In this document: piece by piece, positions 1-39,821 of the stretch
How the letters are laid out: every line of letters starts with the position of its first letter
Numbering within the stretch: the stretch's first letter is position 1
IMG/VR virus record: IMGVR_UViG_3300044646_001339
Span: 1 to 39,821 of that record
Length of the DNA stretch: 39,821 nucleotides
Reading direction: 5' to 3' (one strand)
Source: a virus
Notes under the pieces: model-generated
What the model was told of the DNA's origin: nothing
What the model saw: only the letters and a program-made list of their open reading frames with translations
The model's database searches: none
Program-made: the position numbers and the translations under genes

Positions 1-455
1 TTAGGGATTACACGGGTGGTTTCTGGCGTAAGTGGGTTGTGTTGAACTTCACACGCAAGTTTCAGGGCGCAGACGCAGACGTCAATATCGCGCAGTCTAT
101 CATTGAGTCAGACCTATCGGGCATTGCATCGTGGGCGTTAGAGGGTGCTGCACGTCTGGAGTCACGCGGGGGCTACCAGATACCCCCTAGCTCTGACGTG
201 GCCTTGTACCAGTGGCGCCACAGAAGCGACGTCGTTTTGCGCTGGGTAGAGGAAACGGGGCTAAAACCACAGGATGACGCGCAGATTTCGCAATCCCTGC
301 TTTATCAGGCTTTTGATGCCTGGATTTCAGCAAACGGGCATCAGCGCGTAACTTCCGCGACTTTTTCGGAAAGATTGCAAAATGCAGGATTTCGACAAAT
401 CGCAAAACGAGGAATTCCACACTTTTTCGCGAAATATTCGCCAATTTCGGAGTGA
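1..455 (+). CDS. D5/P4-type primase-helicase, C-terminal part (5' end lies at the right end of the window)
   Basis: The frame is open from base 3, before any start codon, and the first residues (RDYTGGFWRKW, then VLNFTRKFQ) match the conserved GFWRRW-IPFTRRF segment that follows the SF3 helicase core in D5-family phage primases. A region resembling the D5 'LSGIASWALEGAARL' segment and a C-terminal winged-helix-like stretch follow. The 612 codons at 37985-39821 carry the primase and Walker A part of the same kind of protein and stop just before this segment would be expected. I infer one gene cut by the linearisation point. The GTG at 39 is not a plausible start because homology continues upstream of it. 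The role would be priming and unwinding at the phage origin. Confidence 0.85.
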   Translation, partial: RDYTGGFWRKWVVLNFTRKFQGADADVNIAQSIIESDLSGIASWALEGAARLESRGGYQIPPSSDVALYQWRHRSDVVLRWVEETGLKPQDDAQISQSLLYQAFDAWISANGHQRVTSATFSERLQNAGFRQIAKRGIPHFFAKYSPISE

Positions 456-521
456 AAAACACGTGAAAAGTGCAAAAGTCAGTTTCAGCGCGACTAGACC
501 CAGGTGTGAAGATGCAGTGTT

Positions 522-673
522 CATCGGCATTGTAGCGTTTTACTCCACAGGTATCCTAGGCAAGCTCGATTTTGGGCATAGTTTTAGGGACAAGGGGGTC
601 AGATTTTGTAAAAGATACTCTAAAATATGGTTTACATAGGATATATGTGGATGGTTTTCCTACGATGCCGATG
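522..673. repeat. Imperfect inverted repeat, arms of about 52 bp
   Basis: Bases 522-573 and the reverse complement of 622-673 align without gaps at 35 of 52 positions by hand. The best-matching blocks are the outer CATCGGCAT(T/C)GTA and the inner CCACA--TATCCTA. The spacer is 48 bp. The arms are diverged, so this is an old inverted duplication or a cluster of regulator sites rather than a simple hairpin. Confidence 0.5.
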
Positions 674-688
674 GGCAGGGCATCGTAG
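660..688. other. 10-bp perfect hairpin CTACGATGCC / GGCATCGTAG
   Basis: The arms are 660-669 and 679-688 with a 9-nt loop. No run of T follows on either strand, so it is not a classical intrinsic terminator. The same GGCAT(T/C)GTAG word also occurs at 525-534, giving three copies in this spacer, which fits a protein-binding site as well as an RNA hairpin. Confidence 0.5.
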
Positions 689-753
689 AGGGTGGGTCTA
701 AAATACCCGAACATTGTTTTGAGTTGTGGATAACTTATCGGGGCTGTGGACAA

Positions 754-1140
754 GTGGCGAGCGAGCATCAAGAACAGAGGAAAGTTGCCACGTGGCTGCG
801 TGAAAGGGGCCATATCCTCGTTTTTTCGGCAATTCCTCTAGGTGGCACTCGAAACGAGGAAACCGCTTCCGCGCTGTGGGCAGAAGGGGTGTCACGTGGT
901 GTGCCTGACATACTCGTGTTTACACCCTTTCTTGGCTACGTGGGGCTAGCACTCGAAATGAAGACAACCACAGGGGTTGTTAGCGTGTATCAGCATAGGT
1001 TCCTGCGCGCGTTGCACGCGTGTGGCTGGTATACGTGCGTGGCGTATGGTGCAGGTGCAGCTATCTCGGTATTGACCGCGTGCTATCCGCACGCAAAGCG
1101 AAAGGTGTATCATGGTAGTGATTTCAGTGATTGTTGGTGA
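754..1140 (+). CDS. VRR-NUC domain nuclease, small phage type
   Basis: This 128-residue protein is a standalone VRR-NUC (PD-(D/E)XK) nuclease of the kind common in phages. The hallmarks are GGTRN near residue 35, GVPDILVF as the catalytic 'PD', LALEMK as the 'ExK' part, and then a Q--FL-AL---GW segment with a closing GAGAA. Family members act as structure-specific or replication-associated nucleases. I chose the GTG at 754, giving MASEHQEQRK, because family members usually begin at this point. A TTG at 724 would add ten residues without homology. It overlaps the next gene by 29 bases. Confidence 0.8.
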   Translation: MASEHQEQRKVATWLRERGHILVFSAIPLGGTRNEETASALWAEGVSRGVPDILVFTPFLGYVGLALEMKTTTGVVSVYQHRFLRALHACGWYTCVAYGAGAAISVLTACYPHAKRKVYHGSDFSDCW

Positions 1141-1417
1141 TACCGTTACGCGTTTCGACATCGTGCGCGTGACTAACATACTAGTCGTGTGGAATGAAGA
1201 GACACAATCATATAAGCTACTCGTCTGTGTGGGGTCCACAGGAGGATGGCGGCTAGTGGCTCGATTCGAGCCAGATGACAGCCTGGAATGGACGCAGGCT
1301 TGTAAAGCGGCTAAGATACGTGCGGAAACTGCACGCAGTGACATCATGCGTGCACTTCGACAAGCGCGAGTCAGGGCAGCACCCGAAAGCGTGACGATAG
1401 AGGCTGACGCTGTATGA
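1112..1417 (+). CDS. Hypothetical protein, 101 aa
   Basis: I do not recognise this protein. The N-terminal half looks like a small beta-rich domain (alternating V/I with hydrophilic residues, around residues 2-50). The C-terminal half, about residues 55-90, is a charged alanine/arginine-rich helix. The gene overlaps the VRR-NUC gene by 29 bases and its stop overlaps the next start (ATGA), so the three are probably translationally coupled. Confidence 0.6.
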   Translation: MVVISVIVGDTVTRFDIVRVTNILVVWNEETQSYKLLVCVGSTGGWRLVARFEPDDSLEWTQACKAAKIRAETARSDIMRALRQARVRAAPESVTIEADAV

Positions 1418-1659
1418 ACAAACGAACGCTTGAACTACTGCATAGCGAGGGGCTACGCGTTGTGCGTCAAGGTGGCTGGGTGTCCCTAGAGTTCACGTCT
1501 AACGAGGGTGCAGGGATAGCTGTGGTGTTGACCGTAGGGGCAGCGCGAGCGCTAGGGCTGTGTCTACGCAAGGCGACTGACGGGGCTATGCCACCTGACG
1601 TCAGGCGCGTACAGGCTGACTCGATAGCGTGCAAGGTGGGGTGTATCGATGGGCGTTGA
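1414..1659 (+). CDS. Hypothetical protein, 81 aa
   Basis: The function is unknown. The start overlaps the preceding stop in an ATGA arrangement typical of coupled phage genes. The sequence has a short basic helix at the N-terminus, a beta-like middle (GGWVSLEF, then GIAVVLTVG) and a C-terminal segment with two cysteines. It belongs to the run of small genes upstream of the terminase and may be dispensable. Confidence 0.6.
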   Translation: MNKRTLELLHSEGLRVVRQGGWVSLEFTSNEGAGIAVVLTVGAARALGLCLRKATDGAMPPDVRRVQADSIACKVGCIDGR

Positions 1660-1777
1660 TGCGTTGGTGTTCGCAGGCTGCGCGCTGGCTAACGTGCTGT
1701 GGTTAGCTGTGGGTGCGTCGGTTTGGTTCGCATACGTGGCACGCAGCCGGGGGCAGGGTGGCGACGATGACGAGTAG
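1649..1777 (+). CDS. Small single-pass membrane protein, 42 aa
   Basis: The ATG at 1649 is preceded by a good ribosome-binding sequence (AAGGTGGGG). It encodes a 42-residue protein that is almost entirely one hydrophobic segment (about residues 4-31), followed by a short Arg/Gly tail ending in four acidic residues. It overlaps the previous gene by 11 bases and the next by 11, consistent with a real coupled gene. The function is unknown; a tiny membrane protein in this position could be a superinfection or lysis accessory, but that is a guess. Confidence 0.55.
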   Translation: MGVDALVFAGCALANVLWLAVGASVWFAYVARSRGQGGDDDE

Positions 1778-1964
1778 CCTAGAGCTAGCATCCTGGGTGC
1801 TGTGGGTTCTGTCGCTGCCCCCTGTGGTTCTGCACCTAGAATCGAGCGAGCAAGAACCGCAGGAACGCGAGCGCAGGGGCACGCAGGAACGCGCAGAAAA
1901 ACGAGGGTGCCTAGGTGCAGGAAAAGCGCTCGATAAGGCGCAGAAAAGCCCCCAGACCCCCTAG
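1767..1964 (+). CDS. Small protein with N-terminal membrane segment, 65 aa
   Basis: The ATG at 1767 lies inside the end of the preceding small gene (ATGACGAGTAG). Residues about 6-22 are hydrophobic (ASWVLWVLSLPPVVLHL) and the rest is a strongly charged Glu/Arg/Gln-rich helix. This is the layout of a membrane-anchored coiled coil. It is unrecognised. With the preceding 42-residue gene it forms a pair of overlapping small membrane-protein genes. Confidence 0.45.
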   Translation: MTSSLELASWVLWVLSLPPVVLHLESSEQEPQERERRGTQERAEKRGCLGAGKALDKAQKSPQTP

Positions 1965-1992
1965 TGTGGGTCCTTCCAAGGGGGTAGGGCTA

Positions 1993-2014
1993 TTGACCGA
2001 ACCGCGCGGGTCAA
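1993..2014. promoter_or_regulatory. TTGACC...GGTCAA inverted repeat, weak promoter candidate
   Basis: TTGACC at 1993-1998 and GGTCAA at 2009-2014 form a short inverted repeat in the roughly 130-bp spacer before the gene at 2092. TTGACC resembles a -35 box on either strand, but the -10 candidates are poor (TTGATA at 2016). GGGTCAACT also occurs in the duplicated early promoters at 34.4 and 34.8 kb, where it is the -35 region. The promoter role is tentative. Confidence 0.25.
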
Positions 2015-2091
2015 CTTGATAACCGTAAATGTTACTGAAAACGAGTAAACCCGCTCTAAATCTCAACAACTTGGCACGAAAGGTGCATGAA

Positions 2092-2496
2092 ATGCAGAAA
2101 ATCCAAGACTCGCAGAATAACCCCGCACACAAAACCGCGCAGAACATGCAGCGGCGCAACCGATGGGTGGCACTGCGCACGCGCGCAGCCGTCGCATCTG
2201 CCCGCGTGTTGCACGTGCTGGCTACGTTGCGCACCGCTCTGCGGGGCACCACACCCGAAAACGAGCAACTAGAGGAACGGCTAGAGGCTGCGTGTAGGAT
2301 ACGTGACGTAGTGTATATTACAAACAACCCCGCTAATTGGGCTGACAGCTACCCGTTTATACACGTTGACGCACAGATACAAAAAACCTACGCGCCTGTT
2401 TTGCGCAAGCAAACCCATAAGGCGTTTTGGCTGGGTTGGCATTGCGGCGTGTTGGCTGCGTTTGCTGTGTTGGCTGTGGTGTGGTTCGCTGTGTAG
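2092..2496 (+). CDS. Hypothetical tail-anchored membrane protein, 134 aa
   Basis: I chose the ATG at 2092 because AAAGGTG sits six bases upstream. An in-frame ATG at 2029 has no ribosome-binding site. Residues about 15-55 are basic and helical, the middle is soluble, and the last 18 or so residues (WHCGVLAAFAVLAVVWFAV) form a single transmembrane helix at the extreme C-terminus. It sits two bases upstream of the small terminase gene. Function unknown. Confidence 0.6.
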   Translation: MQKIQDSQNNPAHKTAQNMQRRNRWVALRTRAAVASARVLHVLATLRTALRGTTPENEQLEERLEAACRIRDVVYITNNPANWADSYPFIHVDAQIQKTYAPVLRKQTHKAFWLGWHCGVLAAFAVLAVVWFAV

Positions 2497-2497
2497 T

Positions 2498-3055
2498 ATG
2501 TTAGACCACCTGCCCCCACTTCCAGACTTGCCCGTTACTGACGCGCAGCGCGTGTTAGAGCGTGTAACGTTGTCCGATTTTGCACAACGCGCAGGGCTAT
2601 CGCTGCCCGCTGTGAGCAAGGCTGTAGGCGAGGGGCGCATAGTGCGTGGTTTGGATGGGCTGCTAGAGTGGCCCACAGAGTTTGACCGCTACGTTTCAAA
2701 CACGCGCATGGATGCCGATAGGCTAGCGGCGTTTACAGGCATAGCAGGCGCAGACGTCGCGCTAGACTTCCAGGGTGCACGCAGCCGACTAACCGCAGCC
2801 AAAGCTGAACAGGAGGAAATGAAGCTAAAACAGTTGCGCGGTGAGTTGATACCCGTACAGGATGCGCTAGCTGTAGCAGGTGGCATATTGCAAACGCTAA
2901 AAGAACGTCTGCAACTACTGCCCGATAAGCTAGCGCTACAGCTTGCACAGACTAGAAACCCTGTGGAAGTTCGGCGCATACTCTATGACGGCATAGCAGA
3001 CACACTGCAAGTTGCAGCGGACAGCCTAAGTAATGCACGATTCGACAATCGCTAA
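2498..3055 (+). CDS. terS: Terminase small subunit (Nu1-like)
   Basis: This 185-residue protein would bind the packaging site and guide the large terminase. It has an N-terminal helix-turn-helix (about residues 25-45, SDFAQRAGLSLPAVSKAV) and a charged coiled region followed by LRGELIPVQDAL. These resemble the DNA-binding and LRGELV-type segments of lambda Nu1 and related small subunits. The start is the ATG two bases after the upstream stop. The 3' end overlaps the large-subunit gene by 23 bases, as is usual for terS-terL pairs. Assignment rests on layout and position. Confidence 0.75.
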   Translation: MLDHLPPLPDLPVTDAQRVLERVTLSDFAQRAGLSLPAVSKAVGEGRIVRGLDGLLEWPTEFDRYVSNTRMDADRLAAFTGIAGADVALDFQGARSRLTAAKAEQEEMKLKQLRGELIPVQDALAVAGGILQTLKERLQLLPDKLALQLAQTRNPVEVRRILYDGIADTLQVAADSLSNARFDNR

Positions 3056-5009
3056 AGAGTATCTGCACGCGTCTCTAGTAGAGACGATACGCCCATTGCA
3101 ACAGTTGTGGTTAGATGAGTTTGCGTATCGACATCGTGAGCTAACCGCAGAAGCATCAGCGTATGTGGGCAGGTTTGACGTGGGTTTGACCCCACCTATG
3201 CGCGACGTCTACCGCGCAATTAGCGACTGTAACTTTGACGTGCAAACCGTCGTTTGTGTGCTGGGTGCGCAGAACGCAAAAACAGACCTATTGATAAACG
3301 CTGTGGGTCAAGCCATTGTCAACGGTGGCCCCACTATGGTTGCTTTTCCGTCGCGCGAGTCACTGAACTCATTTCAGACGCAGCGACTAAATGCAATGTT
3401 CAATAACCCTATGGCTAACGGACAGCCTAACCCTGTGTGGGAAAAGCTACGGCTAGCACGTGAAACCAACAAGCGCGCAGTGTCTAATATGCGCACGCGT
3501 CAATATCCAGGCGGGTTGCTGTCGTTGGTGTCCACAGGTTCATCAAATAACCTGAACGGTCCACCCATGCGCCGCGTGTTCTATGATGAGGTTGACAGAG
3601 GCAAGGCGAGCGTGGGCGCCGATGGCCCACCCGTGCCGCAGTTGCGTAGGCGTACAAACGCAATGCCTAATCGCAAGTTACTGTTTCTGTCAACGCCTAC
3701 GGTGCGTAACAAGTCACCTATTCAGCGCGAGTTCTGCGCGACTGATATGGGTTTCTGTTACGTGCCTTGTCCGTTCTGTGGGTGGCGTCAGGTGTTGCGC
3801 TTTCAACCTGACAAAGACAGGCACCCAGGCGGGTTGTATTGGGAAACAAGCGACGCAGAAGTAATGTACCTATGCGAAAACTGCAAAGGTCTAATTTCAG
3901 AAGATTACAAAATAGGTATGTTGAAACAGTACGAGTGGCGCGGTGGGGGTTATGACAAATGGACAAACCTAGTAAATGGGCACGCTATCCCGCGTGACAC
4001 TATGGCTAGAGGGTTTCATATGTCCACTCTGTATAGCCCGTTCTATTCGTGGTCTGAAATTAGGCGCGATTGGCTGAAAGCGCGCAATGTGCCTAGCGAG
4101 TTACAAGGGTTCTACAACTTGACGCTAGCCGAGTTGTATGACTCACAGGATATAGCGAGCATTGTTGTGGAGCGCACGATACCCGAACACCCACGCGTGA
4201 AAGATTGCGGTGCAGGTAGAAATGTCGAGTGCCCCCCTGGGTCTGTAGCTGTGACGATGGGTGCAGACGTGCAGCGCGACAGAATCGAGATATCAGCTAT
4301 CGCGTGGGGTGAGCACGAACGCGGCACGGTTATAGACCACCACGTGTGTTACGGGCGTACTGAAACAAAGCCTAGTGTACCTGACTCGGTTTGGCAGAAG
4401 TTCACAGAGTACCTGTTACGCGAGTTCACGCACTCCGATAAGAAAGGTATGCGTGCAGTTGCTATCTGTGTGGATACAGGTTACGCCAAAGTGCTAGAGC
4501 ACGTACACGATTGGTTTAGAAACCTGCCACCTAAGTTGAAAGCGCGCGTCATACTGATAAAAGGCGACGCAGACCCTAAAGACCCACACGCCACACTGTG
4601 GCCCAAACAAGCGACAGCAAGCAAAGAAAGCGTGCAGAAGTGGGGGCACGCAGTTACTAACATACGTGTCGATATTGGAAAAGACACAGTGTTTAGGATG
4701 TTAGAGCACGGGCTAGACGGCATCGAAAGCGAGTGTTTGCTATTCGCTGACAACCCTGTGTTTGACAGCGAGTATTTTCGCGGCGTGTATTCAGAGGAGA
4801 AAATCACCAACGCTAACGGACTAGATGAATGGGTGCAGAAAGTGCGCAAAAATGAACCGCTAGACTGCATCGTTTACGGGTTGGCTGCCCTGCGTGCCTG
4901 GGTAAGTAGAGGGGGGCGCCTGCGCGACCACAGCGGGCTTGCCAGCACTAGAGTTAGACGGCATAGTCTAGCAGGGGCAACAGAACCCGACGGGGATACC
5001 TGGGTATGA
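3033..5009 (+). CDS. terL: Terminase large subunit (lambda gpA / GpA family)
   Basis: At 658 residues this is the right length for GpA-type terminases, the motor and nuclease that cut and package phage DNA. Visible elements are a Walker A-like GAQNAKTD near residues 79-86 (A-K-T instead of G-K-T/S), VFYDEVD at 182-188 as Walker B with its catalytic Glu, and STPT at 220-223 as the coupling motif. A zinc-ribbon-like CPFC/CENC pair follows at 246-249 and 281-284. GADVQ near 410-414 starts the RNase H-like nuclease. It overlaps terS upstream and the gpW-like gene downstream by four bases. The GpA family is used by both cos and other packagers, so the mode is not settled. Confidence 0.93.
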   Translation: MHDSTIAKEYLHASLVETIRPLQQLWLDEFAYRHRELTAEASAYVGRFDVGLTPPMRDVYRAISDCNFDVQTVVCVLGAQNAKTDLLINAVGQAIVNGGPTMVAFPSRESLNSFQTQRLNAMFNNPMANGQPNPVWEKLRLARETNKRAVSNMRTRQYPGGLLSLVSTGSSNNLNGPPMRRVFYDEVDRGKASVGADGPPVPQLRRRTNAMPNRKLLFLSTPTVRNKSPIQREFCATDMGFCYVPCPFCGWRQVLRFQPDKDRHPGGLYWETSDAEVMYLCENCKGLISEDYKIGMLKQYEWRGGGYDKWTNLVNGHAIPRDTMARGFHMSTLYSPFYSWSEIRRDWLKARNVPSELQGFYNLTLAELYDSQDIASIVVERTIPEHPRVKDCGAGRNVECPPGSVAVTMGADVQRDRIEISAIAWGEHERGTVIDHHVCYGRTETKPSVPDSVWQKFTEYLLREFTHSDKKGMRAVAICVDTGYAKVLEHVHDWFRNLPPKLKARVILIKGDADPKDPHATLWPKQATASKESVQKWGHAVTNIRVDIGKDTVFRMLEHGLDGIESECLLFADNPVFDSEYFRGVYSEEKITNANGLDEWVQKVRKNEPLDCIVYGLAALRAWVSRGGRLRDHSGLASTRVRRHSLAGATEPDGDTWV

Positions 5010-5209
5010 CTGACGACTACACAGAGGATGACTTGGCCCGAATCGCGCGTATACGCGCGTCAGGTGTGGCGAGCGCTACCCAGCGCGACGAAACCACCAC
5101 GTTTAGAAGTGATGCAGAGTTGCAATCGCTTGAACGTGAATTGCTGCGCAAGGTGCGTGGTAAGAAACGCAAAGCGTATGCGGTACTAGCACACAACAGG
5201 GGCACCTAA
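5006..5209 (+). CDS. gpW-like head-tail joining protein
   Basis: This 67-residue protein lies between terL and portal, exactly where lambda-type phages put gpW. It has the gpW-family layout: an N-terminal helix (DLARIARIRASGVAS), a short beta segment (TTFRSDA) and a second helix (LQSLERELLRK) with a basic tail. gpW plugs the portal channel after packaging and forms part of the connector. It overlaps terL by four bases (ATGA) and the portal gene by one base (TAATG). Confidence 0.8.
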   Translation: MTDDYTEDDLARIARIRASGVASATQRDETTTFRSDAELQSLERELLRKVRGKKRKAYAVLAHNRGT

Positions 5210-6720
5210 TGAGGCTGTCAAATCTCTATGGGGCACCCGTAGCGCGCGAGCAAGCTACCCCAGCGCTGGCACGGTCTTTCGAGGGGGCCACGCGCACCAA
5301 GCGGTTAGCAGGCTGGAACCCCACGCAAACGACGTTCAATAAGGACGTTGAACACGGGGGCAAGATACTGCACGCGCGCACCGCAGACCTTATCCGTAAT
5401 GACCCCCTCGTAAAGCGCACGCTTATCGAGTTCGTCAATTCGCTAGTGGGTGTGCACGGAATTAGGCCCGTTGCAGCGTCGCCAGACTCACGACTAAACG
5501 ACAAACAGGATGCACTATTCAAGCAATGGGCCACAGCGTGTGACGCGCGACGCGTAGGAACGTCTGGGGGTCTGTCGTTTGCTGGAATCCAGCGTATGCT
5601 AGCAACCATGTTTTGGACGCATGGTGAGGCACCCGTTTTGCGCGTGCGTACAGAGCTAGACGGTAAGACGCCCGTGCCTGTGCGCATACGCCCGTTGCAC
5701 CCTACGCAGATTGATAGTTCGCTAATGTCGCCTTTGCTGCGTGAGGGTTCACGTACGTGGCTGGGTGTTACGCTAGACGCTGGGGATTCTGTCACGGGCT
5801 ACCACGTCAAGGCGCGTGCAGTATCAGAGGACATCGGCGCACGCTCACAACATTTTGATGTTGACGATTTAGCGCTGTGTTTTGAACACCTAGAAGCGGG
5901 CCAGATTCGCGGCGTCTCGCCACTGGCACCTATCGTGCTAACGCTGCGCGATTTGCAAGACGCAGCCGATGCTGAACGCGTGCGTATGCGCGTCGCTGCG
6001 TGTTTTTCAACCATCATCGTTGGCGAAGATGATGACGAGCAAGACGAATTAGGACCGTTGCTAACTAAAGATGGTGAAACGCCCGTGTATAGTATGTCGC
6101 CTGCGGGTGTCTATTACGCACGTGGCGCTAAAGACATCATCAACCCAACGCCGCAAAGCGCAGGTGGCTGGAAGGATTTTGACTCATCACACCTTATGCG
6201 CATAGCAACAGGTGTGGGGCTTAGTCTTGACCGCTTGTCTGGCGATTTGTCTAAGTCGTCATATAGCTCGATTCGCATTGGCGATATTTCTTGGCGCACG
6301 CACGTAAACGCGTTTGCAGAGTTGTTCTTTATCCCGCTGTGTTTGGCGCCGATATATACGTGGTTTGTTACCGCTGCGGTTACGTCTGGTAAGCTACCAG
6401 AAAAAGCGCTGAACTACGCACCATCTTGGCTACACCCTGTGTGGCAACAAGCCGACACAGAGTCACAGTACAAAGGTGCTAAAGCTAAGGTGCGCTGTGG
6501 GGCCACTAGCCCCCAGCGTATGCTAGCCGAGGAAACAGGCGAGACGAATTGGAAACGCATAGTTGACGAAACCGCAGAATTTAGCGCGTACTGCAAACAA
6601 CGTGGTGTGTCGTTTGAAACTATGGTTGAACAGATAGCCGCTAACGGGCAGGTGCAAAGCGTCAAGGGTAAAGAGCCACAACCGACAGAGGAACCCCCAC
6701 CCGCGCAAGAACCCGAATAA
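5209..6720 (+). CDS. Portal protein, lambda gpB family
   Basis: This 503-residue protein fits the lambda-type portal, the dodecameric ring at the head vertex through which DNA enters. Recognisable family segments include NDPLVKRTLIEFVNSLVG near residues 64-81, a GEAPVLRVR strand, 'HLEAGQIRGVSPLAPIV' near residues 225-241, and a C-terminal SSYSSIRIG segment. The last 20 residues are Pro/Glu-rich. It follows gpW with a one-base overlap and precedes the protease-capsid gene, so head gene order is canonical. Confidence 0.92.
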   Translation: MRLSNLYGAPVAREQATPALARSFEGATRTKRLAGWNPTQTTFNKDVEHGGKILHARTADLIRNDPLVKRTLIEFVNSLVGVHGIRPVAASPDSRLNDKQDALFKQWATACDARRVGTSGGLSFAGIQRMLATMFWTHGEAPVLRVRTELDGKTPVPVRIRPLHPTQIDSSLMSPLLREGSRTWLGVTLDAGDSVTGYHVKARAVSEDIGARSQHFDVDDLALCFEHLEAGQIRGVSPLAPIVLTLRDLQDAADAERVRMRVAACFSTIIVGEDDDEQDELGPLLTKDGETPVYSMSPAGVYYARGAKDIINPTPQSAGGWKDFDSSHLMRIATGVGLSLDRLSGDLSKSSYSSIRIGDISWRTHVNAFAELFFIPLCLAPIYTWFVTAAVTSGKLPEKALNYAPSWLHPVWQQADTESQYKGAKAKVRCGATSPQRMLAEETGETNWKRIVDETAEFSAYCKQRGVSFETMVEQIAANGQVQSVKGKEPQPTEEPPPAQEPE

Positions 6721-6762
6721 AACGGGTTTACTCGCACTCGGCAGGGGTGTAATAGAGGAGCC

Positions 6763-8817
6763 ATGCGACTAGTTCACACACGACAAGCCCTGATTTCGCT
6801 AGCCCGCGCAGAGGGTGCTGACGTGCCCCCACAGGCTGCGGAAGCGCTGCCCGATGACGCCGCACCCGCTGTCCGTGATGGTGCGGTAATCAGCTACCGC
6901 AGGGGTAATAAGGAATCGGATGACCCATCCGAGAAATCGGACAGCTTCGATATTGTGCTGGCTACTGAAACGCCCGTGCGTGAGCGTGCGTTCGATTGGG
7001 ATACGCTGCGCGTCATCGAATATGAATCCGTGCTGTCTATGGATGGCGCGGATATTTCGCGCATGAATAACGCACCGTTCCTGTTGCAACACTCGCCTAG
7101 TGTGCACACGACGCTGGGTGTTGTGACTAACCCGCGCATCGAAAACGGTAAGCTAGTAGCCACTGTGCGTGGTTCGCTGCGCGCTGAAATGCAAGGGTTC
7201 TTGCAAGACATCGAAGCGGGCATTTTACGTCAAGTGTCGCTTGGTGCTAACCCCGTAGAAACCACTTGGACTGAACGCGCAAATAGTGTACCGCTTGCCA
7301 CTCACGTACGGTGGCAAGGTCTAGAGGGTTCACTAGTTGCTATCGGTGCAGACCCTAACGCAGTAACGCGTGCGCTACGCGCGCAAGTTCAACCCGACAA
7401 CAAACCCGCAGAACCACAAAACGAGGGTACAGACGAAATGAAGCTGAACGTAAAAGACGCTTTCGAGTTCATCCGGCGGGCAGAACGCCTGGGTATTGAC
7501 AGCAAGACGGCTGAAAGCCTTATCGATGCTCACCCAGACGCCACGCTCGATATGCTTACGGGCGTAGCACACCAACGCGCAGCGGCTAGCGCAAAGCCCG
7601 CACCGTCGTCTGTGGGTGATAACGAAACGATGCAGGCGCAGGCTGTGTCTGAGGGTATCACGCTCGCTATCATGCGGCGTGCAAACCCGGACAATCCGCG
7701 CATCAAGGCGCAGTTTGAAGCCAACGAAAAGGCTGGGGGGCTTGCCCGTCAGTTTGCAGGTATGTCGCTGCGTCGCATGGCTGAACAGATGCTTTCGCTT
7801 GACGGCATCAACACGCGCAACATGGATGAAACCGACATCGCACGCATGGCAGTGGGTATGGTTTCGGGTGATGTTCGTGAACGTCAGATTCGACGCGCAG
7901 CCACGGGCCACGGCATCGGTAGCTTTCCGAACGTGCTGGCTAACACTGTCTCGCGCGTCATCGCTGATGGTTATGAGTTCATCCAACCCACGTATATGCT
8001 GCTAGGCACCCGTCAGGATTTGCCTGATTTCCGCGAGACGAATTTCGTTCGTCTTTCGGATATGCCCACGCTGCGCAAGGTGGGTGAAAATGGCGAAATC
8101 AAGCGTGCGGTTCTGCGCGATGCCAAGTCAGGTATGCGCCTTGCGCGGTACGGTCTGATTATCGGCATCAGCTATGAAGCAATCATCAACGATGATTTGG
8201 GCGCGTTTAGCGACTTGTCCAACGAGTTCGTTGACATCGCACGCGAAACGGAGGCTGACGTAGCGTGGGCGCCCATCATCGGAAATGACGCTTTCGCTGA
8301 TGACAGCGTGGATTTTTTCCATGAAGACCATGGAAACATCAGCGACGTTGCAGAGCGGCCCAACGCAGCCACGCTCACGGACGCGCAACGCTTGATGCTC
8401 GCGCAGCGGGCTAAGGGCAGCACCGACGGACAGCCAGGGCGTTACCTGCGTCTGACGCCGCGCACCATCTTCACAGGCACGCAACTCTTTGGCGACGCGC
8501 AGCGCTCGCTAAATGACCGCATCTATCCCACGTCACCCACTGGCACGATGCCCGAAGCGCTGCGCGGGCAGTTTGCGCCACCTGTGTGCGAACCTCGCCT
8601 TGACGCGCTGAACGCGGGGCTTTCGTGGCTTGTCACGGCTGACACGTCGCGACGTGCTGGCCCCATCAAGTATGGGTTCCTGCGCGGGCAGGAACGCCCT
8701 GTGATTACCTCGCGCGAGGGTTTCGAGGTTGAGGGGGTAGAAATCAAGGCGTCGCACAGCTTCGGCGCAGGGCTGTACGATTACCGTGGTGCGGTGCTGT
8801 TCACGGCTGCGGAATAA
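6763..8817 (+). CDS. Fused prohead protease - major capsid protein
   Basis: The 684-residue product has two parts. Residues about 60-205 look like an HK97-type (U35) prohead protease: NNAPFLLQHS with candidate catalytic His110, and ILRQVSLGANP with candidate Ser159. From about residue 226 the sequence changes to a scaffold-like helical segment, then a capsid domain (about 380-684). One fused open frame carries both, so proteolysis between the domains would release mature capsid. AGAGGAG sits just upstream of the ATG. A methionine at residue 226 with its own ribosome-binding sequence may give a separate capsid-only product. No independent major capsid gene exists elsewhere. Confidence 0.85.
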   Translation: MRLVHTRQALISLARAEGADVPPQAAEALPDDAAPAVRDGAVISYRRGNKESDDPSEKSDSFDIVLATETPVRERAFDWDTLRVIEYESVLSMDGADISRMNNAPFLLQHSPSVHTTLGVVTNPRIENGKLVATVRGSLRAEMQGFLQDIEAGILRQVSLGANPVETTWTERANSVPLATHVRWQGLEGSLVAIGADPNAVTRALRAQVQPDNKPAEPQNEGTDEMKLNVKDAFEFIRRAERLGIDSKTAESLIDAHPDATLDMLTGVAHQRAAASAKPAPSSVGDNETMQAQAVSEGITLAIMRRANPDNPRIKAQFEANEKAGGLARQFAGMSLRRMAEQMLSLDGINTRNMDETDIARMAVGMVSGDVRERQIRRAATGHGIGSFPNVLANTVSRVIADGYEFIQPTYMLLGTRQDLPDFRETNFVRLSDMPTLRKVGENGEIKRAVLRDAKSGMRLARYGLIIGISYEAIINDDLGAFSDLSNEFVDIARETEADVAWAPIIGNDAFADDSVDFFHEDHGNISDVAERPNAATLTDAQRLMLAQRAKGSTDGQPGRYLRLTPRTIFTGTQLFGDAQRSLNDRIYPTSPTGTMPEALRGQFAPPVCEPRLDALNAGLSWLVTADTSRRAGPIKYGFLRGQERPVITSREGFEVEGVEIKASHSFGAGLYDYRGAVLFTAAE
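7423..7440 (+). promoter_or_regulatory. Candidate internal ribosome-binding site and start for capsid-only product
   Basis: GAGGGT at 7423-7428 lies nine bases before an in-frame ATG at 7438, which is residue 226 of the protease-capsid fusion and falls at the domain boundary, after a Pro/Asn/Glu-rich linker. Initiation here would give a 459-residue capsid or scaffold-capsid protein. In-frame internal starts that yield scaffold or capsid from protease genes are known in lambda- and Mu-type phages. Here it is an inference. Confidence 0.4.
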
Positions 8818-8874
8818 CGCACACACGTCACAGACAACACAGACGACACACGACACAGCTAGCGAGGTAAACAG

Positions 8875-9636
8875 ATGGGATATCCTGTGATGAAAGAAAG
8901 CGGATTGAATATCCGCCTGACGGCAGGGCAAGCGTACACAGCCGGTATGATTGTAGCCGCTACTAGCACGCGTGGTGGTGGGGCTTTCGGTATCGCGCTG
9001 CAAGATGCAGCGTCGGGTGATGAACTCGACATTGCAACGGAGGGTGTCTTTACCGAAATTCCGAAAGTTTCGGGTGAGGCGTTTGCAAAGTTCGATAAGC
9101 TGTATATCGATTCGACTACAGCAACCGCGCTGAAACTGACGAAACGCCCTGTGGGGCCGCATTTCGGTTACGCAATGGAAGTTGCGGGCAGCACGGACAC
9201 CACAGCAACCGCGTTCGTGGATGGCACCACTTACAAAGATGGTGGCGTTATCTGTCTGTCTGGCGTGCTGGATTCCACGGGTGGGCGCGCTATCGGTACG
9301 CACAATATCCCAGGCTTGGTGGTTCCTGCGGGATACAACATCAAACAATCCCGGTATCGCGTAACTACAACGCACACGTCTGGGGGCAGCGATGCAGCGA
9401 CCATCGCGCTTGCAGAATCCGGGGGTAGCACCATCGTTACCGCTGTAGCTATCAGCAACGGGGGCAACCCTTGGGACTCGGGTGGCTGGGTTGCGGGTGC
9501 GCAGGATGGCACGGCTGCTAACATCAGCACCACCACAGCGACGGCTGCACGCCCTGTGCAAGCCACGATTGCCACACAGGCACTCACCGCAGGTGTGATG
9601 ATTGTGCAAGTCGAGTGCGTTCCAGCTAACGCCTAA
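8875..9636 (+). CDS. Capsid decoration protein (DUF2190-like N-terminus)
   Basis: This 253-residue protein lies directly after the capsid gene. Residues 1-125 resemble the DUF2190 capsid-cement family: MGYPVMKESGLNIRLTAG, then repeated short beta strands around 'AGMIVAATS' and 'FGIALQDAASGDELDI'. Residues about 130-253 form a second Gly/Thr/Ala-rich beta domain that could project from the capsid surface. GAGGT upstream supports the ATG at 8875. The stop overlaps the next start (TAATG). Confidence 0.7.
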   Translation: MGYPVMKESGLNIRLTAGQAYTAGMIVAATSTRGGGAFGIALQDAASGDELDIATEGVFTEIPKVSGEAFAKFDKLYIDSTTATALKLTKRPVGPHFGYAMEVAGSTDTTATAFVDGTTYKDGGVICLSGVLDSTGGRAIGTHNIPGLVVPAGYNIKQSRYRVTTTHTSGGSDAATIALAESGGSTIVTAVAISNGGNPWDSGGWVAGAQDGTAANISTTTATAARPVQATIATQALTAGVMIVQVECVPANA

Positions 9637-9962
9637 TGCGTGGTTCTATCGGCATAAACTCGGCTCTGATTACTTCATCAATAGATGAGGTTTACGCAGT
9701 GCCGTGCACGTTTACTGTCGATGGCGCACAGCATGAAAGCAAAGGGCTATTTGATTCCGCAGACGAACGCGTTGACGTAGCATCGGGGGCAACGACCCTA
9801 GCTGTTACGTTGCGCGTTCGTGCTGCGGTGCTGCCCGCAGGTGTGAAGCGACAAACGCGCGTCAGTGTAGACGCAGCCGATGGGGGTAACTTCATTATCG
9901 AAACGTTAGAGCACACGGGTAGGGGGCGCGTTGTGCTCACACTTAGTAGGGTGCGCGCGTGA
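9636..9962 (+). CDS. Head-tail connector / completion protein, 108 aa
   Basis: This small beta-rich protein sits between the decoration protein and the tail-terminator-like gene, the slot of gpFII-type head-completion proteins. The sequence has regularly spaced strands (VPCTFTVDG, TLAVTLRVR, FIIETLEH, RVVLTLSRV) and no cysteine-rich or catalytic motifs. The assignment is by position, size and strand pattern; I see no diagnostic motif. Confidence 0.55.
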   Translation: MRGSIGINSALITSSIDEVYAVPCTFTVDGAQHESKGLFDSADERVDVASGATTLAVTLRVRAAVLPAGVKRQTRVSVDAADGGNFIIETLEHTGRGRVVLTLSRVRA

Positions 9963-10549
9963 CGATGGCACTGTTCAACGCGTTGAAATCAACGCTTGCA
10001 GCGGATAGCGCTATTGCAGACATCATCGGTGCTGACGGCGTTGTGTATTTCGCGCGTATACCCGAATTGCAGAGTAGCGAGTTTACAGCTACGGCTACAG
10101 GTTTTATCAACATACTTCCAGGCGAGGATGCACTAGACCGGGATAGAGACGCTAACGGCGTTTGGGTTTTCAAACGCACCACACCTGTTGATTTGGAGTG
10201 TTTTCTATTAGACAACTCTGACAGCGATTCTGTGGAGTCTGGCGACGAATTGCTTTTTACGCGTCTAATTGAGTTTGCGCAGGAAGTGCTAAACGCGCTG
10301 TTTGTGCGCAAGCCTGCGCTTGCAGGTGTGAGTATTGACAACATCAGCCGAATCGGTATTGAATACGGCGTTGCAGTTGGCGACGATAAGATAGGCGCTG
10401 CTAAGGTTACGCTAGAAGTGCAGACCACGCAGTCGCTAGAGTGGAATGGGCAAGGGGCACACCCGCTAACGCGCATCAACACGAACACGGAAACAACTAA
10501 CGGCGCAACTGTGTATCAAGAAAACGCAGTGCAGCAAGACGAGGGATAA
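9959..10549 (+). CDS. Tail completion/terminator protein, Mu gp37-like position
   Basis: This 196-residue protein lies immediately before the sheath gene. In Mu-like phages this slot holds gp37 (DUF1834) or a tail terminator that caps the tube and docks to the head connector. It starts with an amphipathic helix (ALFNALKSTLAADSAIADII) and has mixed alpha/beta character. The start is the GTG overlapping the preceding stop; an ATG two codons downstream is an alternative. The function is inferred from location and size. Confidence 0.6.
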   Translation: MTMALFNALKSTLAADSAIADIIGADGVVYFARIPELQSSEFTATATGFINILPGEDALDRDRDANGVWVFKRTTPVDLECFLLDNSDSDSVESGDELLFTRLIEFAQEVLNALFVRKPALAGVSIDNISRIGIEYGVAVGDDKIGAAKVTLEVQTTQSLEWNGQGAHPLTRINTNTETTNGATVYQENAVQQDEG

Positions 10550-10554
10550 CCCAT

Positions 10555-12075
10555 ATGGCTCTGTTGTCGATTCCTAGGTCACTCCGAACCCCTGGCACCT
10601 ATGTCGAAGTGCGGGGGGCACCCGCGCGCACCCCTACGCGCCCAAAGGCGTTCCTCGTGGGGCAGGTGACGTCTGACGCGACCGTAACCGCAGGGGTGCC
10701 TGTGCGCTGCCTGGGTGCCAGCGACGCAGAGGGTAAGTGCGGCGTTTCGTCCGTGTTGGCTGCCATGGCGCGGGCTTGGTACGCTAACAACGTAGCCGCA
10801 GACCTATGGCTGTTGCCCCTAGCGGACCCAGGTGGGGGTGCCGCTGCGGAAGCGACCATCACCATCGATGACGGACCCACAGCAAGCGGCACGTGGAATG
10901 TATATATCGGCGGTGTGCATGTACCCGTTGCTATTGTTGCGGGCTTGACCGTCGCGCAAGTCGCAACCCGTCTAGGTGCAGCCGTCAACGCAAACAAGCG
11001 TTTGCAATGCACCGCTGCGGTTGTGGACGAAGTGGTAACGCTTACGTTTGTGCACGATGGCACCATCGGCAACGGCTATGACGTGCGCTTCAATTTCAAG
11101 GGTTCGGCTGCGGGTGAGGTAACGCCCGCAGGGCTTGGCTACACGCTGACGAACTTCACGGGTGGTTCGGGCACTGTGTCGCTGTCTACCATCGGCACGA
11201 TGCTTACGGGTCACAGCTTTCGATGGCTGGTACACCCGTACGGCACAACCACGCCGCTTGACAACGTCAAGACTGAAATGGAGTCGCGTTGGAATTACGC
11301 GCGACAGGAATGGGGTACGGCGTTTAGCGCGTATGGGGGCAGTTACGCTAACGGCGCAAGTGCCGCAGCGGCACGTAACAACAAATATGAGGTTCTTTGG
11401 GTTTACCGCGCAGGCGAAACGCTCGGTTCAGGCACAACTGACCCCCGTGGCGAGGGTGCGCGCATCGGGCATCCCACGCCGCTCTATACGTGGGTTGCTG
11501 CCCATACGGCTGCGTATACCGCCGTTGTGGGGGTTCTTGCGTCGCGTGGCGCGGTTGATGTCGAAGTGCGGGGGGTGCACGGCTGTGACGAACTCGATAA
11601 GGTGTCCGCGCTTGACACGTCAGAGCTTTTGCTAGAGTCGGGTGCTAGTTACAGCACTGTCGATGCGCAAGGTCGCGTGCATATTGGTGACGTCATTTTG
11701 ACGTATCGCCTTGATGAATCGAACGCTGCGGATTCCTCGTGGTATTCTGCAAACGTTACGGAAATTCTGGGTTCTTACGTGTTGCAGGTGCCTAAGTGGG
11801 TGGCGCAGGATTTCCGAAATCACTTGCTGTATCCTGACGGTGCTCGAGTGTCGGCTAGCGTGCCTGTGGTCACACCCGCAATCGCGAAAGCTAAAGCGGT
11901 AGAGTATTACCGCAAAGGCGAGTTTGCGGGTGTGGTGCAAGATTCGGACGCTTACGAGCGGTCTATTCGCGTGACCATCAACACGGATAATCCCGAAATG
12001 CTCGATTACGAAACGCTACCAGACCTCGCTAACGCGTTCAAAATCGGACGATGGTCTGTTGAGTTCACGCGCTAA
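10555..12075 (+). CDS. Contractile tail sheath protein (Mu gpL family)
   Basis: This 506-residue protein has the Mu gpL signature. Its N-terminus reads 'IPRSLRTPGTYVEV' and then 'RPKAFLVGQVT', used in sheath-sheath linkage, followed by the 'GVPVRCLGASDAEGKCG' segment. The C-terminal domain includes 'KVSALDTSELLLESG', 'YRLDESNAADSSW', and 'VVTPAIAKAKAVEYYRKGEFAG' near the end. The sheath contracts around the inner tube to drive DNA injection. Its presence makes this a myovirus-type phage. Confidence 0.93.
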   Translation: MALLSIPRSLRTPGTYVEVRGAPARTPTRPKAFLVGQVTSDATVTAGVPVRCLGASDAEGKCGVSSVLAAMARAWYANNVAADLWLLPLADPGGGAAAEATITIDDGPTASGTWNVYIGGVHVPVAIVAGLTVAQVATRLGAAVNANKRLQCTAAVVDEVVTLTFVHDGTIGNGYDVRFNFKGSAAGEVTPAGLGYTLTNFTGGSGTVSLSTIGTMLTGHSFRWLVHPYGTTTPLDNVKTEMESRWNYARQEWGTAFSAYGGSYANGASAAAARNNKYEVLWVYRAGETLGSGTTDPRGEGARIGHPTPLYTWVAAHTAAYTAVVGVLASRGAVDVEVRGVHGCDELDKVSALDTSELLLESGASYSTVDAQGRVHIGDVILTYRLDESNAADSSWYSANVTEILGSYVLQVPKWVAQDFRNHLLYPDGARVSASVPVVTPAIAKAKAVEYYRKGEFAGVVQDSDAYERSIRVTINTDNPEMLDYETLPDLANAFKIGRWSVEFTR

Positions 12076-12101
12076 CGCGCACACCACAGGGGGGTTAGAA
12101 C

Positions 12102-12473
12102 ATGGCTGCGCAGGCTGGTATTGCATTTATTCGCGCAGGTAGTAAGCAACTATCTGCCAAAGGTTCGCTGAACGTCAAGCTACAGGATTACGAGCGCAGT
12201 GTGGAAGTTGATGCGCTGGGTGGGGTGCACGTAACAAAAAAGGTTGCTGTGTGCTATGTTGACGGCACGTTTTACTTGCGCGACAGTGACGAAACTAAAG
12301 ACATTGAAGCGCAAGCGGAAAACGTGGCCGTTACTGTGCAAATGGCTAGTGGGCGCACGGGTACGCTGCGCGACGGAACCCTAGTGGGTGAAATCGTGGT
12401 GAACACAGAAGAGGGTACGTTCAACGCGCGATGGGAAGGCGTCGGCGCGTGGGATAGACTCCAAAACGGATAA
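12102..12473 (+). CDS. Tail tube protein (Mu gpM family)
   Basis: At 123 residues this fits the Mu gpM inner tube: a short beta-sandwich protein directly after the sheath gene. Family-like features are 'GIAFIRAGSKQLSAKGSLNVKL' at the N-terminus, a central 'VCYVDGTFYLRDSDETKDI' and the C-terminal 'GTFNARWEGVGAWDR'. A G-rich ribosome-binding sequence precedes the ATG. Tube rings polymerise on the tape measure inside the sheath. Confidence 0.88.
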   Translation: MAAQAGIAFIRAGSKQLSAKGSLNVKLQDYERSVEVDALGGVHVTKKVAVCYVDGTFYLRDSDETKDIEAQAENVAVTVQMASGRTGTLRDGTLVGEIVVNTEEGTFNARWEGVGAWDRLQNG

Positions 12474-12482
12474 GGTGACATC

Positions 12483-12731
12483 GTGAACTTGCCAACTGTG
12501 AAGCTATCGCGCCCCATCAACGTTGCGGGTGTGACGAAAACCGAACTTGTCGCGGTAAAAGAACCCACAGCGCGCGTGCTGCGTCGCGCTAAAGGGCTAG
12601 AACCCGGTGAGCTAGCCGCAGCGCTTGCCTGCGATATGTTCAACCTGACAGATGCCGAGTTCGATAGTATGGCGCTTGCTGACGCTATGCAGGTGGTGGC
12701 CGTAACTGCCCCCTTTCTTAGCGCTAGCTGA
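12483..12731 (+). CDS. Tail assembly chaperone, short form (Mu gp41-like)
   Basis: This 82-residue protein between the tube and tape-measure genes resembles Mu gp41 (Phage_TAC family). A short beta start (TVKLSRPINVAG) is followed by helices including 'ARVLRRAKGLEPGELAA' and 'LTDAEFDSMALADAMQVV'. Such chaperones coat the tape measure during tail assembly and usually exist as a short form and a frameshifted long form. A C5 run near the 3' end and an adjacent frame without any start codon show the same arrangement here. Confidence 0.85.
   Translation: MNLPTVKLSRPINVAGVTKTELVAVKEPTARVLRRAKGLEPGELAAALACDMFNLTDAEFDSMALADAMQVVAVTAPFLSAS
12709..12713 (+). other. Likely programmed -2 (or +1) frameshift site, run of five C
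   Basis: In the chaperone frame the codons are GCC CCC TTT. A proline tRNA on CCC (12711-12713) can slip back two bases onto CCC at 12709-12711. Reading then continues as CCT TTC TTA into the downstream frame. Slipping one base forward reaches the same frame. Mu and relatives are reported to use a -2 shift at this gene pair, whereas lambda- and P2-type phages use -1. The downstream frame has no usable ATG or GTG start, which argues that frameshifting is its only route of expression. Confidence 0.75.
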
Positions 12732-12885
12732 ATCGTATAAAGGGCACGTCAAGCGCGTATTTGGCGATTTAGCGTATCTAGGCAAGTGGACCGCAAACGA
12801 CATACTAGATACGCCACTTAGCGAACTCTCGTGGTGGCATAGTGCCGTTATAGACGCCTGCAAGCGTGCAAACGGAGTGCCCTAA
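12712..12885 (+). CDS. Frameshift extension of the tail assembly chaperone (GT-type long form)
   Basis: After a -2 shift, 57 residues are added to the first 77 of the chaperone, giving about 134 residues. The extension includes SYKGHVKRVFGDLAYLGKW and then TPLSELSWWHSAVIDACKR, clear protein-like sequence with a Trp-Trp helix. It ends with a TAA two bases before the tape-measure GTG. The frame upstream of the C5 site is closed by a TAA at 12703-12705, so it cannot be an independent gene. The long form would recruit the tape measure and tube subunits. Confidence 0.75.
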   Translation, partial: PFLALAESYKGHVKRVFGDLAYLGKWTANDILDTPLSELSWWHSAVIDACKRANGVP

Positions 12886-12887
12886 AA

Positions 12888-14597
12888 GTGGCTAGCAACA
12901 CACCCGCAATTAGTACCGCGCTGTCATTAGTTGACAGATTCACTGGCCCGCTGCGCGCTATGCGTTTCGCGTTGGCGCCGTTCGGCTCCGCGTTCAAGAC
13001 CGTTGCGGGTGCTGCGCTGCACGCAGGTGCGGCGTTTGCTAAACTGTCGGGTTTTGCTGCGTCTGCAACGGGTGTGGTGGGTGCCGCTGTCGGCTCTTTT
13101 GCAAACTCTGCAAGCGACATCAGACGCTTTGCTGCGCAAGTGGGTGTTAGTTCGGAAGCGCTACAGGAATTTAGGCTAGTCGCTAGCGGTCTAGGAATCG
13201 AGACTGACAAAATAGACGACGGGCTAAAAGAACTCGCGTTGCGTATGGCTGAATTGCGCGCGGGTGAGGGTGCACTATCTGGCTTGCTAGAAAACGTGTC
13301 ACCCAAGTTGCGCAAGCAACTGATGACCGTTACAGATACAGAGGAGGCGTTCACTATCCTAGTGCAAGCTATGAACCAACTTTCTAACGCAGGTGACAGA
13401 CTGTTGTTGTCTGAATCTGCGTTTGGGGGCAGTGGTGAAACCATAGCGCGTTTTGCTGAACTAGGCGCTGCGGGATTGGCTAAGGCGCGTGTGGAGTCTC
13501 GCGCTTACGGCGTGCAGAGTGACGAAACGCTAGCCAAGACGCAGGAGGCTGCCAAAGCCTGGAACAATGCCAAGAAATCGATTGTAGGCTTGTCAGGCGC
13601 GATAGCCAGCGAGTTAGCCCCCGTGTTAGCCCCCATGGTCAAACACGTCGCTAGCTGGGTGCAGGCTAATAGGGGTGTGCTGTCACAGCGGCTAGCCGAG
13701 TATGCAAGCGCGCTGGGTGCTGCAATCAAAAGCATTGACTGGCAAGCTGTCAGCGACGCTGCGCGCGATATGTGGCAAGCTGTAAAGCCCCTAATCGAAG
13801 CGGTAGCAGCGTTGGTTACTAAGCATTGGGGCGCCATCAAGGCGTTTACCGCTGTCACGTTTGATGCAATAAAGCATATTGTTAGCACCACTGTAGCGGC
13901 GTTGGTGCGCGTGCTAAACGAGATGGTAGCGCCAATACTCGACGCAGTGTCAGGCATCAAGCAAGCGTTCACAGGGCTAGCGGATTTTATCGCTGGGGTG
14001 TTTACGCTTGATATGGACCTAGCGCTTTCAGGCATCAAAGATATCGTGCTGGGTGTGGGCAAGGTGTTTAGCAGTATCGCTGACACCATTATGACTGCAT
14101 GGTCTATTTTGTCCGATTGGTTTGTCAAGCTGTGGGATAAGTTTGCGCCGGACCCCCTAAAGCGTGCGTGGGAAGCGTTCGCAGGCGCCATAGGTGCTGT
14201 GTTTGACGCTATGAAAACGCCCGTCAATTGGCTAGCCGACAAACTGTTGTGGATAGCCGAAAAACTCGCATGGATTGTAGAGACGATTTCGGGGCTAAAC
14301 CCTGTGGCTGCCCTTGGTGACGCTGTAAACGCAGCCTTTGGTGCCGTCAAGTCGTCTGTGGATTCCGCGCGTGGCGCGGGTGCAGGTGCAGGTACACTCG
14401 CTGCGGGCATGATGCAACCCCCAGCTAGCACTGACAGCGGTTGGATTTCAGACGTGCTAGGCAAGACTAGAACACCTGACGGAAAGATAGTTATCGATTT
14501 TAGAAACATGCCTGCAAACGTGACAGCCACAGATGAAAGCCCCCAGGGTGCCAAGCCTGTGACGTTGAACACGGGCAAGCGTAGCGCAGGGGGCTAA
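12888..14597 (+). CDS. Tail tape measure protein (Mu gp42-like)
   Basis: This 569-residue protein starts with GTG two bases after the chaperone extension. It has the expected features: an N-terminal segment for tube initiation, long Ala-rich helices, and membrane-active hydrophobic stretches in the middle (about residues 300-390, including the repeated 'HIVSTTVAALVRVL' type segments). The C-terminal part is Gly/Ala- and Pro-rich. Tape measures set tail length and are thought to form part of the injection channel. At this length the tail should be short to medium for a contractile phage. Confidence 0.88.
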   Translation: MASNTPAISTALSLVDRFTGPLRAMRFALAPFGSAFKTVAGAALHAGAAFAKLSGFAASATGVVGAAVGSFANSASDIRRFAAQVGVSSEALQEFRLVASGLGIETDKIDDGLKELALRMAELRAGEGALSGLLENVSPKLRKQLMTVTDTEEAFTILVQAMNQLSNAGDRLLLSESAFGGSGETIARFAELGAAGLAKARVESRAYGVQSDETLAKTQEAAKAWNNAKKSIVGLSGAIASELAPVLAPMVKHVASWVQANRGVLSQRLAEYASALGAAIKSIDWQAVSDAARDMWQAVKPLIEAVAALVTKHWGAIKAFTAVTFDAIKHIVSTTVAALVRVLNEMVAPILDAVSGIKQAFTGLADFIAGVFTLDMDLALSGIKDIVLGVGKVFSSIADTIMTAWSILSDWFVKLWDKFAPDPLKRAWEAFAGAIGAVFDAMKTPVNWLADKLLWIAEKLAWIVETISGLNPVAALGDAVNAAFGAVKSSVDSARGAGAGAGTLAAGMMQPPASTDSGWISDVLGKTRTPDGKIVIDFRNMPANVTATDESPQGAKPVTLNTGKRSAGG

Positions 14598-14599
14598 CC

Positions 14600-15721
14600 A
14601 TGTATCTCGCTGCGTATGACGGAACCCCGTTCGTCTGGGTAATTGATTCAGGGGATACCGGGATGCAGGGCACGCTGGAAACGTACCCTTACAGCGCAGG
14701 CGCGTACGGGTACGATGAAACGTCACCCTCACCTGTAAACTACTCGGTTACGGGTTACGTGGATGGCCCCTTTGCTACGTCGCTGCTAAAGGCGTTGATT
14801 GAAAGCGTACGCTCTAGTGGAGTCAAAACACTAGTACACCCCATCTTCGGGCCAAAACGCGTGGTGCTGCCCCGTTTGCAGTGGGGTGCGTCGGCTGACT
14901 CGCTGGGTAGACACACGTTCACCCTGACGTGTTCAGAGCTACCCGAAACGCTCGCGCTAGCTACGTTGGCAGATATGGCGCAGTCGGCTGCGGAATTGGT
15001 TAGCGTGGCAGATGCCGATTTTCTAGCTACGTTCAACCCGCTTGCGAGTTTGGCGGTAGCAGAAGCGGCTAAAGACGCTGTCACTAAGCAAGTGCGTACC
15101 CTGGGTGCGTTTACGTCGCTGCCACTAGGTGCAGGTGACGCTAGCGACGCGCTAGCTAGGCTGAACGCTACAGCCGACACGTTGCAAACAACAGGGATGG
15201 GCGTATTTGACGCGCAGTCTTTCCTAGACGACGTGCAAAAGGTTATGGATGCGCTTCCGTTCAGCGTTTTGCTACAAAGCCCCTTTTCCGAACAGTCCAC
15301 GGTAGACGATAACGTTTCTGGCAACTCGCGTGTTATTGCAAAAAATAGCGTCGCTACGGCTAGCGCGATGGCGCGTAAAGCATTGGCTGCCATGGTGAGC
15401 GCTGCGGCTAGTACCACGTTCACCACTGCGCAAGGGGCAGACGTAGCACGCAAAGCAATAGCCGATTATAGCACGTTGGAAATTACGCGCGTGTTCACCA
15501 CACACGACGTAGGCGTAACTCTGCGCAAGGTTGCGCAGGCATCGGACAACACATTACGAAATATGGTGCTGCAACTTCCGCAGGAACGCACAGCGGTTGT
15601 TGACGTGCCCACTCTGTCTGTTGTGGCAGCGTACGAACTTACAGGGAATCCAGACTACCCGCTTGATAGCCGTAACGACAGTGCAGGAATTGTTTATGGT
15701 GCTGTGAGGTTTACCGTATGA
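14600..15721 (+). CDS. Mu gpN-like tail/DNA circularisation protein
   Basis: This 373-residue protein directly follows the tape measure, the position of Mu gpN. The N-terminus has typical 'YDGTPFVW' and 'YPYSAGAYGYDET' segments. The middle ('HPIFGPKRVVLPRLQWGASADSLGRHTFTLTCSE') matches the 'HP--G-V-V----' theme seen in this family's baseplate-hub-associated members. The rest is helical and Ala-rich. In Mu, N is needed for tail assembly and baseplate-hub formation. The stop overlaps the next start. Confidence 0.75.
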   Translation: MYLAAYDGTPFVWVIDSGDTGMQGTLETYPYSAGAYGYDETSPSPVNYSVTGYVDGPFATSLLKALIESVRSSGVKTLVHPIFGPKRVVLPRLQWGASADSLGRHTFTLTCSELPETLALATLADMAQSAAELVSVADADFLATFNPLASLAVAEAAKDAVTKQVRTLGAFTSLPLGAGDASDALARLNATADTLQTTGMGVFDAQSFLDDVQKVMDALPFSVLLQSPFSEQSTVDDNVSGNSRVIAKNSVATASAMARKALAAMVSAAASTTFTTAQGADVARKAIADYSTLEITRVFTTHDVGVTLRKVAQASDNTLRNMVLQLPQERTAVVDVPTLSVVAAYELTGNPDYPLDSRNDSAGIVYGAVRFTV

Positions 15722-16815
15722 TTGCGGTACGCGTTGCGGGTGTGACTCTAGGGCAATGGGTAACGTGCAGCGTGCAGGCTAGCCTAGAGCAAGCTGCACG
15801 CACGTTTACAGCGCAAGCGCGTTTTGCGTCGGGTGACTTAGCGCAGATGGTAGAGGACATACTACCTTACGGTGCGCTGGTAGAAATATACGCAGATGGT
15901 GACAAGTGTTTGACGGGCTATCTGGAAAACATAGAAGACACACAGACAGGCGACAACTACACAGTTACTATTTCAGGGCGCAGCAAAACCTGTGACGTTG
16001 TGGATTCAAGCTGCACGGGTACTGTGTACGAAAACGTTACGCTAGGCCAGTTTGCGCGTGCTGTGGCTGGGTCTGTTGATGTCGTGTTGGCGGCTAGTGA
16101 AGACACTAGCTCTAAACCGTTTGCGCGGCGTGCTGCGGCTAGCGACGAAACGCGATTTGACGCTATCGAAAAAGCGTCGGGTGCGCGCGGGTTGATTGTT
16201 ACGGATGACGCTAATGGCGCGCTAGTCATCACTCGCGTGCGCGCGTCTACGCCCGTTGCGTCGTTGGGTCACAGCTTTGGCGCACCTGCGGGTGTTACAC
16301 CTGTGCTAAAAAGCTCACGTAAGGTAAATACCTCTGCGCTGTTTGCACGCTATGAAGTTCGGGGGCAGGTGGCGCCCATCGATGGCAACAAGTCGTTTGC
16401 GGGCTATGCTGCGTCAGTCACAGAACCGCTTATGGCTGCACGAAATCGTGTGCTCACCTTGAAAGCGGAAAGCGGCGCAGACCGCGAGCGGTGCGCCTAT
16501 AGGGCCACCTGGGAAGCGCAATCCCGGTTAGCCAAAGCGGTGCAGATAGAGTGCCAAGTTATGGGTTGGCGCACCCCTGAACGCGTGCTGTATCAGCCAG
16601 GGCAGACCGTGCGCTTTATCGATAGCAGACGCCGTGTTGATGCGCCGTTCATCGTTAGCGCTGTGACGCTAGACGCCACAGGTACGGGGCGCACCGCATC
16701 ACTCGTGTTAGTGCACCCAGACTGTTACGATGTTATAGAGCCCTTGAAGCGCAAGAAAAGCCCGCTAACGCAGGGCGCGCGCTGGAAGGAAATAGCGCAG
16801 GGGGTCACACTGTGA
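15718..16815 (+). CDS. Baseplate hub protein (Mu gpP / gp44 family)
   Basis: This 365-residue protein matches the Mu P position and the gp27-like hub fold. It has an N-terminal beta domain ('VTCSVQASLEQAARTFTAQARF') and then 'GALVEIYADGDKCLTGYLENIEDTQ'. The central segment 'VSGRSKTCDVVDSSC' is written here as 'TISGRSKTCDVVDSS'. Near the C-terminus is 'YQPGQTVRFIDSRRRVDAPFIVSAVTL'. The hub trimer joins tube to spike at the baseplate. It is overlapped by four bases at each end by its neighbours. Confidence 0.85.
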   Translation: MIAVRVAGVTLGQWVTCSVQASLEQAARTFTAQARFASGDLAQMVEDILPYGALVEIYADGDKCLTGYLENIEDTQTGDNYTVTISGRSKTCDVVDSSCTGTVYENVTLGQFARAVAGSVDVVLAASEDTSSKPFARRAAASDETRFDAIEKASGARGLIVTDDANGALVITRVRASTPVASLGHSFGAPAGVTPVLKSSRKVNTSALFARYEVRGQVAPIDGNKSFAGYAASVTEPLMAARNRVLTLKAESGADRERCAYRATWEAQSRLAKAVQIECQVMGWRTPERVLYQPGQTVRFIDSRRRVDAPFIVSAVTLDATGTGRTASLVLVHPDCYDVIEPLKRKKSPLTQGARWKEIAQGVTL

Positions 16816-17276
16816 GCGTTAGCGTGAAGTTCGCAACGACGGTAGCCAGCGCGCAAGGCGTAGAGCACGATTCTATAGACGTGGGCACTTCCGTAAGTTC
16901 GGATGGGCGTTTGGAGTCAACGCGCACGCAGTCGGCTAGCCCGTTCGGTCTAGCTTCCGTGCCGCCTGCGGGTTCACCTGCTATCGTGTTGGACGCAGGC
17001 GAAACGCCCGTTACCATTGTAATTGGTGATACCCGTTACATGCTGCGCAATCTCGGTGCGGGTGACGTCGCGTTATACAATTCATCTGGAGCCATGGTTG
17101 TGCTGCGTGGTGATGCGGTTTTTATACCTGCGCAGAACTTGCACCTTGCAACACCTGACGGACTAACGCCGCTTGCAGCAAATAAAGGTCTAGTTACAGG
17201 GTTGGCTGTAGATTACTACACTGGCAAGACGCACGCAGAGCTAGGCAATATCAGCCTAAAAACACGGAGTGACTAA
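16812..17276 (+). CDS. Baseplate spike / assembly protein (Mu gp45-like)
   Basis: This 154-residue protein starts with a GTG overlapping the hub gene's stop. Its order (P, then this, then a gp46 homologue) matches Mu gp45, the membrane-piercing spike. Beta-rich segments such as 'ETPVTIVIGDTRYMLRNLGAGDVALYN' suggest an OB-like or beta-helical fold. It is shorter than Mu gp45 and I do not see an HxH iron-binding tip, so the tip function may lie elsewhere. Confidence 0.65.
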   Translation: MSVSVKFATTVASAQGVEHDSIDVGTSVSSDGRLESTRTQSASPFGLASVPPAGSPAIVLDAGETPVTIVIGDTRYMLRNLGAGDVALYNSSGAMVVLRGDAVFIPAQNLHLATPDGLTPLAANKGLVTGLAVDYYTGKTHAELGNISLKTRSD

Positions 17277-17278
17277 CT

Positions 17279-17551
17279 ATGGCATTTAGCGCAAGTGACG
17301 CCGCGCAGGCTATCGTAACTGCGCTAGAGGCTGAAAACCCGCGTGGTGAGTCTGAAAGCGTGCATGACTATATGGTGCGCATCGAAACCGCACGGGTCAC
17401 AGCGTTGTGGGGTGTGGTGATGGCGCAGGCGCGTATTACCGTAAACGCAGATGTTGCGCTAGGCATAGCCGTACAAGTCAACATCGGGACTGGCACGGGT
17501 GCAACGACTGCGCCGGGTTCGGCAACGACGACGACAGGAACGATTGCCTAA
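17279..17551 (+). CDS. Hypothetical baseplate-region protein, 90 aa
   Basis: An extra small gene lies between the gp45- and gp46-like genes. It has an acidic helical N-terminal half (AIVTALEAENPRGESESVHDYM) and a Thr/Gly/Ala-rich tail (GTGTGATTAPGSATTTT). Its stop overlaps the next ATG (TAATG), so it is coupled to the baseplate genes. No family recognised. A flexible tail suggests a structural or linker role, which is inference. Confidence 0.6.
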   Translation: MAFSASDAAQAIVTALEAENPRGESESVHDYMVRIETARVTALWGVVMAQARITVNADVALGIAVQVNIGTGTGATTAPGSATTTTGTIA

Positions 17552-17967
17552 TGCTAACCGTATACAACAAAATGACGGGCGCAGAAGTGGCTTTCACGAT
17601 GACGCCACGCGCTACCGATACGCTAGAGGTTCGGATAGCGCGACTTGTGACAGCGTCACTGTTGACCGATGCGCGCTGGAACAATGCCCCGCAGGGCGTC
17701 AGACCGCGAGGGTATTGGGCAGACCCAGGTAAGGGGTCAACCCTGTGGCAGTTGAGGCACAACCCGCCTACAGGCGCCCCGCAGGCACGTCTGGACGTCA
17801 TCAAGGGTGCCGTCGAGTCTGCCCTTGCTTGGCTGCGGGATTCGGGCGTTGCCAGTTTCCGGGTTATGCCGTACGCTCTAGCCGAGGGTTACGGCGCCGA
17901 TATCGAAGTGACCACACCCGACGGGTCTGTAACGCTAAACGTGCCTGGGATGTTGCCAAATGCCTGA
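17551..17967 (+). CDS. Baseplate wedge protein (Mu gp46 family)
   Basis: This 138-residue protein fits the gp46/gp25-like small wedge family. It shows 'TLEVRIARLVTASLLTDARW', then 'GYWADPGKGSTLWQLRH', then 'ARLDVIKGAVESALAWLRDSGVASFRV', which is the expected 'D--GS-LW-L' plus helix arrangement. The ATG at 17551 overlaps the upstream stop and is the best start. It is followed with an eight-base overlap by the baseplate J homologue, as in Mu. Confidence 0.8.
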   Translation: MLTVYNKMTGAEVAFTMTPRATDTLEVRIARLVTASLLTDARWNNAPQGVRPRGYWADPGKGSTLWQLRHNPPTGAPQARLDVIKGAVESALAWLRDSGVASFRVMPYALAEGYGADIEVTTPDGSVTLNVPGMLPNA

Positions 17968-19099
17968 AACCACAGAAACGGGCTACGTCATACCCACAGT
18001 GTCAGAAGCGCTAGCAGACGCACAGGCATCGCTGCGTGAGCATTTGCCCGCTACAGATGACCCTAGTATCCCGCTCACCTTGCCTAACGCTGTAGCTAAT
18101 GTGCTAGCGCTTATGTCTGTGGTCGCTAATCGACACGTCGCTAAAGCGCTGCGCGAAACGTCGCCTGAAACTGCAACGCGTGAGGGATTGATTAGACTTG
18201 GTGCACGCAGGGGTGTGGGTCCGTTTGATGCCACGCGTTGGACAGGTTCGGCCACATTCACGGGTGTGAATACCACAGAGGTATCAGTAGGGACGGAGTT
18301 TACGCGTTCAGATGGCGCGCTGTACCGCACCACAGAACTAGGCACTGTTAGCGCAGGCGAGTGCACGGTTGACGCAGAGTCAGCCGACTATGGCGCATCG
18401 TATAACATGGATGCAGACACAGAGTGCAGGCTGTCAACGCTCGTGTCGGGTCTTGACAGCGTGGTGACGATTGCGTCTAGCAACGATGACGGCGCAGACG
18501 CAGAAGCGACAGAGCCGTTCAGAGCACGTGTGCTATACGCGTACGCTAAAGAGCCCTGGGGGGGCTCCAATTCCGATTGGGTGCGCTGGGTTTCGGACAT
18601 TCAAGAAAACATCGATAGGGTTTTTCCACAAAACAACTACTTCGGAATCGCATCGCTGCGTATTTTGTTCACTGTGGCCCCCTCGTATTCAGAGGGTGTG
18701 CGTGAACCCGATTCAGTGATACCTACAGAGGGTGATGTTGACGCAGTGCAAACCGCGCTGACTACAGACCCGTTAGCCGTGTTGGGTATCGAGGTTTTCG
18801 TACAAGCCCCCGAACCGTACGCAGTTGATGCCGAAATTGACGTTTATCCAAAGCCCGTCAGTAACGACGTAAAGAACGCGATACGAGCGTCAATCGATAC
18901 GTACCTAGACACATTGGGTGCAGGTGGCGTGCTGCGTAATAGTCAGTATAGGGCAGCCGTGCAGCGCGGTATCGATGCCGAGTCAACGAGCGATGCATAT
19001 TTTGTGCTGGTAAGTCTTGCGGGGGGTAGCGCTGCGCAGGATATCGAGCTAAATGACTCACAGCTTTTCATCCGTGGCGATATCACGTGGACAGCATAA
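17960..19099 (+). CDS. Baseplate J-like protein (Mu gp47 family)
   Basis: At 379 residues this is a standard baseplate J / gp6-like wedge protein. Characteristic parts are the N-terminal region 'SLREHLPATDDPSIPLTLPNAVANVLA', the 'LIRLGARRGV' turn and the sequence 'WTGSATFTGVNTTEVSVGTEF', typical of J proteins. The C-terminal part contains 'EATEPFRARVLYAYAKEPWGGSNSDWVRW', the conserved 'E-FR-R------P-G----Y--W' signature. It assembles the baseplate periphery. Confidence 0.92.
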   Translation: MPETTETGYVIPTVSEALADAQASLREHLPATDDPSIPLTLPNAVANVLALMSVVANRHVAKALRETSPETATREGLIRLGARRGVGPFDATRWTGSATFTGVNTTEVSVGTEFTRSDGALYRTTELGTVSAGECTVDAESADYGASYNMDADTECRLSTLVSGLDSVVTIASSNDDGADAEATEPFRARVLYAYAKEPWGGSNSDWVRWVSDIQENIDRVFPQNNYFGIASLRILFTVAPSYSEGVREPDSVIPTEGDVDAVQTALTTDPLAVLGIEVFVQAPEPYAVDAEIDVYPKPVSNDVKNAIRASIDTYLDTLGAGGVLRNSQYRAAVQRGIDAESTSDAYFVLVSLAGGSAAQDIELNDSQLFIRGDITWTA

Positions 19100-19707
19100 A
19101 CACCTATACAGAAGCGTCTGTGTTAGCGTTTCTACGTCAGGCTATGCCCCCCGGTTTGGTGTGGGAATCGGATGAAGTGCAAGCCTATTTGAAAGGCTGC
19201 ACTCCGTTTCTAACGACGGTGCTAAACGCGTGCGGTGCAGGGCTGATAAATGAAGCGGACCCAGCCACAGCCACCCATATGCTCGCGCATTGGGCTAAGG
19301 TGTACGGTCTGCCCGATTGCGCGACGCTGCCCACAGACGTTGCCGAGTTGCGCCGAGTGGTGGCGGCACGGGGCACACGTGGTGGGCGCCACCAATACAA
19401 CCACAGGCTAGCTATTGCTGACTTGCTGGGTATCGATATCTCGCGCGTCACCATTGAAAACCTGCGCCCCTTTTCGTGTGGTGACACCTGCGGTTCACAC
19501 GTTTGGGGTGAAACCCATAGGGCAGTTTGGCGCGTGCTGATTTGGGGTTGGACGCTAGGCACACCCGCGTTATGCGGTGTTGCGCGCTGTGGGGATTCTC
19601 TCGTTTCTGACACTAGTAATCCTAACGTTAGTTGTTTCGTTGAAAAGCATAAACCAGCGTACACGCACGCAATCGTGGCGTATACTGACGAACTTCCGGG
19701 GGCATAA
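19087..19707 (+). CDS. Mu gp48-like tail protein (DUF2313)
   Basis: This 206-residue protein follows baseplate J, as gp48 does in Mu, and precedes the fibre gene. Family-like features are the N-terminal 'LRQAMPPGLVWESDEVQAYLKGC', the 'LAHWAKVYGLPDCATLPTDVAELRRVV' segment and the C-terminal Cys-rich stretch ('SCGDTCGSHV', then 'CGVARCGDSL'), probably metal- or disulphide-stabilised. Homologues attach fibres to the baseplate. Confidence 0.85.
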   Translation: MDSINTYTEASVLAFLRQAMPPGLVWESDEVQAYLKGCTPFLTTVLNACGAGLINEADPATATHMLAHWAKVYGLPDCATLPTDVAELRRVVAARGTRGGRHQYNHRLAIADLLGIDISRVTIENLRPFSCGDTCGSHVWGETHRAVWRVLIWGWTLGTPALCGVARCGDSLVSDTSNPNVSCFVEKHKPAYTHAIVAYTDELPGA

Positions 19708-21323
19708 TGTACACCATTGACAACGCAACATCTGTAAGCGCGAAACCTGACAAGCCCACAGCGGTGCAACCCGTTGACTATTGGTTCACGGATGGTGACG
19801 TAGGCGAGGGTATTCCCGCGACCGTCATCCCTGCGTGGTTTCTCAATATGCTTATGGCTGAACTAGGGGCCATTGCAAAGCTACAGGGTGCATCGCTGGA
19901 TAGAACCAACGACACACAGTGTGCAACCGCGCTGAACGGCATCAAAGCGCTACGTGCGTTTAGCGCTGACAGCACCGCAAACCAAGCGACTACCGTAACA
20001 TCGTTTTTGCTTGGCACCACGGGCAGCCGAGTGCGGGGCAGCAACCTGGGTAACAGTGTCATCGGTTCATTGAACGGGTGCGACAATCAATCGAGCTACG
20101 CTAGTATGATTGCCTGTAACGCCGTGACGTTTGCATCTGGCGAGTTTTACAACTTCGCTGCGGCGTGTGTCACAGGTGCGTTTACTGGCACGGGTTGTGC
20201 TGCGCTCGCTTCCCAAGATGCAAACCTGTCAGGTGACTATGCGTCGTTGATTTCGTCTAAGGGCAATAGCTCTGTAGGCGCCAACCACAGCGCAGCGCTC
20301 GCCTGCAACGCCGTTTCACTTAGTGCAAACGCGGGTGATGGGTTCAACCAATTCGCAGGTGCGTGCAACGGCTCTGCACTCACGGAGTCATATTGCGCAG
20401 CGCTCGCCTGCGGCACGGGTGTATCAGTCGATGGGGATTATAGCGCAGCGCTAGCGTGCACAGACGTAAACCTAACCGCGAATAAGACAGGTGCGCTAGC
20501 CGCTGACGGTGTGGCTATCAGTGCCACAGGTGGCGCTGCGATGGCTTGTGGACAGACCGCGAGCCAAACTAGTATCGACAAACCGCGCAGCGCTGTTGTT
20601 GCGTCTACAGCGTGCGCAATCGCTACGGGCGTTGGTGCGGGCCACTCGGCTATTGTGGCGTCAAAATACGCGTATGAGTCTGACGACTACGTGTTGTCAG
20701 GCGGGTTTGACCCGGGTTGGACCGAACCCGAAGCGGGCAACCGCACGTGGGCTATTGAATCACTCGGCGGTAGCATGTATGTGGATGGGGATTTTATCAA
20801 TTCAGGTGCAGACTATGCCGAGTTGTTCCCTAACGCAGAGTGCGTGCCGCTAGACCCAGGCTACGCTATGACGCTTGCTGATGAAGGCTCTGCGCGTCTG
20901 GCGTGCAAAGGTGATTCTGTGTTAGGCGTAGTGTCATGTAACCCCACTGTCGTTGGTAACGAATCGCCATTTTCGCACCACGGACGATGGCTGCGCGACA
21001 TTTTCGGGCGTCGCGTGATGGCGCCCAATGTCGATGGTGAACAGGTGCCGCAGCAAAACCCCGAGTGGGATGCAGCACGCGCAGCGGAATACAAGCGACG
21101 CCGCGACAGACCCGAACAGTGGGTTATTGTGGGGCTTATGGGTCAGTTGCCCGTGCGGGTGACGTCTGCACCCCTTCCAGGGCAGCGCTACCTTACCCCT
21201 TCCAGCGTGCCTGGGGTGTTTGAACCTACTAGCGAGCGCACCAACGTGCGGGCTATTGGGGGCGCCCTGGGAAGCGACACAGGGCACACCATCATCAAGG
21301 CGTTTGTGTCGGCTGCGGTCTAA
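19707..21323 (+). CDS. Tail fibre with Cys-rich beta-roll repeats and Peptidase_G2-type autocleavage domain
   Basis: The 538-residue product would bind the host surface. Residues 1-100 are the baseplate-attachment part ('DGDVGEGIPATVIPAWFLNMLMAEL' is a familiar fibre N-terminus). Residues about 110-320 are a repeat region built on the theme 'YSAALAC------'. At least ten degenerate copies occur, many ending in Ala-Cys, like YadA-head or left-handed beta-roll repeats. Residues about 355-450 resemble the Peptidase_G2 intramolecular chaperone domain: SGADYAELF, then 'VLGVVSCNPTVVGN', then 'RWLRDIFGRR'. That domain self-cleaves after trimer folding in known members. No separate fibre chaperone gene is present, which fits. 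Confidence 0.8.
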   Translation: MYTIDNATSVSAKPDKPTAVQPVDYWFTDGDVGEGIPATVIPAWFLNMLMAELGAIAKLQGASLDRTNDTQCATALNGIKALRAFSADSTANQATTVTSFLLGTTGSRVRGSNLGNSVIGSLNGCDNQSSYASMIACNAVTFASGEFYNFAAACVTGAFTGTGCAALASQDANLSGDYASLISSKGNSSVGANHSAALACNAVSLSANAGDGFNQFAGACNGSALTESYCAALACGTGVSVDGDYSAALACTDVNLTANKTGALAADGVAISATGGAAMACGQTASQTSIDKPRSAVVASTACAIATGVGAGHSAIVASKYAYESDDYVLSGGFDPGWTEPEAGNRTWAIESLGGSMYVDGDFINSGADYAELFPNAECVPLDPGYAMTLADEGSARLACKGDSVLGVVSCNPTVVGNESPFSHHGRWLRDIFGRRVMAPNVDGEQVPQQNPEWDAARAAEYKRRRDRPEQWVIVGLMGQLPVRVTSAPLPGQRYLTPSSVPGVFEPTSERTNVRAIGGALGSDTGHTIIKAFVSAAV

Positions 21324-21331
21324 GCCTGCGT

Positions 21332-21380
21332 TGACGGCACGGGAGGGTAAACGGTACACTGCCCCTTGCCCGTGCCGTCA
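21332..21380. other. 12-bp perfect inverted repeat between fibre and minor tail gene
   Basis: TGACGGCACGGG (21332-21343) pairs perfectly with CCCGTGCCGTCA (21369-21380) across a 25-base loop. The second arm ends just before the GGGGGT ribosome-binding sequence of the GTG at 21393. No T run follows. A folded RNA here could attenuate transcription or modulate translation of the minor tail and lysis genes. Confidence 0.45.
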
Positions 21381-21392
21381 GGGGGTGCCGCA

Positions 21393-22034
21393 GTGATTCG
21401 ACTAGAACCTAACCCCATACCCATCCTAGACCACTGGTTAGGTCGGCTCGATAAGACGCTAGCGAAAGCTGCATCTGACGCGCTAAACGACACAGCAAAA
21501 GACGCCCGTGCGCGTCTAGTCAGCACGCTAAAAACATATTTCACGATACGAAATAAGTGGGTGCAAAAGGGTTTCCGCATTGTCTGGAGCAACCCCAAGA
21601 CGCTAACCGCGTTGGTGGGCCACCTAGATGAGTATATGCGTATCCAGGCGACAGGTGGGCGCAAACATGCTCGCGCAGGTGGCTCTGTCGCGATTCCCTA
21701 CGCAGCACGCAAGAAAAAGACAGCACTAACACCGCCGCAGACGTGGCCGTCACAAATCTTGAAACGGCGCAGGGGTGCGTTTTTGGCTAACGGCATCGTA
21801 GGCGTCAGTAAGAGCACTCGACGCAAGCGCGGTGTTAGTGGCCCCTCGCTGGCTAGTGGTGCGTTTACCACTAAGACCGTTTGGTTTTGGAGTCTGCGTA
21901 AGTTTGTAGTTGTGCGTAAAACCTGGGATATCGAGGGTGAGGTACGTACAGCGCAACAGGCTAGTTTCCCACAACACTTGGCTAAACGCATCGAACAGAT
22001 GCGCGCGAGGGTGCGCCCAAATGGAAGTAACTAG
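21393..22034 (+). CDS. Minor tail/neck protein (gpZ-like)
   Basis: This 213-residue protein resembles phage minor tail protein Z-type sequences: 'LNDTAKDARARLVSTLKTYFTIRNKWVQKGFRIVW' near the N-terminus, and a basic Lys/Arg-rich middle. I chose the GTG at 21393 because GGGGGT lies eight bases upstream; an in-frame TTG at 21366 is an alternative. Such proteins normally lie near the head-tail connector genes, so its place after the fibre gene is unusual. It overlaps the endolysin by 14 bases. Confidence 0.6.
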   Translation: MIRLEPNPIPILDHWLGRLDKTLAKAASDALNDTAKDARARLVSTLKTYFTIRNKWVQKGFRIVWSNPKTLTALVGHLDEYMRIQATGGRKHARAGGSVAIPYAARKKKTALTPPQTWPSQILKRRRGAFLANGIVGVSKSTRRKRGVSGPSLASGAFTTKTVWFWSLRKFVVVRKTWDIEGEVRTAQQASFPQHLAKRIEQMRARVRPNGSN

Positions 22035-22881
22035 AGTTCAATCCGTGCTAAAAGCCCTGGGTGACTATAAGGGCTCTATTGACGGGAAGGCTGGCACGCA
22101 GACGAAAGACGCGTGCAATGCGTACCTGCACCGCACAGGTGTAGAGTTCGATTTGAACAAGCCACCTGACTTACCGTTTGCTGAACCTCTGTTCTGGGTG
22201 CGCCCCCACGTGTGGCGTGAACCTGATTTTGTGCCACGCTGGAAGGGTAACGCGACATATTGCCTAGTCGCTAACGACGGCTCACGTGGTGGCGAGTTCA
22301 AGCCCTTTGCGGGTGTGCTAGACGTCGCTGTCAGGCTGCGCAACCTGGGTTTCAACGTGTCGGCTATGCTGTGGCTAGTGCCAACTAACGCATATGTGCG
22401 CGATATGCTCGCGTTTATGCTGAAATGCAAAAAGCTAGGCATCACTTACATGTTCGATGCCGAGGAATCGTTTTTCGCTGTGTCGTCTAGCCTGCAACAT
22501 CAGGCTGCGTTCAGGGCTGTTGACTCTGTGGGCGCATATGAGTTCACGTGTATTGCGTCGCGCTACACTGCCCCTAAATTTGATAGTTGGCTAGAAAGCC
22601 CGCGCTGCGTCGCTACGTTCGTACAGGCATACGCAGATAGCCGAGTGCGTCACGATTCTGCGGGTGGCGCAAGACCGGGATACGTTCAGCGGTACGCGCT
22701 TACGCAGTTGGGCAAGCGTGACTTGCCTAAAACGTTCCTGGGTGTGCCTAACTATGGCGACGTAGACTTTGACAGTCTGCGCGTTCAGTTTGAAACGGCT
22801 GTGTACGCTAGACCGTGCAGGGTTGGCGTTTGGGCGTACAGCAAGCAAAACGCTAGCTACTTTGACAAGGTGCTAACATGA
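22021..22881 (+). CDS. Endolysin: peptidoglycan-binding domain plus TIM-barrel-like hydrolase
   Basis: The 286-residue protein starts with a peptidoglycan-binding-1-like domain (residues about 3-40: VQSVLKALGDYKGSIDGKAG, then T--AC-AYL). A larger domain follows whose strands look like a TIM-barrel glycosidase: 'ATYCLVANDG', 'VSAMLWLVPT', 'ITYMFDAEES' with candidate acidic residues Asp146, Glu148 and Glu149, and 'CRVGVWAYSKQN' at the C-terminus. It has no signal peptide or transmembrane segment, so it would rely on the holin for release. The start is the ATG inside the previous gene's end. It is followed by spanin-like and holin genes. The exact bond it cuts is not known. Confidence 0.65.
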   Translation: MEVTRVQSVLKALGDYKGSIDGKAGTQTKDACNAYLHRTGVEFDLNKPPDLPFAEPLFWVRPHVWREPDFVPRWKGNATYCLVANDGSRGGEFKPFAGVLDVAVRLRNLGFNVSAMLWLVPTNAYVRDMLAFMLKCKKLGITYMFDAEESFFAVSSSLQHQAAFRAVDSVGAYEFTCIASRYTAPKFDSWLESPRCVATFVQAYADSRVRHDSAGGARPGYVQRYALTQLGKRDLPKTFLGVPNYGDVDFDSLRVQFETAVYARPCRVGVWAYSKQNASYFDKVLT

Positions 22882-23168
22882 TTGAAACGGCATCAATTGA
22901 CCCTAGCGGGTTTTCCATTGTGGTCACTGCGGGTGTTAGTGCGCTGTTGTCAGGCGCCCTGTCTGCGGCTATCACGATAGCCAACGTGTCACGACGCTTT
23001 GGCGAGATGACGCAGACACTAACCAGCGTAGAACGCAGCATCACCCAGCAAGATGCGTTGATGCGTGAACACGACAGACAACTTGCAGAAATGAGGGGGG
23101 CACTAAATGCGGGCACTCGTTATCGTAATTCTAGCGGGTTGCGCAACAATCCAGGGAACCAAGGCTAG
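22878..23168 (+). CDS. Membrane-anchored coiled-coil protein, putative inner-membrane spanin
   Basis: This 96-residue protein has one hydrophobic segment at about residues 12-36, then a charged coiled coil ('RRFGEMTQTLTSVERSITQQ' onward) to about residue 78. This is the layout of Rz-type inner spanins and of DUF2730-like phage proteins. It overlaps the endolysin stop (ATGA), and a short lipobox-bearing frame overlaps its 3' end, as Rz1 does with Rz. The Arg-Arg right after the hydrophobic segment would favour a cytoplasmic C-terminus, which is against the spanin call. Confidence 0.5.
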   Translation: MIETASIDPSGFSIVVTAGVSALLSGALSAAITIANVSRRFGEMTQTLTSVERSITQQDALMREHDRQLAEMRGALNAGTRYRNSSGLRNNPGNQG

Positions 23169-23292
23169 GGAGCTAACTACATGCGTGTTAGGCGAAAAGA
23201 CGGGCGCATTAGCCGAACCGTCATCTTTCATGGCGCATTTGTTTTCGTGTGTGTTGCGTCAATTATCTACTTCACAGCGACAGACAAACTAG
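23107..23292 (+). CDS. Putative outer-membrane spanin lipoprotein (Rz1-like), overlapping frame
   Basis: The 61-residue frame starts within the preceding gene and runs into the holin gene. Its N-terminus, MRALVIVILAGC, is a very short lipoprotein signal with a clean lipobox L-A-G-C; Ala follows the cysteine, compatible with outer-membrane sorting. The mature part has about 50 residues with two further cysteines but is not Pro-rich, unlike lambda Rz1. Position and lipobox are the only evidence. The frame could also be chance coding across two real genes. Confidence 0.4.
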   Translation: MRALVIVILAGCATIQGTKARELTTCVLGEKTGALAEPSSFMAHLFSCVLRQLSTSQRQTN

Positions 23293-23429
23293 ATGCAGGC
23301 GCCGCTATGGGTCTGCTACTCGGGTTTGTGTCGTCTGTCGGCGGCATCTGGCTGCGGGGCGCAACCACACAGCCAATGCAGGAAAGCCCCGAATCACGCG
23401 ACAGCAAGGGCAACGCAGATGAAAGCTGA
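23181..23429 (+). CDS. Holin, two transmembrane segments
   Basis: The 82-residue protein has a basic N-terminus (MRVRRKDGRISR), hydrophobic helices at about 14-33 and 38-58, and a charged, Ser/Glu-rich C-terminal tail. This matches small class II-type holins that permeabilise the inner membrane to release endolysin. AGGGAG nine bases upstream supports the ATG. It lies in the lysis cassette after the endolysin and spanin-like genes. It is the best holin candidate here, though no sequence motif defines holins. Confidence 0.65.
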   Translation: MRVRRKDGRISRTVIFHGAFVFVCVASIIYFTATDKLDAGAAMGLLLGFVSSVGGIWLRGATTQPMQESPESRDSKGNADES

Positions 23430-23700
23430 CGCAGGCAAGCCTAGACCGTCGTTGATTCCCGCTGACGCACTCGGCTGCATTGCGGAATTGCTCACAGATG
23501 CAGCTAGGGAGCATGGTGACAACGGGTGGGCTCGCCTGGATAACGCGACACAGCGCTATTATGATGCCCTGTGGCGCCACGTGCTGGAGTATGGGCAGGG
23601 TGTGCGCAGGGATGCGAAATCGGGCTATCCTGTGCTAGCCCATATTGCGTCAAACGCCCTGTTCTTGCTCGCGCTAGAGCTACGCGCAACCCGTCGCTAG
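23419..23700 (+). CDS. DUF5664-like (dATP/dGTP diphosphohydrolase N-terminal-type) protein, 93 aa
   Basis: The ATG at 23419 overlaps the holin gene end and gives MKADAGKPRPSLIPADAL, the typical start of the small phage family containing DGKPR-SL-P, then an all-helical 'AAREHGDNGWARL' (GA-KYGDNNWR in relatives) and a C-terminal helix. Some relatives are annotated as nucleotide diphosphohydrolases; the activity of the short standalone form is uncertain. Its TAG overlaps the TAG of the oppositely oriented gene at 23697, so this is the exact end of the rightward late operon. Confidence 0.65.
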   Translation: MKADAGKPRPSLIPADALGCIAELLTDAAREHGDNGWARLDNATQRYYDALWRHVLEYGQGVRRDAKSGYPVLAHIASNALFLLALELRATRR

Positions 23701-23999
23701 CAGTAGGGTATGTGGCGCCACGCAGGCACGGAACCCGGTCTACTCGGCTGCGTGGGCTCTGCCTGTTCGTCTGCGTAGCTGTACGTTCGTGGCTGCGCCC
23801 TAAAGCCACCTTTGCGGTAACACGCGGCGTCTTGGTAGGGGTTGCGGTACGCCTTGAACTTGCGCCCCGTGGTTGCGCCTATCAGCATACGCTTATGCTG
23901 TACGGGTTCCATATCCGGGATGTTGCTGTCATCGATGATGGGCAGCGCGCAGACACAGCCGTCATCGTACATACCGCAGTTAGAGCAAAAATCGTCCAT
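23697..23999 (-). CDS. Zinc-finger-like protein, 100 aa (last gene of the leftward operon)
   Basis: The N-terminus MDDFCSNCGMYDDGCVC contains a C-x2-C...C-x-C cluster suited to binding one zinc ion; an acidic 'PIIDDSNIPDMEP' stretch and a basic, aromatic C-terminal half follow. AGGTG lies upstream of the ATG, seven bases after the polymerase stop, so it is probably co-transcribed with the polymerase. No family is recognised. A nucleic-acid-binding replication or transcription accessory role is plausible. Confidence 0.6.
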   Translation of the reverse strand: MDDFCSNCGMYDDGCVCALPIIDDSNIPDMEPVQHKRMLIGATTGRKFKAYRNPYQDAACYRKGGFRAQPRTYSYADEQAEPTQPSRPGSVPAWRHIPYC

Positions 24000-24006
24000 A
24001 CGTCAC

Positions 24007-25989
24007 CTAATCCTTGTCATGCACCCACACAGTTTTGCCTGCATCGTTCTTGGTTGGCTTAGCAGGCACTAGCCGACCGTCTACGTACACGGGTTCAGCA
24101 CCTTTGTACCAGCGACGCATAAGCGACGCAGAGCACTTGACTCGAATATCGGGGCAGTAATGCCCCATCACGCGTTGCATACAGTCTGCAAGTGCCAGCG
24201 CTGCATCGTGTGCGCGTTCCTCTGGCGATTCAAGCAAGATTTCGTCATGTATCAGCGCGACGGACCTAGACAGCCACAACCCGGATTGCGGGTTAGTGTG
24301 CGCTTGCTCGATAGCCGTAAACCATGCAGACGTGGCAGCGTCAGCAATGCGCCCCTGGAATTGCGTATTGCACCACGTGGTGGCCCGCAGACCCCCTCGC
24401 AGGCGCCCCGATTTAGGCTCGCGCAGCGCGCACCCTCTGCGCCCCGCTGTGGCCCGCTTGGCTTCATTGAAATACGCTTGCGATTCGGGCCACGTCCTAG
24501 CCCACGTCTGGCATACTTCACGGCTACGTTCACGCGTAAAAGCCTGCACCCAGGCTGGAAATGTGCCATCGTCCTTACGCGTGTTTCTTAGCACGTGTAA
24601 ATAGAAGCTATCGGGCGAAAGCATCCCAGGTAGCCCAAAGTTTCCGATTTTCGCCAACTGTCGCGTTTCCGCTGCTAGTATGTCACCCGACTTGTAAGCG
24701 GCTAGCGTCGCGTCATACGTGCTGCGTAGCAACTCGCTAGCGTAAATAATGTGTGGGTCCTTACCTTGATTGATAGCGTCTGCTAGCCGTGATTGCCCGT
24801 AACGCTCTAACCACACCTGCGCGAGCGCTACCAATTCGGCTGCGGGCAAGTCACAGGTGACAAACACGTAACCCGGTCTAGAACGGTAGCACTCGCGCAC
24901 CCCCTTGCGCCTGGGTTGATTGGTGATGTTCGGGCTACGGCATCCTATGCGCCCTGTGGCTACCGGGTTGTAGAACCCAGGGTGTATGGATGCTCGCGCA
25001 CCCTCACGCAACCACGGTAGGAACGTTGACATTTCGGTAAAGTCTTGACCCACGCACGCTAGCTGTATAAGCAACGGGTCGCCACTCTCGAAAAGCGTTT
25101 CAGTGTTTGCGCGCACCTGCCCGTTAGGAAACTTTGTGGTGGGCTCTGTCAGCGGTACACTTAGCCCCTGCGCAGCATATGCAGCCGACACACGCGCAGC
25201 GATAGCCGCTTTACTTTTCTTGAACACTCCAGCACGCGACCACGTGCCCAAACCCGCAGCGGCTAGCGCGGATTGCATCGTAGACACAGAGTGCGAAAGT
25301 CTAGCGTCTAGTTCGTCTACAGACTGCGCGTCTGTTGTAACCCCCCACACCTGGGTAAGTTGACAAGCGTACGCCTTGCACGATTGCGCCACCAAATCGG
25401 GTAAGTCATACGTGAGCACGATTTCAGCAATACGGTATGCTTCCGTAGCGTCGCTGCTAACGTAGTCTTTGAACTCTGGGGGGTACTGGTTTGGGTGCAG
25501 GTGTGCAACCTCGCGGAAGCGCGTTCTAATGTGGTCTGCGCCTTTCTTTTCAACTAGAGGGTGCCCTAACCAAACGGTGCGCATCTGCGCGAGACTTGAC
25601 GGTTTTACAGGTTCACGCCCTAACTTGGGGCAGTGGTCAAACGTGTCTGACGCGATACGGATAAGCATATCTGCGCGGTCAATACTCAATATGCGCCCTG
25701 CACGGTACGCCTTGAATATTGCCAAGTTCAGGCGCCATCTGAACGCGTCATCAAAGTCTGGCATCCTGCACGCAGTCGCCAAGATAGACGCGACATCATA
25801 CCCAATATTGACGTTGACTAGTGTGTAATCCGAATTGCGTAGCAGGTGGTCAAACATGATGACGGTTTCAAGCGCGTTTGTCAGTAACGCGGTTTTACCG
25901 TCTCGAGACCACGCGGCGCAGATAACATCAGGCGCCATGTTGCCCGCGCCAAACGGGTGCGTTTCACAGTCGAAAGCTACTATTTTCAC
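24007..25989 (-). CDS. Family A DNA polymerase with 3'-5' exonuclease domain
   Basis: This 660-residue protein is the phage replicase. The exonuclease domain (about 1-200) shows FDCET with Asp7 and Glu9, a GYD segment at 64-65 and Y-VSSD with Asp180. The polymerase domain has motif A as VTCDLPAAEL (Asp380, Glu385), motif B as RQLAKIGNFGLPG (Arg443, Lys447, Phe451) and motif C as HDE at 581-583. Motif B lacks the YG that follows in E. coli Pol I and T7. The start is GTG at 25989 with a weak GAGTG upstream. It sits in the same operon as helicase and nuclease genes. Confidence 0.93.
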   Translation of the reverse strand: MKIVAFDCETHPFGAGNMAPDVICAAWSRDGKTALLTNALETVIMFDHLLRNSDYTLVNVNIGYDVASILATACRMPDFDDAFRWRLNLAIFKAYRAGRILSIDRADMLIRIASDTFDHCPKLGREPVKPSSLAQMRTVWLGHPLVEKKGADHIRTRFREVAHLHPNQYPPEFKDYVSSDATEAYRIAEIVLTYDLPDLVAQSCKAYACQLTQVWGVTTDAQSVDELDARLSHSVSTMQSALAAAGLGTWSRAGVFKKSKAAIAARVSAAYAAQGLSVPLTEPTTKFPNGQVRANTETLFESGDPLLIQLACVGQDFTEMSTFLPWLREGARASIHPGFYNPVATGRIGCRSPNITNQPRRKGVRECYRSRPGYVFVTCDLPAAELVALAQVWLERYGQSRLADAINQGKDPHIIYASELLRSTYDATLAAYKSGDILAAETRQLAKIGNFGLPGMLSPDSFYLHVLRNTRKDDGTFPAWVQAFTRERSREVCQTWARTWPESQAYFNEAKRATAGRRGCALREPKSGRLRGGLRATTWCNTQFQGRIADAATSAWFTAIEQAHTNPQSGLWLSRSVALIHDEILLESPEERAHDAALALADCMQRVMGHYCPDIRVKCSASLMRRWYKGAEPVYVDGRLVPAKPTKNDAGKTVWVHDKD

Positions 25990-26019
25990 TGCGTCACTCG
26001 TTTGGCGCGGGGTTGGCTG

Positions 26020-27126
26020 TCAGGCGCCGTAGGGGTTAGGCATACCGGGATGGGCGCCCCCACCTTGTTGCGGGAACCCCTGCGCGGGCATCATGCCACC
26101 TTGTTGCGGGAACCCCTGCGCAGGCACCATGCCACCCTGTTGTGGGTAGCCCTGGGGTGCACCGTAGCCTGGGGATTGCCAGGGTTGTGGGTAGCCCTGC
26201 GCAGGCGCCTGCGGGGGCATCATCCCACCCTGTTGAGGGTAGCCCTGCGTAGGCACCTGTGGAAGTTGCGGAAGCTGTGGCGCACCCTGCGTGGGCACCT
26301 GTGGAAGTTGCGGAAGCTGTGGCAGCGTATCAACATCGAACGCAGGCGCCTGTGATTCAGGGCACCAATCCGTCAACGTAAAGTCTTTTTTCTCCTCTTT
26401 GGTTTCGATGACTTTCGCATCGCAGTAAATGCGTGCACCGTTGAACGGCTGTTGCGGTTGCGCAGCGTACCGAACTACCGCACCGTCAATGTCATCGCGC
26501 CCCGTGACAGCTTTCAACAAGGATTTGACGTTTTTCAGGAACATCCTGTTTTCTGTCGTGTAGACGACAGAGCAACGCAGACCCACAGGCAACGGCTCTG
26601 ACATCGGCGTGGGCATCTGCAACCCCTGCGGGTTGAGTACCACTTTCGCGGTGAGGGGGCGCCCACCACGCGATTTGACGACGTCCATTTCGCACGTGAA
26701 CACAGTCACGCCGCTTTTGTCTTCACTGGGTCGACTGTCGATACGATGCACTGCGAAGATATGTTGCCCCGCTGTGATGCGCGCACCGTGCCCATACACA
26801 GTTTCATTTTCGATACCTGCGTATGGGTCGCCACCACGCGGGGCGCCCTGCGTGGGCATCATCCCACCCTGTTGCGGATAGCCCTGCGTGGGCATCATGC
26901 CGCCTGGGGGCGCGTAGCCCTGTTGCGGATAGCCCTGCGGGGGCATCATGCCGCCTGGGGGCGCGTAGCCCTGTTGCGGATAGCCCTGCGGGGGCATCAT
27001 GCCGCCTGGGGGCGCGTAGCCCTGCGGGGGCATCATCCCACCCTGTTGCGGATAGCCCTGCGCAGGCTGTTGCGGATAGCCCTGCGGGGGCATCATCCCA
27101 CCCTGTTGCGGTTGTTGTGGATACAT
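26020..27126 (-). CDS. PQG-rich replication accessory protein, putative ssDNA-binding
   Basis: The 368-residue protein has a globular core (about residues 95-265; 'GQHIFAVHRIDSRPSEDKSG', then 'VFTCEMDVVKS', 'LPVGLRCSVVYTTENRMFL', 'NVKSLLKAVTG') flanked by low-complexity tails. The N-terminal tail is built on GYPQQ, GYAPP and GGMMPPQ. The C-terminal tail repeats QLPQLPQVPTQ and GFPQQGGMMPAQ. Its place between helicase and polymerase, its beta-rich core and disordered tails recall single-stranded DNA-binding proteins, but I cannot confirm an OB fold. AGGAGTG precedes the ATG. The tails could drive condensation or partner recruitment. Confidence 0.55.
   Translation of the reverse strand: MYPQQPQQGGMMPPQGYPQQPAQGYPQQGGMMPPQGYAPPGGMMPPQGYPQQGYAPPGGMMPPQGYPQQGYAPPGGMMPTQGYPQQGGMMPTQGAPRGGDPYAGIENETVYGHGARITAGQHIFAVHRIDSRPSEDKSGVTVFTCEMDVVKSRGGRPLTAKVVLNPQGLQMPTPMSEPLPVGLRCSVVYTTENRMFLKNVKSLLKAVTGRDDIDGAVVRYAAQPQQPFNGARIYCDAKVIETKEEKKDFTLTDWCPESQAPAFDVDTLPQLPQLPQVPTQGAPQLPQLPQVPTQGYPQQGGMMPPQAPAQGYPQPWQSPGYGAPQGYPQQGGMVPAQGFPQQGGMMPAQGFPQQGGGAHPGMPNPYGA
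26869..27021 (-). repeat. Three tandem copies of a 51-bp coding repeat
   Basis: Codons 36-52, 53-69 and 70-86 of the PQG-rich protein are tandem copies of a 17-residue unit, GYAPPGGMMPPQGYPQQ, nearly identical at the DNA level; the third copy has T for P at one site. Further partial units flank it. This is recent in-frame expansion, likely to vary in copy number between relatives. Confidence 0.9.
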
Positions 27127-27141
27127 GCTTTCACACTCCTA

Positions 27142-28857
27142 TCAACCATGCTCCGTGCGCATTATTGCGCGCGTCAGGTTGAACTTGAAATCTGCAAGCG
27201 TCTGTGTAGACGCGTTTTCCTTTAGTGTCTGCGCCCAATTGGACACTAGCGGGCCAGTGTGCAACGGAAACGTGTAATCAACAAACGGGCTAAGCTGTTT
27301 AGGTCTAGCCATACGCCCGATTAGTTGCTCGATTAGCGAACCGCTTTTAGGCGCTTCCGTGACTAGCGCGCGATTATACCTGTGCAACCGCTTACCGATG
27401 CCGTGCACGCGCCACGATGCGGCTATCGTGCGGGGCTTTTCGATGCTTTGCACGTCTGTTCCACGCCCGAAGGTTTCAAACCCTACAGCACGCAACGCCT
27501 TTTCCATTGCGTCTGTCTGGTAAAACACAATGGCGGGTTGTGGCTGCGCACGTGCCCAACGTGCCACAGCATCGACAGCAAATCGAGATAGCCAGACGTC
27601 GCGCGTTGGCGGGTGCGGTTGCCCGTTCCAGCGCTTGCGCGATTGCTCTAGCCACGGGCGCAGCGCTTCATTACCTGGGTGTCTGGGGTCTGCCAACACG
27701 GCGTTGCGTATCAGCAACTCCGAATCGTAATACTCGTCTGCGTAGTTCTTGATTTCGCTACGCCAATACTTCGACCACTGTTTGCGCGCTTCAAGCCATT
27801 GTTCGTCGGGTTCATTATTCGGCCACACCCAGTGGTAAAAGAACCCAAACGACAGGCACACACCCGTAAACCATTGCTCGGCTGCGGTAACGCACGCATC
27901 CCCGTTAGGCTTTACCCCACCCGCTTCTAGTTCGTACAGCGCATTTTCCACAACGTCAGGTGTGTCTATGTGCCACTCGCACACCCTAACCTCACCTTTG
28001 TAATCCTCTGCGGTTTCTGCGTCGCTAAAAACCACACCCTTTGCGCTTCGGATACGCTCGCGGTTTGCACACTGCACCACTAGGCGCCGTTCCTCTGTGT
28101 CTAACAGGTGAAACGGTACAGTGAACCCATCTTTGTTGTGGAAGTTCTGCGCCGGAAACGCCCACTTGACTAGTTCGTGCCCATAGCCCCATTCACGCTC
28201 ACCGGGCTTTCCTTTTACGTCAATGCAGGCGGCTAGTGCGTCGAGTTCTGCGGCACTCTTTGGCGACACGACAGGCGACGCACCACGCAACGCCCACTCT
28301 GCTAGGTGGGCGTAGTTCTTGACGCTGTTACGCTGAATCGTGCCTGTCATCATGCAGAACGGCACTGTAGGGTGGGCTTTCAAGAAACGCGCAATGCGAA
28401 TAGTGCGGGATGCCGTCAGGTTTGCTAGCGCGTCAGCCTCATCGCACACAATCGCTAACTCGTCACCAAAGCGTTCGTAGTACGTGCGTAGCAGTGCGGT
28501 GCTAGTGTCCTCACTTAGCATATCGTAACTAATAGCCGTCGTGTTGCCATACGTTTGAAAATGCGGAATCGCAACTAGGCGATATTCGCGCATCATATCG
28601 TCAACAAGTGGTGCGCGTGTAAACACCAAGGTCTGACGTGCACGCAGCACAGTGCCCATAAGGCAAGCAATTAGCGTCTTACCCCCACCAACACGAACGT
28701 AGGCGAACACGCCGCGCATATGCTGCGCAACGGCTAGCACAGTGCTCTGTATGGGCCACAGCTTCACTTTGCCTGTGCGCGCTAGCAATGGGTTTAGGTC
28801 CACAGGTGTCAGCGTCGCGCGTGGCAGACTTAGCACCCTTTGTAGTTCTGTGACCAT
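27142..28857 (-). CDS. SF2 DEAD-type helicase
   Basis: This 571-residue protein has SF2 helicase motifs: GGGKT at 57-61 (motif I), CDEAD at 139-143 (motif II), MTGT at 171-174 (motif III), and QLIGRMARP from 511 (motif VI, Q--GR--R). A long insert of about 150 residues lies between the two RecA-like domains. The enzyme would unwind or remodel DNA during phage replication or recombination. The ATG overlaps the stop of the upstream winged-helix gene by one base, so the two are coupled. Confidence 0.88.
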   Translation of the reverse strand: MVTELQRVLSLPRATLTPVDLNPLLARTGKVKLWPIQSTVLAVAQHMRGVFAYVRVGGGKTLIACLMGTVLRARQTLVFTRAPLVDDMMREYRLVAIPHFQTYGNTTAISYDMLSEDTSTALLRTYYERFGDELAIVCDEADALANLTASRTIRIARFLKAHPTVPFCMMTGTIQRNSVKNYAHLAEWALRGASPVVSPKSAAELDALAACIDVKGKPGEREWGYGHELVKWAFPAQNFHNKDGFTVPFHLLDTEERRLVVQCANRERIRSAKGVVFSDAETAEDYKGEVRVCEWHIDTPDVVENALYELEAGGVKPNGDACVTAAEQWFTGVCLSFGFFYHWVWPNNEPDEQWLEARKQWSKYWRSEIKNYADEYYDSELLIRNAVLADPRHPGNEALRPWLEQSRKRWNGQPHPPTRDVWLSRFAVDAVARWARAQPQPAIVFYQTDAMEKALRAVGFETFGRGTDVQSIEKPRTIAASWRVHGIGKRLHRYNRALVTEAPKSGSLIEQLIGRMARPKQLSPFVDYTFPLHTGPLVSNWAQTLKENASTQTLADFKFNLTRAIMRTEHG

Positions 28858-29099
28858 TACCGATTCGCGTTTGTGAGTAGGGGGCCAATAACGTACGTGG
28901 CTGGCAAGCGTTTAGTGGGCTCACGCTTGCGTTTCAGTAGCCCCGCTCTGACTAGACGGTCAACATCCCACCTGACTTGGCGCCCATCCTCGTCAGCCGG
29001 GAATAGGACGCCCTGTATGCGCGCGCAATCGCTTTCGCCATACGTCTGTATGTATTCCACAATCGCGCGTTCACGCGAGCCGGTTACAGGGCGCCCCAT
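28857..29099 (-). CDS. Small winged-helix DNA-binding protein, 80 aa
   Basis: The layout is a compact winged helix: GSRERAIVEYIQTYG (helix 1), SDCARIQGVLFP (helix 2), RQVRWDVDRLVRAGLLKRK (recognition helix plus wing start), then a basic wing and a strand ATYVIGPL. It lies directly upstream of the helicase gene with a TAATG overlap. It could regulate the operon or load the helicase. No specific family is recognised. Confidence 0.65.
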   Translation of the reverse strand: MGRPVTGSRERAIVEYIQTYGESDCARIQGVLFPADEDGRQVRWDVDRLVRAGLLKRKREPTKRLPATYVIGPLLTNANR

Positions 29100-29102
29100 A
29101 CG

Positions 29103-29954
29103 TTACACCACAACCACGCGAGCGCCATCCGGGATGGCGGCACCGGGGGCAACGATGCACACGTGCACGGACTCTAGCACCACGTAAACGGGGCTAGTGC
29201 TGGCTCGCGAAGTAACCGAGATAGGCTGCGCAGGGTGTGCCGCTTGTTGCGTTACCAGCACAGACTGCGTCTGAACGCCACCCGCCATGATATGCGCGGC
29301 GTCATTCCACACGCTGATAAGCGCAGCGCAATCGAGTTTCAGCGCTTCCCGCTTGCCCGAACCGTCATAGGTGCTGCGCGACTTATACGCAGCCTGTAGC
29401 GCAGCGTTCTGCCCCACAGACGCCACAAGTTGCGCGTGCAACACTCCGATGTCTTTGAGCTTGATAGACCGCAGCGGTGTGCCTGCGTACGCAGTGAATG
29501 ACGCAGGCACCTTGACAGCACCCGCAGCCTTGCTAGCGGCGTTGTCTTCATCGCTGTCCGTGTCGTCAGCCTGCGCAGGTGCCTGCGCTGCTACCACGGG
29601 CAGTGACGCGGGCGGGTTCGGGTTGATGGTGGCTGCGGTAGGCGTACCCGTCGCCACCACTGCGGGGGCTTGCTGGTAGGGGTTCGGCGCCGTCAGCACA
29701 GGTGCGTAGACGCTCGCGATAATGGCGCTAGCGTCAGCGGGTGAAATGCCCGCGTTCTGCACCAAGTAGGGGGCCAACTGTGCGTCAACAGTAGCCTGCG
29801 GGATGCCCTGCCCCTTCCACTCGATTGCTCGCGCTTTCACCATATCCACGATGGCGGTCTGTTGCGGCGTCAGCGCAGGCGCCATCTGTGGTAGCCCTGG
29901 CAACGCCGCTGCAAGCTGTGACATCATATCGGGTGGGGTAAATTGCGTGTTCAT
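29103..29954 (-). CDS. Unknown protein with long Ala/Pro linker, 283 aa
   Basis: I do not recognise this protein. Residues 1-85 are helical and Gln/Ala-rich, residues about 90-150 form a Pro/Ala/Thr-rich acidic linker (with DDTDSDEDNAASKAAG), and residues about 150-225 form a second helical domain including 'LRSIKLKDIGVLHAQLVASVGQNAALQAAYKSR'. The C-terminus turns to valine-rich strands. It is in the replication operon between the nuclease and the winged-helix gene, so a DNA-transaction scaffold is a reasonable guess. Confidence 0.6.
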   Translation of the reverse strand: MNTQFTPPDMMSQLAAALPGLPQMAPALTPQQTAIVDMVKARAIEWKGQGIPQATVDAQLAPYLVQNAGISPADASAIIASVYAPVLTAPNPYQQAPAVVATGTPTAATINPNPPASLPVVAAQAPAQADDTDSDEDNAASKAAGAVKVPASFTAYAGTPLRSIKLKDIGVLHAQLVASVGQNAALQAAYKSRSTYDGSGKREALKLDCAALISVWNDAAHIMAGGVQTQSVLVTQQAAHPAQPISVTSRASTSPVYVVLESVHVCIVAPGAAIPDGARVVVV

Positions 29955-29965
29955 TACACAAATCC

Positions 29966-30778
29966 TTACAGCGGTATTGCGCCGCTAAGTGCGCAGCGTG
30001 CAGCGAAAGGGCACCCGCCATAATCGCCACAGGCTTGCGAATTGAAAGCCACTTTAGTTTCGTCTTGCTCTGTTGATGCTGTGTGCATCGTGTCAAGCAA
30101 CTCGGTTATAAGTGCCGCTGCCCACTGCAACGTGACACCATCGATTGTGACTGATACCTCACGCGCCTGGGGTGTGCCCTTGGTGGCGTACTGCACCCAT
30201 TGAAAGACATACTCTGCGCGGTTGTCAGGCACCACTAGCCGATGCACAGGGTATGTGTTGCCCCGTTCGTCGCTGTAGTTGCCTATTACGTGCTCACGCG
30301 ACAGCACGGCGTGCAGGTGTAGCAGGTAGATTGCACCTTGCAAATCCTCGCGCAATTCCTCGCTCTGACGTTCGTGTGACAGCCGGAAAGACGCCGCTGT
30401 TTTGTGGTCTGTTACGCGTCTATCCCAGGGTAACAATAGGTCGATAATGCCCACAACCAACACGGGCCAATGTGGCGCGTATATGGCAAACTTGCGCTCT
30501 ATCTGGAGTGGCGACACAGGGGGCTTAGGCAAGTAGGGAATCCCAGGGCGCATAATGTCACCTGGGTCTGCACCGCGCAGTAAGTAGCGCTCGATTGCAG
30601 CATGGTATTTCTTACCTGCGGTCAACCACGGCTGTTCTTTTTCGTACACCCCTAGGATGCGCCCGTAATACCAGCGACGCAGGCAACGCTGTGCGGTCTT
30701 TAGCTGTGATGGTGACGCGTGGCGCCACGTGCGCCGTGAATCGCGAAACGCAGACCGCAGCCATTGCAGAACGGACAT
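29966..30778 (-). CDS. RecB/Cas4-like nuclease with Fe-S cysteines
   Basis: The 270-residue protein shows PD-(D/E)XK nuclease motifs of the RecB/Cas4 type: SPSQLKTAQRCLRRWYY (Cys32), a G--YH-AIE region (His59), GIIDLL with Asp113, VTDHKT with Asp124 and Lys127 nearby, and Q-AIY near 147-151. The C-terminus has Cys250, Cys256 and Cys262, which with Cys32 make a plausible iron-sulphur cluster as in Cas4 and AddB. It would resect DNA ends in recombination. The ATG at 30778 lies two bases after the upstream stop; a longer frame upstream overlaps the preceding gene and is unlikely. Confidence 0.8.
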   Translation of the reverse strand: MSVLQWLRSAFRDSRRTWRHASPSQLKTAQRCLRRWYYGRILGVYEKEQPWLTAGKKYHAAIERYLLRGADPGDIMRPGIPYLPKPPVSPLQIERKFAIYAPHWPVLVVGIIDLLLPWDRRVTDHKTAASFRLSHERQSEELREDLQGAIYLLHLHAVLSREHVIGNYSDERGNTYPVHRLVVPDNRAEYVFQWVQYATKGTPQAREVSVTIDGVTLQWAAALITELLDTMHTASTEQDETKVAFNSQACGDYGGCPFAARCALSGAIPL

Positions 30779-30780
30779 TG

Positions 30781-31233
30781 TCACGGCTCGCGCTTGCCCC
30801 TGCCCTTGCTGGGTGCTGCGGGTGCCCCGTTCAGGCATCGCGCACAGATGGCAGTGCTGATATCCCCAGGCGCCTGCGGGTTCGGTCTGTGGTCGGCTAG
30901 CAGCGTGGCGCGGATAGACTGCAACCACGCAGGCGAAACCGCGAAAGGTTCCGTTCGGCTCTGCGCAGTCACGCGACCGTCAGCGAGGTACATATCACGC
31001 ACGGGCAGCACGCAGACCCCGCGCGAATCGTATGGAATGGCTGCGCGGTTGGCGAGTTCAGCGAGTAGCTCTAGCGCATCCTCCATGGCTGCCACGCGTT
31101 CAGAAAAATCCTCTAGCGTGCTAGCGAGTTCGCTAGCGGGGTTCTTGGTAGAGGTAACGACGCTGTGTGCCATCGCGCTAAGCTCTGCGCTGATGCGGTA
31201 TCTGTGGGGGTATACTAGGGGCATGGTGAACAC
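30781..31233 (-). CDS. Unknown protein, up to 150 aa
   Basis: No family is recognised. The start is uncertain: the ATG at 31233 gives 150 residues, while the ATG at 31173 gives MAHSVVTSTKNPASEL and 130 residues. Residues about 30-65 are an acidic helix, the middle has beta-like segments ('GVCVLPVRDMYLADGRVTAQ'), and near the C-terminus are ICARC and a Lys/Arg-rich end. The CxxC plus earlier cysteine could bind metal. It directly precedes the Cas4-like nuclease gene and probably shares its transcript. Confidence 0.55.
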   Translation of the reverse strand: MFTMPLVYPHRYRISAELSAMAHSVVTSTKNPASELASTLEDFSERVAAMEDALELLAELANRAAIPYDSRGVCVLPVRDMYLADGRVTAQSRTEPFAVSPAWLQSIRATLLADHRPNPQAPGDISTAICARCLNGAPAAPSKGRGKREP

Positions 31234-31251
31234 TCGCCACAGGTGAAAGAC

Positions 31252-31311
31252 TGCAACCGCACGATTACCGAACTAGACGGATGGCTGATGATTGCGCATC
31301 GTGCGGTTGCA
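31252..31311. other. 14-bp perfect inverted repeat, 32-base loop
   Basis: TGCAACCGCACGAT (31252-31265) pairs perfectly with ATCGTGCGGTTGCA (31298-31311). It lies about 20-80 bases upstream of the replication group's first start codon, so on the minus transcript it would form in the leader. It could be an attenuator, operator or small structured RNA. It is not tRNA-like. Confidence 0.6.
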
Positions 31312-31647
31312 AATTGTGAGTAAAACACGCTGCGCGGGCATCAAAGTATCCCACACAGCGCGGGCTTATGGGCGCCAATCCCACACAGCCTAAAATACAA
31401 GTGGCGCGTGGCTGTGAAACGCTACCCCAGGTGTTCACGTTATACGGTACGTGCAAACGTGCCCTTGCAATTCTACCCGTGCAGCATAGGCAATACACCA
31501 CAGGCGCCGTTCACATTTCACGTGGTGGCTGAACGGTAAGCCATTCCCACGCTACACAGGCGACACTCACAGCGCGCAGGCATTGCACGGCGGTTGGTTA
31601 GCCCGCACACCTGCAAGCGCGCTGTCAGTGGCGCTAGTTGGTACGCA

Positions 31648-31684
31648 CACCCAGCGTTAGGGTTATGAGCCCTAGCGCTGGGTG
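31648..31684. other. 15-bp hairpin, 7-base loop
   Basis: CACCCAGCGTTAGGG (31648-31662) and CCCTAGCGCTGGGTG (31670-31684) pair at 14 of 15 positions, with the remaining pair G-T on one strand. Loop TTATGAG. This is a very stable stem, terminator-like in shape, but no T run follows on either strand. It may end transcripts from the early leftward genes or protect an RNA 3' end. Confidence 0.6.
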
Positions 31685-31732
31685 CGGGTGCTGTCGTTGC
31701 ACAACCCGTCGAGTTGCTTTCCAGGGCATCAC

Positions 31733-31760
31733 CACGCGCGTAAACTCGAAAACGCGCGTG
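31733..31760. other. 9-bp GC-rich hairpin, 10-base loop
   Basis: CACGCGCGT (31733-31741) and ACGCGCGTG (31752-31760) are perfectly complementary around AAACTCGAAA. It is one of three inverted repeats within 510 bases here. No T run. Confidence 0.5.
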
Positions 31761-31903
31761 CTGTTCAGGCTGTGTCTTGCCTGCGTCTGTCGTTACTTGC
31801 GTTGTCTGTCAACGGTGTTGCGAGCCACCTATTTACAACGCTTTTACAACCCTAGCCACCCAGGCGACGCAGTCATGCTATTCTACGGCCACAGCCTAAA
31901 TCA

Positions 31904-32152
31904 CTAGTTGGTACGCACGAACAGTGCGCTTGCATCCACGATGCGCGCCCACTTGCGTGCGCTGTGTTCGGTTCGCACTTCGACGGAGTGGCACACGCCG
32001 TCAGGTGTAGCGCTAAGTATTTCGGGCTTACCGCTCACACCCCACACGGTGCAGTGGTAGACGTCTACACCCTTTGCGCGGAGTTTGGCGTTATCCGATT
32101 CGCCTTTGTAGCATCGGATTTCTTTGCGCCCATCGTAGTGTTGGTGGAACAT
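31904..32152 (-). CDS. Hypothetical protein, 82 aa
   Basis: Small basic protein, unrecognised. It has alternating strand-like segments (EIRCYKGESDNAKLRAKG, DVYHCTVWGV, CHSVEVRTEHSARKW) and three cysteines. AAGGCGAG lies upstream of the ATG. Its last 15 coding bases (rev. CTAGTTGGTACGCAC) recur about 270 bases downstream in the gene-free region. It ends the early leftward gene group. Confidence 0.55.
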   Translation of the reverse strand: MFHQHYDGRKEIRCYKGESDNAKLRAKGVDVYHCTVWGVSGKPEILSATPDGVCHSVEVRTEHSARKWARIVDASALFVRTN

Positions 32153-32235
32153 GCTTGCTCGCCTTGTGTCTGGGGTTGGTTCACAGGCGCCCCCTGGGTG
32201 CTAGTATGAAACTAGACCCAGGGGGGCGCAAGCCC

Positions 32236-32517
32236 TTACCGGCTCTTACCCGCAGGGGCAGCCGGAAGCGGCGCAGGGGCAGCCGGAACCGGGGGCAGCG
32301 GCGCAGGTTCCACGGGCGCAGTGCGCGCGTTGAACCGAGCGTTGGCTTTCGCGGCACGGGCGGCCACGGCTGCGGCACGCTCGCTCTGACGGTAGAGCGT
32401 CGAGTTGGCAGCCAGATTGCCCATCACGATGCGGTAAGTACCGGGTTCAAGCGTGTTCAGGTAGTTCTGGAACGCGTCAACGACGGCGGTATCGATTTCT
32501 TTGGACTTTTCGGACAT
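32236..32517 (-). CDS. Small protein with Ala/Pro-rich tail, 93 aa
   Basis: The N-terminal half (MSEKSKEIDTAVVDAFQNYL and following) is a compact helical region. Residues about 45-65 are an Ala/Arg-rich helix, and the last 25 or so residues are a Pro/Ala repeat tail encoded by a short tandem GC-rich DNA repeat. It is unrecognised. The acidic start and basic, flexible end suggest a small nucleic-acid- or protein-binding early factor. Confidence 0.6.
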   Translation of the reverse strand: MSEKSKEIDTAVVDAFQNYLNTLEPGTYRIVMGNLAANSTLYRQSERAAAVAARAAKANARFNARTAPVEPAPLPPVPAAPAPLPAAPAGKSR

Positions 32518-32650
32518 TGGAATTTCTCGCTTTGCTTGTGGTGGGGCGTAGCCCCGTTAGTTGCGCCTATGTTTGTATCTGTCGCCTGTGGCGCGGTCAA
32601 GCGACAAACTGTGATTTTTAGCGCCCTGGGGTTACTTTTCTAAACCCCCG

Positions 32651-33016
32651 TCAGAGTACCCCTATCAGGGTGCCCACTTCATGCACCAACGCAGGTGTGA
32701 GCTTGCGATAGCGACAGATGCGCTTGACGTCTGCGTTGGCTAGCGCGATGTCGAACCACTCTGTGAACTCCACTTCTGTGATAGCATCTTGCAGCGTGGC
32801 CCCTAGCAGCATGATGCACAGATTCAGCGTGCGGTGCGTTTCGATGCTGCGCCATGGGCGCCACAGGGTGCTATACTTACGCCAACTTATGACGTTAGAG
32901 CCGAACGTATGAAACTCTGCGGCCATGCCGGTAACGTGCAGCGCAGGGCGCACAGTGATAGACAGCGATTCGGTCAACAGTCGCTTTGTGAATACAGCTT
33001 CAATTTGTTTCAGCAC
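32651..33016 (-). CDS. Hypothetical early protein, 121 aa
   Basis: A GTG start at 33016 with AAGGGGG nine bases upstream. The protein is mixed alpha/beta with several Trp residues (ISWRKYSTLWRPWRS) and an acidic helix (EVEFTEWFDIALANADV). No family recognised. It follows the 440-residue early gene by 18 bases and is likely in the same transcript. Confidence 0.6.
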   Translation of the reverse strand: MLKQIEAVFTKRLLTESLSITVRPALHVTGMAAEFHTFGSNVISWRKYSTLWRPWRSIETHRTLNLCIMLLGATLQDAITEVEFTEWFDIALANADVKRICRYRKLTPALVHEVGTLIGVL

Positions 33017-33034
33017 GGGTAAAACCCCCTTGTG

Positions 33035-34357
33035 TCAGCTAGCAAAGATTTGGATTTCTTGCGCGTGGTGTTCTGCCCGTTTCAGGTTGCCTTTCAGAGT
33101 GTGCATCCTGAACGCGAAAGCGTGAGCCCACAGACGCGCTTGACGGGCCACAGGGTGGTTGACCACCTGGGTATCGCTGTAAGCGCTTTCCGCAGCCACG
33201 TAGGCGCCTTCCAAGCGCTCGATAGCAGCCAGACGATTTGACGCGTGCAGCGCTTCCGCAATTTCTGCGTCTGACAGAGCGTCAGCGTAAAAGAACCGCT
33301 GCGCGGACAGGCGAGCGAATTCGCGCGCTTGCGCCGCTCGGTTGCGGGTGGGGCCATCGAAGGCGAGCCGTTCAGCCTCATTAGCCGCGTGTTCAGCACG
33401 TTGCGCAGCGAAAGCCACGTGCGTCTTGCGGGTTTTGCGCTCTGCGCGAGCGAGCATGATGCTCTGCGCGGCACCTTCCACCCGTTCGATTGCGCAGGCT
33501 TCCCGCAGATGATAGCCGTACGCGCTTGCGATACACGCGGTAGCCGCATCGTGCCACATTTGAAGCATCGTATAGTGGTGCGTGCCGTCAGCGTAATGCT
33601 GCGCGTCATAGGGCAGTTTTTCCGCAGCCTTCATTTCACGCTCTGCGGCACGGATAAGACGGCGCAGACGCACCAATTCACAACGAACGATGCACTCGTG
33701 TTCGTGCTGTTGTGCGTCATCTTTGAACCCCATAAGGGTTGCAGCGCGCACACGGGCAGCGTAACCCCAGGCTTGCGCGTTGTCGGTGCCAACGCTCGCG
33801 CAGTGCTCTGCGAACGTCGTCAGCGCGTGGTTGATTTCGTAGACGGCGCAGCGCAGGGCGTCAAGCACACCGTCTTTGTGGAACAGGTTATCAGGCTGGA
33901 AAGCCAGGGCGTTGCGCGGGTTGGCGTCCAGACGCGACCACGAAATCAGCGACTCGGTTGCGTAGTCGAGTTGTTTCGCCACAGCCGGCATACGTGCCTC
34001 TGGCATCGCGCGCAGAGCGTCGCGAATCTCGCGCGCAGTGGCGACCGTCAGCGCGTGAGGGGCAGTAATCAGCGTGGTGTAGATTTCGTTCGTGTTCATC
34101 GGCTTAGCCGCTTCCGCAGCCTTAGCCGCTTCTGCACGGGCCACGCACTCTTGGACGCTCGCGAGACAGCTTTCCGCGATTTTGGCGCGGTTGTCAGCGC
34201 TGTACCAGCTACGGCACTTGCGCGACTTGACCCAATACTCACGCGCCTGCGCCGCTTGAAAGCGGGTGTAGTCATCGAAGGCCAGACGTTCACAAGCCAG
34301 CCAAGCGGCGTGGGCGCGGTGTTGTGCCATCTCGATTTGTTCGGCTGCGTTCGTCAT
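33035..34357 (-). CDS. Early protein of a novel repeat family, 440 aa
   Basis: The protein is Ala/Arg-rich and helical. Residues about 8-70 contain RAHAAWLACERLAFDDYTRF followed by QAAQARE, then KSRKCRSWYSADNRAKIAES. Residues about 330-385 repeat the theme: RAEHAANEAERLAFDGPTRN, RAAQARE, then YADALSDAEIAEAL. The rightward early protein at 35303 has a third copy. So these are paralogues with an internal duplication. The start at 34357 uses GGAG eight bases upstream; an ATG 11 codons earlier (34390) is in frame and lies in a leader conserved in all three copies. It is first behind a duplicated promoter. Function unknown; host takeover is only a guess. Confidence 0.7.
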   Translation of the reverse strand: MTNAAEQIEMAQHRAHAAWLACERLAFDDYTRFQAAQAREYWVKSRKCRSWYSADNRAKIAESCLASVQECVARAEAAKAAEAAKPMNTNEIYTTLITAPHALTVATAREIRDALRAMPEARMPAVAKQLDYATESLISWSRLDANPRNALAFQPDNLFHKDGVLDALRCAVYEINHALTTFAEHCASVGTDNAQAWGYAARVRAATLMGFKDDAQQHEHECIVRCELVRLRRLIRAAEREMKAAEKLPYDAQHYADGTHHYTMLQMWHDAATACIASAYGYHLREACAIERVEGAAQSIMLARAERKTRKTHVAFAAQRAEHAANEAERLAFDGPTRNRAAQAREFARLSAQRFFYADALSDAEIAEALHASNRLAAIERLEGAYVAAESAYSDTQVVNHPVARQARLWAHAFAFRMHTLKGNLKRAEHHAQEIQIFAS

Positions 34358-34442
34358 GTTCGTTGCTCCGTCGTTCGTTGTTTCGTTCATCAGCACCACG
34401 GACAGAATACGCATCTAGCAGAAGGGGTCAACTAACTTTCTT
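34354..34442 (-). repeat. 89-bp direct repeat, copy A (promoter, leader, start)
   Basis: Identical at all 89 positions to 34728-34816. In the minus orientation it holds the conserved arm sequence AAGAAAGTTAG, the -35 and -10 boxes, the leader, the GGAG ribosome-binding site and the ATG start of the 440-residue early gene. Perfect identity implies a recent duplication or gene conversion. Confidence 0.95.
34404..34431 (-). promoter_or_regulatory. Early leftward promoter A (TTGACC-16-TATTCT)
   Basis: Reading the minus strand, TTGACC (complement of 34426-34431) is followed after 16 bases by TATTCT (complement of 34404-34409). This is a good sigma-70-type match. It lies about 50 bases upstream of the ATG at 34357 and directly abuts the 19-bp hairpin at 34432-34480. 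Confidence 0.6.
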
Positions 34443-34480
34443 GCTGCGTGATGTCGATTTCCACGCAGCAAGAAAGTTAG
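34432..34480. other. 19-bp perfect hairpin, 11-base loop
   Basis: CTAACTTTCTTGCTGCGTG (34432-34450) and its exact complement at 34462-34480. It lies between the stop of the 81-residue early gene (34486) and the -35 box of promoter A. There is no T run. It could terminate the upstream leftward transcript or bind a regulator. Copy B of the direct repeat retains only the first 11 bases of one arm, CTAACTTTCTT, so the second arm is unique to copy A. Confidence 0.75.
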
Positions 34481-34485
34481 CCGAG

Positions 34486-34731
34486 TCAGGGGGTGATGAA
34501 TTGGCGGTAAGTGATTTTCGGGGCTACCCGTGCCATCTTGGCAACTTCGATGCACTGACGCTCAAGGATGAAATCCCGCTCACCATTACGCGCTTTAGCC
34601 ACAGCGCTAAATGCCATACTCCACGCGAGCGCGTCCCAGTAAGCGGGCAGCAAGCCCGCACCGTTTCGGATGTCACGTGCGAACTCGAAAGCGTAGGCTG
34701 CGGCGTCTCGGATTTCCTGCGTGGTCTTCAT
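34486..34731 (-). CDS. First early leftward protein, 81 aa
   Basis: It starts at the ATG inside copy B of the 89-bp repeat (34731), with GGAG upstream, and begins MKTTQEIRDAAAYAFEFARD. The protein is helical, with a Trp/Tyr patch (PAYWDALAWSMAF) and a basic C-terminus. No family recognised. Because its promoter, leader and start are identical to those of the next gene, the two should be expressed together and early. Confidence 0.65.
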   Translation of the reverse strand: MKTTQEIRDAAAYAFEFARDIRNGAGLLPAYWDALAWSMAFSAVAKARNGERDFILERQCIEVAKMARVAPKITYRQFITP

Positions 34732-34816
34732 GTTCGTTGCTCCGTCGTTCGTTGTTTCGTTCATCAGCACCACGGACAGAATACGCATCTAGCAGAAGGG
34801 GTCAACTAACTTTCTT
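34728..34816 (-). repeat. 89-bp direct repeat, copy B
   Basis: Perfect copy of 34354-34442, offset by 374 bases. It provides the promoter, leader, ribosome-binding site and start codon of the 81-residue early gene. Beyond the repeat boundary (34817 onward) the sequence differs at once from copy A. Confidence 0.95.
34778..34805 (-). promoter_or_regulatory. Early leftward promoter B (TTGACC-16-TATTCT)
   Basis: Minus-strand TTGACC (complement of 34800-34805) and TATTCT (complement of 34778-34783) at 16-base spacing, identical to promoter A. It is the outermost leftward promoter of the divergent control region. Confidence 0.6.
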
Positions 34817-34907
34817 ACTTTTCTGCGCGTGGTGCGCTGGGTTTATGGGTGGCGCCCCCTCTAGCCTACTCAATAATACAACGTGCGTGCGCACGCGTAG
34901 CAGAAAG

Positions 34908-34961
34908 CGTGCCAAGTTGGCGAAATGGGTTGGCACGAAAACGCTTTTCTTGGTTGGCACG
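34908..34961. promoter_or_regulatory. Cluster of TTGGCACG repeats (one inverted, two direct)
   Basis: CGTGCCAA at 34908-34915, TTGGCACG at 34930-34937 and TTGGCACG at 34954-34961. The first two form an inverted repeat and the last two a direct repeat with 24-base spacing. The core TGGCACG also starts the sigma-54-like element at 35146. This looks like a regulator-binding array, or an array of -24-like elements; only 35146 has a good -12 partner, while 34955-34970 has TTGAT in place of TTGCW. Confidence 0.45.
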
Positions 34962-35145
34962 GTCTTTGATTTTACGAGCTAAAATAACGCGCAGAATAAC
35001 CGAATCGCTGCTAAGCCACGAAACGCGTGCGGGTGGTACGCGCGTAAGGGTGCGCGTGTGCGTCGCGCAGCGTGCGTTTTTGACGTGCTGCGCGCGACGT
35101 TCAGATTTACACGCGCGTTGCCAAGCGTAAGAACAACACGAAAAG

Positions 35146-35161
35146 TGGCACGCATCTTGCT
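35146..35161 (+). promoter_or_regulatory. Sigma-54-type promoter, TGGCACG-4-TTGCT
   Basis: TGGCACGCATCTTGCT matches the sigma-54 consensus TGGCACR-N4-TTGCW at every defined position, with the invariant GG and GC ten bases apart. It points rightward, about 140 bases upstream of the first rightward early gene. Phage genes driven by sigma-54 are unusual. A chance match cannot be excluded, but a full match in a small control region is suggestive. Confidence 0.5.
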
Positions 35162-35168
35162 AACACAC

Positions 35169-35191
35169 GCTCGAGCGGCGTGGGCTCGAGC
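35169..35191. promoter_or_regulatory. Paired 8-bp palindromes GCTCGAGC
   Basis: GCTCGAGC occurs at 35169-35176 and 35184-35191, centres 15 bases apart, just downstream of the sigma-54-like element, where a transcript would begin. Two identical palindromes in this position look like a double operator, and can also pair with each other in RNA as a hairpin. Confidence 0.45.
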
Positions 35192-35235
35192 TAACGCGCA
35201 AAATCGACATCGGACCTAAGAAAAAAACTCCACAG

Positions 35236-35305
35236 CTTCCGCTGCTCGTGTATCTTGCCCGTGGTGCTGATGAACGAAACGACGGATGACGGAGCAAGCA
35301 AGATG
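35236..35305 (+). promoter_or_regulatory. Third, inverted and diverged copy of the early promoter-leader
   Basis: This 70-base stretch aligns without gaps to the promoter-leader of the minus-strand copies at roughly 80% identity, including 22 identical bases starting at 35259. TATCTT at 35251-35256 aligns with the TATTCT -10 box, but no TTGACC is present upstream. GGAG at 35291-35294 precedes the ATG at 35303. The substitutions keep the 11-codon frame MNETT-DGA open, so the leader may be translated. Confidence 0.65.
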
Positions 35306-35749
35306 AACAAAAACCTGAATACGCAAGCTGTGGTTGTCGGGGGCACCAAAACGCACGCCGACACGTTGGCCGAAATGCAAAAGCGCGCCTATGACGCGTG
35401 GCAGTACGCAGAGCGTAACGCGTTCGATGCCGAAACCCGTTACCAAGCGGCGCAGGCACGTGCTGCGTGGGTGGCTAGCCGCAAGTGCTCCAAGTATTGG
35501 ACCGCTGAAACGCGAGCGGAAGTGGCAGAAAGCTGCGCCAAAATCGTGCGGGATGCCTGCGCGGTGCGCGACGGGCAACGCGCTATCAGCGGTGCGAGAA
35601 AACACGCGGTGCGACAACTCGACGCAGCGCTTGACAACGTGAAAGCGGTACAGGCTGACGCACTAAACGCTGATGAGGCTGCAAAACTCGCTGAAATCCG
35701 CGCGAGCATCAACCACCTTATCGGTTTGATGTCAGGCAACGGGCTTTGA
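35303..35749 (+). CDS. Rightward early protein, paralogue of the leftward 440-aa protein, 148 aa
   Basis: Residues about 25-80 read RAYDAWQYAERNAFDAETRY, QAAQARAAW, then VASRKCSKYWTAETRAEVAES, aligning residue by residue with the N-terminus of the leftward early protein. The rest is a helical Ala-rich region ending in LAEIRASINHLIGLMSG. The start at 35303 has GGAG eight bases upstream; an in-frame ATG at 35270 would add the conserved 11-residue leader. Gene duplication and inversion around the control region is the simplest history. Function unknown. Confidence 0.7.
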   Translation: MNKNLNTQAVVVGGTKTHADTLAEMQKRAYDAWQYAERNAFDAETRYQAAQARAAWVASRKCSKYWTAETRAEVAESCAKIVRDACAVRDGQRAISGARKHAVRQLDAALDNVKAVQADALNADEAAKLAEIRASINHLIGLMSGNGL

Positions 35750-35765
35750 TAGGAGGGGGTCTAAC

Positions 35766-35927
35766 ATGAAGCCTTACGCGAGCAAGCGGGATATCCAAAT
35801 CAACGGCACTGCCACCACTCGTGATGGGAAGCTGTCAGCCAAGAACCGCACGCACACCAAGCGCAGCGAGTGCAAGAAAGTGCGTGCGCAGACTCGCGCT
35901 AACCTGCGCCGTGGTGAGGGGGTCTAA
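35766..35927 (+). CDS. Small basic protein, 53 aa
   Basis: ATG at 35766 behind a very strong AGGAGGGGG sequence. The product (MKPYASKRDIQINGTATTRD and onward) is rich in Lys and Arg, with a C-terminal NRTHTKRSECKKVRAQTRAN helix, suggesting nucleic-acid or ribosome binding. It is a well-spaced member of the early operon. No family recognised. Confidence 0.6.
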   Translation: MKPYASKRDIQINGTATTRDGKLSAKNRTHTKRSECKKVRAQTRANLRRGEGV

Positions 35928-35928
35928 C

Positions 35929-36216
35929 GTGGACTACTGGCAAGGTTCCGATGCACTCACCGCGCTAGCTCTGACGCCGCGCATCCCGCAGGCTGTACGC
36001 GCGTATCTGTTCGCCTGGGATAGCGCTTTCCGTGCGTGCGGGTGGGCAACCGACGGCTACCCACAAGCAATGGTGCAGGATGCTGCCACGGACTGCGCGT
36101 TCTGGCTCGATACGTGGCGAGCGCTGCTAGCCCGTGCCCCGCAGGTGCCCACCCGTCGTTACAAGGTGGTTGTGGTTGTGTCGCTGGGGTTGACCCCCAC
36201 GCCACCCGTGAGCTAG
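35929..36216 (+). CDS. Hypothetical early protein, 95 aa
   Basis: The GTG at 35929 is preceded by GAGGGGGTCTAAC, the same ribosome-binding cassette as the previous gene, and by its stop one base upstream. The protein is helical with several Trp residues and ends QVPTRRYKVVVVVSLGLTPT. The PTRRY(K/R)V motif recurs at the C-terminus of the 89-residue protein two genes on. Function unknown. Confidence 0.6.
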   Translation: MDYWQGSDALTALALTPRIPQAVRAYLFAWDSAFRACGWATDGYPQAMVQDAATDCAFWLDTWRALLARAPQVPTRRYKVVVVVSLGLTPTPPVS

Positions 36217-36247
36217 TCTACTGCCAACCCGGTCTTAGGGGGTCCAA

Positions 36248-36538
36248 GTGTTTGACGATTCATCAATCCCGGTATCAGATGCCCTGTTGACCCACCTGGG
36301 TCTAGATGCGCCGATGGTGCGTCTGGCGTGGGCTATGTACCCAACTAGACGCAAACGCGCGATTTACATGCTTGCTGTGGCGTCGCTCGCTGAACAATGC
36401 GACGCGCTAGACGTGGTGCAGCAAGAACAACTCGCACACCACGCGCTAGCAATCGCGTGCGCCATCGAACGCCCACAGGGTGTTGATGTCGAGTATCTGT
36501 CAGACTGCGTACACGTGCTGACTAAGTGGCAGCCATGA
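36248..36538 (+). CDS. Hypothetical early protein, 96 aa
   Basis: GTG at 36248 with AGGGGGTCCAA immediately upstream. All-helical, Ala/Leu-rich sequence with Met and Tyr (RLAWAMYPTRRKRAIYMLAV), no recognisable motif. Stop overlaps the next ATG (ATGA), so translation is coupled. Confidence 0.6.
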   Translation: MFDDSSIPVSDALLTHLGLDAPMVRLAWAMYPTRRKRAIYMLAVASLAEQCDALDVVQQEQLAHHALAIACAIERPQGVDVEYLSDCVHVLTKWQP

Positions 36539-36804
36539 CGCAATTTCAAGAACGGGCGTCAGACGCGTTTTACGCTATGCGCAGCGCACTAGCGCGTGAC
36601 GACATGTCAGATGCGGGGCGCCTTGTTGTGTCGGCTCTGTTTCTGTTGTGTCTAGCGCGCGCATACAGTGAACGCGGGTGGCTAGACAAAAGCCTAAACG
36701 CGCTGCGCAGCGCAGAACTATACCTGTCAGACGCGCACGCCGTGATGGGTAGCACCCAGGCACCCACGCGACGCTACAGAGTGCGAGTAATTCACAATCC
36801 GTAA
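36535..36804 (+). CDS. Hypothetical early protein, 89 aa
   Basis: ATG at 36535 overlapping the previous stop. Helical repeats reminiscent of TPR-like pairs (DAFYAMRSALARDDMSDAGR, then FLLCLARAYSERGWLDKSLN, ALRSAELYLSDA), then the PTRRYRVRV tail shared with the 95-residue protein. A TPR-like helical hairpin is possible but too short to be sure. Confidence 0.55.
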   Translation: MTQFQERASDAFYAMRSALARDDMSDAGRLVVSALFLLCLARAYSERGWLDKSLNALRSAELYLSDAHAVMGSTQAPTRRYRVRVIHNP

Positions 36805-36819
36805 CGAGGGGCATCTAGC

Positions 36820-37689
36820 ATGAAAAAGAAACATCTAAAGCTGAAACTTCGTGAGCTAATCGACACGTGCAACGGGTGGCGCGCGCTTTATGCAGATGTC
36901 TGTTCACAACTGCAAGGGGCCAAAGCCCAACTTGCAGACGAACAACACAAAACCCAGGTGTTGACGCACCAACGCGACGCGCACCGTGATGAGTGCACGC
37001 GCCTGCGGGCTACGCTGTCAGAGTACACGGACACAGCAAAGGTGCTGCGTGACGTGCTGGATAGCGTGCAGCATGGAACCGTCATCAGCGCGTGTGAAGA
37101 ACTCAAATCCCTGCGGGCTAAGTGTGCCCCTAACGATTCAAATACACGTGCTCTAAACAACGTGCTGGACGTCAACAAAGAACTAAACGCTAAGATAGAC
37201 AGATATCAAGCGGAGATTACTAGCCTGCGTGCGAAGCTGTCAGAGTGTGAACGGGCCAGCGCTGACGCTACGGCGCAAATCAAAAGCCTGCAAGATGCCC
37301 TTGCGGGCAGAACACACGACTATGACCACGTGTGGGCAGAAGCGCAAGCGCTGCGCGAGGAACGCGACGCCACACAGGAAAAGTGGGCCATCGCGCATAA
37401 CGAGTGTGTCAGCCTGCGCGCAGAGTTGTCTAGACAAGTAGCCGAACAGGCGCAACAACTAGACGAAAGCGCGAGTGAGGTTTTGCGCCTGCGCGCAGAG
37501 TTGCTCACCGCACTAAACCAACGCGACGAGGCAAAGCGCGATGCGGATAACCTCGCAGATTTGCAAAACGCGGAAATCGCTAGGCTTACCGATGTTGCTG
37601 CGGGCTTACGCAGAAAACTGCACGCGCGTGAGTCTATCCCAGCACGTGACGACAGACCCCTCCCAGGGGGGCCAGAATCCAACCGATGA
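36820..37689 (+). CDS. Long coiled-coil protein, 289 aa
   Basis: Almost the whole protein (about residues 25-265) is charged heptad-like helix rich in Glu, Arg, Lys, Leu and Ala, e.g. ISACEELKSLRAKC, KSLQDALAG, and SEVLRLRAELLTALNQRDEA. Recurrent LRA(E/K)L units are spaced along it. It has no membrane segment or enzymatic motif. Such proteins in phage early operons may be structural scaffolds or host-protein binders. The stop overlaps the next gene by four bases. Confidence 0.65.
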   Translation: MKKKHLKLKLRELIDTCNGWRALYADVCSQLQGAKAQLADEQHKTQVLTHQRDAHRDECTRLRATLSEYTDTAKVLRDVLDSVQHGTVISACEELKSLRAKCAPNDSNTRALNNVLDVNKELNAKIDRYQAEITSLRAKLSECERASADATAQIKSLQDALAGRTHDYDHVWAEAQALREERDATQEKWAIAHNECVSLRAELSRQVAEQAQQLDESASEVLRLRAELLTALNQRDEAKRDADNLADLQNAEIARLTDVAAGLRRKLHARESIPARDDRPLPGGPESNR

Positions 37690-37985
37690 CGTGCAGCGAG
37701 TGCGGGCTAGCCTTGCTCGGTGCAACCCCCTGTGGGTGTGCCAGCCTGACAGCGGCGCAACTGCGTGCGATGCTGCGTCTAGCGCGTCAACACAACGACA
37801 AACTAGGCGCAGCGCTCACCGCAGCACAGTACGAAAACAAGTGCCGCACCGCAGAGCGAGACGCCAACGCGGAAGCTAAATACACGCTGGGTGCGCTGTT
37901 TGAAGAGTGCAGGGCTGAACTACACACGTATGACGCAGGCGCAGCGCTGGCTATGATGCGCAAGCGTGCTGACTCTAGGTTCTAA
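37686..37985 (+). CDS. Zinc-ribbon-like protein, 99 aa
   Basis: The N-terminus MTCSECGLALLGATPCGC has a C-x2-C ... C-x-C cluster, like the 100-residue protein at the end of the leftward operon, followed by a long Ala/Arg/Glu helix. It overlaps the coiled-coil gene by four bases and the primase gene by one (TAATG). It may assist priming at the replication fork; this is inferred from location only. Confidence 0.6.
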   Translation: MTCSECGLALLGATPCGCASLTAAQLRAMLRLARQHNDKLGAALTAAQYENKCRTAERDANAEAKYTLGALFEECRAELHTYDAGAALAMMRKRADSRF

Positions 37986-39821
37986 TGCTAGTCACAGTGT
38001 TACCTGACAAGTTTCCGTGTAGTTGGCGAGCCACTAGCCTGACAGAGCTAGACAAACACGGTAAGCCCATACGGTTCTTTCCTGTGTTGCCCATCAGGCA
38101 AGCGCTAGAACACGCATACAACACAGATGCACACTTCGCCTGCGCCGTGCTCACGCAGAACGGCACCCCCTGCACCACTAGCCCGCGCATCAAGCAACAC
38201 GCGTACAACACACTAGACGTGGCTGGGTGGCCCGTGCGCTTTGGTGTGGCTGCGTTCGATTGTGATGACCCAGTGGCCCACGAACAAAACAAGTTGTGGG
38301 AAGCATCGGGCAGCACCCAGCGTATGGACGCAAGACCCGAGTGGCGTGCATCGTTTGCGTCTCGATATGCAGCCTTGCCAGAAAACACGCGTGCTGCGTT
38401 GGCGTGGTATGAATCACGCGCGGGCTATCGATTGGTGTGCATATTGCCTAGTTGGCTATCGGCTGCGCAGTATGCAGATTTTCACGCTAGGGCTAGAGCG
38501 TGGTTTGTGGCGCGGGGCATCCTAGTAGACCCCACCTGCAAAGACCCGGCCCGCTTGTACCGGCTGCCGATGGTGCAGCGAGACGGTAGAACCGAACGCA
38601 GGGCTCTGTCTACCCGTGAGCTAGAGCGTAGCCTACCGGCTGAAACGGTGGCTGACATCCTCGCCTGTGAACCCCTGGGGGGCTCTAGGGACTCGGCTAG
38701 CCCGGATGACCCCTACGCAGACCCAGCCACAAACGCACTTACAGCCAAGATAACCGAGAATCGAAACCTAGTGCTGACGTCGCTAGCGGGGCGCCTGCGC
38801 TCGATAGGGCTAGAGGCTAGCGAGATACGCGCAAACCTGCGTGCTGTGAACGAACAAAGATGCTCGCCACCTTTGGACGTTGCAGAAGTGGACCGCATAG
38901 CGGACAGCGTTGGGCAGTACGCCACGCGCGAGGAATTGCGCGGAAGTGAAGCGAACCCAGCGCGAGCGCTGCCACCTGAACCGCTCGTTGATACTGACGT
39001 GCGGTTTTTGCTGGGGTCTGACGTCGAAATAGCTAACGCCGTGCTGGCACACTTTGAACCCGCAGGTGCACCACAGACTGTGTATGACCGTGGTGGGCTG
39101 TGGGTGTATCAGCCTGCGCGTGGTGTGTGGGGTAACGTCAACCCGGAAGCGGTACGCAACCAAGTGCGCCTTATGGATGGCGAGTGGATAGCCACAGGCA
39201 AGACGGGCAACGATGGGCGCCCTAAAGTTACTCGGCTGCGTGTGAGCGGGAACCTGCCACGTAACGTGGAAAGTGCGTGCTATGACTTGCGCTCGCGCGA
39301 GGGGTTCTTTGACGCCGCAAGACCGGGGTTTGCGTTTAGTAATTTCTTTGTGACAGTGCAAGCGGGCAGGGTGCAGGTTGAACCACACAGACCCGAGAAT
39401 CGAGTTACAGCCGGTAGTGTGTGGCCTTATGTGCCCACTGTGCAACCGCTGCGGTTCTTGCAGTTTTTGCATGACATATGGAACAACCAACCCGACAGGA
39501 TGCAGCGTATAACGTTCTTGCAGGAGTTCGTGGGTGCTGCATTGTTGGGCATAGCCACCAAGTATGAGCGTGCTGTGATGTTCACAGGCGACGGGGCTAA
39601 CGGTAAGTCGCGCTTGGTGACTATGCTTAGTGCTCTGTTCCCAGATAGCGTGAGCACCGCAATACCACCACAACTGTTTGATAATGAGTACCGCAGGGCA
39701 GCGCTAGCGCGTAGTCGCTGGAACGTGATAGCCGAGTTGCCCCAACAGGAATTGGTGGGCAGCGAAATGGCTAAGGCTATCATCAGTGGTGACGTCACAG
39801 ATGGTAGAGAGATAAGACAAT
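37985..39821 (+). CDS. D5/P4-type primase-helicase, N-terminal part (continues at base 1)
   Basis: 612 codons, open at the window end. Residues about 1-210 look like an archaeo-eukaryotic-type primase (PrimPol): AAFDCDDP near residues 89-96 supplies the D-x-D, with 'AGYRLVCILP' and DPARLYRLP after it. From about 480 the D5-N region and SF3 helicase follow, with GDGANGKS (535-542) as Walker A and the WNVIAELPQQE segment as Walker B. It stops just after the 'AIISGDVTDGREIRQ' region. The missing next part (sensor segment and GFWRRW) is at the left end of the window. It primes and unwinds DNA for the family A polymerase. Confidence 0.88.
   Translation, partial: MLVTVLPDKFPCSWRATSLTELDKHGKPIRFFPVLPIRQALEHAYNTDAHFACAVLTQNGTPCTTSPRIKQHAYNTLDVAGWPVRFGVAAFDCDDPVAHEQNKLWEASGSTQRMDARPEWRASFASRYAALPENTRAALAWYESRAGYRLVCILPSWLSAAQYADFHARARAWFVARGILVDPTCKDPARLYRLPMVQRDGRTERRALSTRELERSLPAETVADILACEPLGGSRDSASPDDPYADPATNALTAKITENRNLVLTSLAGRLRSIGLEASEIRANLRAVNEQRCSPPLDVAEVDRIADSVGQYATREELRGSEANPARALPPEPLVDTDVRFLLGSDVEIANAVLAHFEPAGAPQTVYDRGGLWVYQPARGVWGNVNPEAVRNQVRLMDGEWIATGKTGNDGRPKVTRLRVSGNLPRNVESACYDLRSREGFFDAARPGFAFSNFFVTVQAGRVQVEPHRPENRVTAGSVWPYVPTVQPLRFLQFLHDIWNNQPDRMQRITFLQEFVGAALLGIATKYERAVMFTGDGANGKSRLVTMLSALFPDSVSTAIPPQLFDNEYRRAALARSRWNVIAELPQQELVGSEMAKAIISGDVTDGREIRQ

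Follow-up and report, generated by a model that had tools for sequence, protein, structure and literature searches.

The bacterial virus genome described here seems to have been shaped by many host DNA-cutting defences rather than a single one, because GATC, TTAA and many other targets are missing from it and split recognition sites are low. Restriction-site avoidance directed against many R-M systems is the reading that best fits this footprint; we would give it a probability of roughly 85%, the selecting agent and the types of enzyme being inferred. By class, avoidance of Type II sites is almost certain and that of Type I/IIB sites is probable.

The window analysed was the full 39.8-kb stretch of IMG/VR record IMGVR_UViG_3300044646_001339 (positions 1–39821), which is probably a complete, circularly permuted virus genome. 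No terminal repeat was found at the ends of the 39,821-nt record, and an open reading frame on the plus strand (37985–39821) runs in frame over the ends into positions 3–455, giving 764 codons with a single terminal stop. Its product is a primase-helicase spanning the circular junction; the first part carries PriCT_1 (2.3e-13) and DUF5906, the second part Pox_D5, and there are also matches to DNA primase phrogs. The plus strand further encodes a VRR-NUC domain protein resembling Holliday-junction resolvases (754–1140; Pfam VRR_NUC 1e-5, phrog_824, phrog_5702), the terminase large subunit (3033–5009; phrog_15, 1.3e-122), the portal protein (5209–6720; phrog_21, 3.8e-58), a major capsid-protease fusion (6763–8817; phrog_4523, 2e-109, together with an alignment), the sheath of a contractile tail (10555–12075; phrog_165, 3e-98), the tape measure protein (12888–14597; phrog_8125, 4.9e-24), and Mu-like baseplate genes with a tail fibre (14600–21323; hub phrog_184, GpP-like, GP46, Baseplate_J, Mu Gp48, and tail fibre/appendage phrogs). 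On the minus strand lie a family A DNA polymerase (24007–25989; DNA_pol_A, 2.2e-15), a DEAD-like helicase (27142–28857; phrog_62, 6.8e-8; DEAD at 1.1e-4, under the gathering cut-off), and a PD-(D/E)XK nuclease (29966–30928; PDDEXK_1, 1.2e-14). No tRNA gene was found in the genome. The contractile-tailed phage is presumed to be virulent because no integrase was recognised.

An exact count confirmed the observation in the preliminary description that GATC is wholly missing from the 39.8 kb on both strands, and joining the record ends (GACAAT to TTAGGG) creates no site either. The figure of about 150 expected sites given there holds as a mononucleotide expectation (149.8), with 125.6 expected under a Markov model built from sub-words, but the fair expectation for coding sequence is about 60. 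This lower figure was derived from 200 synonymous shuffles (61.7 ± 6.7), in which proteins and codon counts were kept exactly and dinucleotides nearly so (a summed count change of 310 over ~39,800); the lowest count among the 120 shuffles checked was 46, and the observed zero is still far beyond chance. TTAA is likewise absent from both strands, against 57.4 sites expected by the Markov model and 53.9 ± 5.7 in the shuffles, an absence that the preliminary description had missed. GATC and TTAA are the only tetramers lacking in the genome, and their loss is present in every genome quarter. A systematic phage survey defined elimination, for sites that an R-M system of the host species recognises, as an observed/expected ratio below 0.1 with more than 15 sites expected (PMC6286503), a numerical range into which both GATC (0 vs. 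62–126) and TTAA (0 vs. 54–57) fall.

Site removal acts via synonymous codon choice. Aspartate preceding a codon that starts with C was encoded by GAC 54 times and never by GAT, as opposed to 375 GAC and 291 GAT (44%) in other contexts. Similarly, none of the 83 isoleucine codons following a G-ending codon was ATC, compared with 245 of 407 elsewhere, and NTT was not used once in the 186 cases preceding AAN.

The footprint extends well beyond the two tetramers. A further 83 hexamers containing neither GATC nor TTAA were absent from the genome, whereas the five shuffles that were looked at each lacked two to five hexamers in all. Among words with 5–25 expected occurrences, leaving out palindromes that contain GATC or TTAA, 11 of 34 six-base palindromes were missing as against 50 of 1457 non-palindromes, so that palindromes were struck about ten times as often, a preference that is also among the survey's criteria. 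Fifty catalogue sites were absent, 27 of them palindromic, and the known Type II targets GGCC, CCGG, CATG, GTAC, RCCGGY, YGGCCR, CTGCAG, CAGCTG, and CCGCGG were also low. Asymmetric words had been purged as well, including CAGCAG (0 observed, 42 expected) and CTCAG (1 of 49). Catalogued sites were only marginally over-represented among the missing asymmetric hexamers (5 of 106 catalogued sites vs. 28 of 1615 others, p = 0.048), and median z did not differ between the two groups. Given no clear enrichment of this kind, a share of the non-palindromic depletion may reflect unmodelled codon context. Strand-specific avoidance of a Type III-like kind was rejected, the strongest zero hexamers being absent from both strands.

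Split sites were assessed as pairs of the form SA-Ng-TS ([C/G]A and T[C/G] separated by g bases), for which shuffles gave a standard deviation of 15–18. Depletion was confined to g = 6 (347 observed, 564 expected), g = 8 (402 of 506), and g = 9 (439 of 580), with none at g = 4, 5, 7, 10, or 11; at g = 6, about a third of the expected sites were missing, and the dip was seen in all four genome segments and on both strands. On the sense strand, GAN6TG occurred 93 times against 177 expected and CAN6TC 62 times against 103. Avoidance of internal ribosome sites was considered as the source of the GA-N6-TG dip and rejected, given that the reverse complement CA-N6-TC and also GA-N6-TC are low on the sense strand. 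Pairs of 3+3 bases falling below a quarter of expectation numbered 14, 20, 18, and 8 at gaps of 5, 6, 7, and 8, respectively, compared with about two in shuffles, and 2, 2, and 0 at gaps of 9–11; a lesser rise outside the main range was present at gap 13 (10 pairs). Type I and IIB recognition sites are bipartite, with spacings such as these. The marks of Type I/IIB avoidance, namely depletion confined to a particular gap range and adenine spacing and present on both strands, were found for SA-Ng-TS at g = 6, 8, and 9 and for 3+3 pairs at gaps of 5–8.

It is possible, though rather doubtful, that the SA-N6/N8/N9-TS dip has another source, such as an adenine-methylation-dependent defence or a DNA-binding constraint. 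The case for Type I/IIB enzymes is one of spacing, and the signal is uneven across known IIB sites: CGAN6TGC is low (16 of 32 expected), but the classical N6 sites GCAN6TGC (AlfI; 34 of 29) and TGAN6TCA (BdaI; 5 of 5) are at expectation. Against this, the 3+3 gap range of 5–8, the A-to-T orientation, the symmetry between strands, and the independence from gene strand all match Type I/IIB geometry. In addition, the dip recurs in Bordetella phage PBb001 (PV564983; 0.55 at N6, 0.62 at N9) and in the 24.5 kb available of Rhodobacter phage RcKemmy (MW677517; 0.77 and 0.72), and is absent in T7, which encodes the Type I inhibitor Ocr. Both PBb001 and RcKemmy carry a homologous capsid-protease fusion gene and lack many palindromes, but they differ in keeping GATC (171 vs. 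208 and 286 vs. 243 expected, respectively) and avoid other words (CTCC and GAG, respectively). The more general proposition, that some phages reduce bipartite two-adenine Type I/IIB sites genome-wide with SA-N6/N8/N9-TS as a gap-resolved signature, we consider evenly poised.

That GATC was lost through Dam-linked host processes (MutH mismatch repair, SeqA) and not through restriction is very unlikely, although precedents exist. T7 holds 6 GATC sites where 92 are expected and, in a further likeness, lacks 9–10 of its ~50 testable six-base palindromes; phiX174, a 5.4-kb single-stranded DNA phage with 20 sites expected, has no GATC at all, and putting sites back lowered its mutation rate, mismatch repair being put forward as one factor among forces called unclear (PMC5014478). 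Dam-linked selection, however, predicts the loss of GATC alone. In T7, TTAA is at a normal level (207 vs. 188 expected); its complete absence here rejects Dam as the sole cause, to which palindromes, asymmetric words, and bipartite pairs add further depletions, but Dam could have contributed to the loss of GATC. Selection by restriction, as the preliminary description proposed, stands as the best explanation, whereas the single agent named there, a lone GATC cutter (MboI/DpnII type) or a Dam-linked process, is contradicted by the breadth of the footprint.

Slightly less probable still is that the absences stem from composition, a bias in codon context, or a signature of the host genome, with no selection by nucleases. 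The 6-mer landscape is indeed over-dispersed (3.65 vs. ~0.78 in shuffles), and some words are strongly enriched, such as CGCAG (397 of 249 expected) and GGCTA (184 of 95). Yet such biases do not readily yield complete zeros at 54–62 expected sites under a synonymous null that nearly preserves dinucleotides, a tenfold preference for palindromes, or an effect limited to certain gaps, and no g = 6 dip appeared under the same null in T7, S1, LPPA33, JWF, or the pooled relatives. With the automatic gene caller, the pooled relatives showed a period-3 artefact at gaps 1, 4, 7, and 10, with none at 6 or 9. Tetranucleotide signatures gave no useful host prediction (best correlation 0.39). Selection of the contig by a restriction-digested library (e.g. 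with a GATC cutter) or by assembly bias is scarcely credible: a digest, which may favour a site-free genome, cannot create an absence that tracks synonymous codons in intact genes, and scattered palindromic and bipartite depletion is unlike a digest pattern.

Megablast of positions 1–25000 against the phage collection gave no hit, and IMG/VR scans with the terminase and with the polymerase turned up no relative. The top terminase relatives in the collection were 28–29% identical, and a capsid-protein search yielded only relatives of 25–34% identity. In 120 loci with homologous capsid genes, gathered via the capsid-protease fusion gene, the GATC observed/expected ratio was at least 0.56, with a median of about 1.05; the comparison that the preliminary description had called for thus showed no comparable depletion, and relative to these sequences the purge is specific to this lineage.

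As the preliminary description had also stated, no protective gene is recognisable: nothing resembling a DNA methyltransferase, Ocr, ArdA, or a SAM hydrolase was matched among the called genes in PHROGs, Pfam, or PADLOC (10 proteins). Some 20 small proteins had no match, so an unrecognised inhibitor is possible. The sole hint of nucleotide-pool manipulation is a protein with a dATP/dGTP diphosphohydrolase N-terminal domain (23419–23700, plus strand; Pfam PF18909, 5.2e-21; phrog_801, 2.9e-24). Phages with 2-aminoadenine (Z) genomes carry PurZ together with DatZ/MazZ-type hydrolases. A Z genome was accordingly considered on account of this domain and dropped, there being no PurZ/adenylosuccinate synthetase-like gene among the called genes.

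Under restriction-site avoidance, the phage would escape restriction mainly by carrying no recognition sequences. Where the host population had long confronted it with many different R-M systems, selection would have favoured synonymous substitutions until no GATC (DpnII/MboI/Sau3AI type) and no TTAA (MseI type) was left; many six-base palindromes and several asymmetric sites would likewise have been removed, and bipartite sequences in which each strand has an adenine, at a spacing of 6, 8, or 9 bases (Type IIB/Type I geometry), would have been made rarer.

Site avoidance itself is already known, and the virulent dsDNA phages of the systematic survey similarly combine eliminated palindromic Type II sites with no recognised protective genes. 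That survey saw avoidance of Type III sites very rarely and of Type I and IIG sites not at all (PMC6286503), a generalisation to which the breadth and the bipartite part of the present footprint run counter. The genome is an extreme case, two four-base sites being fully purged synonymously within a broad palindromic and non-palindromic footprint that includes bipartite words. Should the split-site depletion represent avoidance of Type I/IIB sites, it would overturn that published generalisation and contradict the idea that avoidance is limited to orthodox Type II sites. Pair depletion by gap would then offer a simple statistic for Type I pressure on any phage, metagenomic ones included, and the restriction repertoire of unidentified hosts would be readable from the phage genome alone. 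It could also be tested whether Ocr, SAM hydrolase, or ArdA-like inhibitors free the phages that carry them from that pressure. Absent-word profiles could further help to narrow down candidate hosts.

An exact count bore out that GATC, which the preliminary description had reported as apparently wholly absent, does not occur once in the 39,821 bases of the window, nor is it formed where the two ends are joined. The roughly 150 sites anticipated in that description match the expectation from base frequencies (149.8); a Markov estimate gives 125.6, and 200 shuffles of the window, with genes called by our own script, give 61.7 ± 6.7. Every protein and the codon counts were kept in these shuffles and dinucleotides nearly so (a summed change of 310 over about 39,800), longer codon context not being preserved. 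Under all three expectations, zero lies far outside chance. TTAA is likewise missing, although 57.4 (Markov) or 53.9 ± 5.7 (shuffle) sites would be expected, and the two are the only tetramers absent from the window.

Both losses are achieved by synonymous choice. Aspartate ahead of a codon starting with C is encoded by GAC 54 times and never by GAT, compared with 375 GAC and 291 GAT elsewhere; isoleucine after a codon ending in G uses ATC in 0 of 83 cases, compared with 245 of 407 elsewhere; and NTT codons directly before AAN number 0 of 186. Across four genome segments the shuffles predict 22.5, 17.1, 14.7, and 8.2 GATC sites and 18.6, 15.3, 15.0, and 5.1 TTAA sites, and since sites are expected in every segment, the losses reach both the structural and the replication module.

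The purge is specific to the lineage of the window rather than a trait of its structural family. The nearest relatives are distant; 160 loci carrying homologues of the major capsid-protease fusion gene (6763..8817, + strand) were fetched, and the 120 of at least 8 kb were compared. Their observed/expected ratios for GATC are all 0.56 or higher (median 1.07 in bacterial genomes, 1.05 in IMG/VR), and the window alone has none; it is also the lowest in TTAA, the next-lowest locus having 4 against 8 expected. One relative, IMGVR_UViG_3300044941_000526, is another strong avoider with a target set unlike that of the window, having a single CCGG against 49 expected and no GCGCGC, CGCGCG, or CCGCGG.

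The footprint extends to longer words, with 83 further hexamers absent that contain neither GATC nor TTAA; the shuffles inspected lacked 2–5 hexamers. Palindromes are preferentially depleted: among hexamers with 5–25 expected occurrences, 11 of 34 palindromes do not occur, compared with 50 of 1457 non-palindromes. Catalogue sites that are missing or low include CTGCAG, CAGCTG, GCATGC, CCGCGG, WCCGGW, GGCC, CCGG, CATG, GTAC, RCCGGY, and YGGCCR. Non-palindromic words are also depleted (observed/expected: CAGCAG, the EcoP15I site, 0/42; CACCAG 0/31; CTGGGC 0/23; CTGAAG 0/16; GAATGC 0/17; CTCAG 1/49), and the site catalogue assigns some of the depleted asymmetric words to AcuI, BsmI, and BspCNI. 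Because the enrichment of known sites among missing asymmetric words is just marginal (p = 0.048), part of this depletion may reflect codon-context bias outside the null. CGCAG (397 against 249 expected) and GGCTA (184 against 95) are strongly enriched, and CTAG is over-represented (Markov ratio 1.2, against a median of 0.475 in those fetched loci that reach 10 kb).

A bipartite signature was found in addition. The pattern [C/G]A-Ng-T[C/G], two half-words parted by g bases, occurs less often than expected at g = 6 (347 instead of 564, sd 18), g = 8 (402 instead of 506, sd 15), and g = 9 (439 instead of 580, sd 16), with no depletion at g = 4, 5, 7, 10, or 11, and each of the four segments is low in the N6 form. 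At gaps of 5, 6, 7, and 8 bases, respectively, 14, 20, 18, and 8 trinucleotide pairs fall short of a quarter of their expected count, where shuffles give about 2; there are 2, 2, and 0 such pairs at gaps 9–11 and 6, 10, and 5 at gaps 12–14. In Type I sites the distance between the two methylated adenines is 8 or 9 bases for EcoKI and EcoAI and 6 for the StySBLI/KpnAI type; 6 is also the adenine spacing of IIB enzymes, for example BcgI (REBASE). A simple IIB reading is counted against by the undepleted GCAN6TGC and TGAN6TCA in the window, and ribosome-site effects are argued against by GAN6TG (93/177), CAN6TC (62/103), and GAN6TC (31/67) all being low on the sense strand.

Within a small panel of named phages, chosen mostly by homology, the same dips were seen in Bordetella phage PBb001 (0.55 at N6, 0.62 at N9) and, over its first 24.5 kb, in Rhodobacter phage RcKemmy (0.77 and 0.72), with a weak one in MW202816 (0.84 at N6); the N6 and N9 dips are absent in T7, S1, LPPA33, JWF, PG1, BZS1, and CRP-821, and the pooled relatives stand at 0.99 at N6. 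The case of T7 fits, because it encodes the Type I inhibitor Ocr. A dip confined to gap 7 occurs in Pseudomonas phage PG1 (OQ504958; 0.73) and Serratia phage BZS1 (MT843275; 0.86), and may be real for PG1 only, since the pooled relatives carry a gap-7 artefact of about 0.9.

Trinucleotide oddities also appeared in other phages. RcKemmy (MW677517, 1-24525) has GAG and CTC only 33 and 22 times against 711 GAA and 751 GAC, with GAGC once per strand and the leftover GAG mostly GAGT. Two cyanophages from separate deposits, Leptolyngbya phage Lbo-JY12 (PP438405.1, whole, 41.7 kb; AAT 4, ATT 0) and Phormidium phage Pf-WMP3 (NC_009551, 1-43000; AAT 5, ATT 2 in 43 kb), have hardly any AAT/ATT, with AAC and AAG numbering about 900–1040 each; the purge of an entire trinucleotide is hard to attribute to a single restriction site of the ordinary kind.

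The window, which is the entire virus record, is probably a complete and circularly permuted genome, because its last ORF continues in frame over the ends into the first, giving 764 codons with a single, terminal stop and with primase and D5-type domains in the expected order. Structural genes comprise terminase, portal, capsid-protease fusion, sheath, tape measure, Mu-like baseplate genes, and fibre; family A DNA polymerase, helicase, and a PD-(D/E)XK nuclease lie on the opposite strand, and we infer a virulent lifestyle. Consistent with the preliminary description, no methyltransferase or anti-restriction protein was recognised among the genes, nor an integrase, and an unrecognised inhibitor may be present among some 20 small genes without a match. 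A dATP/dGTP diphosphohydrolase domain (23419-23700) is present without PurZ, so nothing points to a Z-genome. A protein of Pro-Gln-Gly-Met repeats (GGMMPPQGYPQQ; 26020-27126), without a family match, adjoins the replication genes, and nine copies of a 56-nt repeat lie within the same interval. A 95-bp sequence recurs at 34351-34445, 34725-34819, and 35217-35307 (copies 98% identical, an inverted copy about 75%), preceding or lying within the starts of adjacent small genes that share the N-terminal VVLMNETT(N/D)DGA; these are perhaps duplicated promoter or leader segments.

As to cause, mismatch repair has been considered for phiX174, from which GATC is completely absent (PMC5014478), but it cannot explain the loss of TTAA or the remaining depletions in the window. 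The restriction selection proposed in the preliminary description remains the probable cause, acting through many systems; a single GATC-linked cause does not account for the data, TTAA, overlooked there, being zero as well. A survey of thousands of viruses reported that orthodox Type II sites are eliminated, with no avoidance of Type I and IIG sites and very rare avoidance of Type III sites (PMC6286503); the palindromic part of the signature therefore belongs to a known class, at its extreme. Selection by many restriction-modification systems is the most economical account of the depletions, and the bipartite component, for which the papers found give no precedent, would, if it is due to restriction, be new to our knowledge.
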